64,000 nucleotides of DNA, taken from the NCBI GenBank assembly GCA_037349105.1, contig JAYJMM010000057.1:62001-126000 (forward strand), in the 5' to 3' direction. Of this stretch, positions 1-64,000 are shown in pieces. A program made the position numbers and the translations under genes. Source of the DNA: Limnomonas spitsbergensis. Lineage: Eukaryota; Chlorophyta; Chlorophyceae; Chlamydomonadales. Numbering within the stretch: the first letter of the stretch is position 1; the number at the start of each line of letters is the position of its first letter. The notes beneath the pieces are model-generated. The model saw only the letters and a list, made by a program, of their open reading frames with translations, ran no database searches and had not been told where the DNA came from.

Positions 1-88
1 CCGCTCTCGTGCTGAAAGATGCTGAAGAACTTGAAATCCTGGACACGCTTCAGCACTATCTTATCAGGGCCGTACAAGCAAGGATGAG
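1..88 (-). CDS. Partial exon, possible group-1 glycosyltransferase
   Basis: Only the upstream end of one exon is inside the window; the gene continues past position 1. On the minus strand an acceptor CAG (91-89) is followed by an open frame that begins HPCLYGPDKIVLKRV and contains FKFFSIFQHESG. The FKFFSIFQHE stretch resembles the FKFLSVFKWE segment of plant and algal GT4-type glycosyltransferases; this is a recalled motif resemblance, not an alignment. The incoming phase needs one base from an upstream exon. Possible upstream exons lie at 168-365 and 417-602 on the same strand, both open, but neither shows a motif I recognise and I cannot join them in phase. Confidence 0.3.
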
Positions 89-1462
89 CTGATATCCGGC
101 GGGAATGATTGCTTGTCGCTTCTGGGTGGGATGTTCACAATTATAATCGAAAAACGGTATAATTCTGTTATGTGGTTGACACATATAATATTAACTCGGG
201 AGCTGCCTGGCTCTCCCCAAGCCACATTTCTTTCTTTATCAAGTCATACGAAATCACAGACCAGACTTTTCCAGGAGAAAAGGGTCTCATCACAAAGATG
301 TTATGGACATCATCGTGCGTGTACTTGCCAGCGTTACCTACTTGTACCTGCTTGGAGGCACTCATTAGGAAAGATTCGTAGGGACATGATGCAAACAGAG
401 AATCCGCTCATTTTAGTTACTGGGCAACTATGACATCAACAGGTAAATGGTCCAGTGATACAACATTGGTGACATCCATACCTAGAGGTTGAGGGACTGA
501 ACTCTTTAATCGATCCCCTCTGTCTACATTTCCAGGTTCCATGTTCCTGCCCCCCTCACATAGGAGGGGGGGCATGGCTGCACCGTGGTCCTGGCTGTGC
601 ATGTTTGCTGGAAATGCACTTCCTCATCGCCTACCAGCCACGTGCGGCCTAGGGTTCAGCAGGGTCCAGCGGGTATGCACCGTTCTAAACAAGCAATCGA
701 CCAGCACGCTACCAGGTTCCAGTCACAGGGGAAAAACCCCATCCTCCAAAGCATTTGTCAAATCTGATGTATAACAATTATATACCACATCATCACAGTC
801 TATTGCAGAAAGCACGCCACCACTGGGGCCTGCCCAAAATTATATTTTATAATACAAGTATGAGTCGCAGGGGCCGTCCAGAGGCAGGCCCCGCAACAAC
901 GCCCGCCCCTAGGGTAAAAGATGGAAGGTGGGGAGCAGACATCCACAAGCAAAACCGTCATAATTTAATTTCACAAACCATGCTTAAATCCTTTGAACTG
1001 CTCACAAGCCTCAACTTAATTGATTGACGTTCTCTGATAATGAACACAGATGAACTTTTTGCTAAAAGAAGAGGTGTGGAGGGATTGAAGTCCCAAGGGA
1101 TGAAGCCCCACCCTTCTGAGGCCATCCTACCAACACATAATCGAAAATGTTCCCCCCACTCATAGAGTCCAAGTCTTTAAGTACGGTAATTGCATATGCA
1201 CGTTAGGCCACATTTTAAGCAGGTGCTCACACAAGAGGCAGCTCGGTGAAAGCAGTCTGCGGAAAAGGCCGCAGACCCATCAGAGTGGCAGAACATCAAC
1301 TAATCCAGGAAGTAGCAAAAAGCCCGTGGTCCTATTCAATAGAGGCGAGGTGTTCGCGTTTGTGCCCCCCTTCCATGTGGCGGGTGGGGCATGCCTCAAG
1401 GTGGCCAAGCCCTCAAGCACCTGCGCCTGGCAAAAATGCTGCTGCTGCATGCTGCCTTCCAA
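89..1462. other. Stretch without a supported gene
   Basis: Short open frames exist on both strands but none has a family motif. Part may be introns of the gene entering at position 1, and the right part is the 3' flank of the tyrosine phosphatase. No tRNA, large repeat or mobile element was recognised. Confidence 0.4.
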
Positions 1463-4400
1463 TCAAGAGATCAGCACCTCCAGCTCCTCCTTCAGCGCAC
1501 GGTAGATGAAGATGTACTGCTCCAGGGTTTGTACCATACCCATGCGCTGCTGTCTTAGATGGTGCACTAGGTCCGGGATGGCAAGCGCACGCTACGTGTG
1601 AGAGGTGGGGTTGGGGGTGGGAAGGACGGGTCAGAGGAATCGTAGAGGGTGAGAGGAATGGTGTGCGCCTGCTGCGAGCAGATTGACGGGAGAGGGGGGT
1701 GGTTGAGAGGTTGAGAGAGAAGGTTGGGCGCAGACACAGCAGGAAACCAAGGTGAACACACAAACTGCCGATGCACTACTTGGGTCCCATGGCAAGCAGT
1801 CTGATGGTGATGTGCTAGAAGAAAGGACCTTCCCTCACAGCGAACCTGACACCGCACCACAACACCGACATGACGTGCGGTACGCAACCGTGCTGTTCAC
1901 AAAAAATAAATGTTGCAGAGAGCCCCAAGGTAGCATGAATAATATATCAGTTTATATTATGCGTTATGAGACCCATCGCCACAAATATCACCGGCACAGC
2001 CCCTCCTCACTCTCCAGTCAGCCTGGGCCCTAAACCCATCACTGAAGGATATTCACACCTGCCTCCCTCCTGTGAATCTCCCAAGGCCTACCAGGCAAAA
2101 CAAAGTAGGCAAGCAAAGTCAGCAAGCCCAAGCATGGCAGAAATTTAACCAGCCAGATGCGTTGTACAAAAAATAGAAACAATCAGATAATGGGACGAAC
2201 AGTCACCAGTGTTGATCCCAGTGCTGAATTGTTTCGTGAGTCAGCTTCACGTCAGCTTCACTGCAGGCTCTGCTTGGAGGCCCTAGGTGTGGCCAGACAC
2301 GCTGCTGGGGCCGCAAGCTCAAGGCAGGTCCAGGTTTGGTCTCAATCTGGCCTTTGGCAGCCTGTCCATGTTGGCCTTGCCTTGCAGCCGGAAGAGAAAC
2401 AGTTTTATGCAGCAAACTTGAGCCATAATTTGGCAACTTCACCGAAGCAGCTTACGAAACACATGAACACACACTTATATTTGGTTAAATTTTCGTACTG
2501 AACTGCCATCAGCTGACCTAGCCCGATACCCCAAATTGCTGCGCCTGTCTCTTGAACTGTCACTCATATCAACCATCCCTCCTTTCCAAACTCCATAGCC
2601 TGTCTTTCAAACCGTACATCCACCCCCGTCAACCCTAAACCCTTAACCCTCCCAGCCCCCCAGAAGCTGCGTCGCACCTGAACTGCATCGGGTGGCAATG
2701 TCTCCCCGCGCACATCAGCCTCATGCAGCCGCTGCAGCTTCAACCGCAGGAAGTCAATGGCGATGAAGGTGCCTGTGCGCCCAATGCCGGCACTACAGTG
2801 GACCACCACCGTCTCCCCCTACAACATGGACATCATGTTCAGCCCATATTGCCATGGGATACAAAACAGCATGGAATGGGAACTCAACCATTGATCAGTA
2901 TTCGTGCTGGCATTGGACCAGAGTTGCCTTTATTGGCTACCAGTCCACGTCTGCGGTGGGCCGTCCGGTGCTACCTCGGGCCCTGCATCTAGACAAAACT
3001 TGGTCCGGCCTATGGCCGCCAGCCCAAGTGGCATGGACGGCCACACGTGAGGCCTCCGGTCAGAGGCCATGAAGTAGCTGGAATGAAGCCAGGGCACAAA
3101 AAAAAACCTTGCATGCCACCATTCACACGAGTCTGTGCTTTCCCATACAACCAATCCCCTATACAGTCACTCACCGCGGCCCTAAAAACCAAGTTTCCTT
3201 TTTTCCTTCGTGCCATTCCACCCCTCACCTGCGTCCGTGCTGGCAGCAAGGCGTCACACATCCTGCGGATCTCTAGGCTGTCTTGAGGCGTCCCGTGGTC
3301 CGGCCACGTGGTGTAGTGGAAATGCGTCACCACAGCTGATTTACACGTCCCGTCCACCTGAAAGGATTTGAAAGGGGATCCACTGACATTGGTGCAAGGG
3401 GGTAAAAGGGTCATGAGGTGCATCAAAAATCATGTCTTTAAGAGCCATCAAATCAAGCTTTGAGGAGCCATCAAATCGCACCTGTCAGGCCTACACCTTC
3501 AAGCCAACCTGTCAATCGGGCACAGAAGGGCGCAGTTTCTCTCGCGCCTCCAAATCCCACCCCAACCGTTATTGGAGCGTTTGCTGCTCTCCACTGACTC
3601 CCTTCACACTCCATTTGGACATCTTCCAGGCTCAGAATGGCGCACAGAACATGCCATGCTAGACCTCCCTCGGGACCTTCATCCTATCATCTTAACCCAG
3701 GCTTTACCACACATCCTTTAGAAATAGCTAGCTCCACTCACACCCTCAACCCTCCAAACCTGTTCAACCCTCACCGTGCAAGATATCTTGATTTTCCGGA
3801 CAGTCAGGTCTCCCAGTGTCTTCGTCTCAATGTTGCAGACCTCAATGCCGTTAGAAGAGGCCGAGTCCCCGGTGTCAAGCGGGAAGTACGTGGCACATTT
3901 GGTCATGCCCCGCTCCACCACGTTGGTCAGCATGACCACTGCAGCACATTCCTGCGCGTTCGAGACGAAGTGTACGCAGTCTGACACAGCCATGCATTTT
4001 GTGTCCCATGGAATGAAGCAGTGAAGGATCCGACAACACTCATGGCGTTGCACGGCACGCTTCTGAAACACTGACAAACGCAAAAAAAGAATGGGCCAGT
4101 GGACTGGCTGCAAACCCTGCCTTAGCATCTCAGTAGCATGAGGGATACAAATGCCTGGCAAACGTCGTTAATTCCCTGATTCACATCAGAGACACCGTGG
4201 AATGCATGGCAACATCTCCTCATCCCAGACACCTCTCACTATGCGCATGGGCGTTCAAACCTTAAAAGAGACAGCATGCATGACCATTTCCCACACACCA
4301 CCCACTCACCTCTTCCAAGCACATGCGCCAGAATTCCTGGGCAGTGGCCGGCAGCGGCCCCTGTGCCGCTATGTAGTTGAAAGTCAGGGCGGTCGGCGCG

Positions 4401-4692
4401 TCGCTGACATGAACATGGCTCGCGTTCACGTAACCCGGCGTGGTCGAGATCTTGACGCGGTTGTGGTCGTAGGGCAACACATTGACGTACCGATTTCGTG
4501 AGCCGTGTTCTGGCAGCTGGCTCTGCGCGACTGTGTGATCGATGCTGCGGTCCCTGCGCACCACAGCGTCGTACTCGTTCTCAACCAGGCCCCCATTAGC
4601 GAGACGCTGCAGGATGACAGCCACAGCTTGCATGTACACCCGGCTGCTGCGGCCTGAGGGATCTGATGCTGCTGCTGCATCACCTACATCCC
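1463..4692 (-). CDS. Classical protein tyrosine phosphatase (catalytic domain complete, 5' end unresolved)
   Basis: This gene encodes a Cys-dependent tyrosine-specific phosphatase that removes phosphate from phosphotyrosine. Five exons join in one frame (4310-4692, 3775-3951, 3229-3357, 2678-2818, 1463-1591), giving about 318 residues. Seen in order: NRYVNVLPYDHNRV (substrate-recognition loop), YVNAS, YIAAQGP, FWRM, VVMLTNVVERG, the WPD loop TTWPDHG with the general-acid Asp, the P-loop HCSAGIGRTG with the catalytic Cys and Arg, and the Q-loop QRMGMVQT followed by EQYIFIYRAL. All key residues are present, so it should be active. The stop lies 12 codons after EQYIFIY, as in plant PTP1-type enzymes. 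The first listed exon starts in split-codon phase, so at least one 5' exon is missing; a candidate lies at 4880-5368. Introns hold copies of the dispersed ~150-bp repeat near 2285-2400 and 2930-3075. Confidence 0.93.
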
Positions 4693-4879
4693 CTGGGTAT
4701 GAAACACATGAAAATAGGCTGAGGTAGGAAGGGGGAAACATGACGAGTTGTATCTAACGGGGTGTGCATGCCGAGACCAGCAAAATCAGTATCATCGGCG
4801 CGCCCAGGCTATGGATCAGCTCTTGGGTATGGGCAAAGGAGACAGGTGCTATGCACAAGGGCGCCAGGGACATCAGTAA

Positions 4880-5368
4880 CTACATTGAGCAGCTATACAT
4901 GGGACGCTTGCGGTCTACCACATACGCATACGCGTGTTTGGTTTGACATCGTGCTGCGTGCACACAACAAGCTCCAGGTCCAATCATGCCCAGTACCGAT
5001 ATAGTGATAATCTCGCAGAGCAGCAGCCATGTGATATGTGCCGTGCCTGTCTGCCCCGTGTTGGTCCTGCAGCCCCAACTAAATGTAAATGGTGTCTCGT
5101 CGTGAATCCGCGATGACCATGCAGGGCGTAACTTGTCAGTGTCCCCATATACGTCGGGAGCTCCTTTGTCAGATGTATCCACTGTGCCCCAGTAAGCAAA
5201 CCGCAAGCAACTTGCGTTGAACGACTTGCCTGCCATACCAGCAGGGCCGGTCGAGGCAGCTCTGACGTCGCAAAATCCTTTCCTCGGATTGTCAGAATAC
5301 AGTCCACAGCCGAGGAGGCGATAGAGCCTTTGCAGCCCCGTCTGACCTAGCCTCGCTTGAGGCGACAA
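4880..5368 (-). CDS. Candidate 5' exon of the phosphatase gene, with possible membrane segment
   Basis: This is a 162-codon open frame just upstream of the phosphatase on the same strand. It contains a Cys-containing stretch and then a hydrophobic run ITWLLLCEIITISVLGMIG, followed by basic and aromatic residues. If it belongs to the phosphatase, the protein would be membrane-anchored with the catalytic domain inside the cell. Against it: another frame is open over the same bases, the hydrophobic run contains a Glu, and I found no donor that gives the phase required by the exon starting at 4692. A separate open frame with a Met start at 5292-5597 could be further upstream sequence. Confidence 0.22.
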   Translation of the reverse strand: MSPQARLGQTGLQRLYRLLGCGLYSDNPRKGFCDVRAASTGPAGMAGKSFNASCLRFAYWGTVDTSDKGAPDVYGDTDKLRPAWSSRIHDETPFTFSWGCRTNTGQTGTAHITWLLLCEIITISVLGMIGPGACCVHAARCQTKHAYAYVVDRKRPMYSCSM

Positions 5369-6343
5369 AGCCCGTGGAACAATGTCGGCCCGTCAGCCAG
5401 CGGTGATCCAAACTCTGCTGACTGCTCAAAATGTAGGTGACTAGCCAATGCGGAAATTGTGGAGGATTATGTTGAGCTATATCAGACTCATGGAACTCGT
5501 GCGCTATTGCGAGGTATCGGAAGAAGAGTGCGAAGTTGAATATGAATGTCACTCTGAGGCGTCCCGCAGCGTCAGGTGAAAACGAAAATTGCTCCAATGA
5601 AGTTCAGAGTCGATCCAGCCTTACTGCGGGGCAGCGCAGCCGGTATGCTTGCCTCGCCCTGTTTCGAGGGTGTCTAAGAAGAAGTTTGTACTGTTACGCA
5701 GCGAAGTACGAGTCATGACATGGGACCGCTCCAAGCCACCGTCGCGTAGAAAAAAACGTCGCTACCTTGTCAACAACAATAAAGCGTAACAAGAAACCCT
5801 GCACACATTTTCTGCAAATGTGGACCCTCCAAGGAAAGGAAAAAAATCATGGATCACCAATGCAGGGCACCATGCAAAAGCCCATGGCCCTCATCATTTC
5901 CAGCAGGAGGATAGGTGTCTGTACAAGCGCCTTCAAGCTTGGTATGGTTGCGGTGTTGGAGTATAATTAAATGATGTTAGGTCAGTACCATCATTTTTGT
6001 TTGCACTGCCACACATGGAGGCCCTTTCATATTAGGCTATTGCGTGATGCATCCGTGCTGTAACTGCAATGACTTGGACATGATATGGGACTCCTGAAAT
6101 GTTTGATCAATTCGCACTCGAGTGCGCTGAAGTGCTAAGTCAATCTAATCGCTTTGTAAACAAAAACACAAGCACACATGGAAGATTACCAACCTAGGAC
6201 AACAACCTTCGCCCGGTATGCAGAATTCACATTAGCAAGCTATCCCTTCAAATGGCCCTTGGTCTCTCCGTCACACTCTTGCGTTGCTGTTCTTCCTCGT
6301 TGCTTGGAAATGGATCTCCAACACTCGACTTCCCAGCATCCTT
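5369..6343. other. Intergenic stretch between phosphatase and PLAA gene
   Basis: Nothing recognisable is coded here apart from the low-value frame at 5292-5597. It should contain the phosphatase promoter and the PLAA 3' end. No clear terminator signal was found. Confidence 0.4.
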
Positions 6344-9300
6344 TCACATCAGCACTGCCGAGACGTCTAGCGCCGCCTCCAGTAGCCGCCGCCCCGCCGG
6401 CAGAGAGGCCTCCGGAGCATCATGCACCTTGCGCAAGGCCTCCTGAAAGGGAGAGACAAGAAGAATCCAGGGCACCATCATCAACAAAGCCAATATTCTG
6501 CGCCAGTGGCAGCTGCCACTCAGCCAGATATTTGCGCACTCGTAAAACACGCATGGCTAGAAATGTAGTTAGTTTGCGTAACTGCCAGTGCCTCATGCCA
6601 GCACTTACCTTTCCCCCATTGGTTATATACTGATATGCTGATATAGATGTCCAGCACCGGGACCTGGCCACAACATCGTACCTGCGCCCCCAAATCTTTG
6701 GCCAGGCTGCTCATTTCCAAGTCCGCATGACATAAGGTGCCCAACGCCACCAGCGCCCTGAATAGATGCAGCAAGAGCAGGACCATACATAATGTTACTG
6801 TGTCAACGTTACTTTGCTGGGTTATTGGGTTCCATACCTTAACCAAAGCCCGGTTGTTTGCCAATAGGAAGCCCAGTGGGGGCTCTAGTTTATTTCGTGT
6901 TGTATCCTAGTTCATGCAGTCATGAAACTGGATAATCGGCCCTTGTTCCATACATGAAACGAATTTAAAATTCACAGCGTCAACTCGTCAAGGCTTCTAC
7001 CCAACATGCTCGTCGAAAGCATCATGAATGTTTAGCAATTCCCAGACAGTCCTTGGGCATCATAAGGGGGACGGAACTCCTCACCTGAACACAGAGTCCC
7101 CATCGTCCATCGGAGCATTGTTCAGCAGCTCTATGAGGGCTGACAGCACCTGCATGAACAAGCAGCGCATCGTGGGATGTAATTCAAAGGATACCCCGCC
7201 TAGCGGCATGTCAGCCATTCCTCACCAGTCACCATACTCCAAGTTAGCATGGACAGGAAAGATTGAAAGAGGCCATACCGTGCACCATATGATGGACTGC
7301 TGGGTGGCTGTGCCATGTTCTGACGTAGCAGGTAATGGAACGATGGGATCATGCCGATCTGTTTCAATGACCTCCCCTCATGAGGATCCTGCTTGAATCC
7401 TGGGTCTGAGGACAGGTCCCGTAGATGGGACCGAAGTAACAGCTCAGAACCAGGAAGGCTACACTATTCATGGTACCGTTGTGGACATAGCCTCGGCCCG
7501 CACTGCATCTCCTTAATGTTCAAGCCTCTGCAAAACGTACCTTTCAATGTTTATTTTCCATACCCCTTGGACAGACATCCTCCCAGCAGAACTAACAAGT
7601 GTTGACTTCAGTTCACACAAACAACGTTTGGGGGGCCGCCGGGCGGCCACCTATGAGCTAATGGTGACCAAAAACACATTTACTGGCCTACGCCAAATGG
7701 CCCATGCAGCAAGGCTTGCTGCACCCTCAGGCCATAGGCTGTGACGCAGCTAAAATACAGCTGGGGTGCGTTCAACAAAACACAACGACGCTGACCTGCA
7801 GTTTCGTCTCAGACTGATCTCCGGCTGATGATAGCTTGCAGTGAACTGCGTAGTTGTACAGCAGCGTCGCCATGCTGACACGCACCCCCTGCAAGGGGGC
7901 AGTATACACTGTACATCTCAGAGCAACTGGGCAGTGGCCAGCTAGCCATTACTGAACTTCAGTCAAGACAGAATTTTAAGGAGGCAGAAGTTGGAATGGG
8001 GATGTCCTGAGTGGACCTGGACATTATGGGTCCATGAAGCAAGGGCCGGGTGGCCCACTATATTTTTGCCTGCTTCAGCTACATATGAGCTTAAGCTACA
8101 TATGAGCTTCAGCTACATATGAGCATGTTTGCCTGCTTCAGCTACATCACGGCCTAGGGCTGAGGGGGCCTTGTGCAGCAAGCCTCGATAGGCTGGCCAC
8201 CGGCCACCAGCCGGTCCTAATCAATCAGCCTAGTGGTGGCCGCCCAGCGGTCCCGAAGGCACCGAGAAACAAACCCTGTTGCCTTCACCCTGATGCCCCG
8301 CATCGACAACCCGACGCGCCTTATTTGTCGAGGTGCAGCAGCTGGAGAAGCTGTCCAGCAGCTGTGCCCTGCCCTGGACAACACAGGCCCGGGCGTGCTT
8401 GAAGCAGTTGCATGCCAGACGCAGGCCCAGCTGCTGGTTGGCTGCCACGGCCGGCTCCAAAGACGCGGCGGAGAGGCACGCCATCAGGGGGCCTGGGGGG
8501 ATCATCGCAGACATTATGGGTCAGGGACACAGCAACATAAGGGTCGATTTCCTCACAGCATCAATGCTTTCATCCAAACGCCTGTCACGAAAGGGTGATA
8601 AGGTGGTGCGGGCCAGAATAGCAGGGAAAGAGGCAAGTTTGAAAATTAGTAAATGACCAGCTCCAAACCAGAGAGCTATCTTAGGTACCTGAACCCTGAA
8701 CCATATACTGGCGAGGTCGACGCCCTTGCATCTTCATCCCGGGTCAATTTTGGCAGGGGAAGGCGCATTCTGAGCAGAAAAGGCAGGCGTTGCGTCCCCT
8801 TGCCCTCCTCCTAAATATCTCACAGCCAGCACTGGCCCAGGTCACAGTGCTACAGCGCTGAATGCGGTTATCCTGCTGCCCCTCACACCTGTCACACCCC
8901 ACACCTGTCACGAGCGCAGACGCCCCTCCAATGTCCAGCACAAACGCCCTGGCCACATCCAGAGCCGGGAAGAGCTGTGCCCTCGGCCACGCCAGCAGCT
9001 TAGCCAGCAGCGCCAGGTCAGCGGGCGTGAGCAAAGAGGCGGCGGCCAACTTCTTTATCATGTCCTCCAGGGGGCCTGCCAATGGATGCGAGGAGCTGAG
9101 GATGACATCATGTCTTGGTCAGGATGCAGAATACATCGCGTTCAGTAGGCATGCCTGAATCGCATGTAGACTTTAAATGCAATATATTCGATAAAGAAGC
9201 CCACATCCTGCGCCTGCGTATCAACATCTGTGTTTTATTCCAACATTCCTCGCCTGCTTGGTACCTGGATTGATCCGTTGCTTCGACAAGCCGGAACAAA

Positions 9301-12300
9301 CTGCTTGCACATCCCACCTGTCTCCTCCCCTTGAGCCAGGCCCAGCCCCTCCTGCTGCAACGCTGCATTGAATTCGCGGAGCTTGCGCAGCACTGCGTCC
9401 ACGTTGAGTGGGTTGTCGAAGGCGAGGTACACGCGGGCCGGCACATGGAGCAGCTGACCAGAGACGTAACCGCCTGCGCGCCAGAAAACAGGAGAAATGT
9501 AAGACGTTGTACCATCACCATCACCAGCATCGACACAAACACCAACAGTACAGTCAGGATATTTACCAGTCTTTAATGTTAGACTGAAGGGTTGAGGGTT
9601 TAGGCTTAAGCTCCAAGGTTATCTCAGGAATCTTTCAATTGGAACAGGTCAAAGGGTACCCAGTGGGAGCTGGATTGTGAAAGGCCAGGGTTGAGATCGG
9701 CTAAGGCCAGTTGGGACGTACCGTTTATTTGATTTGCCTTCCCTCGGGCATGAAAACATTTTTTTAATGCAGCCCCCGTGCAAACTGTGGACAAAACTCT
9801 TAATTTCAGAATAAAAACTGGCGTCGACAATTGATAGTTGGAAGAATTCATGAATCCCTCTACCCCAAACAACGTTAATTATGAGGGAAGGCAAAGCAAA
9901 TCTACGGTACACATACCGATAACATATCTAAACATTTCTGTCGGAGTAGAGCTCAGCGGCAGTGCTGCTTCTCACGCTTGCTCACATCTGACAGCCATTC
10001 AAGCATCCAACCGTACACGGTGTACAAGATGCATCCTAGGAAGGTGTCCAGCTGGCAAACGCATCAGCCGCAAGAGGAGCCCGCAAGGCAGCAAGATGAA
10101 CAAAACAGCGGTACAAGATTAAACAGCAGGCACTCATCCCCCTTTATCCTGCAGGCACCCAACTTTAACTAGTCCCTTTCTGTCTCCTCCGTCCCCCCTC
10201 CCTCAGCCCACCCGCTGCCGTCGCCCCCGACGCTCCCCCTCTGCCGCCCCCGCTGCCGCCGGTGAACGGATCGACGCCTCCACCTGTTGCCGAGAACGCC
10301 GCTGGGGCCTGGAAGCTTCCAGCCCCTGGCCCCGCCATGGGTCTGTCCCTGCTGCCGCTGCTGCCTGTGTACGGGTCGACACCGCCGCCCGTCACCGACA
10401 TGCCGCCAAAGTTGGGCGCTGGACCTGCCTCGGCAGTACGCTGAAGAACAAACTGGACGATCTGAATTCAAGGTAGGGTGGAGGTTCCAAGGATACCCGT
10501 CTGTAGGAGCCTCAACAGGTGCAATAGCATCCCCAGTAGCAACTAGCAACGGCAGGCTAGGTCGACCTTCCTTTTCTAGCTGGCATGCACATGACCGCAA
10601 ACTTCACAACAGAGGCATAGCAAGGCTGGTTAGGCCGTATCCTTGTTCCCCTCCCTTCCCCAAGTTTCCTTGGTTTTCCTTGGTTTGCACCATTGCCTTT
10701 TTTATGTTCTCTTCCTTATTGTTTTTTCGATGTCCTCCGATTCTGCACTGCGTGGCCCTTTTGAGAAGGGGTGCCGGTAATAGTTGGATAAGGAGGCGCT
10801 GCTGCAACACCACCCGTGAGTTCTACTTCATAGGGTCAGCGCAATGCCTAGATTAACATTAACACTATCATTTGTACAACGACTAACCACCTCCCTCAAT
10901 CCGCCACATCCATAATACTCCATCCACTTGGCAAGCAGCAGGAGTCCCCTGCCTCACCAACTCCCTGTCCCCTCTCACCTATAGCCGGTTTGTACCCCAG
11001 GGTAGCTACTGCAAGTGGTTCTCCTCCCCCTGATCACCTGCTCCCTGCCCCCCTCACCTATTCCCTGCACATACCTCAAGGTAACCCCTGCCTGTGTCCC
11101 CCCCTTGCTCACCTGCTCCCTGCACATACGGCAAGGTAACCCCTGCCTGTGTCTCCCCCTTCCTCACCTGCTCCCTGCACATACCTCAAGGTAACCCCTG
11201 CCTGTGTCTCCCCTTCCTCACCTGCTCCCTGCACATACCCTGGTGCTCCTGTATGTGTATCTCCCCCTTCCTCACCTGCTCCCTGTACATACCCTAGTGC
11301 TCCTGTATGTGTATCTCCCCCTCCCTCACCTGCTCCCTGTAGCCTGCTGGCAGGTCCTCTTGCAGCAGGAAGCGGTCGGCCACAATGTACGGGTTCTCTC
11401 CTCGGTTGCATGGTAGCTTGCGCGGAGGGGCGCCTGATCATGAACATCAGGGCCCAGGGGTAAGGCACTTGTTACTGTGCTAGTTACTGTGCTAGTAGCT
11501 GTGCTACTGCCAAAGTGTACACTCAAAAGTTTGTGTGAGTGGGCCAGACAGGTTGGGGCACAGGAAGAGGACTTGCAACAACTGAAGAAAGCTGGAATGA
11601 TCCCCTGACGGGAATTGCAGGCCGTGATAAAAGACCTTGCAAAGGCGATAGCCTTAATTGAGGGTCCAGGGTATCGCAATGCTGCTCGATATCTTCTCAA
11701 TGTGGTGCAAATTTGTTCTTAAAGTTTGCAGGTCTGAGTGGCACACAGCCGACGGTGACAATGACCCAAAACCTTTTCCATATAAAACCCGGAAGCCTGA
11801 ACATGAACAGTAACCCCCTCTCCTCCGCATCTACATCAAACGTGGAGTCCATATGCCTCCCATCATGCAGCTTCTGATCCACCTTCCTCCACATCATCTT
11901 TCAACCCTCAACCTGATCCACCTTCCTCCACATCATCTTTCAAACCTCAACCTGATCCACCTTCCTCCACATCATCTTTCAAACCTCAACCCTCAACCTG
12001 ATCCACCTTCCTCCACATCATCTTTCAAACCTCAACCCTCAACCTGATCCACCTTCCTCCACATCATCTTTCAACCCTTAACCCTCAACCTGATCCACCT
12101 TCCTCCACATTATCTTTCAACCCTAAACCCTCAACCATCAACCCTCCACCTGACCCACCTTCCTCTGTGTCCACATCAAACACGAAGTCCCAATGTTCCC
12201 CATTATGCAGCTTCTGGGCACCGCCGCCGATCTCTCCCCCCTGAGGCGCCGCCACCACCTCCCCAATCATGTCCCATTTGAACTCCTGCCAAAAAGTGGA

Positions 12301-12531
12301 AATATGTTTGCAATGCGGTAAGAGGTTTGGAATGGCTGTTGCATGCAACATGGGGCAGATTACTTGAATTTGAAGAATCGAGGGGCATGCCGCCATGCCT
12401 CCTCGACAGCATGAAGGCAGGGCGTGCATCTTCACATAGCATGGAGACTGGGTATGACCCTCCCCCCAGCATACATGCTGGGTTCCCCCCCGACAACACT
12501 CACTCACACCTTGCAGACTGCCCCCCCCCTC

Positions 12532-12573
<42 letters not shown>

Positions 12574-15500
12574 ACAAAGGCCATCCCCCTCCATACACAC
12601 ACACACACAACATGAAGCCCCCCCCCATGAGGGCTGCTCCCCCCCCCCTTCCTCACCTTCGCATCCCAGGCATACGCATTTATTCCGCCATTTGCCTCCT
12701 TGACCACCTTGGTTTCACCATCCTTGGCGCCCGGCTGGATCAATGTGTGGGCCTCAACCACCTGGCGTTCACGCGCAAGAAACCATGGCTGGATTCAGGA
12801 TCCGGTCAAAACCAGGATATCATACACGGGGAAGAAGGCATCGCCTAGGGGAGGACTGAAATTCAATCTTTTGGGTGGATGATTCAACTAGCGGTATGTA
12901 CCATTCTCCCCTTCAGCATCTACTACAGTATTTGTGATGGTGCAGGATCAATGGATCAATGGACCAACAGCAGCAACAGCAGCAGTAGAATCAGCAGCAG
13001 TGGCAGCAGTTTATTTTCTGCCTGTTGAGTGCCCCCCAAAGCTGCCCTGCTCCTCCTCCTGTTTTGCCCCCGTACCTTTACCGCCAGGTGAAAGGTCCGC
13101 CCCCCCTCCCACTCTGCCCCCATACCTTTGAGTCTTCGACCCAAGGTGACAGCCCACTCCCGCTCCCGCACCCGCACATTCACTGCCAAGAGGCAGACCC
13201 GCTCCGCCTTCCCCCCGCTCCCCCCCCGCACCTTCACCCCGGGAGGTAGCCCTGTTGCCGCTCCGCCCCCGCTCTCCTCCTCCGTCTTCTGCGCCGCCGC
13301 CGCCCTCCGCTCATCCAGGAGACCCTGCAGGCTAGCAGCCACCTCCCCATCCGCCTGCCAGCAAGAGGGGGGGGGGAGGATGATAGGGCGGGGACGCGGA
13401 GTTCAGAGCCTGGGAAAAGTTGAGGCCGGGCTTAGGCCTACAATCTTGAAATCTGGGGACAGGGTCTGAAAAGCCGGACATAAGGTGGGTAAGAGCCGGG
13501 TTACGGTACCAACGGCAGTGCACACACAAAAAGACTTGTTTACAGCTGCGTGAAAAAATGCGGCACTGTCTATCCAGCATGCTCATCGCCCTCTTGAGCT
13601 GCATTCCAGACACATCCCTTACTGCCTAGCAAAGCAAGACCTGTTGCTCGGGTCGCCATTTTGTCCCAATCAGCCCATGGGTGGCCTCCCAGCCGACTCA
13701 AAGGCGGCCAAGTGCACACTTCGATAGCCATGTCAACAGAGCCCAGCTCCGATGTTTACGCCGTGGTGGGGGCCATGGTGTTAAAGCGCACCTTGCGGTC
13801 CTGGTCTGTCGTCCATAGCCTGGCCACTGCGTCTGAGCAGCCAGTTAACAGGTCCCCAGCAGCCGTGAAGCTCAGATCCCACACACAGCCGGGGTGATCT
13901 ATAACCTGCAAGAATGGAAACATGAGAGGGGAAGAAATTGCCGGGTAAGACTCATTTTATTCAGGGAAGAAACATGATGTGGAAGTGAACTAAAGTGGGT
14001 CCCCAGCAGTTGTGAAGCACAAATGGCACACACAGCCGGGCTGATCTATAACCTGCGTAAAACACACAAACCATGGAGACACATTGGGGCCAAGTTAGAC
14101 TGAAGCAAGGGAGGCCCCCCGCACCAATGAAGCACATCTTCTACCCACACACAGCCGGGGTGATCAATCCCCCCCCCCCCCCCCCCCCCCCACACACATG
14201 ATTTCGTAAAAAAACAACCCAGAAATTGTTAGCGCTCCATTACATGTACGGATGTGCCTGATTACAAGAAATTTACAGGTTAACTCAAAGCAGGCATTTA
14301 ATGACATGGGCACACAAGAGTTTCACAGCTTACAGATATACGTCACTGCACATCGTCGTCGTTTATTTGCCTCTGCTTCCTACCTGCAGGCACTCGCCAG
14401 AAGGGCGCCAGATCCTGGCTGTGCCATCCTCACTCCCTGAATAGCAGGGGAAGCATGGATGAGATCAGTAACATAAGAGATAACAATACAATGTACCGGT
14501 AGTCAGATCCTGGCTGCACCATCATGGCCTGTTTCACTGCACTGTATGCCAGGATACCAGCAAAAACAGAACAGGCAAACATTTGAGACACTAACCAGAC
14601 AGGTAACGGTGTTAATATGTGTAGAGACTTCTGGAGCTTGAAGGGTCCCAAAGTGGGGCCCCATCTTTTACGCCCTGCTACAGTGGTAAACATTACAAAA
14701 AACAAAAATGGCTACAGAACTCGGTCGACTTGAAATCAGTGGGAAATAGAGCCCGCACCCTGCATGGAACAGACTGGGTCCTTCGCAGGCAGCAGCATCA
14801 CTCCTGCCCGTGTGCTGAACAGGAGACGCACTTCTAGTGACATGTCTCCGTGCGCTCAAAACCCTTAACCCGTACCTAACACCATCAAGCTCTCTTCTCA
14901 GCCGGCACGTTTGGTAGTATCACGGGGGTCGTATCATTGCCTGCTAAGCAGGATGTAATGAGTCCTCAACCCTCAATCCCTGATAAAGTACCTGAGGCCA
15001 CCAGACTCTTCTCAGCCAGCACCTTGACAGCGTATATGATTGCCGTGTGGCCCAGGAGCTCAGCCAGTGCGTTGCCCTGTCGAAGGGGGTGGGGGGGGGC
15101 GGTTCAGGGTTTGTAGGTGAAGAGTTTGTGGGGCTTGGGTTGAGGAGGTAGCCTGCTGGTCCTGGTGACATTGCTGTGTGGCCTAGGAGCTCAGCCAGTG
15201 TGTTTCCCTGTCAGGTGGGCGTGTGTGATAGCGTAAGGATGCGCGGAACGTAGTTGAAGTTCAGTCTCCTTTGAGCATCACCATATCTCTGGGTAGTGGC
15301 TTTAAAGATAGGTGGTATACACAAGGGTTTGGGGCAAAGAGTTGGGAGCTTCAGAGTCTAGCAAGTAGCCTGTAAGCCTTGGTGACATTTTCAACACAGC
15401 TCCAGAGGTCCGACACGTGTCCTTATAGAGACCAATACAAACTGGTTGCCATTTCAAAACACTCATCACACAGACCAACAACACTGGGCGGGTCATACAC

Positions 15501-18500
15501 TCTTATTCACACCATAATCTTACATTTGAATCTACCGATGTGCGGTATCATGGACTATGATAGATTTATATAGGCGAACAGCCCTAAGAGGTCGCATGGC
15601 TGGGGTTTGACGGTGATGGGAGACGGTGATGGGGGACAGTGATGGGGGACAGTGATGGGGGACAGTGATGGGGGACGGTGATGGGGGACGGTGATGGGGG
15701 ACAGTGATGGGGGACGGTGATGGGGGACAGTGATGGGGGACGGTGATGGGGGACGGTGATGGGGGACGGTGATGGGGGACAGTGAAGGGGGACGGTGATG
15801 GGGGACGGTGATGGGGGACGGTGATGGGGGACAGTGATGGGGGACGGTGATGGGGGACGGTGAAGGGGTCAGTGAAGGGGGACGGTGATGGGGGACGGTG
15901 ATGGGGGACGGTGATGGGGGACAGTGATGGGGGAAGGTGATGGGGGACGGTGATGGGGGACGGTGATGGGGGACGGTGATGGGGGACGGTGATGGGGGAC
16001 GGTGATGGGGGACAGTGATGGGGGACAGTGATGAGGGACGGTGATGGGGGACAGTGATGGGGGACAGTGATGGGGGACAGTGATGGGGGACGGTGATGGG
16101 GGACGATGATGGGGGACGGTGATGGGGGACGGTGATGGGGGACAGTGATGGGGGACGGTGATGGGGGACGGTGATGGGGGACGGTGATGGGGGACAGTGA
16201 AGGGGGACGGTGATGGGGGACGGTGATGGGGGACGGTGATGGGGGACAGTGATGGGGGACGGTGATGGGGGACGGTGAAGGGGTCAGTGAAGGGGGACGG
16301 TGATGGGGGACGGTGATGGGGGACGGTGATGGGGGACAGTGATGGGGGACGGTGATGGGGGACGGTGATGGGGGACGGTGATGGGGGACGGTGATGGGGG
16401 ACGGTGATGGGGGACGGTGATGGGGGACAGTGATGGGGGACGGTGATGGGGGACGGTGATGGGGGACAGTGATGGGGGACAGTGATGGGGGACAGTGATG
16501 GGGGACAGTGATGGGGGACGGTGATGGGGGACGGTGATGAGGGACGGTGATGGGGGACGGTGATGGGGGACGGTGAAGGGGTCAATGAAGGGGTCAGTGA
16601 AGGGGGACGGTGATGGGGGACGGTGATGGAGGACAGTGATGGGGGACGGTGAAGGGGACAGTGAAGGGGGACGGTGATGGGGGACGGTGATGCGGGACGG
16701 TGAAGGGGGACGGTGAAGGGGGACGGTGATGGGGGACGGTGATGGGGGACAGTGAAGGGCGACGGTGATGGGGGACGGTGATGGGGGACGGTGATGGGGG
16801 ACGGTGATGGGGGACGGTGATGGGGGACGGTGATGGGGGACGGTGATGGGGGACAGTGATGGGGGACAGTAAAGGGGGACGGTGATGGAGGACAGTGATG
16901 GAGGACAGTGATGGGGGACGGTGAAGGGGTCAGTGAAGGGGGACGGTGATGGGGGAAGGTGATGGGGGACGGTAAAAGGGGACAGTGAAGGGGGACGGTG
17001 ATGGGGGACGTGTCTAGCTGTCCATCCATGCCCCCTCACCTGCATGGTGATGGTTGACGCATTTAGCTGTCCATCCATGCCCCCTCATCTGCATGGTGAT
17101 GGTTGACGCATTTAGCTGTCCATCTGGGCCCCCTCACCTGCATGGTGATGGTTGACACATTAAGCTGTCCATCCATGCCCCCTCACATGCACGGTGATGG
17201 TTGACGCATTTAGCTGTCCATCCATGCCCCCTCACCTGCATGGTGATGGTTGACGCATTTAGCTGTCCATCCATGCCCCCTCACCTGCATGGTGATGGTT
17301 GACGCATTAAGCTGTCCATCCATGCCCCCTCACCTGCATGGTGATGGTTGACGCATTTAGCTGTCCATCCATGCCCCCTCACCTGCATGGTGATGGTTGA
17401 CGCATTTAGCTGTCCATCCATGCCCCCTCACCTGCATGGTGATGGTTGACGCATTAAGCTGTCCATCCATGCCCCCTCACCTGCATGGTGATGGTTGACG
17501 CATTTAGCTGTCCATCCATGCCCCCTCACCTGCATGGTGATGGTTGACGCATTTAGCTGTCCATCCATGCCCCCTCACCTGCATGGTGATGGTTGACGCA
17601 TTAAGCTGTCCATCCATGCCCCCTCACCTGCATGGTGATGGTTGACGCATTTAGCTGTCCATCCATGCCCCCTCATCTGCATGGTGATGGTTGACGCATT
17701 TAGCTGTCCATCCATGCCCCCTCACCTGCATGGTGATGGTTGACGCATTTAGCTGTCCATCCATGCCCCCTCACCTGCATGATGATGGTGGACGCATTAA
17801 GCTGTCCATCCATGCCCCCTCACCTGCATGGTGATGGTTGACGCATTTAGCTGTCCATCCATGCCCCCTCACCTGCATGGTGATGGTTGACGCATTAAGC
17901 TGTCCATCCATGCCCCCTCACCTGCATGGTGATGGTTGACGCATTTAGCTGTCCATCCATGCCCCCTCACCTGCATGGTGATGGTTGACGCATTTAGCTG
18001 TCCATCCATGCCCCCTCACCTGCATGGTGATGGTTGACGCATTAAGCTGTCCATCCATGCCCCCTCACATGCATGGTGATGGTTGACGCATTTAGCTGTC
18101 CATCCATGCCCCCTCACCTGCATGGTGATGGTTGACGCATTTAGCTGTCCATCCATGCCCCCTCACCTGCATGGTGATGGTTGACGCATTAAGCTGTCCA
18201 TACATGCCCCCTCACCTGCATGGTGATGGTTGACGCATTTAGCTGTCCATCCATGCCCCCTCACCTGCATGGTGATGGTTGACGCATTTAGCTGTCCATC
18301 CATGCCCCCTCACCTGCATGGTGATGGTTGACACATTAAGCTGTCCATCCATGCCCCCTCACCTGCATGGTGATGGTTGACGCATTAAGCTGTCCATTCA
18401 TGCCCCCTCACATGCATGGTGATGGTTGACGCATTTAGCTGTCCATCCATGCCCCCTCACCTGCATGATGATGGTTGACGCATTTAGCTGTCCATCCATG

Positions 18501-21500
18501 CCCCCTCACCTGCATGGTGATGGTTGACGCATTTAGCTGTCCATCCATGCCCCCTCACCTGCATGGTGATGGTTGACGCATTAAGCTGTCCATCCATGCC
18601 CCCTCACATGCATGGTGATGGTTGACGCATTTAGCTGTCCATCCATGCCCCCTCACCTGCATGGTGATGGTTGACGCATTAAGCTGTCCATCCATGCCCC
18701 CTCACCTGCATGGTGATGGTTGACGCATTTAGCTGTCCATCCATGCCCCCTCACCTGCATGGTGATGGTTGACGCATTTAGCTGTCCATCCATGCCCCCT
18801 CACCTGCATGGTGATGGTTGACGCATTAAGCTGTCCATCCATGCCCCCTCACCTGCATGATGATGGTTGACGCATTAAGCTGTCCATCCATGCCCCCTCA
18901 CATGCATGGTGATGGTTGACGCATTTAGCTGTCCATCCATGCCCCCTCACCTGCATGGTGATGGTTGACGCATTAAGCTGTCCATCCATGCCCCCTCACC
19001 TGCATGGTGATGGTTGACGCATTTAGCTGTCCATCCATGCCCCCTCACCTGCATGGTGATGGTTGACGCATTTAGCTGTCCATCCATGCCCCCTCACCTG
19101 CATGATGATGGTTGACGCATTAAGCTGTCCATCCATGCCCCCTCACATGCATGGTGATGGTTGACGCATTTAGCTGTCCATCCATGCCCCCTCACCTGCA
19201 TGATGATGGTTGACGCATTTAGCTGTCCATCCATGCCCCCTCACCTGCATGGTGATGGTTGACGCATTTAGCTGTCCATCCATGCCCCCTCACCTGCATG
19301 GTGATGGTTGACGCATTTAGCTGTCCATCCATGCCCTCTCACATGCATGGTGATGGTTGACGCATTTAGCTGTCCATCCATGCCCCCTCACCTGCATGGT
19401 GATGGTTGACGCATTTAGCTGTCCATCCATGCCCCCTCACCTGCATATCCCACACCCTCAGGGTGAGGTCATGGGACCCGGAGACCAAACCCACACCGGG
19501 GAACACAGCTAGAGCCCGCACAGTGTCCCTGTGGCCCCGCAGCGTGGCAGTGCACCTGCAGCACAGAGCGTTGTGAGAGATACATGTCAAACAAATGAAG
19601 TAGAGGCATACCTGTCCAAGCGGCATACCTGCCCCCGCTCCCTTAGCGGCGTACATGCCCCCCTAGCGGCGTACCTGCCCCCCTGGCGGCGTACCTGCCC
19701 CCCTAGCAGCGTACCTGCCCCCCTAGCGGCATACCTGCCCCCGCTCCCCTGGCGGCGTATCTGCCCCCCTAGCGGCATACCTGCCCACGCTCCCCTAGCG
19801 GCGTACCTGCCTCCCTAGCGGCGTACCTGCCCCCCTAGAGGCATACCTGCCCCCCGTGCGACGTACCTGCCCCCCTAGCAGCATACCTGCCCCCGCTCCC
19901 CTAGCGGCGTACCTGCCCCCCTAGCGGCATACCTGCCCGCGTTCTCCTAGCGGCATACCTGCCCCCCTAGCGGCGTACCTGCCCCCCTAGCCGCATACCT
20001 GCCCCCGTTCCCCTAGCAGCGAAACTGCCCCCCTAGCGGCGTACCTGCCCTCGCTCCCCTGGCGGCGTACCTGCCCCCCTAGCAGCGTACCTGCCCCCCT
20101 AGCGGCATACCTGCCCCCGCTCCCCTAGCGGCGTATCTGCCCCCCTAGCGGCATACCTGCCCACGCTCCCCTAGCGGCGTACCTGCCCCCCTAGCGGCAT
20201 ACCCGCCCCTGCTCCCTTAGCGACGTACCTGCCCCCCTAGCGGCGTACCTGCCCCCCTAATGGCATACCTGCCCCCGCTCCCCTAGCGTCATACCTGCCC
20301 CCTTAGCGGCGTACCTGCCCCCCTAGCGGCGTACCTGCCCCCCTAATGGCATACCTGCCCCCGCTCCCCTAGCGGCGTATCTGCCCCCCTAGCGGCATAC
20401 CTGCCCACGCTCCCCTAGCGGCGTACCTGCCCCCCTAGCGGCATACCTGCCCCTGCTCCCCTAGCGACGTACCTGCCCCCCTAGCGGCGTACCTGCCCCC
20501 CTAATGGCATACCTGCCCCCGCTCCCCTAGCGTCATACCTGCCCCCTTAGCGGCGTACCTGCCCCCCTAGCGGCGTACCTGCCCCCCTAGCGGCATACCT
20601 GCTCCCCTAGCGGCGTACCTGCCCCCCTAGCGGCATACCTGCTCCCCTAGCGGCGTACCTGCCCCCCTAGCGGCGTACCTGCCCCCCTAGCGGCGTACCT
20701 GCCCCCCTAGCGGCGTACCTGCCCCCCTAGCGGCATACCTGCTCCCCTAGCGGCGCACCTGCCCCCCTAGCGGCGTACCTGCCCCCCTAGCGGCATACCT
20801 GCCCCCCTTGCGGCGTACCTGCCCCCCTAGCGGCATACCTGACCCCGCTCCCCTAGCGGCGTACCTGCCCCCCTAGCGGCATACCTGCCCGCGTTCCCCT
20901 AGCGGCATACCAGCCCCCCTAGCGGCGTACCTGCCCCCCTAGCGGCATACCTGCCCCCGTTACCCTAACGGCATACGTGCCCCCCTGGCGGCGTACCTGC
21001 CCCCGCGCCCCTAGCGGCCTACCTGCCCCCTAGCGGCTTACCTGCCCCTGCTCCCCGGCGGCGTACCTGCCCCCCTAGCGGCGTACCTGCCACCCTAGCG
21101 GCATACCTGCCCCCGCTCCCCTAGCGGCATACCTGCCCCCGCGCCCCTAGCAGCGTACCTGCCCCCTAGCGGCGTACCTGCCCCTGCTCCCCGGCGGCGT
21201 ACCTGCCCCCCTAGCGGCGTATCTGCCCCCCTAGCGGCATACCTGCCCACGATCCCCTAGCGGCATACCTGCCCACCTAGCGGCGTACATGCCCCCGCTC
21301 CCCTAGCGGCGTATCTGCCCACCTAGCGGCGTACCTGCCCCCGCTCCCCTAGCAGCGTACCTGCCCCCCCAGCGGCATACATGCCCCCCTAGCGGCGTAC
21401 CTGCCCCCTAGCGACGTACCTGCCCCCGCTCCCCTAACGGCGTACCTGGCCCCCTAGGGGCGTACCTGCCCCCGCTCCCCTTGCGGCATACCTGCTCCCT

Positions 21501-24500
21501 AAGCGGCGTACCTGCCCCCCTAACGGCGTACCTGCCCCCGCTCCCTTAGTGGCGTATATGCCCCCCAAGCAGCGCACATGCCCCGCTCCCCTGGCAGAAT
21601 ACCTGCCCCCCTAGCGGCGTACCTACCCCTGCTCTCCAAGCGGCGTATCTGTCCCCCTAGCGGCATACCTGCCCCATTCCCCTAGCGGCGTATTGGCCCC
21701 TCTAGCGGCGTACCTGCCCCTGCCCCCCTAGAAGCGTACCTGCCCCCGCTCCCCTAGCGGCGTACCTGCCCCCATAGCGGCGTACCTGCCCCCGCTCCCC
21801 AAACGCCTTACCTGCCCCCCTAGCGGCGTACCTGCCCCCTAGCGGCGCACATGCCCCCCTTGCGGCATACCTGCATCCGCTCCCCTAGCGGCATACCTGC
21901 CCCCCTAGCGGCATACCTGCCCCCGCTCCCCTAGCGGCGCACCTGCCCCCCTAGCGGCATACCTGCCCCCCTAGCGGCATACCTGCCCCCCTTGCGGCGT
22001 ACCTGCCCCCCTAGCGGCATACCTACCCCCGCTCCCCTAGCGGCCTACCTGCCCCCCTAGTGGCATACCTGCCCGCGTGTCCCTAGCGTCATACCTGCCC
22101 CCCTAGCGGCGTACCTGCCCCCCTAGCGGCATACCTGCCCCCGTTCCCCTAGCGGCATACCTGCCCCCCTGGCGGCTTACCAGCCCCTGCACCCTTAGCA
22201 GCGTACCTGCCCCCCTAGCGGCGTACCTGCTTTTGCTCCCCTGGCGGCGTACCTGCCCTCCTAGCGGCATACCTGCCCCCCTAGCGGTGTACCTGCCCCC
22301 CTAGCGGCGTACCTGCCCCCCTAGTGGCGCATCTGCCCCCGCTCCCCTAGCGGCGTACCTGCCTCCCTAGCGGCGTACCTGCCCCCCTAGCGGCATACAT
22401 GGCCCCCTAGCGGCGTACCTGCCCCCCTAGCAGCATACCTGCCCTCCTAGCGGCATACCTTCCCCCCGCTCCCCTAGCGGCGCACCTGCCCCCCTAGCGG
22501 CGTACCTTCCTCCCTAGTGGCATACCTGTCCCCGCTCCCCTAGCGGCGTACCTGCCCCCGCTCCCCTAGCGGCGTACCTGCCCCCGCTCCCCTAGCGGTG
22601 TACCTGCCCCCCTAGCGGCGTACCTGCCCCCCAAGCAGCATACCTGCCCCCCTTGCGCCCCTAGCAGCGTACCTGCCCCCCTAGCGGCGTACCTGCCCCC
22701 CTAGCAACATACCTGCCCCCAGTCCCCTAGCGGCATACCTACCCCCTAGCGGCGTACCTGCCCCCCTAGCGGCATACCTGCTCCCCTAGCGGCATACCTG
22801 CCCCCCTAGCGGCATACCTGCGCCCGCTCCCCTAGCGGCGCACCTGCCTCCCTAGCGGCGTACCTGCCCCCCTAGCGGCATACCTGCCCCCCTTGCGGCA
22901 TACCTGCCCCCCTAGCAGCATACCTGGCCCCGCTCCCCTAGCGGCGTACCTGCCCCCCTAGCGGCATACCTGCCCGCGTTCCCCTAGCAGCATACCTGCC
23001 CCCCTAGCATCGTACCTGCCCCCCTAGCGGCGTACCTGCCCCCCTAGCGGCATACCTGCCCCGTTCCCCTAGCGGCATACCTGCCCCCCTGGCGGCGTAC
23101 CTGCCCCCCTTGCGGCGTACCTGCCCCCCTAGTGGAGTACCTGCCCCCCTAGCGGCATACTTGCCCCCCTAGCGGCATACCTGCCCCCCTTGCGGCATAC
23201 CTGCATCCGCTCCCCTAGCGGCGTACCTGCCCCCCTAGCGGCGTACCTGCCTCCCGAGCGGCATACCTGCCCCCTTAGCGGCATACCTGCCCCCGTAGCG
23301 GCATACCTGCCCCCGCTCCCCTGGCGGCGTACCTGCCCCCTCTCCCCTAGCAGCGTACCTGCCCCCTAGTGGCGTACCTGCCCCCGCTCCCCTGGCGGCG
23401 TACCTGCCCCCCTAGCGGCGTACCTGCCCCCCTAGCGGCATACCTGCCCCCGCTCGCCTAGCGGCGTAGCTGCCCCCCTAGCGGCATACCTGCCCACGCT
23501 CCCCTATCGGCGTACCTGCCCCCCTAGCGGCATACCTGCCCCTGCTCCTCTAGCGGCGTATCTGCCCCCTAGCGGCATACCTTCCCACGCTCCCCTAGCG
23601 GCGTATCTGCCCCCTTGGCGGCGTACCTGCCCCTGCTCCCCTTGCGGCGTACCTGCCCCCCTAGCGGCATACCTGCCCCCGCTCCAAAGGCGTATGGTGG
23701 TGTCGCCTGAGCCTGATAAGATGTCCCCCGTGGGTGTGATTGCCAGGGAAAGCACCGGGCCCTCGTGGCCCTCCAGCACATGGACGCAGCTGCCATCAGA
23801 GGGCCGCCACACACGCACCATCCTGGCGAGATATGAGGAATGAAGCATGGAAATAAAGAAAGGAGTGGGAGATGGAAGGTAGCGTGGAAATAAAGAAAGG
23901 GGTGGGAGATGGGAGGAAGCGTGGAAATAAAGAAAGGGGTGGAAGATGGGAGTAAGCGTGTGATGCGGGGCGCAAGGGTCGGGAGGGTCCAGCCACGCGC
24001 ACTGTCCAGTAGGGTGTGTGTGGGGGGGATCGGCGGCGGAAGCTAGATGGATGGTCACATCATGGTTCAAGAGGAAGGTGCTAGGGGAGGCAGGGTGGGT
24101 CGGAGAGGACTCAAGGCAGAAACACAGCTTGGGCCGAGAGCCAGCTGCAAATAATATCTCCTGGGCAAACATCTCCTGGGCAAACATCCCCTGGGCAGTC
24201 CCACTAGCAGCCCCCCTCCCCCTCTAGGACACATCCACCAGGCACCCAGAACGAGCTCTCTCACTTGTCCAATGAAGCAGAGACAATTTCTCCAGAGGGG
24301 AGCAAGGCCACTGCTGCCACCTGGTAGGCATGCCCCTTGCAAGTCGCGATGGCTGCTCCGCTAACGGGGTCCCACACCATGACCGAGGTGTCCCTCGATC
24401 CTGGTCAGCATCACCACAATTCGGTGGCAGGTTAGGGAATTGTGCAGCGATCCCCCAAACCAGTGAAGTGTGAAGACGTCATGCACTTAGATTGCTTACT

Positions 24501-26144
24501 TGCCCTTGGATCCATAAGTTACTTTCAGTAGGAAGGCTGCAACATGACAGCCGTCATTACATTGCAGTGGCAAAGCATCGGGCTTTATGACCTTGGCATG
24601 CATGCAGGAAAGCAGACTGATGGTGGGGTCGTAACCTGCACCTGTCCCTAAATATCACCCTATCCACAGCCCTTCACAACGCTCCCCCCCCCTTTCAGTA
24701 GATCCACTACTCTTTCGGATCATTCCTAGGTATCTCTCTGCTGGCTTTCTGTCCCTTTGTCTGAAGATAGGACAAATACCCCCAGTGTGTCAGGACGAGC
24801 ATTGAATCACAGCCACCACTGCGACCTCCCGTTCCATCACTGCAGTGCCCTCCCCTCTCATAACTGCAGCGCACTCCGCTCTCGCCACCCCTCTCACCTG
24901 ATACAAGGGCCCCATTTGGCAGGGCGGCATCCACACCTGCCGGGAGGAATGCGAGTGGGCCGACATAATCCGTATGGCCGACCTGGACATCAGGCAAGGG
25001 GGGGCCTGAGGACAGATGCCTGATATGCAGAGCAGGGAAGCTGGCTACCATTAGGGGATTCACATTAAATAAGATTCAACTCACACAGCCCCCGCCTCAC
25101 ATGGCTTAACTCTGGCTTACAAGACAGAGGCGAGGACGCAAATATGGCTTGAGGACTCCAGTATATGCCGCGGGTCTTTGAACTTCATGTCTCAACTGGT
25201 CTGGCCCTCTCATCAGTCTCTACTCCTGCAGTCATTTCCAGAGCTCACGGGCCCTATCCGTCATCCTATTGCGTCCTATTGTGAGAATACAACACCTCTC
25301 TGCTCTTTCTGCCTGCTCTGCCTTTCCCTTTCGAATAGGGCTACTGGGTGGAAGCGTACCAGTTATAGACAACACTTATGCAGTTATGCCCCACCGAGGG
25401 AACACTGCCAGTTTGCTTCTTAGCCGATATGCGGGTTTTAGTGCTCTCATTGATGCGGGCGTTGCATGAGAGAAGTATGCAGGAGATGCATCCTGCATGC
25501 CGCTGACGCACGCGCTGGAGTCAGGGCCATGCCAGCAGCTCATGCGGCACATGCACACTGCATGGGGCATGGATGACTTGATAGACCCGAGGGGAACTTC
25601 TGGATCTTTCTCACCAATGTCATGAGCTGTGTGAACGTGTTGGGAGACTCCTCGACCCATGTCTTGATGGTTTTGTCACGGGATGCAGTCACAAGGCCAA
25701 TTTCACATGACAGGCACCCTCGGATCTGAAATCAAGATCGGGTGGTAGGGTGGGCCATGCGCACAGGTGACAACGCTTCGTCTGCAACCAGACAACATGG
25801 CACAAAATGCAAGCATGAAGCTCTCACATCTTCTTCGTGTCCCCTCAGCTCCGATAGCAGATGGAAAGCTGCCGATGCCATCGCGTGTGTGTTCTTCTCT
25901 TAGAAATGATAGATCTCAACTGATGCCGCTGTCGGATCACTTTGCAGACAGCGTAATGCTCAGGTGTGGACGGAAGGGTGGAGGGGAAAGACAGCTGTCA
26001 TGACAGGTTGACGACCAACCGCAATATCCATACACGTACCTGTACCATTGCGTGTGTCCTTTTGGGGGGAGTCGGATCTGCCCCAGGAACCACGGGCGCT
26101 CTTGCGGGCGAGCGCCACATTGAATTGATTCGATTACTCGACAT
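6344..26144 (-). CDS. PLAA: PLAA/Doa1/Ufd3-family ubiquitin-binding Cdc48 cofactor, 21 exons
   Basis: Family role: binds ubiquitin through the WD40 propeller and PFU domain and Cdc48/p97 through PUL, in ubiquitin-dependent protein and membrane turnover. Exons: 26040-26144, 25615-25725, 24898-24982, 24265-24400, 23673-23822, 19441-19555, 14992-15076, 14384-14436, 13792-13905, 13238-13354, 12657-12761, 12159-12285, 11330-11433, 10212-10461, 9318-9473, 8905-9075, 8311-8492, 7796-7888, 7085-7149, 6682-6757, 6344-6442. They sum to 2499 nt (832 residues) in one frame. Seen: seven blades (for example TASRDKTIKTW, GHTDYVGPLAF, GDTTIRLW, SHDLTLRVWD, IDHPGCVWDLSF); PFU (AYAWDAK, FKWDMIGEVV, WDFVFDVDTEEG, NPYIVADRFLLQEDLP); a VDPYTG/VDPFTG linker; PUL (VYLAFDN, LREFNAAL, LLAWPRAQLFPALDV, LLYNYAV, LVALGTL). 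Length fits the family (about 715-800). Exon 1 is the weakest part. Two introns are 4.1 and 4.4 kb of satellite. Confidence 0.93.
7625..7757 (-). repeat. Dispersed ~150-bp family, copy (minus orientation)
   Basis: This copy lies in PLAA intron 18. It shares GCCGCC...GGCGGCC at one end and ends with GGCTGTGACGCAGCTAAA, a form of the family terminus GGCCGTGATGTAGCTGAA. The middle is diverged from the best copies at 54715-54860 and 42668-42805. Confidence 0.6.
8075..8275 (+). repeat. Dispersed ~150-bp family, copy (plus orientation), preceded by a short tandem repeat
   Basis: Three 19-bp copies containing TTCAGCTACATATGAGC run from about 8080 to 8125. They lead into TTCAGCTACATCACGGCC, the family's conserved end, then GCCGGTCCTAATCAATC and GCCGCCCAGCGG. 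The copy ends just inside the 3' edge region of PLAA exon 17's intron. The short tandem appears to be amplification of the element's own first bases. Confidence 0.65.
11050..11330 (-). repeat. Tandem repeat carrying copies of the PLAA exon-13 5' splice site
   Basis: Read on the minus strand, exon 13 ends CTACAGGGAGCAG|GTGAGG. The following intron repeats GTACAGGGAGCAG|GTGAGG about every 50-60 bp, roughly five to six times, with the decay increasing away from the exon. Each unit therefore contains the last ~12 exon bases plus a usable donor. The intervening bases read like the start of the intron (GGGGGAGATACACATACAGG). Confidence 0.85.
11817..11885 (-). pseudogene. Decayed copy of part of PLAA exon 12 (PFU domain)
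   Basis: On the minus strand this reads KLHDGRHMDSTFDVDAEE, against KLHNGEHWDFVFDVDTEE in the real exon at 12159-12285. It lies downstream of that exon, inside intron 12, beyond a run of tandem repeats that share its junction sequence. The surrounding frame does not continue into exon 13 in the way the true exon does. I infer a partial tandem duplication of the exon end. Confidence 0.7.
11885..12158 (-). repeat. 46-bp tandem repeats derived from the PLAA exon-12 5' splice junction
   Basis: On the minus strand each unit reads about TGTGGAGGAAG|GTGGATCAG followed by a GTTGAGGGTTTAGGGTTGA-like tail. The true exon end reads ACAGAGGAAG|GTGGGTCAG. Five to six units lie between the exon and its decayed copy at 11817-11885. 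Period alternates between about 46 and 53 bp because the GGGTTGA motif is itself repeated. Confidence 0.8.
12535..12612 (+). repeat. (AC)n microsatellite, interrupted
   Basis: There is a run of about 40 bases of perfect CA dinucleotide, then a 20-base gap and a second short CA run. It lies in PLAA intron 11. Confidence 0.9.
13985..14165 (-). repeat. Two decayed copies of the PLAA exon-9 3' splice junction
   Basis: The real exon start at 13905 reads, on the plus strand, CCACACACAGCCGGGG then TGATCTATAACCTGCA. A second copy with the same order lies at about 13998-14060 and a third, cut short by a run of ~30 C residues, at about 14115-14165. Each copy holds the acceptor and the first ~50 exon bases. 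The copies carry substitutions that change the WD40 residues, so they look like non-functional duplicates. Confidence 0.8.
14167..14191 (+). repeat. Poly-C run
   Basis: A homopolymer of C more than 20 bases long interrupts the third exon-9 junction copy in PLAA intron 8. Such a run may be mis-sized in an assembly. Confidence 0.85.
15165..15225 (-). repeat. Decayed copy of the PLAA exon-7 start and acceptor
   Basis: The plus strand here shares GAGCTCAGCCAGTG and the flanking TTGCTGTGTGGCC with the real exon start at about 15040-15076. The duplicated piece includes the acceptor region and the first ~35 exon bases. A further weak repeat of the adjacent bases (GTAGCCTG...TGGTGACATT) is seen near 15365-15390. 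Confidence 0.7.
15606..17012 (+). repeat. 15-bp satellite with higher-order variants
   Basis: The unit is GACGGTGATGGGGGA with G/A variants (GACAGTGATGGGGGA), about 93 copies, filling part of PLAA intron 6. A longer variant block containing GTGAAGGGGTCAGTGAAGG recurs near 15860, 16275, 16575 and 16920, which shows larger-scale duplication inside the array. The plus strand is G-rich throughout. Long open frames on the minus strand (15869-17029, 16284-17078) are by-products of the period-15 repeat. Confidence 0.97.
17012..19440 (-). repeat. 49-bp satellite containing copies of the PLAA exon-6 5' splice site
   Basis: About 49 nearly identical 49-bp units run up to the last base of the intron next to exon 6. 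On the minus strand exon 6 ends GATATGCAG|GTGAGGGGGC and every unit contains CCATGCAG|GTGAGGGGGC. Units carry either GCATTTAGC or GCATTAAGC (plus strand), and over much of the array these follow a T,T,A order, giving a 147-bp triplet. Divergence between units is low, so the array is recent or homogenised. Confidence 0.97.
19615..23680 (-). repeat. 20/26-bp satellite filling PLAA intron 5, each unit with a splice donor
   Basis: The intron between exons 5 and 6 (19556-23672) is almost entirely built from CCCCCCTAGCGGCGTACCTG (20 bp) mixed with a 26-bp form that carries an extra CGCTCC block. On the minus strand each unit reads GGGGGCAG|GTACGCCGCTAG or GTATGCC. The true exon-5 end reads GAGCGGGGGCAG|GTATGCC, so the unit looks like the splice junction itself. 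I estimate 150-200 units. Divergence is higher than in the 49-bp array, and there is scattered loss of the GT. Confidence 0.97.
23870..23955 (+). repeat. ~37-bp tandem repeat, 2-3 copies
   Basis: The motif GTGGAAATAAAGAAAGG followed by GTGGGAGATGG is repeated two to three times in PLAA intron 4, starting about 50 bp upstream of the acceptor of exon 5. Confidence 0.8.
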
Positions 26145-26185
26145 GGTGAATTTCGAGCCCCGGACTTTTTGATTAACCAAACGCC
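26145..26185. promoter_or_regulatory. Very short divergent space between PLAA and CRR1-like start codons
   Basis: The proposed PLAA ATG (minus, 26144-26142) and the proposed CRR1-like ATG (plus, 26186) are 41 bp apart. Either the two transcripts overlap at their 5' ends or one start codon lies further inside the other gene's first exon. No TATA box is visible in the interval. Confidence 0.35.
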
Positions 26186-29100
26186 ATGCAACAACAACTG
26201 CAGCAGCAGCAGCAGCAGCCGTTTGTCGCGCCACCGGTTGGCATGATGCCCTGCTCTTCTGACGACTTCTCTTCTTTGTTCAACGAGCACGTAGAGGACG
26301 CCTCGGGCGCGGCTGCCACTTCGCACTGTCAGCAAGCACTGCTTCAGCGGGAGCGACAAGAGCTGTCCAGCATTGCAGCACAACAGCAGCAGGCTTTCGA
26401 CCCGTTTCAACTGCAGGGCAAGTGTCTGAGGCAGCAGGGGTGCATGCCACTCTCCTTGCCTGCCACTGTGCCCGTCGGTGCCCCACTGTCATGCCCTAAA
26501 AAAAATTGAAGAAGGAAGCCATCGCGAAGCGTCTGTTGGGTGTACGTGCACACGCCAGGGGGAAGCCGATGCATCGCCGCGTCATCTTTTTGTCCCGTTT
26601 TAATTTGACAAACCAAGCGCCAGCCTCTCATCGAATAGCACCTCGCCTGTGCGCGTGTCGGTTCCATGCCTGGCCCCACTGGCACTTGGCTCGCTCTGCT
26701 GTCATAGTGCCGAGTGAGCCCGGCCATTTTCTTCCTCACTTCATGGGAGCATGCAGTCCTGTTATAGGCTCTTTATGTATTGGGCTTGGGTGGAGGAATG
26801 CAGACAGGCTGGCCGGGCTGCGAGACCCTGACAGATGGCATGCCTGCAGGCCCAGGAGCACGTGAACACCTGCGCAGCCAGAGCTCCTTACCTCTTTCAT
26901 ATCAACACCTGTAAGAACAGGGAGCGCTGATAAGATCTAAGGAGCTCTGCTGAGTGTTCCTCATATCTGATGAGCGCTGCCTGACCACCCATGCGTGGGC
27001 TGATGTGGGGCAGAAATCTGCATGGGCTTCTAGAAAGCCACATGGGGCTGGGCATGCTGTCCAGGCCTCGTACGCCTCCCAGGAGACTCATGCCTCTGGC
27101 AGGCTGATATATTAATGTCCAACCTTGAACAGGCAGCATCCATAGCAGGGACACGCGCACAACCCTCATGCGCAGCTGACACACTCCCCGACCTCGCTTG
27201 CACTTGGGAGATCCCCCGTACTCAGCTGGTGCCCATTCTACCTGCCTGCACTGCAGCCTGCCTAATAGCAATTGCGCTGCGCAGGTGATGAACGCACCTG
27301 GCACCTATCAGATTGGGCGTGGGACCCTTTCAGCGTTGCCGCCGCCCCCAACGCAGCAGTCTCTGACCCATCGGCCAATAAACGCCCACGAGGCGGCGAC
27401 ATGCTGCCATGTGCCTCATCATCCTCCTTGAGGGCCCAGGCTGTACCCTCCCAGCAGCAGCAGCAGCAACAGCCCTGCTGCAACCAGACGTCCGGCTCGG
27501 TCGGCATGCCTTGCAGCTTTCACCTGCCGAAGCCATTCTCTACGCAGGCAGTGATAGCCAGCAGCCTCTTGCCCTCGCACTCCTCAGGCCTGCACCACCG
27601 TGCCGCCTCTGTCGGTGGCCATCCCGGCAGCCATGCAACGTTGGTGCCTACTGACACCCATGCCGACGCTGCATGGGGCGCGCCTGACATGGGTGTTGCC
27701 AGCGCCCATGCTTGTGGCTTCACGGGCATGCTAGATGGGACGCTGTCCCACCCGGTGGTCCCGGAGTGGCAGCAGTTGCAAGGACATGAGGGACAAGCAC
27801 CTTTGGAGAAGCAGCATGGTGAAGGGCCCCCCCTGGTCTGGCTGCAACAGCAGGAACAACAGCAGCATGGTGAAGGGCCCCCCCTGGCCTGGCTGCAACA
27901 GCAGGAACAACAGCAGCATGGTGAAGGACCCCCCCTGGCCTGGCAGCAACACCAGGAACAACAGCAGCAACAGCAGCAGCATGGTGAAGGGCCCCCCCTG
28001 GCCTGGCTGCAACAGCAGGAACAACAACAGCAGCAGGTGAAGCAGCAAGGGCACGGCTGGTCGCATCAGCAGGGTCAGGGGGGCCAGGCTGGCCACTGCA
28101 ACCTGCCAGGCCGGCCCCTGCGACCGCCACTACCGCAACAGCCTCTGCAACATCTGGTGCAGCAGCCTCTGCAACATCTGGTGCAGCAGCCTCTGCAACA
28201 TCTGGTGCAGCAGCCTCTGCAACATCTGCTGCAACAGCGAAATCCCTCAGGCGTGTCTGCGTCCTGCCAGCTGCATGCCGCAAATCCAGGCTTCACGCTC
28301 GGGGGGAAGGACATCGGCGTCAAGCAGCAGCAGCAGCAGCTTGACGGCTATGATAGTGTGGGAGCGGGGCTGGGTGTGGACTTCGATGACGATGACGAGG
28401 TGGCGTTGTTTGGCACCGAGGACGCCCTGGCGATGTTTCCCAGTTCAGCCGGGCGGGGAGCTGCCGGCGGTGGCGGGCGGGCGGCCACACCGGCACGGAA
28501 GTGCACGCCGGTCGAGCTGGCGGCGGCTCTGGCCAAGGGCGTGGTCTCTATTAATGAGGAGGCTGTGTTGGAGGATGCGGAGAAGATGGTGTGCCAGGTG
28601 TGGATGTGTGGATATGTGGGGGGGAGCGCACGTGTTTTATGGGGTCTCAGTACCCTGGGGGTTAGTACCCTGGATCTATGAGGGCAGTCCCCTGGAGATG
28701 TGTTTGAAAAGCCAAATCCTGGCTGCCAGGGTGGGGGGATCCCTGCCTTCTGTAAACTCTAGTGCAGACTGTAACAGCTCAGTTTGGTTAAGATGGCTCA
28801 TGATTTATGGAGGCCTGTCAGCTGTCGTGCATCCTTGTTATGCCCCTGGTTCTCCGTATGTGTGGACATTGAAGCTGCGTCACAAGAATGCCAGCCGGGC
28901 TTCAGGTGCATAAGCTACACCATACACCTTGAAGTTAAACCTTTATTGAGAAAATATCACTCCAGCCCAATTTTGTTGTGAAGCTGCATGCATGTGTGAT
29001 GCCACCACTCATGCTCTGCAACCTCCCCCCCAAATGCGGAGTGTGGCAAGGATCTGGATCTGTCCGACCGGTCCAAACTGTTAACCTCTGATGTGTGATG

Positions 29101-32100
29101 CCCCCTGTTAACCTGTGTGATGCCACCTCGTGCTCTGCATCCTCCCCCTTCAGGTGCCAGGGTGCGGTAAGGACCTGTCGGGTCTCAAGGACTACCACCA
29201 GCGATACCGCATATGCGAGGTGCACATCAAGCTGCCACAGGTGAGCAGCATGCAGCATGTGCGTGCCTTGGTGCTGTGTCCGTACGATCGCCCATACACC
29301 TCCATGCACACTCACATGCTAGCACCCCCATGCAAGCTTGCATACTGACCCCTGTATTACTGATTTCACGTCCATACCCTCCATGCACGACCCTCATATG
29401 CACTGCGATGCACATGCCCAATCCATCGCCATGTTCGCCCCCCATGCATCGCCATGTCGGCCCCCCATGCACTGCCCATGCACCATGCAGGTGATCAAGG
29501 AGGCCAGCCTGCAGCGCTTCTGCCAGCAGTGCGGGCGCTTCCATGAACTCAACGCGTTTGAGGGTGCCCGCAAGTCCTGCCGGGACCAGCTGGGGAAGCA
29601 CAACGCAAGGCGCAGACGCAGGGCTCAGGTACAGCAGCAGAACCCTAAACCCTTCACCCTTAACCCAGGTACAGGGCACACAAACAGCAGCAGAACCCTG
29701 GACCCTTTACCCAGGCTCTGGGCTCAGGTACAGCAATTTTAACCCTATACCCTAAACCCTTAACTCAAGCACAGGGCACACAAACAGCAGCAGAACCTTG
29801 TACCCTGAACCCTTTACCCAGGCTCTGGGCTCAGGTACAGCAGCATAACCCTAAACCCTAAACCCAGGCAAAGGGCATAAGAACAGCCGCAGAACCCTGT
29901 ACCCGAAACCCTTTACCCAGGCTCAGGGCTCTGGCACAGAAGCATAACTCATGTAACCGCTTTAAATGTTGTTCTCACAGCGTGACACCTACCCACGCAC
30001 CATGTAGTTTCTTAGAAGGGGCCAGGCAATTTGAACAGGAAGATGTCAGAGACAACAGAAGTAAGCCTGGACAGGCAAGGCACACCTGACATCTAGAATA
30101 GTACAATGTTCCACTTGTCAAGATACAGGATGAGAGGCTCATGACCTGATGAACCTCGTAACACCACTCTGCCAGCCCGTCACCTGGGACCAGCTGTCAC
30201 CCTGATCACTAGCTCTTCATTCTGAAGGCTAGCTTCCTGTCTGTTGCCCGGCAATGAACCCTAAACCCTGGAGCTCAAACCCGGGACACTGCTCTCATGG
30301 ATGCTGCGCTTCTTAACCCTGATCTTTTAACCTTACCTTGAAACACAAAAACAAGAAAAATAGCCCTAACATTCCAACCTTGACCCTGATGAGACCGAAG
30401 CTTGAACCCCCCAATACTTAAAACTCAGGTGCAGCAGAAGGCCAAGCAACAGCTGCAGCAGCAACAACAACAACAACAACAATATGTGCCCTTCAACCCC
30501 AACCTTGCCCCTCCCCCCTGAAATCAAAACCTTGAACCCCTTACACCCTCCTTTCAGGTGGAGCAGCAGAAGGCCAAGCAACAGCTGCAGCTGCAACAAC
30601 AGCAACAACCGCGTGCTGGCGAGCTGCTGTCGCCCTGCATCGCGGCTGGGTCGGATGGAGGCGATGGTGACAGGGGCGGTGGCGGTGCGCAGGGCGGCCA
30701 GGGCGGCGGCCCCAGCAGGGCTGGGAGCACAGGAGGGGGCCTGACGGCTGCAGCAGACATTCCCCGCCTGCTGTCGGCCTTGATGCGGAATCCTCAGCAG
30801 CTGCAGGTGTGTGTGAGCCATAGTGGTGGTGTGTGGGGGGGGGGAAATGAGGGAGGGATGAGGCTGGGATGGTTGCAACGGACGTAACCGGCCTGCTGTC
30901 GGCCTTGATTCAGAATCCACAACAAGAACAGGTGTGTGTGTGGGAGCCACAGTGGATGTGGGTGGGGGGTGGGGGGACTCGAGGGGGCAAAACAAAACGC
31001 TCCCTCATAAATATTAAGAATTGCAGCCGTAGGTTGAAACTTGATTGCTTTGTTTTAAGTTGCTCGGAGGATGTTGCTGGGCTTGGTAGCCACAGCCCTA
31101 AACCTTAAACTAGGTAGCCACAGCAATAATTATGAATCCTAAACCCTAAACTAGGTAGCCACAGCAGGAATTCTAAATCCTAAACCCTAAACTAGGTAGC
31201 CACAGCAGGAATTCTAAATCCTAAACCCTAAACTAGGTAGCCACAGCAGGAATTCTAACCATGGTAACCTCAGACATACATTCGATGCTTCAGCCAGATT
31301 TGACGACCTTTGACCCAGGCTTTTCGATCGACTTGCTTGACCTTGTCCGTTCCGCTCCGTTCTATATTTGCATGCATTAAGTTACTGACGGAGTCACGTT
31401 ACCGCCTCCCCCTTGTGTGCGGCAGGCCCTGAGGCTGCTCCTGGGCATGCCCACCAATTCGGCGCTGCCGCCACTGCGGCCCTACACGCCGGAACCCGCA
31501 GCGCTCGGCCCGGGTGCCGTTGCGCCCCCCACCGCAGCAGCTACCCCTGATGGCCCGACCTCGTCTGGGTGCGGTGCAGCAGGTTACGGTCCAGCTAGCT
31601 ACACCGTGGCTCGCGACCCTGCTAGCTACAACCTAGCCCGCGAGGTGGTGGAGGGCCGCGGTGCGTTCGCGCCGTCATACTCCTCGGAGCACTGCTCGCT
31701 GCGCCTTTCGATGAAGCTGTTCAACAGGACACCCGCAGACCTGCCGCCGGACCTTAAGCAGCAGGTGGGGAGGGTGGGGAGCGTGAGGAGAAGGTGTGGA
31801 GGGTGGGGAGGGCAGGGTGAAATTGGAATGGAAGGTAGCAATAAGTGAAAGAGGGATGTGCTGAAGCGGATGGTCGGGGAGGGCGGGGTGAATGGTAAGG
31901 AACGTAGCAGTTGGTGGGGAGGATGAAGAGAGGGATGTCCTCATAATACAGATGGTTGGAGTGGGTTGGGTGACAGTGGAAAGGAAGGCAGCAGCAGGTG
32001 GGAAGGATTGATACCGGTAGGCATAGGTGGATGAAGGGCGACAGAAGTAAACGGATTTAGCATTGGCTGGTGCTGATCTAGCAGTATTCTCTGAGGTGAA

Positions 32101-35100
32101 GCCATAACAATCAGACAATGCTATTAGCTTGAGAAAGGCATGATAGGCCTCACGAGGGATGGACACACATACTAGTGCCTGTCCCCTGGTCAATGCTCTG
32201 GTCAACGCCTGGATTTCCATCTCGATGCATACCCGTTGTCATTTGACAGGGCGAAAGGCACGAGAAAGAGGTGAATCTAAAAGAGTAAAACAACCAATGG
32301 GTTTGAGGAAAGCGCAGAACGCACCTAGGGGCCTGATCTATGACACAGGCTCAACATCAATCCAAACCAATCAAGACAAAGAGAAGGAGGATGGTCAACT
32401 TTAGCAGCGGGTGGTACGTATGGTGGATGCGTAGGCAACATTCAAGACCAGGGAGGGCGATGCGCCCCCCCTCCTCAAACAGCTCAACTCTACCCCCCTT
32501 GTCAGGGACTGGGTGTAGGATGGCCAGTTGGTCATTGAGCCGGTCAAGATTCAAACCAAAGCTTTAGGCCGCCCACCCCCATGTTCACTGGCCAAAGGTA
32601 AAAAAAAGTTGGAAGAATGTGTGGAGCAAGGCTCAAAAGAAGGCTCAAGACAGCGCCCAAACAATTTGTTAAAACAGGCTTAAAATAAGGCTCAAGACAG
32701 CGCCCTGAAAATGTGTTGAACAAGGCTCAAAAGAAGGCTCAGAGAAACGCGTTAGCATGCCTGTTCTCATTTTTCACACCTTGCCAGGTCACCTCGTGGC
32801 TATCCTCTGCGCCCGCCTCCGTCGAGGGCTACATCCGACCCGGCTGTGTGTACCTGACCATGCAACTCCTGGTGACCCAGGAGGCGTATCACCAGGCGGC
32901 CGCTGCAGGTGACACCTAGACAGCAGGGCTCGTGACATGCAAGAAATTGCAGTGTGGCATGTTGGAAAAAAAAGCTGCATGGCTCTGTTTTGTTTTAGGG
33001 GACGTTTTATATTATATTAGCACTGAAGTTGACCCCTTCCCTCTTACCTGCTACTCTAATAGCTGATATGGTCTCCCCTTTGCTGTGAGCCCCTGCTGGC
33101 GCTGCTGAAAAATGCTTGCTGTCTTTTTGTAACGGCGCGGATGTGGCTTTGGCCCAGGCTGCACTGTTTCCTTAACGCTTACGCCTCCCACTGGACGTAC
33201 GTTTCTTTTTTCTTCGCTGTCTTTCTCCCATCCATGGCGGACCACTTCTCCAACTCCCCCTCTCCCTTGCTGCCATGTACATCTAACGCCGCCTTGCCAG
33301 CGCTGCTGCATAGTTTGCTGCATAATGCTTGTTGTGAATCCCCCGGAATAATCTGACCCCTGTCTGCCTGTCTCATGGGTATCACTTGCAGGCTTACCTG
33401 CGCTTCCGCACCATGGGTTACACGAAACTCGCTATGTATCCCCCCTTAAATAAAACGATACGCCCTGTGGCGTGGATTAAGGAAGCCAAGGAAGCTTTGT
33501 ATCCCCCGCATACAACTTTACTCCCCATCCCCTAGACTAAGAGCGTTTACATGTCAGACTCGCCTGGACTGGGACATCATTCGCAGGAAGACTCTGGCGG
33601 TGCGTCTCCCTCCACGAACCGACTCCTGTCTCCCCCTCTTCCATGCATTCCTTCCAGGCCTGCCAGCGCTTCTGCAACACCTTTTGCACGATACCGGCTG
33701 CCAGTTCTGGTGGACGGGTGTGTATACAGTGCAGCTCCTGGACCAGCTGGCTGTGCTAGAGGCCGGGCAGCTCAGCACCCTGGTGGACTACTCTGTGGAG
33801 AGCAACGCCTCGGCAGCCGCAGGGAAAGCATGCGGATCTAGATCCGGATATGCTTTCGGGCCTCAGAAGTCTAGGCTGGGATCTGACTGTGCGACGAAAT
33901 TCGGAGGCAGGCCCGCTTGCTCTGCGAGCTGCAGCGCGATGCTTGTGGGACCGTGTGTGCGAGGGCCCTCCCCGCCCTGCTGTGCCAGCCGGCAGCAGCA
34001 GGCGCCGGCAATCCTGGGCATGTCGGCCCTGGGCGTCCTTGGATCTGGGACTGGATCTGGATCTGGACTGGTCATCTATGGACGTGGATTGGACACGCCT
34101 GGCTTGGAGCTTATCTGCAGGTGTGGCAGCATTTATTGTTTCGTCATTAAGCTACCTATTAGCTACACTCCGGATTCAAGCCACAGACCCCAGTTCTGGC
34201 TAGCTAAGCTGTTTGGACCGCCAGCCGGTCAAGGTTTGGTCCCAATAGGGCCCAAATTGTCCGCTGCGCAGCCTGCTGATGGTGGCCTTGCAGCCAGAAA
34301 AATAAACACTGAGGTGCAGTGGGAGCTATGTGGGGGTGGGGGGAGCCATGTGGGGGTGGACTGTTAAGTGTGTCATGGCAGGGTGCGCCTGCAACCACAT
34401 CAGCTCTAAATCATGATGAAATTTGCTGTTCCCCACCCTGACGCAGATTCTATCCTAAACCTTAAAACCTTAACGAAGCACTGCCCCCCACCCCTGACGC
34501 AGGTTCCACCCTAAACCTTAAACAAAACACTGCCCCCCACCCCTGACACAGGTTCCAAGGCCAGCAGGTCCGCTGCACCATGTCCGTGTCCCAGGCTGGC
34601 ACTGAGGCGGCCATCACAGGCCTGTTGCTGATCCCACCCAACACACAAGGAGGCGGACGCAGCAGCGGCTGTGGAGTGGCAATGATAGAGTGCTGTGTCG
34701 GCGCATATGCGAGTCAGGTAGGGTGCTGTTGGCATGCAGGACCATGCAAGACCATGCAAACCAATGTGCATCTCTGGACAGGAAGTACACCTCTACTCTC
34801 CCCTGTGGCCATGTACACCTCAATTAACCAATGTGGCCATGTACACCTCTGTTCACCCATGTGGCCATAGCCAACTGTTTTCACCCATGTAAACGCCATG
34901 CAGACCCCATGCAGACTAAAACTAGCACATGCAACCCCCATGCAAACCAAGACCAGCACATGCAACCCCATGCAACCCCATGCAGGCGAGGCCTCTCCTT
35001 ATCCTAGACGACCCTGACCTCTTGGCCGAGGTGCAACAATTAGCATGCCTGGTGCATGGGCCTGCCCCTGGACGCGCCACTGCTGGTTCTGGAGCCTCTG

Positions 35101-38100
35101 GCTGCCCTGCTTTGCCTAGTGGCGGCAGTGAGGGTTTGCGAGCTTCTTGCCAGGTCAGCGCGGAGGAGGCAGATGCGCTGCTGGTGGACCTGGGCCTGGT
35201 GCTGCACCACTCGCAGGTAGGTGTGGCGGTGTTCACACTAGGTTGGGGTATTCACACTCGGGTTTTCATGCTAGGTCATATGGTCTGCACACTGGTTTGC
35301 CTAGGAAAAGAGGGAAAGGACCTTTGGCACAACTTCAGGTCCACACTCCACAGTGGTTTCTACGAGAGCAGAGGACTGGACATGGGAGGGGTGAGGAGCA
35401 GTGTTTCTTTCAGTGAGTGGTATACCACTATCAGCACTGAGGAGAAGGGGAAGGCACGCTCCATGATCTGTTGCTCTTCAGCGTCTGTGTCTACCGTGTA
35501 CCTCCCCTGGGAAATCTAAGACCCCGCTTTGACGATTCCACAGAAAAGCAGGCCTGCCACGATGTGCACGCTTCATTCACTTGTTGGCCACTGGTTCCAC
35601 GCGTAGACACGTACTATATCCACATACCGCCACTGTGCCACTATGGTTCCACGCGTAGACACGTACTATATCCACATACCGCCACTGTGCCACTGTGCCA
35701 TGTACCCTCCCTCTGCCCCTGCTGTTGCTACAGGGTGACCAGTGCTTTGCACCCAAACGCCTTTTTGTAGTGTGAACAGAGCTTGTCCATACCTCTATGG
35801 CTCTATCTCTCCTCTGCCTGCTTTATAAGCCGTTTTCCTTATTTGTTCTGCATATCCAGGTGGTGTCTGCTCACGGCATGGCCCCTCGCGCTCTCCACCA
35901 CAAGGCCCTGAGCCTGCTCGCGTTAGCCTGCGACATGGGCTGGGCCTGCCTGGCCGCGCGCCTGCTCCCGCTCCTCACCCGCTACGAGGCCGCTGAGGTG
36001 ACGCGGTGTCAAAGCGCCACCTTTGTTGCTGAACAAGCGTCAGACAGGTCGGGTGGAGGCGCTCCCCACAGCACCGCGGGACTGCACGAGGGCGCCGCTT
36101 GGGCCTCCGGCGCGCCGTCCTCCTCCTCCTCGCCCGCCGCCGCCTACTCCCGCCAAGAAAGCAAGCGATCCAGCCCCGGCTGCGGGCAGGCAAACCCAGA
36201 CGGGGCGGCAACGGGCGGTGGGCTGTCGCTGCTTCATCGAGCGGTCCGGTCTGGCAGTCTGCCGCTCGTGGCCTGTCTCTTGCAGTACAGCCGCAGGGCA
36301 GCGGCAGCCGCAGCCGGCCCTGCGGCGGCAGCACACGGCAGCAGGGGTGGTGCTGGCTACCATGGCACAGCAGAAGCATCTGCTGCGGCGGCTGCGGCCT
36401 CTGCTGCCTCCCTGTCCTCTTGGTGGCGGTGGTGTCGTGCGGATGCTGGGGGACCTGGGGGGCTCACCCCGCTGCACCTGGCTGCGTTAGTGGGGGATGC
36501 GCGGGTGGCGGTCATGCTGCTGGTATATTGTCCACCCTCGGCATTCACTAGGTAAGCAAATGTGTCAGCTGGCTTGCTGGGAGAGGAGGGGAGGGGAGGA
36601 GAGTCAATGTGCCGGCTGGCTGGCTGGGAGGGGAGGGGAGGAGATTCAATGCTGTCTGGGGTGTGCAGATTCAGGTACAGTTCCTGGAGGGTGTGGACTT
36701 AGGCAGGGCAGCCCCAGCAAGTTCCTGGAGTGGACTTCACTTGGTTGCCTCAGGGCCTCCCCTCTTGTAGGATGTCTGATGACTGATGCGATCAATCATT
36801 GAATGAACTCGGGGCTTGCAGGGTAGCGAGGGATTTCACCGTGTGGGTATATCTGGTGCCGAAGGAACACGTGCACCCTGGGGCACAAACTGTCATGTAG
36901 GAAGCGTTCTGTATTTTCAAGTGAATCGGGCAGCCAGGCATTGGACTCCCGCACATATGCATATGGATCACATGCTCGCACTGATCTGTCTGAAGATGAG
37001 GTGGATTATAATCATTGCCTGATTATTATTACCCCTTGGCATCCTTAGATAGTGATGCAGTTATGTCATTTGTATCGGTCACACATATTCCCTCGATCAC
37101 CGCAACAACTGAATCTGTTTTTTTTACCCAAGTTTACCCCGCACTCGCCCCCGACCCTTGTTGCTTTCAGGCTGGTCGCAGAGGATGGCGTCACCCCGTT
37201 CCACCTTGCGTTCCAGATGGGCCACTTTGATGTGCCAGCTCTCATGAGGGCCCTCCACTGCAGCCAGGTAGGCAGAGGCGACCCGCCATTGACAGCGTTA
37301 CTTAAATATGGGCTGTGAGTCTAAAGCTTCGCCGTAGCGGCTGCCAAAGGTCCAATCTGGGCCAAACCTTGATCAAGCTACGGCTGGTGGCCCACGCGAC
37401 ATGGCTGGCATGCATGCTGTGGGTTTCCAGGCAGAGGTGAGGGGGTCGCTGAAATCATGTTGAAATGAAGCTGAGCCACGCAAACAAGCTGAGCTGGCGA
37501 CCTGCCGCCTGAGCCCTTCTACCTCGCACGCTATGTGATGCCCAGCCATGCCGTTAACAAAGGACCGTCCGCATGGAGGCCCCAGCGTTTTGTTTGAGCA
37601 CTCAGCTACAGTTCAAGTACAGCACGGCCCACGGCTGGGGAGACCTGATGCAGCGAGCCTTGAAACTTGGTCCACAGGCCGTAGGCCGGTCAAAGTTTGG
37701 CCCCCATGGGCCCAGAGGCTTGCAGCAGGTGGTATAGTGCGCGCAAATACTGAGACGATGAGGCACATGGCAAAACTAGAGATTCCAGTGATGCCGCAAG
37801 ACCTAAGGAGGGAAGAACGGAATCTGCCAATCTTAGTTGCATGATATACCCAATGGCTGCATGGTTAGTTGATTTAGAAAACTTAGTTAAAATATAAACT
37901 GCAGCATTTAAGTTAAAATATAAACTGCAGCACTGCTTCATGTGTGACCGAGAAGGTTACAGCTATTCAGCGTGCGGTTTGGTGCTGGACGATTCCGTCT
38001 CCAATTTTTGTTGTGATAATTTGTTGTGGCTCGGCTACATTTCAGCTACAGTTCAGCTACCTCGCGGGCTACGGCCGGAAGTCTCATGTGTTGCCAGCCA

Positions 38101-39419
38101 TGCTGCCAGGTCCCATGTCTGAAAGCCGGTCAAGGTTTGGCACCAATCGGGTCTTTGATGGCCCAGGAACAGCCCGCCGAAGGTGTACTTGTAGCGAGAA
38201 ACATACACTTGTTCACTTTCTCTGATACCGTACTGCTCCCCACACTGAGTTACAAATTATTCCAAGGGTACTAAAAACTAAACTTGCTTGCTGCCGCAGG
38301 TGGGCAAGGCGGGTGACTACAACACAGCAGCGGGTTCCAGACACAAGAAGCAGCGGCTTACGCTGGCAGCTGGCGCAGGTCAGCTGCTCAACAGCGGCAG
38401 CAGCAACGCCCACGGAGTGAGCGCCAAGCGGCGCGGGAAGCTTTGCCGAGCAAAGGCCGGGCTGCAGAGCGAGACTGGATGTGTGGAGGATGTAATGGAT
38501 ATTGAGCTTGGACCCAACGCTGCCGTTGACACAGCGATGGCCCCACTCGCCCCTGGATCCGGACCCGGGCGCAAATCGTTCGACACGGATCTAGATCCGT
38601 GCGAGCACTGCCACTCGACGGTGCCCCCGCTGCTGCTGGACGTGACTGCCTCCTGCTCGGACTGTGGGCAGGTAGGAACCCGTCACACTGGACCAAACTG
38701 TCATTTAAATCCCAACAGTCACCCGCTCCTCAATGGACAGTCGCTCAGGGAATTCATAGTAAATTGAAAGGGGGGTGGATCCCATGCTTTGCCCCTTTCT
38801 GTTCATTCGATCGTTTCCACTCTGAGAGGGAAGCTCATTATTCCGCTCATTATTTGTGATCCAGAACCTCTTACCCCCCTCCACCTCCCTCCACCCTCCC
38901 CGGCAGGCCCGACCTTGTTTTGCTTATTCGGACGATGAGGCCGCCTCAGACCACACTGAGCTGCGACTGCCGCCTGACCTAACCCCACCCAGTTTCAATC
39001 GGGACGACGATGTCAGCAGCAGCTGCAGCCTGCACCCGCTCCCTGCCACCGCCGCTTGGGGCAGGGAGCGGGTACAGCGATTGCGTTCGGGACAGGCCGC
39101 AGCATCCACTTTGGCGGGGCGGCAGTGGCCCTCCAGTGGTGAGATGCCTCCTGCTTCCTCTCTTGAGGGGCAGCGCCGATGCTCCAAGCAGGCTGCTGCG
39201 GTGGCGGCCATGGCAACAGCCTTGTCCATATCTGGTCATCAGGAGATGCAGCGGCTGGAGCCAGGCGGCGGGGCTCGGGTGACTGGGAGCCGTGGCGGGC
39301 GGGGAGCGAGGCGGGGAGACGAGTCGCAGTCATGCGCACACTCGCATGGCAATGTGTACAGTGTGACTGCCATGTGCCAGAGCTGCCACTCAAACAGGCT
39401 GTTGGAGGTGCTGGCTTGA
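26186..39419 (+). CDS. CRR1: SBP-box transcription factor with ankyrin repeats and Cys-rich tail, CRR1/SPL7-like
   Basis: A nuclear DNA-binding regulator; Chlamydomonas CRR1 binds GTAC-core elements and drives copper-deficiency genes. Exons: 26186-26477, 27285-28597, 29154-29240, 29491-29628, 30558-30806, 31426-31764, 32788-32908, 33658 to ~33800 and on to ~34124 (frame unclear), 34552-34717, 34986-35216, 35860-36551, 37171-37267, 38300-38671, 38907-39419. Seen: polyQ start; LSDWAWDPF, an acidic/aromatic motif of large SBP proteins; SBP zinc fingers CQVPGCGKDL through CQQCGRFHELNAF with the Arg-rich GKHNARRRRRAQ nuclear signal; the conserved LSMKLFNRTPADLP, SWLSSAPASVEGYIRPGC and QFWWTG segments; ankyrin-like GLSLLHRAV, GGLTPLHLAAL and DGVTPFHLAF; tail cysteines CEHCH, CSDCG and CQSCH. 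The tail and ankyrins favour CRR1 over other SPLs. Gln/Pro minisatellites are coded in exon 2. Confidence 0.85.
27812..28040 (+). repeat. Coding minisatellite, four Gln-rich units in the SBP gene
   Basis: Four copies of about 48-63 bp encode HGEGPPLAWLQQQEQQQ with small variants. The units stay in frame and differ mainly in the length of the CAG/CAA run. Confidence 0.92.
28139..28235 (+). repeat. Coding 24-bp repeat, four units
   Basis: Four near-perfect 24-bp units encode PLQHLVQQ (the last has LL for LV). They follow the longer Gln-rich repeat in the same exon. Confidence 0.93.
29615..29960 (+). repeat. Repeats of the SBP exon-4 5' splice junction, mixed with CCCTAAACCC motifs
   Basis: Exon 4 ends AGGGCTCAG|GTACAGCAG. 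The intron then repeats GGGCTCAG|GTACAGCA at about 29702-29712 and 29827-29840 with weaker copies at 29668 and 29925. Spacers contain AACCCTAAACCCTT and ACAAACAGCAGCAGAACC. Period is about 60 and 120 bp. Confidence 0.85.
30421..30482 (+). repeat. Extra copy of the SBP exon-5 acceptor and exon start
   Basis: CTCAG|GTGCAGCAGAAGGCC is followed by AAGCAACAGCTGCAGCAGC, matching the real exon at 30558 (TTCAG|GTGGAGCAGCAG, then AAGGCCAAGCAACAGCTGC). The copy stays open for 20 codons and then runs into non-matching sequence without a clear donor. It may be a decayed duplicate or an alternative acceptor. Confidence 0.7.
30860..30931 (+). repeat. Second copy of the SBP exon-5 end and donor
   Basis: This stretch reads LLSALIQNPQQEQ then a donor CAG|GTGTGTGTG, against LLSALMRNPQQLQ|GTGTGTGTG at the true exon end (30806). 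The copy is in an open frame, so an alternative or additional exon is possible, though its acceptor is weak. Confidence 0.7.
31085..31258 (+). repeat. ~41-bp intronic tandem repeat with telomere-like motif
   Basis: Four units contain TAGGTAGCCACAGCAGGAAT and CCTAAACCCTAAAC. It lies in SBP intron 5. Confidence 0.88.
32600..32752 (+). repeat. Intronic tandem repeat AAGGCTCAAAAGAAGGCTCA
   Basis: Three degenerate units carry AAGGCTCAAAAGAAGGCTCA and AGACAGCGCCC in SBP intron 6, ending about 30 bp before the acceptor of exon 7. Confidence 0.8.
33285..33335 (+). repeat. Decayed copy of the SBP exon-8 start
   Basis: The bases GCCTTGCCAGCGCTGCTGCA followed by TAGTTTGCTGCATAATGC match the real exon start at 33658 (GCCTGCCAGCGCTTCTGCAA, then CACCTTTTGCACGATACC). 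An even weaker copy is seen near 33090-33115. A stop codon lies in the copied frame. Confidence 0.65.
34205..34312 (+). repeat. Dispersed ~150-bp family, copy (plus orientation)
   Basis: The core GGTCAAGGTTTGGTCCCAAT is followed by AGCCTGCTGATGGTGGCC. It lies in the intron before the SBP exon at 34552. Confidence 0.75.
34440..34551 (+). repeat. ~55-bp repeat of the acceptor region before the SBP exon at 34552
   Basis: CACTGCCCCCCACCCCTGAC followed by an AG and GTTCCA occurs twice, ending at 34505 and at the real acceptor. CCTAAACCTTAAA lies between the copies, so two near-identical acceptors sit about 52 bp apart. Confidence 0.8.
36556..36650 (+). repeat. ~50-bp duplication next to the SBP exon-12 donor
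   Basis: Starting about 8 bp after the donor, TCAATGTGCCGGCTGGCTGG-like sequence with GGGAGGGGAGGGGAGGAGA occurs twice. Confidence 0.75.
37340..37425 (-). repeat. Dispersed ~150-bp family, partial copy (minus orientation)
   Basis: The bases TCTGGGCCAAACCTTGATCA then GCTACGGCTGGTGGCC match the reverse complement of the family core. Confidence 0.55.
37600..37738 (+). repeat. Dispersed ~150-bp family, copy (plus orientation)
   Basis: It begins CTCAGCTACAGTTCAAGTAC, continues through CAGCACGGCCCACGGCTGGG and GCCGGTCAAAGTTTGGCCCC, and ends near GGGCCCAGAGG. It lies in SBP intron 13. Confidence 0.78.
38038..38180 (+). repeat. Dispersed ~150-bp family, copy (plus orientation)
   Basis: It begins TTCAGCTACAGTTCAGCTAC and contains GCCGGTCAAGGTTTGGCACC and AATCGGGTCTTTGATGGCCC. 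It lies in SBP intron 13, about 430 bp from the copy at 37600 and in the same direction. Confidence 0.8.
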
Positions 39420-40101
39420 ACGGGGATGTGCATAATTCAGGGGATGCCACTCGTCCAAGGCTGGAGGTTTGTTATGGTTTAGTTTGTATTTGATGTGCAG
39501 TCCTCTGGAGGGGAAGGCTGCAATTATTAGTTTGACTGAGGGGGTCGAGGATATTCACCTGACCTGTCCATGGAATGGTCTGTCATCTTATGGTGGCTGT
39601 GTGGAGTGAGCTGAGAAGATCCACATATTTTGTGAGCATGCGTGCATAATATTATTATTTGAACACACTCAAAAAGGGTTTAATATTATGATTTGACACA
39701 CACAAAAGGGTATAAACCTATTATTTAAACACACACAAAAGGGTATAGTATTCTTTAATATTCTTCCCTTCAAAATATCCCTTACCGCCCCCCCTCCGTC
39801 CATATTCGCCCCCCCTCTGGCCACGCCCGCCACCGGCAGGCCATTGCGCATCGGTTCTAAATCACATGAATACACAATTCATCGCAACCTCGGTGGAGAG
39901 GTTGGGAAGGCTGGCTTGTCCCGGACGTTCCGAACTATGTTAAGTTAAGTTTTACAGTCCAGTAGACCAAGTCCAGCTTTGATCTTTGCGTTCAGCGTAA
40001 ACGCGAATTAGGGAGATCTCCTGCCAATTAGACATGCATGGCAATATCGACATCTACCTCTCTTTCTCAGCGCCATTGTAACTTACAAGCGCCGTGAGGG
40101 G
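39420..40101. other. Convergent intergenic region
   Basis: It lies between the 3' ends of the SBP gene (+) and the C2 gene (-). It holds a short ACACACAAAAGGGTATA repeat (about 39665-39750, three copies) and no coding frame with a motif. Confidence 0.7.
40077..40087. terminator. Back-to-back TGTAA polyadenylation signals
   Basis: The sequence TGTAACTTACA gives TGTAA on both strands. On the minus strand it lies 15 bp past the C2 gene stop; on the plus strand it would end a ~660-bp SBP 3' UTR. TGTAA is the usual poly(A) signal in volvocalean algae. The use of this site is inferred. Confidence 0.4.
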
Positions 40102-43100
40102 TCACCCGTGAATTCGGCAGATACCCTGCACTGACATCTGTCTCTGGTTGAGCAGCTGGAACCTCTGGATCTCGATCTTATCCAATGAGGTGCCGTATGG
40201 CACATCGTCTAGCTCAAACAGCCGCGATACCAGCAGCTGGCCGCCTAGCTTTGGCTTGGCGGGTGTGAATAGCTCCATGCTCTTCTTGTTGATCTTGGTG
40301 CCCCTGAGCTCATAAGGGCAGATAGCAGAGGCTTGACAGGGGGAGATAAATGATCAAGCGACTGGGCTTTCATTGTAACCATTCACTGCATCAGAAGCCT
40401 CCAAACAATTTGCTTCAAGCATCAAAAGTAGGAGCTGGCGACCCAGGTTAGCATTTCATTTTCTGGCTTGTTTTAGGATTATACGGAAACTAGAAGCTGG
40501 TGATCGAGCGCAGCACTTCTCTGGACTTCCAAACAGCCAGTACATCAGGGAGGTACCGCACTGACCGCTCAATCCACACCTCATTACCAGGTCATCGAGG
40601 TCGCCACCTCAGCCTCACTGGCGGTACCTTATGGTGAGCTCGTAGCCCTTGTCTGCAGTACTTAGAGTGCTGAGCACACACAGCTTGATGTCCACATTGC
40701 CATCATCGTAGTCCACCACCAGCACGGTCTCGCCTGCAGTGATTCAAGGTAAAAAACATTCAAACGCAAACACCCCCGGCGTAGTCGGCAAAGCTCCCCC
40801 CTGGCCTGTCTGTGCATGCTGCGAGGTTTTTTCAGTCCAGTACAGCGTCGCATTTGATGCATGGGACATGCGCCCGTAAACCATTACAGGCATTAAATTC
40901 ACAAGCTCAGCGAGCGGAAAAACAGTGACCCCCCTGGGCAAGCAAGCAGCACACCACCACAGGACAGTAGCGTGGGAATGAACCCCACAGTGCAGCAGAA
41001 GATGAGCCTTGATAATAAAACATGACGTGGGAGCAAAGGAGTGGGTGCAAAGCATGCTAGAAAATCCAGGTAGATTGCAGGTGACAAAAGGGACTACCGG
41101 TATATTCTTCTTAAATTACCACAAAATCTGACGCGTGCATTCCAAGCGCGCTCCCAGCTTTCAGCCTGTACCTCGATCCACCTCCATGTAGATTTCTTCC
41201 TCCTCTAAGTCCACGAGCACATTGTGGAGCGTCCTCGCAGCCTTCTTGAAATCGAGCGCGCCTTTCCATCCGTGTGCGGAGACAACCTTCAGAGACATCC
41301 CAAAGTATGGAGTTGGTTGCATGGGGGGTGTCCCGTTAGCGCAGGCAAGAAGGGGTCACGATACATGATCAGTTCAAAAGCTGAGCTGCAGGGAAAACGG
41401 TAAATTGTCCTCCCTGGCACTCGGCAAGCACCAGTGGTGAAGTAGCTTTGTTTGTAATATCGACAAGCGTTCTCCAGGCAGAATTTTCTAGTACGCCCTT
41501 CATCCTCACTTGATCAGCATTCGTGTTCCCGAGGGGTATGCTGTCAAAGCAAAGCACAGAGATGAGCCCAAAATCCTGCCCCAGCTTCACATCATCCAGC
41601 TTGATCTCCTCAAACACGACGAGGCCCGGCACCACCATCAGGCCCTGGGCTTGTGTGGGTCAGGGGAGTCAGTTGAAAGGTTTAAGCTTAAGGGTCAAGG
41701 CTAAAGATCAAGGTTCATAAATGGGTAAGACCGCCCAGATGATTACCCTGTTTAACCCTGTTTTTGAAAGTCTGACTCATAACTGGCCCTCATACAACTC
41801 TTTGAGCACACACAATCTTTTGAAACTACAAACATACACGTTTCTTCATGCAATGCAGGAAACCCTGCTTCTGTATGTCCAGAATGTGGAATACGGTAGT
41901 TCACATTCCATTTATTCTGGTACCAGTCTCGGTACCAGTAGGAAATAAGTGAGACATGTGCCCTATACAGCCGTACATATGGGTGCTGGAATTAGCCTAG
42001 ACCATGAAGTCGTTTTTGAGCAGTGGCAAGCCCATAGTCTTTTTATGGGCAGGAAATGTGTTGTTTCTTCACCTGTCAATTACTGAGGTAAGAGGCTTCA
42101 TTTAGCGCTTCTAATTGTGAGTTAATACTTTCACGTGTGTTTGGGTGCTCTGTCGCACCTCCTTAGTGCCATCCCACCCACCCTCTTTGAGGTAACCTGT
42201 TTGCTTCTTTTAAAACCCTTTTTGTGTAATGGATTGAGAAAACTGAGTTTCTCACATTTGTTATGACAGTCCATTTCCCTTCCAGGCTTTCTAAGGGCGG
42301 CCACCACCTACTCTCTGATGGAAGTACGTAGCAGACGGTATGCAGAAACCTGGCGACACCCTCACATGCCGCCCTACGAGCACGCATTACCTTGCAATTA
42401 TACATACCTGTGGATCATCCAAGGGTAATCCACAGGTATTATGGATTGTTGTTTCTTGAGCGCACCCACTTTACCAGCCACTCCACGCACCTGGGGATAC
42501 TCTCGCTTGCGCAGCTTGGTCTTGCTGTGTCCCGATTGAAACATCATGTCCACAAACATGGCCGTGCGATTCGGGTTTGTCTCATACACCTGGCCGGGCG
42601 AGCAAGCGGCAGGCGCGTCTTATTAGGCAGAAATAGGCTGGGTGGAACTCGCAGCAGTGTCTATCTTATAACGCACCAGGCCACCTTAGGTAGGCTGGTG
42701 GGCAGCCATCACTGGGATCCATGGGAACCGCAACTTGACCGGCCTTTGGGTGGGCTTGCTACAACGAGTCCCCACAGGCCTCAGGCCGTGATGTAGCTGA
42801 ATGTAACAGACACATGCTCAACTTAACAGTGGCATGCAGTACCAGATTAAGCTGCTGTCACGGTATCCAATCAAGGGGCGAGAGGGCACGCACCTTCCGG
42901 CACATCATAGTAAATTTCAAAATAGCATTCACGCAGTGTGGAGGGAACCAAACTGATGCCATCACTTTTTGTATGCGTTCCATATCAAACATACCCAGCA
43001 CCTGTCTGTGCTTACAATCCTGCACATCTTGGACTCTGCAGCAACTTGGCAATTGACATCCATCATTGCTCACTCTCCTACCTTGATGTCCACTTCTCCT

Positions 43101-43945
43101 TCCTCATACTCGACCGCAAGGTATGCCATGCCGTAAGCCTTGTGTATGGGAAAGTAACAAGCCCGCTTTTGGTCACTAAAAAGGAATCCTGGCAAGGCTG
43201 CAAACATGCACCTGCGCGAAGTGCATGGGCGCATGCGCTCATCATCAGCTTTTCGGCATGCCCGCCATGCAAACATCCAGCCATGAACGAGTGAGCAGGT
43301 GCGCGCATGTCCAAGTGTGCTGACAGGTTTATCTGCATGTTGCATGGCGTAGCATGGAAAAACTTCTGCACTCAATGTTTCAAGGTACAATAGTATGCAT
43401 GGCTGCTGACATGCTCATGCTTGCAAGTAGCATGCCCATGCGCATTGCCACATGCGATCATGCATCGTGTTGCATGGCCCCTCCCCTGCGCTGCCCATGC
43501 ACCTCATTGACCGGTAGCTCTGCACAAAGCCCTCCATGCCGAGCAGTAGGTACGACTGGCCGCTGTACTTCCTCTTGGTGTACACCAGAGGCAGGTTCAT
43601 GCGGTACAGATCCTGAAAGGTCTTGCCGTCGAGCTGGATACTTGCTGTCGCCACCAGTGAGTCGCTGAACGTGTCTTTATCATAAAGAGAGATCTGAATG
43701 CTGCCGGTCAGGAAGGAGGGGGCTGATACTTCACTGCTGTTCCTTCCGGCTGCACCAGCAGCGTTGAGCAACGGGTAGAAAACTTCGTCGAAGTGCGGGT
43801 TCTCATCATCGTCTATCACGCGCGTCTGAAACCTTTGGGAGCCGGCCTGTATGATGACGTAGGAGTCGATCTTTGAGAAGAGATCGGTTCGGGGCAGACA
43901 TGAAGCCGATAACACAGTGAGCTTGGTCACAAATTCGGTTGCCAT
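40102..43945 (-). CDS. C2-domain protein
   Basis: Likely a Ca2+/phospholipid-binding or scaffold protein; no enzyme domain is seen. Exons in phase: 43503-43945, 43082-43175, 42894-43001, 42491-42589, 41399-41644, 41172-41286, 40628-40733, 40102-40303 (470 residues if joined). The N-terminus reads KLTVLSASCLPRTDLFSK then SYVIIQAGSQRFQTRVID and NPHFDEVF, a clear C2 pattern. Later exons show YEEGEVDIK and YDDGNVDIK and two EEIKLDDV/FELDDV segments, which suggests a second related module. The join 41399-41286 is weak: its donor GTTTTC is poor and the exon frame otherwise runs to a stop at 41369. A second reading is two genes (41369-43945 and 40102-41322), but they would be only 46 bp apart and a CTAAC branch-point motif precedes the 41286 acceptor. 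An in-frame Met at 44140 could extend the start. Confidence 0.72.
42668..42805 (-). repeat. Dispersed ~150-bp family, copy (minus orientation)
   Basis: It contains GGGAACCGCAACTTGACCGG and CCTCAGGCCGTGATGTAGCT, the reverse complement of the family core and end. It lies in an intron of the C2 gene. Confidence 0.8.
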
Positions 43946-44499
43946 GGCTACTGGATGGACGATGGTTTTACGTTGAAAGGTCGGGGATAAACGCGCGTCA
44001 AGGGGCGTCCAGTGTGCCAGGCCTGTGAGGAAAGGGCTCAAACCTAGATCGGGGGGCAATCCAGCCGATAGCTGGGAAGTTTGCCGGTCTCGCTCAGACT
44101 CTACTTTACCTGAATGTTTGGGAGTGGCCTGACTGGCCATCCGCTGACTGGCAACATTAAAAAGTAACGGGAAACTACCGGCCCCGGCTGTCTACCTTCC
44201 AGCTACCTACCTACAAGGGCCAAATGGCATCGTCGCAAAGCTGAGTGTCTATGTAAGCCTCACCTAGCAGACATAGAGCTAGGGTCGTTTAAGGGAGACG
44301 CGTGTGCGTCGGTCCGGTTAGGATCGACAGCGGCCGCGCACGACGTAACGGAGGTATCCAGTCATACGCACGGACGAATGGGGAGAGATTGGCACTGATA
44401 GTATATTCTAGACTCTATACCACTTAGTTTCTATACAGTTTCATATACACTTCCCTTAAAACTCCTCTAAACTGAGGGAAGGGAGAGTTGTAAGGGAAA

Positions 44500-44820
44500 T
44501 GGAAAACTCCCAAAACTCCACACCCCTTCCACACTTCCAGAATTTTCTTAGGGCCTCCCGAAACTCCTCCGACTCCACCGACTCCCCCAACTGTGCCCCC
44601 TCCCAGAATTTTCTTAAGGCCTCCCGAAACTCCCCCGACTCCTCCGACTCCCCCAACTATGGCAAATCCCCCAACTATGCCCCCTCACAGAATTTTCTCA
44701 GGGCCTCCCGAAACTCCTCCGACTCCTCCGACTCCCCCAACTATGGCAACTCCCCCAACTATACCCCCTTCCCAGAATTTTCTTAGGGCCTCCCGAAACT
44801 CCTCCGACTCCCCCAACTAT
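44500..44820 (+). repeat. ~80-120-bp tandem repeat, four partial units
   Basis: Units share CCAGAATTTTCTTAGGGCCT, CCCGAAACTCCTCCGACTCC and CCCAACTATG. All are open in one frame (QNFLRASRNSSDS), but this looks like a by-product of the period; no family is recognised. Confidence 0.88.
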
Positions 44821-44923
44821 GGCCGAGCATTGATGCACATGGCGCCAGAGGGCAGCGGGGATATAGGCTCAGTCAAGGGGGGATGCCGCGTTGTGGGAGA
44901 TAAAGGTGTGTATGCTGTATCTG

Positions 44924-45800
44924 CTACAAACGTCGTGCATGAGAACCGCTGTACGGGCCTCTGGGGCCCTCGGAGGGGTAGGGGCGCCGGGGAGGGCCGG
45001 GTTTGAGGTGGGTGGAAGAGGAGGGGAGATGGTGGGGGATGGGTGACATGGAGATCTCCGGATAAGGTACACATTGACCAGTTGCCTTGATGAGGATAGC
45101 GACCCCCGCCGCACGCTCAGAAGCGCTGGGGCCCCAGTGGGCGATGTACCGGGGCCCAGCCGCCGTCAACGATGCGTCATCCATGCGGAGTTGGATCTCC
45201 AAATAGCGGGCTGATGATCGGGCCTGGAGCCACAGCCAACATGCGCAAGCAATGTCGAGGCTCAAATCCACATGCCAAAGGTGGAGAAGGCTTTGGAGTT
45301 TAGCTCGGTGTGGGGCAGGGCCGGAGATTGTCAAAGGGATAGGTAGATAGGAGTCACCCACCGCCAAGTTTATGACCCCCTATGCGGAGCCCCGGTGCCA
45401 TGCGGCGACCGGGGAGGTGAGGCCCATACTGGGGCCTATGCATGGGGAGGGGATGCCCTCAAGGACAGGGCCGGAGCCGTAAGAGGCAAGGGCAAGGGAC
45501 AGGCATGTGTCGGTCCGGGTGAGAGAGGAGGGAGCGGGATCCGCCTGAGAGTGGTAAGTGCATATGATAGTCTCATCACGAGCATCCTCAGCCATGTCAA
45601 CATGCTCGCCCGCCCGATCGCGAACATCGCACCTGGACACTCGAAAGCCTGGTGGGGACGCCGTGGGGTGCTTATTGCCGGTCAACGGTGCTGCAGGTGT
45701 TCATGACGGAAAAGATGGCGGTCGCGAGGTCGTACGGGAGCATCATCCTCTCGCAGAAGGCAGGCGGGGTCATTGGGTCAACATAGAGGTAAAGGAATAA
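44924..45800 (-). mobile_element. Possible decayed L1-type endonuclease fragment
   Basis: On the minus strand a frame at 45070-45367 contains LLHLWHVDLSLDIAC, WLQARSSARYLEIQL and SASERAAGVAILIKA. The spacing and the GVAILIK strand resemble the N-terminal AP-endonuclease domain of L1-like retrotransposons; the catalytic Glu position is not convincing. Sequence after ILIKA no longer looks coding. Upstream on the same strand, DPMTPPAFCERMMLPYDL is open and protein-like but unassigned. Confidence 0.3.
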
Positions 45801-46356
45801 ACACATAGGGCACTGGGGCGTAGATTTAGGAAGGGTTTGGGCTTCAAGGTTTTAGGAACAGGGGCGTAGATTTTGGATGACGGTGCCAGCGTATTGAGGT
45901 GCATGGCACAGAGGTCCTTATGTAATCACGAACGCCGTCAGAGGAGCGTATGCCGCAAATCTTGCGCAAATCTTGTCAGAGGTGTTGGCGGCAGCTGTAT
46001 TGTGTGATTTTTGTCACATCCTACCCCATTTGGTATTTGTACAGGTGTGCTCAGCACTCCACCTTCGTTTTAATGATTACTTCAGCCACTGCTCAGGGAC
46101 ACGACACGGGGGCCCGACCGACAGCGCCACATTTTCTGCGCTGACAATTGTTTATGCATGCTTGGCATGTATCACGCACATCTCGCATTCTTGTAAGCAT
46201 TGCTTTTGCGGCTGGTCGAATCGTGTTCTTTCTATGTCGCCATCGACTCGCACCTCCTGCGCCCGGCGGTACCGGTGGATCAGATATGCTTGGCAGGTTA
46301 CTCTTCTGGTCACACGCGATCTGGTCCGTTTGCTTGCCTGCTCGCAAAAAATAAAG

Positions 46357-46384
46357 TCACGCACGCACGCACGCACGCACGCAG
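46357..46384 (+). repeat. (CGCA)n microsatellite
   Basis: About seven perfect CGCA/ACGC tetramers. Confidence 0.9.
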
Positions 46385-46576
46385 ATTTTCCAGGCCGGTT
46401 ATTAAAACTCTCTATCCACGTCTAATAGACGCATTTGTCTTCCGCCCTTCCTATTATTAAATACAAAATGAGCTCGATACCTTTTAGACGTATATACGTC
46501 ACGTCAAGGGGCGGGGTTCGGCAGGACGCACAGTTTCACCTATACCCTTCGGAGGCCGGTTATTATTCACCTATAC

Positions 46577-46668
46577 ACTTCGAAACATAAAGGTTCCTCC
46601 GGGGACCCTTCGGAACCTAAAGGTTTCTCAGGGGATACCCTTCGGAACCTAAAGTTTCCTCCGGGGAC
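46577..46668 (+). repeat. 32-bp tandem repeat upstream of the kinase gene
   Basis: Three units contain TTCGGAACCTAAAGGTTTCT and CAGGGGATACCC. They lie 255-345 bp before the kinase start codon, so they could be in its promoter or 5' UTR. Confidence 0.85.
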
Positions 46669-46922
46669 TATGTGGACGTGGTGCATACATCCTCACACCT
46701 GACAACCCACCCGGGCCACCCCCACTATTCCACCACCACGCCTCAGCTGCTTCTGCTCAGCTTATCCTCTTCTTTGACTACCTCCTCGCTCAAAGCTTCA
46801 ATTGAGATAGCAAATGCTCTCTGAGCCAGAGCCGTATTCATCAAGTCAAGTTTCGGCGTTTCCCCTCTTTCTTTCTCAGACCACCTGCTCCTGCTGGCCC
46901 AACTAAGTCGCGTGATGACGTG

Positions 46923-49900
46923 ATGGGCTGCGCGGCGTCCAAAGCCGATGCGTCCGAGCCAGAGGAGCTTCAGCGGTACGCCTTCTCTTCAATGATGCCG
47001 ATTCCGTTTCTTCAACTCGGATCGCCTCCTGTCCTTGTGCTGGTCTGGGCATTCACGATGCGCTTAATAGCTTGGGGTTCATAACAAATTAAAGCTTGTC
47101 TCTGCCTTTTTTTTCCCCCTCCGACCAACCTGCTATGCATCCCACAGGGGCAGGGGTGCCGATCCGTCAAAGCTTGAAAAGCCGGTTGAAAAGCAGGCTG
47201 CCTTAGAGCATGCAGGTGAGTCCAGCCGGGTAGTGAAACGAAAGGCGAGGGCCTCTCCCCTTGCACATGTCGTACCGCCCTGCAGAGCCCTGCCCTCCTG
47301 CCAATGATCGACTTGCCAAATCATGACCGCAGAGGCAACAATCCGCGCAGAAAATGCAGCCAATTCCGACGGTAATCGACTCAAAATCTCCAATGCATCC
47401 GCACCGAGCACCTGCGGTGACATGGGCGGTGACATGGGCATCACAGAAGGACACCAAATTGGTAGCCCTGGTGCATGCGAGCCCTTGTTCAGTAATAACA
47501 GCGGCAACGGCCAGAATCCGCAGCCCACGACCACCGCCAGCGTCACATCAGCGCCTCCAATGCCCCGTGTCGTAGCCCGGGCACCGTCTGCGTGTTCGAG
47601 GAGCGTGTCGTTTGACCGCCGTGGCCCGCCACCGACCCGTGGCTCCTCCCTATCCTCTCTTGCTGAGGAGCCTGTTATCAGGGTGCATGCCTCCCCATGG
47701 GGCAACGGATCTACAGGCTCCGGGTCACGCGCCTCGGGCGAAGCCACACCGCGCCCAAACTCGTTGGAATACCCAGACGCTGGCCCTCCATCGGGGTTCC
47801 GCGTGCAAATGAATAAGCGGGGCGGACAGCCATCACGACTGTCGGCGTTTGGCCAGCATGTGGCAGAGGGAGGCGGGGATGCTCAACCACAATCGTCCTT
47901 CGAGCCCCTTCTCTCCTCTGGCTCGTCAACCCTACAACTCTCCGCGCCCCTCCCCCCCGTGCGCGTACAACATGCACCCTCAGCATCCAGCTTGTTCTCC
48001 AAGAACATGCGCCAACAAGTGGTGAGATATTGAGCATAACTGGGTTCACTATTTCTTGTGCAGACTGCAGCATCAACACATTAGCCTTCCTCGGAAGGGC
48101 CAGGCAGTGCAAACCGAAGGAACCGAGGAAGTGGTCCGAGGCAGGGCAAACTGGGCAAGGGGGCGTGCAGAGTTGTCTCAGCCACTGGGTGTTGAGACGA
48201 ACGCGTGTGAGGCGGATGTCATGAGGTCAGGGTTCTCTCAGCTGCTGGGCGCTGAGATGAACGAGTGTGAGGCGGATGTCAAGGGATGCCGGATGTTTGA
48301 GATGAAGGCTTGGTGTGGTGTCCTGCTGCATTATCAATTCCCATTCCGGAAAAGGGGACCAGCATCTGGGGTCCCGCCAGCGCCTTCATTATAGTTTTTT
48401 CTGAGGCTGGTCTTTAAATTGACCTGTGTCAAGGTGCACCCCCCCCCTCCAGCACAAACACGCGTTGCACCCTTTGCGCCAGCCACATCGAACTGCCACC
48501 CTGCTCTTCCTATGGCAAAGTCACACCTTCCCTCCCCTCGTACAGCATAACACTCGCCCCCCCTCACCTAGCATGACACTTTCTCTCCCTCACCCAGCAT
48601 GACACCTCGCTCCCCCTCACCCAGCATCATTCATTTGATCATTTACCCTCGCGCAGTTGGCATCCACGGTTGGGAACCATGGTATGGAGGCGTCAGGGCT
48701 GGCAAGTGCAATAGAGCGGGTGCTGCTGATGGATGATGCGGTGCTGAGGCGTGTGCAGCGCTCCATGCAGGTGGGTGACGCGGGTTTGAACTATTGCATG
48801 ACCATGCTGCGGCGGAGAAGGGAATTATTCTAGGGTACTGGCAGGAATCATGATGCGGTACAGGGTGGAATTTTGCTGCAGTCCATATGGGTATCTTGTG
48901 GCGAACATGTGGGAAGCATACTGAAGTACACATGGGAATCATTCAGCGGCACTGGGGGGGAATCGTACTGCAGCGCAGGCTGGTATCATACTGCGGTACA
49001 TATGGGAATGATACTGCTGTGCAAGCGGGAATTAAATAGCGGTATAGGTGGGGATCAAAATGTAGCACTGGCAGAAATGTAATGTTGCTCATAATGGAAT
49101 CAAACTGCAGTGAACCTGTAGGCAATAATCAAACTGCGGTACACACATGAGTCATACTGCAGTACACTCGGGAATCATACTGCAGTCAAGGCAGGAATCA
49201 AACTGGAATTCAGGCTGCAGCATACACGGGAATCATACTCCAGCTAAGGCAGGAATCATACTTAGAAATCAGGTTGCAGCATACCTGGGAATCATACTGC
49301 GGTACAGATAGGAGTGGAACTGCTGTTTAGGTGGGCATGCCAAGGATTCAGCGCTTACACATGCATTGGTTGTAGCCGGGGTGATAGTGAGGGCGACGCA
49401 GGCCAGCTGCCTGCCAGCTTCTGCCAGGAAGCTATTAGGAAGCTACCTGGAAGCTGATGTGCACCAAGCCATGATTGTTCTTGTTGTAGCACTTCAAACA
49501 TCCTTTCAAAGGTTTCGCATGAAAGGATCATGTAACACCAACAGGAAAATATTTATATAATTTAGGCAAGCCCGAAGAGAGCCAACAACGGATCATGGCT
49601 GAGGAAAGATCTACATAAGGCCATAGTAACAGTTGTTTGCTGCAGCCCCGTCAGCCGCAGAGGAAATCACATGTTATGGCTGCAGCCTCATCACCACCGT
49701 TTCACGTCCCTGTGTCATGGACCGCGGGCCTCTGGTGTGTGCCTTCAATCCCCTGGTATGGCGCAGGCTGCGGTGCTGTCAGGCCAAACCCTTGAGACCG
49801 TCTTGGAGGCTGGGTAGGAAGAATTTTGGGGGATCAGCTTGTTGTTGAACGGATGTTCATCTGGGATGCAGAATCCGAGATGCGCCTGTAAGTTCAATTT

Positions 49901-52900
49901 GAATGGCTGGTACATGGCGAGATTTGGGTGGGCCTCTGGCAGCGTGAATTTGAATTCAAATTAGATCTCCTTGAGACAGCCGCTGGGTGCCACTCTTTGG
50001 TCTGGCCTGCAGTCCCCCATGGCTTTAGGAGTCGCTTTAGCTCAATTCTAGATGAGCGCCCCAAATGATGCGGTGGCTTGTGTGTGACCCTTTCAGCATA
50101 TGCCAGTGGCCAGCAGAGGTGCCCCCCCGACCTGTTGCGCATGGGATGGGATGTTGCAAAAACAGGAGGTGTGCATTGTGTCCCCAGTCACCCCAGTCAT
50201 AGAGAGAAAGAAATCAGCCCTGCTGGGGCGTGAGGGTTCAGGAAACATGGCGGCATGAACTGAGGCTGCGTCCATGCCGTCATCATAACCGCAACCATGT
50301 AGGAGTTTTGGGGGTATGAGCTGCGGGGAGGGTCCAGGAAGCCGAATCTAGCCATCCGCATCTGGAAGCTGAATCCAGCCTTCCGCACCTGAAGGACTGA
50401 GATCACCTGTGCTTGTATTTCCCCCATGCAGGGCATCAGCAGCCTCGCCAAGGAGACGGTACGGTTGGAGCTCAGCCAGGACAGCCACACGGGCGCAACA
50501 ATACTCAACCAGTGAGAAGTCATGTCCGCTTGCTTTGGCTGACGGGTAAAGCCGCGGAACAATACTGTCCAGGTGCTATCCCTCTGCCCAGGTTTACCTC
50601 CCTCCGGAATTGTTTGTTGTCATGTTTTCTTCGCTGGTACTGCATGTAAAGGCCTGTGATGTGCGTGTGTTAAGGGTGTGCGGGGGGAGTCCTGTTTATC
50701 ACAACCTTCATCTAGAGGGATACTACCTGCCCCCCACCTTACCTGCCCTCAAAGTAGCCATTGTTGGGTGCTGCTTACTGCAAGCAGGCATGGTGCTGCT
50801 TTGTTTGCTGTGTTCTAACATTTAAGCTGTCGCCGCCTGTTGTATGTGCAGGTATGTGATTGTCAAGACACTAGGTCGAGGCAGCTTTGGCAAGGTCAAG
50901 CTCTGCCTGAACACATTGGACGGACGTCTGTACGCAATCAAGGTAACACCGACCTGCTGTTCCTATCTAGTTAGTCAATACCGGTACTATGTGAAGATTT
51001 CTTCAAGAGGTTTGTTTTGATCTCTGAGGGGTGCAGATGTTGGTGGAGATGCACCGACTGCTGTCCAAGTTCCAATATCTGGATATGTTCAGTACATTGA
51101 GCACCTGGACTTGCATCAGACCTCTGACACAAACAACTTCGGTTAGCAAGGTAGGGTACAAAACAGCCAAACTGCCAAACCCTATGTTCCCTCATAGCCC
51201 TATACATGGTAGCCCTGTACATGGTAGCCTCAACCAGGGCCATTCAAGGGCGTATATGTTTATATATGCCTCTTTCCTGCTTTGAATGTGCTTTGATTCA
51301 CCTCCCTGCTGTTGCTCGCACCCTTTCCAGATGGTGAATCGATCCTTTGTGATGAAGCAGCTGCAGCAGCGGCCCGCACGCACATTGCGTCGGCGCCTAC
51401 CTCCGCGAAACATCTCGGCCAGCAACCTCGGGGGTGTGAGAACGTTGACGCAACTTAAGGAGGTCGCGTCAACAGACAGCTTGAAAGGATGCAGGTGAAA
51501 GGGGTGTCTGCATTTATTTTTAGTGTGTGCCAGGCCACCATTGGGGCCTGCTGGGACACCTCTAATGGGCTGATTGGGACCATATCTTGACTGGCCTGCA
51601 GCTAGTGTCCCGGGCGACAGGGTTTGCGAAACGAAGATCATGCGGCTGCTGGCCAGGGTGGGGTTTAAGAGTGGCTGAGGGAGCACCCCAGAATAATCGC
51701 TGAAGCTAGTAATGCATGGGTTCGGGGTCCATGGCCCAAGGTTCCACCTCAAAATCTATGTGAAAGTTAATATCGATGACACAAATCACATGATTGTGGG
51801 ATCTAGAGGAACATGGTGGAAGACTAAACTGTGGGTGCATGCGTCAAGATTCTGTGACTTGTCCTCCCATGTTCAAAATTTGGATCGATGGGGCTTCATA
51901 TTACCCTTGCTCCCACAGTGTAGACATATGTGGCATACGCTAAAAGGCGTAATTACAGTGCTTACTGGTAAAAGTAGCTGAATTTGAAATTACGGTGCCT
52001 GAAACTCAGCTACGTAAGCCAGCCGCCGTAGGGACAGTAATCGGCACAGCTCCCCATATGACAGTGCAAGGTGGTGCTGGCCTTGGTTGTGTCAGCCATG
52101 GTCATGCTGCCCCCACCTGCCCCCACCAGCCATGGTGCCCTAGTCATGTTGCCCCCACCTGCGCCAGTCATGCTGCCCTCACCTGCCCCCACCAGTCATA
52201 GTGCTGGCCTTGGTTGTGTCAGCCATGGTCATGTTGCCCCCACCTGCCCCCACCAGCCATGGTGCCCTAGTCATGTTGCCCCCACCTGCGCCAGTCATGC
52301 TGCCCTCACCTGCCCCCACCAGTCATAGTGCTGGCCTTGGTTGTGTCAGCCATGGTCATGCTGCCCCCACCTACCTTCAGGCTAGACAGCTCTCTAGGCT
52401 CACTGAAAACCCAGGGGCTGCATTGCATCCGGCCACCCCTCCAACTGAGTTATGTCCTTGCCATGCAACCTGTGCCCTCATGACCCCTATCCTTGGTAAT
52501 CCTGCACTTGTGTTTGGGCATCCGACCAGCTACCCCCTCCATTTTTTTCATTTCTTCAAAGCTACCCCCACCCCTTTTTTCATTTCATCCTCCCTACCCC
52601 CCAAACACGCGCCGGCCCCCCTTGCCCCCATGATCCCATCAGGGTGGACTGCTATCGAGGCTGAAGCGGGACACCCAGCACCTCCTCTGCACCGCCCTGG
52701 AGCGCTACACCAGCCTGTCCGACCTGCCTGACACCTTGGGGGTCGAAGGGGGCGGGCGGCTCAACAATTTATAATGCTGTTGACTCCCTGACTGAAAAGC
52801 TTTGTCGTTTTGGGTATTAAATCCGGCCACCTGATCCCTGATAGCTTTTGTCCAACACCTTGAGTGTACTCTTTTGCCCACAGAGACAGTGACAACGGAC

Positions 52901-55900
52901 CGGCCAACTACAGCATTAGCTTTGGCATCTTCAACAGGTGGGGTGGAGGGTGGGGTGGAGTATGCTCATGAGGGAGGAAATCAGGGGTCTACAATGGGGT
53001 CTGGGAACTGACCGGTTTCGCCGGGCACTTCAAGGTGCCGTCTGCCTGAGGGAAGATCGTCAGCGAGACGAGAGAGGCGGCTGTTTCGGCTGGGGCTGTT
53101 TCGGTGAGGTCGATCTCAACCTCGACTTCGCGACGTGGCTCCTCGACTTCGAGACGTGGCTCCTTCGCTTTGTCTAACGACCACATGTCGAAGCTGAAGG
53201 CTTTGCTACCGATCTGCCGCTTTCTAGAACCACTAGACATAATGGCTAGCTGAGAATATGTTAAAGGGAATAAAACTGGAACAACCGGGGAGAAAAAGAG
53301 CCGGATAAGAGTTTGTGGGCCTCCGGCCCCAAATCACCACAGCCGGAGAACATTCATACTCCCCCCTTTTTTTTCCGGCTTCGCCGGAACCCCCTCTCGC
53401 TTTTCCCCGGCTTTTTTTTCTTTTGTCCAATTCTGCCCGGGAACCGGCCGGTTTGTAGAGCCCTGGAGGAAATGAGGAACTACTCTGGCGGTGTATGGGA
53501 TGCCTCCCGCTACCTCGCGTAGCGCCTGTGCCTTTTGACCTGAACTAACCCGCGGATCCTCTTACCTCTCAAAAGCCGCTGCCATTTGTTTTGGAATTAT
53601 GATGACGGCACCAGTTTTATGATTGCGATTTGCTCTTTCCCTGGAGGTGTCAAATCAAGCAAGAAGTACCGTAAACCGTCTTTGACTCCGCTCGAAATTA
53701 AATAATTATAGGGGTGCGCGGACATGGTGCGCGATAATATTAATTCAAAAAAGTCCGCTGCGCGGAGCGTCAGTCAGGTGCCCAAACATCTGTTTTGGGG
53801 GTGCGCGGTATGAATTAAAAACAGCAGCTTTTACAAAAATCGTGCGCTAGCGCGCGACTGTTTGATTCGACATCCGTTTAGTCATATTTGTCAAGTCTGC
53901 TCAAATAGCCATGCACAGCAACACAAAGACGAAGTGCCAGACGTTTTCCCTGCTTACGCCTTGAGAGTGGTAAATGAACATTGACAGGATCCGAACCGCA
54001 GACCTCAGGTTGGACTGCCAAACTGCTTTGTACCACTGAGCCCCCCACGTTTATATAACCACACGTTTCCTGAGGCCAGAAACCGGCGGGGGAGGAGGAT
54101 GACGATTACGGGATCGTTGCTAGCAGGGGGGTGCTAGCATCACCCTAAGTTTTAACTGTGCTTTACGGTACTGGCTGACAGTGCTGCGCGGACGGAAATT
54201 TAAATTATTTCACTGATGCGCGATGTGTAATTAAATTCTGTGCTGCGCGGCGTTAAATTAAATTAAAATTTCGTCGCTGCGCGACCGTTTTTAAAATTCT
54301 TTTTGGGGTGCGCGGCCGAAAAATAAATTCTTTTTTTGGGGGGTGCGCGAAGTCTAAGGCGTTTTACGGTATCTGTAGTGTTCAGGAATCAGGATTGAAG
54401 GTCCTTTTAAGACTTCACCATCATGGAAATCAGTCATTCATCAGCACATGCTATGTGTTGAGCACATGGGTGGTTCTGTCTGCATTCTGTGCTTCCCGCA
54501 GGCCACAGGATATGGTTGAGCAACCACTTTCTCAGGATAGGTTGAGCACTTCTGGGGGGAGCAAGCCACTTTTATCCCTGTTTGATCAAGTCCTGAATTT
54601 TTGAAACTTAACCACTGGCGAAATCTCTGGTGTCTCATGTCTCTCCTCAAACGCACCACTCCACTGGCGTATCTGTGTCGCTGACCAGTGTTTATCTTAG
54701 TGTACCAAATCAATACGGGGTGCCGCCAGGCGGTCATTACTGGGCCGATTGGGACCAAACCTTGAGCAGCCTACAACCAGAGGCCCTAGGAGTAAGGCTT
54801 GCTGCGACCGGCCCCCACGGCTGTAGGCCGTGATGTAGCTGAATTGCAGCTGAAGCACGCTAAAAACATCAGTGTCGCTGACATGTCTCTCCTGCTCATT
54901 CCCCCTCTCACCGCTTAGACCAGGGGGGATCAACTCCAGGCTGTCCCTAGACGAGGCTAGCAGGCGGCGGGACTCGGTGGACGAGTATGTGGCGGCAAGC
55001 AACCCACTGGAAGGTGGGTGAATGTGTGGGTGTGCGCGTGTTTGTGCGTGTGCGTGCACGTGTGTGTAGGAGTGCTTGTGTGTGCGTGTATGTTTTGTGC
55101 AGATTATTGAAAGTCATACGTCTATGGATGGATTCATGTTGTGCATTTAACTGAAAGATGAACAAAATGATTGCAAGATGGAAGGTGTGTATATGCTGTG
55201 AGTTTCTGTGTGTGTGCTTGTATGCAGCCTTTACTTGAACACCAGAAATTCAGATGGTGAGGGAGGAGTCATGACATGTTACAATCTGCCTATGCCTTTA
55301 AGGTTGAGTGCGGTGTGGGTGGGTGGAGTGGTGGGTGGGTGGAGTGGAGAGGGTGGGTGGGTGGAGTGGGGGGAGCATTGTTGGTGTGATGGCAACAGGA
55401 TGTGCTGTACCGGTAAGGGATTTAGTCCCAACCCCAGTTTGAAGACCGGCTTCGCTAGCCCCACATGGATCCAGGATTCTTCATGTGATTCACCATCAGA
55501 GTTGAGTGAGAGCTTGTACACACGTACCTGACATGTTCTGCCACTCACATGTGTGTCGCATCCACTGATGTTGCGCAGAGGTCATGCGGGAGGTAGCTGT
55601 GCTGAAAAAGCTAGACCACCCCAACATCGTCCGATTGCACGAGGTGGGGGCGGGAGGTGTTGGAATAGTTTTGTCAACAGCCAACAGGCTGTTGATGTAG
55701 TTGGGGGCGGGAGGTGGTGGCGGGAGTCATTTCTTGTTGGAATGTCAACAGCCAACAAGCTGTTGATGTAGTTGTGCACACATAGGTACTGATCGAAGGA
55801 GCCCAGGATGTGGGGACAAGCAAAAAGTAGGAATATTAGGACAAGCCAAAAGGAGTGTTAGGAATATTTGGAATATAAGGAAGGAATATTAGGACAAGCA

Positions 55901-58900
55901 AAATTGAGGAATATTGAAGTGTAGGAAGTCAAGAGTTCAGCAGTCTTAAGCCCCTGGTTTTCAGCATCTCAGGATTTGCGAGGTCACCTCATGGTAGCAT
56001 CAGGAGGGCATTGTGTTCATCCTAGTACTCAACTACCCATTCAATACGGTACTGTACTGATGGGCAGGTGTGTTGCCTAACGGCCATTGAGAGGGAGGAC
56101 AGGGACAATAACTTGCTTTGTTTGAATTTAATTTGTATTGAGCCCTGTTGCATCAGCCCTGTTGCATCAGCCCTGTTGCATCAGCCCTGTTGCATCAGCC
56201 CTGTTGCATCAGCCCTGTTGCATCAGCCCTGTTGCATCAGCCCTGTTGCATCAGCCCTGTTGCATCAGCCCTGTTGCATCAGCCCTGTTGCACCAGCCCT
56301 GTTGCATCAGCCCTGTTGCATCAGCCCTGTTTGCTCCCTTTTCTCAACTGCGCTCTCAGCCCCCCCCCGGTGGCAGTCAGCTGATGTTTGAACTCGATTT
56401 TGTTTTCTTAACATTTTAAATTAGGCCTGTCTGCCCCCTCTTCGCCTGCTGCACTCTCAGATCATTAACCCCCCCTGGTGGCAGTCATCTAATGTTTGGA
56501 TTTAAATTTTATTTTGATTATTTTGAATCAGGCCTGCCTGCCCCCTCTTCGCCCGCTGCATTCTCAGATCATCGACCCCCCTGGTGGCAGTCATCTTATG
56601 TTGGTCATGGAATACATGGAGCATGGCCCGGTTCAATCAACACGCATGCAGGGCGGTGGCTTCAACAGGTGAAGGCTGGGCTGGGCTGGACAGGGCTGAG
56701 CTGGGTTGGGATGGGATGGACAGGGCTGGGCTGGACTGGACACGGCTGAGCTGGGATGGGATGGGATGGACAGGGATGGGATGGGATGGGATGGGATGGA
56801 CTGGACTGGACTGGACTGGACTGGACTGGACTGGACACGGCTAAGCTGGGATGGGATGGGGTGGGATGGATCGGGCTGGGCTGGGCTGGGCTGGGCTGGG
56901 CTGGGCTGGGCTGGGCTGGACTGGACTGGACACGGCTGAGCTGGGATGGGATGGGATGGGGGCGGGGGTGGGGGTGGGGGTGGGGGTGGGGGCAGAGATG
57001 GGGGCAGGGGTGGGGGCAGGGATGGGGGATGGGGATGGGGCAGGGATGGGATGGACAGGGCTGGGCAGAGCTGGGCTGGACAGGGATGGGGGATGGGGAT
57101 GGGGCAGGGATGGGGGCAGGGATGGGATGGACAGGGCTGGGCAGAGCTGGGCTGGACAGGGCTGAGCTGGGATGGGATGGGATGGGCTAGGCTGGACAGG
57201 GCTGGGCTGGGCTAGGCTGGACAGGGCTGGGCTAGGCTGGGCTGGACAGGGCTGGGCTAGGCTGGGCTGGACAGGGCTGGGCTAGGCTGGACAGGGCTGG
57301 GCTGGGCTGGACAGGGCTGGGCTAGGCTGGGCTGGGCTGGACAGGGCTGGGCTGGGCTGGGCTGGGCTGGGCTGGGCTGGGCTGGGCTGGGCTGGGCTGG
57401 GCTGGGCTGGACAGGGCTGGGCTGGGCTGGACAGGGCTGGGCTGGGCTGGGCTGGACAGGGCTGGGCTGGGCTGGGCTGGGCTGGACAGGGCTGGGCTGG
57501 GCTGGACAGGGCTGGGCTGGGCTGGGCTGGACAGGGCTGGGCTGGGCTGGACTGGGCTGGGCTGGACAGGGCTGGGCTGGGCTGGACAGGGCTGGGCTGG
57601 ACAGGGCTGGGCTGGGCTGGACAGGGCTAGGCTGGGCTGGGCTGGGCTGGGCTGGGCTGGGCTGGGCTAGGCTGGGCTGGACAGGGCTGGGCTGGGCTGG
57701 GCTGGACAGGGCTGGGCTGGGCTGGGCTGGACTAGGCTAGGCTGGGCTGGGCTGGGCTAGGCTAGGCTAGGCTGGACAGGGCTGGGCTAGGCTGGACAGG
57801 GCTGGACAGGGCTGGGCTGGGCTGGGCTGGGCTGGGCTGGGCTGGACTAGGCTAGGCTAGGCTGGGCTGGGCTGGGCTAGGCTGGGCTGGGCTGGGCTAG
57901 GCTAGGCTGGGCTGGGCTGGGCTAGGCTAGGCTAGGCTAGGCTAGGCTAGGCTGGGCTGGGCTGGGCTGGGCTGGGCTAGGCTAGGCTAGGCTAGGCTAG
58001 GCTAGGCTGGGCTGGGCTGGGCTGGGCTAGGCTAGGCTAGGCTAGGCTAGGCTAGGCTAGGCTAGGCTGGCTGCTTTTCTTCTGAGGATGCAAGGTTGAG
58101 GGAGAGGGGACCCTGCCAACTGCTTCAGATGGGTTTGATTTATGAAATCAAGAGGCATCCTCAAGCTAACATAATTTCCTAGCATGCATCCGAATGATTC
58201 AATCCTGCAGGGAGTTGGATGCCCTCAGAGGGCAGCCGGCCAACAGCTAATTTTGTTTGTAGCTCACAAGACTTGAAAATAAGTAAATAATATGTGCGGC
58301 CTCTGTCAAGCCCCCCATCATGTCCAGCCCCTGATTGAGCCTGTCACGATGACGTGCGTGTCTCAGGTTTATGGAGGATGTCTGTCTGCGGTACTTCCGA
58401 CAAGCATGCTGTGGGCTTGACTACCTGCACTTCAACGGTGCGTGGCCACCTCCTACTTGCCGCCAACCCTGGTCCCGCCTCACACGCATATGCGTATGCT
58501 GCCACAGAGCCTCCAGGGTGTGGTAGGGAGCGCCTCCCCCGGTGCTCATTGCCCTTCATCATGACCCTGCCCCACTCGCACAAGAACATGCCCTGCACCC
58601 CTCCTTTTGTATGTTTGTGTACTACATCCGGGACCTGACGGATCAGATACTTTATAGGGTGGGCCTAGGATGGGCGGGTTGTGTGCGGAACAGCAGCTGG
58701 ATGTTGAGGGCAGGCCCTAGGGCTTGATAAGCCACCAGACGCTATAGGATGTTTGGAGGAGCGAGGATCCGGAAGACCTGAACGCATCGAAAGTGTGAAG
58801 CCTGTGCGTTGCGATCAAGAACCGGGACGAGATGCGGGACTGAAATCCCAACATGCTGCTAGCTTGCGTCTAGCTCCGTCTGTCAGTTGCCGGGGTGCTG

Positions 58901-61900
58901 AGTCATGCTCAGCTCTTTCTGTGTTCCTGCAGGGGTGCGCACTTGTGCCCCCCACAGTTTGGCGCCCACGCAGCGGAGCCTTTTTGAGCGGGGACCAGAG
59001 GTGTTATGTCATTGAGTTGTGCCCCCCTTGCTCTTGCCTGTCGGTGTAGGTGTGGTTCATGGGGACCTCAAGCCTGAGAACATGTTGGTGAATGCCGTGG
59101 GGGACCTGAAGCTAGCGGACTTCGGATCGGCACGGTGCGTTGAACAGTGGCATGATAGATTAACTCTGCGTTGTACAGTGTGGCATGATCCATCAACTCT
59201 GCGTTGAACAGTGTGGCATAATCCATCAACTCTGTGTTGTCTATGTCCTGGGTGTCTGGCCATGATGGACAAGACACAGGGCAACATTTTTTTAGTTGGC
59301 AGGCTTTGATTCGTGAGGTGCATCAGGTCTCATATTTCAGTGCCCTGAGCCCATCCTTGCCTGCCCTGCTCTCCCTCACCTTTCGTCTCCCCCACTCACC
59401 CTTCCCTGCCCTCTTGCCCTCATTCTCCGCTTACTCGCGGTCAATGTCCCTCACTCTTCCCCACTCTCTCTCTCTTACCGGTCACTCTATGTTCACTTGT
59501 CCCTCACTCTTTCCCACTCTCCCTCACACCACCAGAGTTATCAACGATAACAGCAGCAACAGCAAGCTGTCCTGTACGCCTGCATTCCAGCCGCCTGAGG
59601 CTGTCAATGGCGGCACCATGACGTCCCCAGGGACCTTGGTGGTCAAGGTGCCGCCCGACCCGTACTCCGCAGACGTGTGGGCGCTAGGCGTCTGCCTGTA
59701 CTGCTTTGTGTATGGGCGGATGCCTTTCCAGGGGAGCTGCTCGCTGGATGTCAGCAGAGCTATCTTGCATGTGGAGGTCAGTGGGCAGCATAGAGAGGGG
59801 AGGGGGACGGGTTTGTTGGGAAGCTGTTGAAGGTGCGCGGGAAGCTGTTGGAAGTGCGTGGGAAGCTGTTGGAGGTGCGTGGGAAGCTTTTGAATAGGGG
59901 GGGAGGCAGAGGCATTTCATATGGAGAGAGTGAGGAGGGGGCAGGCTGATGTAAGTTTGCAGCTTTTGGAGGTGTGATGTACCAGGTGACAAAAAAAAGC
60001 GTTTTGTCTCTGGTTTTGTTTCTGTTCTGCCGCACTCTGTGGCTTAAGGCCTGTAGTGGGTGTAGTGGGTGTTGGTTGGTGCCCATAATACCCACAGCAT
60101 AGCCATGTTGCGCTCGCGTATACCCCGCTGCTGGACTCCAGTAGCTTGAGGCCTGTATGTATTGTTGGGTAAGCAGAGCATCCTTGTATGCGCAATACCA
60201 TTATATTCTGTGTTGCCCAGTTGTCCTGATGCTTTCTGGTGCTGAAGGCGTGTGTATGTTGGTGTGTATGCAGGTGTCATACCCGCCAGAGGTGCGCGTG
60301 TCGCGGGAGATCCTGCACCTCTTCTCTCAGGTCTTCATAAAGGACCCCACTGAGCGCATCACGCTGCAGGTAATGGTGTGGGAAGGAGGGCAGTGGAAAG
60401 GGATAGAGAGCCAGATACGCGTGCACATTCAAATATGCATGCACATTCAAATATGCGTGCACATTCAAATATGCGTGCACATTCAAATACACATGCACAT
60501 TCAAGGACCCCACTGAGCGCATCGCATTACGGGTAACTGCGCGAGCTGACAATGGAAACGGAATGGGGGGCAGTGGCTAGGGGGATTAAGCGCCAAAAAC
60601 ATGGTTGAAATGGTTGTTTGGAGTTACCTCTGTTACATTCGTATCCTGGCTTTCCTGCAGCTGGTCCCTCTCCTCCCACCCCCCCTCTCATTCTTCTCAC
60701 ACCTTTCCCCTACCGTTCTACCCTCCATTTTATTCCATGCCTCTTTTCCTTCCCCTTCCCTATTATTCTCACACTTCTCTCCTCTCACCCCCCCCCCCCC
60801 CCTATCTTTCTCTGTTCTCACTCATTTATCCAGGGCATTATGTCGCATCCTTGGACGACAAACAGGGGGCGCTCACCTCTTTTATCACTCCCTCTCTTAC
60901 TAATTCCCCCCACGTTTGTTATCCAGGGCATGATGTCGCATCCTTGGACCACTAACCGAGGCCACTCACCTCTACAGACCCTGTGCCAACTGCACATGCC
61001 GCAAAAGGCACCCACTGTAAGTCATCTCAAGGGCCAGGGCTTTCTGCAATGCACTTAAACTGTATGGGTTTACAAATACCAATGGCATCTGCCTCATATC
61101 TGTAATCCTGTATCGGACTGCATTACTGATAGTTTTAAGAGGGCAAGCATAGAGGGCAAGCAAGCATTGGATGTAAGGGCGTTGTCATCTTCAGGTTGCT
61201 ACGGCAAAGTTCAGGGATGGGGCCCTATCTGTAAATGTGTTGCTGCCCAGCAGCCAGCCGACAGTGGTCTAGAACGCACTTCTGATGAATCAACATTAAC
61301 CTGTATGAGGGCAACCTGTATGAGGGCAACCTGTATGAGGGCAACCTGTATGAGGGCAACCTGTATGAGGGCAACCTGTATGAGGGCAACCTGTATGAGG
61401 GCAACCTGTATGAGGGCAACCTGTATGAGGGCAACCTGTATGAGGGCAACCTGTATGAGGGCAACCTGTATGAGGGCAACCTGTATGAGGGCAACCTGTA
61501 TGAGGGCAACCTGTATGAGGGCAACCTGTATGAGGGCAACCTGTATGAAGGCAACCTGTATGAGGGCAACCTGTATGAGGGCAACCTGTATGAGGGCAAC
61601 CTGTATGAAGGCAACCTGTATGAGGGCAACCTGTATGAGGGCAACCTGTATGAGGGCAACCTGTATGAGGGCAACCTGTATGAAGGCAACCTGTATGAGG
61701 GCAACCTGTATGAGGGCAACCTGTATGAGGGCAACCTGTATGAGGGCAACCTGTATGAGGGCAACCTGTATGAGGGCAACCTGTATGAGGGCAACCTGTA
61801 TGAGGGCAACCTGTATGAGGGCAACCTGTATGAGGGCAACCTGTATGAGGGCAACCTGTATGAGGGCAACCTGTATGAGGGCAACCTGTATGAGGGCAAC

Positions 61901-64000
61901 CTGTATGAGGGCAACCTGTATGAAGGCAACCTGTATGAGGGCAACCTGTATGAGGGCAACCTGTATGAGGGCAACCTGTATGAAGGCAACCTGTATGAAG
62001 GCAACCTGTATGAGGGCAACCTGTATGAGGGCAACCTGTATGAGGGCAACCTGTATGAGGGCAACCTGTATGAGGGCAACCTGTCTGTTTTAGTCAATGG
62101 CCATCTAAGCCTAAAATTTCATGCACCCCGTTGGGGGGGCGGACCCCCTTGGTGAGGGTGTGAGGTCAGCGCCGCTTGTCGTGTTTGTGAATGATTACTT
62201 TTCCCCCCGGGTACGCCATGCAGGTGACCCAGGGCGAGGCGGTGCATGCTGTGTCCCGCTCCCCGTTTGTGTCGGTCATCCGAGCTCGCCTGATGGAGAA
62301 GAAATGCCGGACTGGGGAATATCTCTTCAGGTACCGCGAGTTGTGCGGGATGGCAGGTTTTGCGGTTTGGGAGGGGGTTAGTAATGGATTTGAGCCCATG
62401 CCTCAACACTCATGCATCCACGTCTGACAGTATATTGACTTACCATAGAACGCCTTAGACTCCGAGCACCCCACAAAAAAAGTTTTGTTTTTTGTCGCGC
62501 CGCTAGAAAGAGTTTTTAAAATGGTCGCGCAGCGACGAAATTTTAATTTAATTTTATGTCGTGCAGCAGTTAATTTAATTTAACATCGCGCATCACTGGA
62601 AATAAAATAAATTTCCTTCCGCGCAGCACTTTCAGCCAGTACAGTAAAACTTAAATAAAACCCTCAAGGTCAGCAAAGTCATCATACGGTTGTCAAAATT
62701 CATCCACCTCCGCTTCGCGGTCAGGAAAAGTCATCATAGTCATCCTCCTCCGGTACACGGTCAGCAAAAGTCAGCATGGTCATCATCATCATCATCATCC
62801 GTCTCCTCCTCCTCCTCCGTCTCCTCGTACTCCTCCCACTCCCCCTCCTCCACCTCCTCCTTCTCTGCCTGCCTACTAGTTTTCTTAAAGTTGTTTAATA
62901 TAGATGGTTGTTTCATTGACCAAATTATGTCACATGCAAGGCGCCGCATGGACATCAGGTGACACAAACTGTACAACCATTTTACGAACGGGATATGCTC
63001 GGCAAAGTGCTCTACGCCACCACTTAAAAATGGCCCTTCACCTTGCCATGTTGCCTGGAACATGAACAGTACTAGTAGTAGGAAGCGTAAGCTACCTAAG
63101 TCTATGCTCTTTAAACTTAAGAAGGAGGGGGGCGAGAAGGAGGAGGGTGAGAAGAAGGAGGCAGAGAAGAAGGAGGCCGAGAGGAAGGAAGACGAGAAGA
63201 AGGAGGACAAGAAGAAGGAGGTGGAGGCGGAGGAGGAGGGGGAGGAGGATGAGGAGGTGAGGGAGGCGAGGGAGGATGAGGAGGATTGGAAGGCCACGCA
63301 GGCTGAGGATAGGCGTTGGCGATTCGACTGGCGAGCCAAGTGGATGGAGGCTGAACTGAGCAGTAATGCTAGCTACGAGTACCGGTAGTGCTCATCTGAG
63401 TCACCAGTAGTGTTCATATGCAGGGCTATTTGGGCACACTTGACAAGGATGACTAAACGGATGTCGAATCAAACAGTCGCGCGCTAGCGCGCGAATTTTT
63501 GTAAAAGCTGCTGTTTTTAATTCATACCGCGCACCCCCAAAACAGATGTTTGGGCACCTGACTGACGCTCCGCGCAGCGGCGTTTCTTGAATTAATATTA
63601 GCGCGCAGCCATGTCTGCGCACCCCAAAAATTATTTACTTCCGAGCGCAGTCAAAGTCGTTCTATGGTCTATGCATTAAGTTGAGTCTGCTTTGTTGTGT
63701 TGGTTGATTGTTTTGTTTACTGCTGAGTGCAGACCCCTCCTTAAAGCCAAATCAGTGAACAGAAAACGCTGATAACTCTGAAATGCAGACCTTTATGTAG
63801 GTAGGGTGGAGGAGGAGGAGGTTCTTTGGTGTCCTTTACCCTTAACCCCTGATCTCCTCCCAGGGAGGGTGAAGAGGCGCACTCTGTGTTCATGATCATG
63901 GCGGGCGTCGTGGAGATGGTCAAGTCGCGGCCAGCAACCAAGGGCGGGTTGAGGGTTGTGGGGAGTGGCGCGCAGCTGGAGGATATTGGGGAGTCAATGT
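46923..64000 (+). CDS. Acylated CaMKK/SnAK-like protein kinase with cyclic-nucleotide-binding domain (3' truncated by window)
   Basis: A Ser/Thr kinase, likely membrane-tethered. Exons: 46923-46975, 47148-47215, 47333-48021, 48657-48770, 50432-50511, 50852-50942, 51331-51494, ~52643-52737 (uncertain), 52884-52937, 54502-54540, 54919-55013, 55579-55643, 56568-56668, 58367-58437, 59050-59134, 59536-59776, 60274-60369, 60927-61016, 62224-62330, 63864 onward. The protein starts MGCAASK (myristoyl-Gly2, likely palmitoyl-Cys3), then a Ser-rich region. Kinase motifs: [115 protein letters not shown] and HGD (not HRD) fit CaMKK and plant SnAK/GRIK kinases. A long insert lies between Lys and helix C. 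C-terminal [11 protein letters not shown] and [21 protein letters not shown] mark a cNMP-binding fold. The join across 51494-52884 is not in phase as read. Confidence 0.88.
48540..48640 (+). repeat. Short tandem repeat CTCACCCAGCATGACAC
   Basis: Three to four units of about 22-30 bp immediately before the acceptor of kinase exon 4. Confidence 0.75.
48830..49345 (+). repeat. Degenerate ~25-30-bp repeat family in kinase intron 4
   Basis: About fifteen imperfect units share GGAATCATACTGCGGTACA or close variants. There is enough divergence that the array must be old relative to the other satellites. Confidence 0.8.
51525..51622 (-). repeat. Dispersed ~150-bp family, partial copy (minus orientation)
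   Basis: It contains GGGCTGATTGGGACCATATC and TTGACTGGCCTGCAGCTAG, a degraded reverse complement of the core. It lies in kinase intron 7. Confidence 0.6.
52072..52378 (+). repeat. 129-bp tandem repeat, about 2.4 copies
   Basis: The unit starts GTGCTGGCCTTGGTTGTGTC and the second and third copies begin near 52201 and 52330. Copies are almost identical. It lies in kinase intron 7. Confidence 0.92.
52982..53465 (-). mobile_element. Non-autonomous hAT-like transposon with 8-bp target duplication
   Basis: The left end is CAGGGGTCTACAA, and the right end read inward on the minus strand is CAGGGCTCTACAA. Both sides are flanked by GAGGAAAT (52974-52981 and 53466-53473), a perfect 8-bp target duplication as hAT elements make. 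The element is 484 bp and too short for a transposase. It holds a complete 83-residue frame on the minus strand (52989-53240) starting [17 protein letters not shown], perhaps the remnant first exon of the parent's transposase. It sits in kinase intron 9, antisense. Confidence 0.88.
53669..54369 (+). mobile_element. TA-flanked terminal-inverted-repeat element, copy 1 (701 bp)
   Basis: The left end is CCGTAAACCGTCTTTGACTC and the right end, inverted, is CCGTAAAACGCCTTAGACTT. TA flanks both sides. Internal landmarks are AT-rich with many GTGCGCG blocks, including GCGCTAGCGCGCGACTG and TTAAATTAAATTAAAATTTC. Both outer parts match, in inverse order and strand, the element at 62443-63667. The middle (about 53890-54080) is unique and contains a tRNA-like sequence. 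It lies in kinase intron 9. Confidence 0.82.
53985..54047 (-). other. tRNA-like sequence (A and B boxes), possible SINE head or tRNA pseudogene
   Basis: On the minus strand: GGGGGGCTCAGTGGTA (acceptor and A-box-like), then CAGTCCAACCTGAGGTC and GGTTCGGATCC, one base off the B-box consensus GGTTCGANTCC. The T-arm pairing is poor and the 3' acceptor strand does not pair with the G run, so it is unlikely to be a functional tRNA. It is nested in the TA-flanked element. Confidence 0.5.
54715..54862 (-). repeat. Dispersed ~150-bp family, best-preserved copy (minus orientation)
   Basis: It contains GCCGCCAGGCGGTCATTACT, GGGCCGATTGGGACCAAACC, TTGAGCAGCCTACAACCAG and GTAGGCCGTGATGTAGCTGA. It serves as the reference for the other copies. 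It lies in kinase intron 10. Confidence 0.85.
56148..56332 (+). repeat. 14-bp satellite GTTGCATCAGCCCT
   Basis: Thirteen almost perfect units lie in kinase intron 12, just before the junction repeats at 56340. Confidence 0.95.
56340..56567 (+). repeat. Two extra copies of the 3' splice junction of kinase exon 13
   Basis: Three tandem ~105-bp blocks each read GCCCCCTCTTCGCCYGCTGC-like pyrimidine tract, CTCTCAG acceptor, then CCCCCCTGGTGGCAGTCA and ATGTT. Only the third leads into the real exon (56568-56668, [14 protein letters not shown]). In the second, ATCATTAAC replaces ATCATCGAC and an extra C shifts the frame. The first lacks the ATCAT. Confidence 0.88.
56672..58072 (+). repeat. GGGCT/GGACT pentanucleotide array
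   Basis: This is 1.4 kb of (GGGCTGGGCT)n with GGACA, GGACT and GGCTA variants and a GATGGGATGG/GGGGGTGGGG section at 56940-57130. It begins 4 bp after the donor of kinase exon 13 (AACAG|GTGAAGGCTGGGCTGG). The variant GGCTA is concentrated at the far end. Confidence 0.97.
59131..59238 (+). repeat. Tandem copies of the kinase exon-15 donor region
   Basis: The donor reads GCACG|GTGCGTTGAACAGTGG. Two further copies, CTCTGCGTTGTACAGTGTGG and CTCTGCGTTGAACAGTGTGG, each followed by CATRATCCATCAA, lie within 100 bp. Period is about 39 bp. Confidence 0.85.
59815..59897 (+). repeat. 21-bp tandem repeat, four units
   Basis: The unit is GGAAGCTGTTGGAGGTGCGTG, in kinase intron 16, about 40 bp after the donor. 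Confidence 0.88.
60370..60540 (+). repeat. 18-bp repeats plus a second copy of the kinase exon-17 end and donor
   Basis: Five units of ATGCGTGCACATTCAAAT (60425-60504) are followed by AAGGACCCCACTGAGCGCAT and CGCATTACGG|GTAACT, a copy of the real exon end AAGGACCCCACTGAGCGCAT, CACGCTGCAG|GTAATG at 60340-60369. The copy has a plausible donor. Confidence 0.88.
60834..60893 (+). other. Duplicate of kinase exon 18 (possible alternative exon)
   Basis: Acceptor ATCCAG| then GGCATTATGTCGCATCC reads [16 protein letters not shown], against [19 protein letters not shown] in the exon at 60927-61016. The copy stays open in the same frame and extends with no clear donor to about 60926, so a longer retained version is also possible. 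Confidence 0.7.
61303..62085 (+). repeat. 15-bp satellite ACCTGTATGAGGGCA
   Basis: About 52 units that are perfect except for a single G/A change (GAGGGC to GAAGGC) in seven or so units. It is in kinase intron 18. Because 15 is a multiple of 3, both strands are open over the whole array. Confidence 0.98.
62443..63667 (-). mobile_element. TA-type terminal-inverted-repeat element, copy 2 (1225 bp), inverted relative to copy 1
   Basis: The left end is CCATAGAACGCCTTAGACTC and the right end, inverted, is CCATAGAACGACTTTGACTG. TA precedes the left end; the right flank reads TC TA. Its outer ~210 bp on each side match copy 1 at 53669-54369 in inverted order. The longer middle carries a Lys/Glu-rich frame on the plus strand and an acidic frame on the minus strand, so this could be nearer to the full-length parent. 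It lies in kinase intron 19. Confidence 0.82.
63062..63388 (+). CDS. Lys/Glu-rich open frame inside the TIR element
   Basis: A 108-codon frame from [17 protein letters not shown] through repeated [16 protein letters not shown] to [17 protein letters not shown]. The highly charged middle is encoded by GAG/AAG repeats and would be a coiled coil if translated. No family is recognised. An opposite-strand frame (62761-63339) with [18 protein letters not shown] is an equally good candidate for real coding sequence. Confidence 0.25.
   Translation: MNSTSSRKRKLPKSMLFKLKKEGGEKEEGEKKEAEKKEAERKEDEKKEDKKKEVEAEEEGEEDEEVREAREDEEDWKATQAEDRRWRFDWRAKWMEAELSSNASYEYR

Follow-up and report, generated by a model that had tools for sequence, protein, structure and literature searches.

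The window analysed here, 64 kb of green-algal DNA, carries five genes that we modelled: PTP, C2, PLAA, SBP-box and kinase. The models were made by eye with translation as a check, and three of them are as follows.

6344 to 25881, minus strand: PLAA gene (WD40-PFU-PUL), 21 exons, complete reading frame.
26186 to 39419, plus strand: SBP-box transcription factor with an ankyrin-type region, 14 exons; SBP domain at E 5e-31.
46923 to 64000, plus strand: CaMKK/GRIK-like kinase with a cyclic-nucleotide-binding domain, 18 exons; extends past the window end.

The closest named relative of the PLAA protein is that of Chlamydomonas eustigma (65% identity, 100% coverage). Eighteen of the 20 PLAA junctions align gap-free with it, and 18, 18 and 14 of 20 do so with three further relatives. 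For the kinase the corresponding counts are 12 of 17 against C. eustigma, and 14 and 12 of 17 against two further relatives; for the SBP-box gene they are 11 of 13 against a metagenome relative, and 10 and 9 of 13 against two others. Since the junctions are mostly gap-free, the exon ends mostly lie where the initial annotation had placed them; we are unsure of the PLAA exon 14 donor and of one C2 acceptor. An extra kinase exon at 52644-52770 was rejected because it breaks the frame, which is kept when exon 7 is joined straight to 52884. Our kinase exon numbers, matched by position, are lower by two than in the initial annotation (15, 17, 13 and 18 become 13, 15, 11 and 16). An Rfam scan of the window gave no match at the gathering threshold, and a tRNA scan found none.

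Local duplication in the window ranges from a single extra copy at offsets of about 10-300 bp up to arrays in which the unit recurs dozens of times, about 184 at most. TRF detected 59 arrays of period at least 9, with head-to-tail units of about 9-110 bp, in 31 of the 60 introns. The pairwise local copies are not chance matches, as the score cut-off that admitted 6219 local matches admitted 11 at a 21-kb offset. The initial annotation had listed 16 cases in which a repeat next to an exon includes the splice junction, with copy numbers up to about 190 (184.1 by TRF), and 15 of these are present: donors of PLAA exons 5, 6, 12, 13 and 16, SBP exons 4 and 5 and kinase exon 15, and acceptors of PLAA exons 7 and 9, SBP exons 5, 8 and 9 and kinase exons 11 and 16. 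At the remaining one, kinase donor 13, the array merely adjoins the donor. The identities given below leave out 6 of the 22 rows of the gapped alignment, namely PLAA donors 7 and 16, PLAA acceptor 8 and PTP donor 3, which were self-matches, and PLAA donor 5 and kinase donor 11, which matched far array units. A slash marks the splice junction.

19640 to 23680, minus strand: 20-bp array of 184 copies, from 8 nt inside the end of PLAA exon 5 through most of intron 5; unit with GGCAG/GTACG.
16997 to 19446, minus strand: 49-bp array of 50 copies, from 6 nt inside the end of PLAA exon 6; unit with ATGCAG/GTGAGG; TRF.
11813 to 12216, minus strand: PLAA exon 12 donor, with a 46-bp array; 340 nt downstream the final 58 exon nt recur as a decayed copy (75% identity) that has lost the donor.
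11052 to 11339, minus strand: 54-bp array of 5.3 copies, from 10 nt inside the end of PLAA exon 13; TRF.
8872 to 8911, minus strand: 16-bp duplicate at the PLAA exon 16 donor, about 7 exon bases; local-copy locus only.
29621 to 29865, plus strand: 100-bp array from 8 nt inside the end of SBP exon 4; unit with GGGCTCAG/GTACAG and telomere-like CCCTAAA; TRF.
30743 to 30973, plus strand: copy of SBP exon 5 end and donor, 125 nt downstream; 58 exon nt, 76%.
59136 to 59239, plus strand: 33-bp array after kinase exon 13, starting at the second intron base; zero exon bases repeated.
60340 to 60536, plus strand: the final 30 nt of kinase exon 15, together with the donor, recur 163 nt downstream at 85%; 18-bp array in between.
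15039 to 15212, minus strand: copy of PLAA exon 7 start and acceptor, 131 nt upstream, 85%; use would shift the frame.
13850 to 14182, minus strand: PLAA exon 9 start, duplicated 147 nt upstream at 88% with the acceptor AG retained and two stops; another decayed copy, by eye.
30425 to 30613, plus strand: copy of SBP exon 5 start and acceptor, 129 nt upstream, 91%, one stop.
33103 to 33699, plus strand: copy of SBP exon 8 start, 266 nt upstream, 69% identity.
34465 to 34557, plus strand: 49-bp unit in 1.9 copies, reaching 6 nt into SBP exon 9 (acceptor at 34552); TRF.
56361 to 56602, plus strand: 107-bp unit, 2.3 copies, taking in the kinase exon 11 acceptor and 35 nt of that exon; TRF.
60826 to 60973, plus strand: copy of kinase exon 16 start, 93 nt upstream; acceptor intact, in frame, no stop.

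Junction cases beyond that list are found at PLAA donors 7 and 10, PLAA acceptor 8, SBP acceptor 3, SBP donor 6, kinase donor 11 and PTP donor 3.

14892 to 15025, minus strand: the end of PLAA exon 7 recurs in decayed form within intron 7, at offset 114.
13095 to 13245, minus strand: PLAA exon 10 end and donor repeated, 74% identity.
14409 to 14574, minus strand: start of PLAA exon 8 copied at offset 95.
29008 to 29180, plus strand: the start of SBP exon 3 recurs some 120 nt upstream in a decayed copy that has lost its acceptor AG; classed as intronic in the automatic locus list.
31749 to 31812, plus strand: G-rich short repeats from the SBP exon 6 donor.
56646 to 58070, plus strand: GGCTG-type array from the kinase exon 11 donor; TRF, local-copy locus.
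3112 to 3241, minus strand: weak duplicate of the PTP exon 3 donor, offset 102, at the lowest score used.

Many short intronic duplications in the window do take in the edge of the adjacent exon, so the initial annotation is partly confirmed, but most repeats lie clear of a junction: 49 of the 69 non-exonic duplication loci in genes make no junction contact, and 53 of the 59 TRF arrays lie off junctions. Whether junctions hold more than their share depends on the count. TRF arrays span a junction in 6 of 59 cases where random unit placement predicts 3.7 (P = 0.14), whereas 19 of 64 pairwise loci are junction-related against 10.0 expected (P = 0.001), or 18 of 60 against 8.2 for periods up to 200 (P = 0.0003). 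The pairwise list consists of automatic loci, some of which merge several events, with the period of the PLAA exon 5 locus reset from 244 to 20; without the reset, 10.4 are expected (P = 0.002). The 20 junction-related loci include one that is probably spurious, at SBP donor 10, with an offset of 1124 and mostly exonic sequence. A hand-curated event list (20 of 61 against 9.2 expected, P = 0.0001) was rejected as the main result, as the additions made by eye were junction cases and never intronic ones. If exon-anchored pairs are recognisable for twice as long, 15.8 junction loci are expected (P = 0.19); this twofold weight is assumed, and about 2 is arguable.

Array edges in this window are enriched at splice sites on the donor side and not at acceptors. 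TRF edges fall between -10 and +1 of a donor for 8 of the 59 arrays against 1.5 expected, small numbers from one 64-kb window, and none falls between -60 and -11 (1.9 expected). At acceptors, 9 edges lie between +5 and +46 against 4.6 expected (P = 0.03; P = 0.12 for periods of at least 13), a weak shoulder with no pile-up like that of the donors. The -10 to +1 window was picked post hoc, and when this is corrected by sliding a 12-nt window across -40 to +250 for both sides, P is 0.002, 0.0055, 0.0065 and 0.0005 under four of the five TRF settings; at the loosest setting the pile-up is absent (6 against 2.3, P = 0.024 in the picked window; scan P = 0.69). The donor pile-up is the one part of the pattern that random duplication followed by purging leaves unexplained.

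On balance, the best explanation is probably a combination of frequent random local tandem duplication in introns, purging in exons, and fencing by splice signals. Local tandem duplication is frequent in the introns of this alga and would strike introns and exon edges alike; outside TRF arrays, direct local copies outnumber inverted ones with separate arms by 77 to 19 (inverted local copies of all kinds give 353 matches). Duplications within exons would be purged unless they keep the frame. TRF periods divisible by three make up 6 of 7 in exons, 24 of 60 in introns and 1 of 6 among junction arrays. A tandem duplication that covers an exon end and has its sister copy in the intron must, by geometry, carry the junction, and it may survive where one complete exon and splice site remain and the extra sequence is spliced out. 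As the exon copy is under selection, such exon-anchored survivors would stay recognisable for longer. Growing arrays may then be fenced by splice signals, a step proposed post hoc, so that on the donor side they run up to the last bases of the exon and on the acceptor side tend to halt before it. Most exon-edge duplications would accordingly be the expected residue of random local duplication and loss of harmful copies. This explanation has weak points: the excess of 19 in 64 loci wants a survival weight of 2.5-3, and the donor pile-up lies outside random placement, hence the fencing step. A fence would also predict a pile-up on the acceptor side, where it is weak for the longer periods.

An alternative is that arrays are seeded at donors. 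The consensus CAG/GTRAGG would provide a lasting short homology, and slippage or unequal exchange with a downstream donor-like motif would create the first duplicate, so that the array starts at the donor and carries it in its units. This would account for the edge pile-up with its significant scan values, and the exon overlap of four complex donor arrays, just 6-10 nt by TRF (6 to 23 by gapped alignment) and so close to the splice consensus in length, is also compatible with it. We nevertheless consider seeding unlikely. The pile-up vanishes at the loosest TRF setting, and four of the eight donor edges, a small number from a single window, lie at -1 to +1 with at most one exon base. Among the 53 off-junction arrays the motif is no commoner in sense (6) than in antisense orientation (10), and donor-like intronic motifs outside arrays are balanced at 64 sense and 66 antisense; an overall sense excess of such motifs (279 to 90) was rejected as support, its source being the donor arrays themselves. 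A further reading, which we hold to be somewhat less likely again, is that intronic minisatellites of this lineage originate at the 5' splice site itself. Its fixed consensus would offer slippage or unequal exchange a homology free from decay, arrays would start at the donor and extend into the intron, and the strength and repeat-likeness of the donor would partly set intron length.

The initial annotation proposed instead that junctions are true mutational hot spots, for example through R-loop or nick repair at the donor; conflict between transcription and replication there would be a further route. The excess of pairwise loci fits this idea, as does the somewhat higher frequency of copies on the donor side of introns. 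Against it, only 18 of 119 junctions lie within a local copy, compared with 39.5% of positions in intron interiors and 10.5% of those in exon interiors. By gene, junctions in copies (intron-interior coverage in brackets) are 1 of 8 for PTP (5.7%), 0 of 11 for C2 (2.9%), 8 of 40 for PLAA (59%), 6 of 26 for SBP (25%) and 3 of 34 for the kinase (36%). The 119 omit from 120 the C2 exon 5 acceptor, which has no AG; it was kept in the two counts that follow. Per-base coverage is dominated by the 2.5- and 4-kb arrays, and locus counts and a sliding profile were therefore added. In this profile, 30-mers with a local copy number 5/56, 7/60, 13/60, 20/58 and 16/56 on the donor side for starts at -60, -30, -15 (centred on the junction), +30 and +120, and 3/58, 7/60, 7/60, 11/58 and 11/56 on the acceptor side; across the 60 introns the rate climbs from exon to intron with no peak at the junction. 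Donors and acceptors contribute equally to the 16 exon-edge copies (8 each). The data thus lend no support to junctions as hot spots in general, and we regard this explanation as quite improbable; what holds is the narrower statement that array edges gather at donors.

Very improbable, in our judgement, is functional redundancy, in which copies would be retained as alternative splice sites and selection would favour arrays as a means of controlling splicing. Some of the copied acceptors are intact, and the kinase exon 16 copy is open and in frame over its 93 nt; its acceptor at 60834 would be the leading candidate for giving rise to another in-frame isoform. However, of the seven upstream acceptor copies examined (nine are known), five bring in a stop and four lose the frame, and the C. 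eustigma relative has no inserted residues at 18 of the 20 PLAA junctions. These figures leave out the translations of five donor copies, among which SBP donor 4 had been misplaced. The related suggestion in the initial annotation, that arrays survive only when every unit can be spliced, finds no backing in the donor cores, which are not specially conserved: there are 40 exact CAGGT cores for 49 parsed units of the 49-bp array, where the last exonic G is among the more variable columns (0.86), and 153 for 173 units of the 20-bp array. We give hardly any credence to intron birth by tandem genomic duplication of AGGT-bearing exon segments, a published process with in vivo support (PMC3443670) that would fit the AG/GT inside the units, as it needs the donor and acceptor of one intron to be mutual copies, whereas the copies here link a junction to mid-intron sequence and none of the 20 junction-related loci joins both ends (offsets up to 1200 bp, score at least 14).

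If the donor pile-up holds genome-wide, a splicing signal would be tied to DNA instability, which would help to account for the growth of algal introns by kilobases of repeats while their genes stay intact. If it does not, the window is a clear example of selection and geometry giving random duplications a targeted look.

The statement in the initial annotation that no described process has this signature was too strong, as both tandem repeats near green-algal intron ends and the gain of introns through tandem duplication at AGGT have been published. From their description, internal tandem repeats of human paralogues (PMC2812944) resemble the present case as intragenic minisatellites that alter gene structure; unlike the algal repeats, they lie in primate segmental duplications. 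Tandem genomic duplication at AGGT as a source of new introns is reviewed with in vivo support in PMC3443670, and potato RdRp is described as a case of intron gain by tandem duplication (PMC4974935). As the review describes it, the process shares with our window local tandem duplication, AG/GT in the unit, and tolerance through spliceosomal removal; it differs in that here existing introns acquire copies of one of their ends, with no donor-acceptor homology in one intron at the 20 loci within those offsets. A close parallel is in Chlamydomonas reinhardtii and Volvox carteri, where tandem-repeat density is described as highest in introns, with a U-shaped profile and more repeats toward intron ends (PMC3887541, G3 2013). 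The intronic arrays of the window likewise concentrate toward intron ends, at donors and, weakly, at acceptors. Whereas that survey, as described, binned repeats by tenths of the intron, the present analysis resolves the exon bases within the units and the donor edge to a single base.

The splice junctions considered here are those of five genes modelled in the window from open frames, the dinucleotides at intron ends and similarity to related proteins:

25881-6344, minus strand: PLAA, a 21-exon model with an uninterrupted reading frame, whose protein aligns over 100% with one of Chlamydomonas eustigma at 65% identity
26186-39419, plus strand: SBP-box factor (SBP)
46923 to the window end, plus strand: CaMKK/GRIK-like kinase with a cyclic-nucleotide domain
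43945-40102, minus strand: C2-domain gene, between the SBP-box factor and the kinase
4684-1463, minus strand: tyrosine phosphatase (PTP), partial, at the window start

The DNA is that of a green alga, and C. eustigma provides the closest PLAA protein from a named species. Against this species 18 of the 20 PLAA junctions are gap-free in the protein alignment (14-18 against other relatives), as are 12 of the 17 kinase junctions (12 and 14 against others); for SBP the figure is 11 of 13 with one relative and 9 and 10 with others. Two introns are probably of the GC-AG type, at 8320 after PLAA exon 17 (AAG|GCGCGT) and at 26417 after SBP exon 1 (AGG|GCAAGT). Kinase intron 7 contains an open, coding-looking stretch (52644-52770) for which we found no in-frame join to the neighbouring exons, possibly a cassette or decayed exon. 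The names of matching proteins (Vafri_19894 with Vafri_19898, PLESTB_001066500 with PLESTB_001066100) suggest that the PLAA-SBP neighbourhood (6344-39419) also occurs in volvocine algae.

The initial annotation held that intronic repeats copy the adjacent splice junction and named 16 cases. Fifteen are present, with the correspondence inferred for the kinase, where our exon numbers differ by two. The exception is kinase exon 13 (59136), whose array begins at the second intron base and repeats nothing of the exon. Further cases are PLAA donors 7 and 10, PLAA acceptor 8, SBP acceptor 3, SBP donor 6, kinase donor 11 and, weakly, PTP donor 3 (donors and acceptors are numbered by the exon that they end or start). 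The junction cases are a mixture of two kinds. Old two-copy duplications, such as those at the end of SBP exon 5 and the starts of kinase exon 16 and PLAA exon 9, include 24 to 58 exon bases in pairwise alignments at 69-91% identity. The multi-copy arrays (PLAA donors 5, 6 and 13, SBP donor 4, SBP acceptor 9) share just 6-10 exon bases by TRF and 6-23 by gapped alignment. Kinase acceptor 11, with 35 exon bases in its unit, is intermediate.

The proposal that arrays survive only when each unit can still be spliced finds no support, as the CAGGT core is missing from some units of both big arrays (40 exact cores per 49 parsed units in one, 153 per 173 in the other), and in the 49-bp unit the last exonic G is among the more variable columns. 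Seven of the nine known upstream acceptor copies were examined; use of four of them would alter the reading frame, and five introduce a stop. The sole copy both in frame and open, at kinase exon 16 (60834-60926), adds 31 residues and could give a longer isoform; the C. eustigma relative, gap-free at junction 15, does not have them.

In this single 64-kb window with 60 introns, different measures give different answers on whether junctions stand out. Local copies do not reflect chance (6219 matches at a score of at least 14, versus 11 at a 21-kb offset), and 18 of 119 junctions lie inside one, compared with 39.5% of intron-interior and 10.5% of exon-interior cuts. When we asked how often a 30-mer matches its own intron better than 100 stretches of other introns, the donor profile was 9, 12, 22, 18, 24, 34, 31, 26 and 29% and the acceptor profile 5, 12, 12, 8, 19, 19, 16, 19 and 20% for starts at -60, -30, -15, 0, 15, 30, 60, 90 and 120 (negative on the exon side); both climb from exon to intron, with no junction peak on either side. 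Exon-end 30-mers passed in 16 of 120 cases (about 1.2 expected), and exon-middle controls in 2 of 50. Six of 59 TRF arrays span a junction, against 3.7 expected (P 0.14) if one unit is placed randomly in array-collapsed introns or across a junction, and 8.3 with a two-unit footprint. The best evidence for the initial annotation is the excess of junction-related loci among non-exonic pairwise loci (20 of 69): 19 of 64 versus 10.0 expected for periods 9-300 (P 0.001), and 18 of 60 versus 8.2 for periods 9-200 (P 0.0003). However, junction-spanning pairs may stay detectable longer because one copy is constrained exon; an assumed factor of two gives 19 versus 15.8 expected (P 0.19), and a factor of 2.5-3, likewise assumed, matches the excess in full.

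Array edges within introns are not random. The donor-facing edge falls at -10 to +1 in 8 of 59 arrays, versus 1.5 expected. This interval was picked post hoc; corrected by a scan in which 12-nt windows cover -40 to +250 at both intron ends, P is 0.002 (0.0055, 0.0065 and 0.0005 with three other TRF settings); under the loosest setting the pile-up is lost in the scan (P 0.69). Deeper in the exon (-60 to -11) there are no donor edges, versus 1.9 expected. Acceptor edges at -10 to +1 number 2 versus 1.5, with a weak shoulder at +5 to +46 (9 versus 4.6, P 0.03; P 0.12 with periods of at least 13). We read the donor pattern as splice signals fencing the arrays, that is, bounding them. Alternatively, the donor motif could be the seed from which arrays arise; however, the 53 arrays away from junctions show no sense-strand preference for it (6 sense, 10 antisense), and introns outside arrays carry it 64 times in sense and 66 in antisense.

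Selection is visible in exonic arrays: 6 of 7 have a period divisible by three, compared with 24 of 60 intronic arrays and 1 of 6 at junctions. SBP-box exon 2 carries glutamine-rich coding minisatellites at 27810-28032 (51/63-bp units) and 28135-28238 (24-bp units), all multiples of three. Outside arrays, 77 local copies are direct and 19 inverted, as tandem duplication predicts. At 15609-17010 a 13-bp array lies directly against the distal end of the 49-bp array; CCATCACC occurs in both, so one may derive from the other. Intronic SBP-box arrays at 29631-29929 and 31097-31258 include telomere-like CCCTAAA units. The motif GGCCGTGATGTAGCTGAA is interspersed near 8140, 42785 and 54830, and two long stretches in kinase introns (53690-53880 and 63470-63660), similar by eye, oppositely oriented and with GCGC-rich motifs, are perhaps a mobile element.

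By title or abstract opening, we found no literature description of donor-anchored arrays or exon-edge duplication, which is weak evidence that none exists. Tandem duplication of AGGT-bearing segments is reviewed as a source of introns (PMC3443670); its defining feature there is homology between both ends of one intron, whereas none of the 20 junction-related loci in the window has such homology. According to a survey of 31 plant and algal species, the tandem repeats of C. reinhardtii and V. carteri are densest in introns and significantly commoner near intron-exon junctions (PMC3887541).
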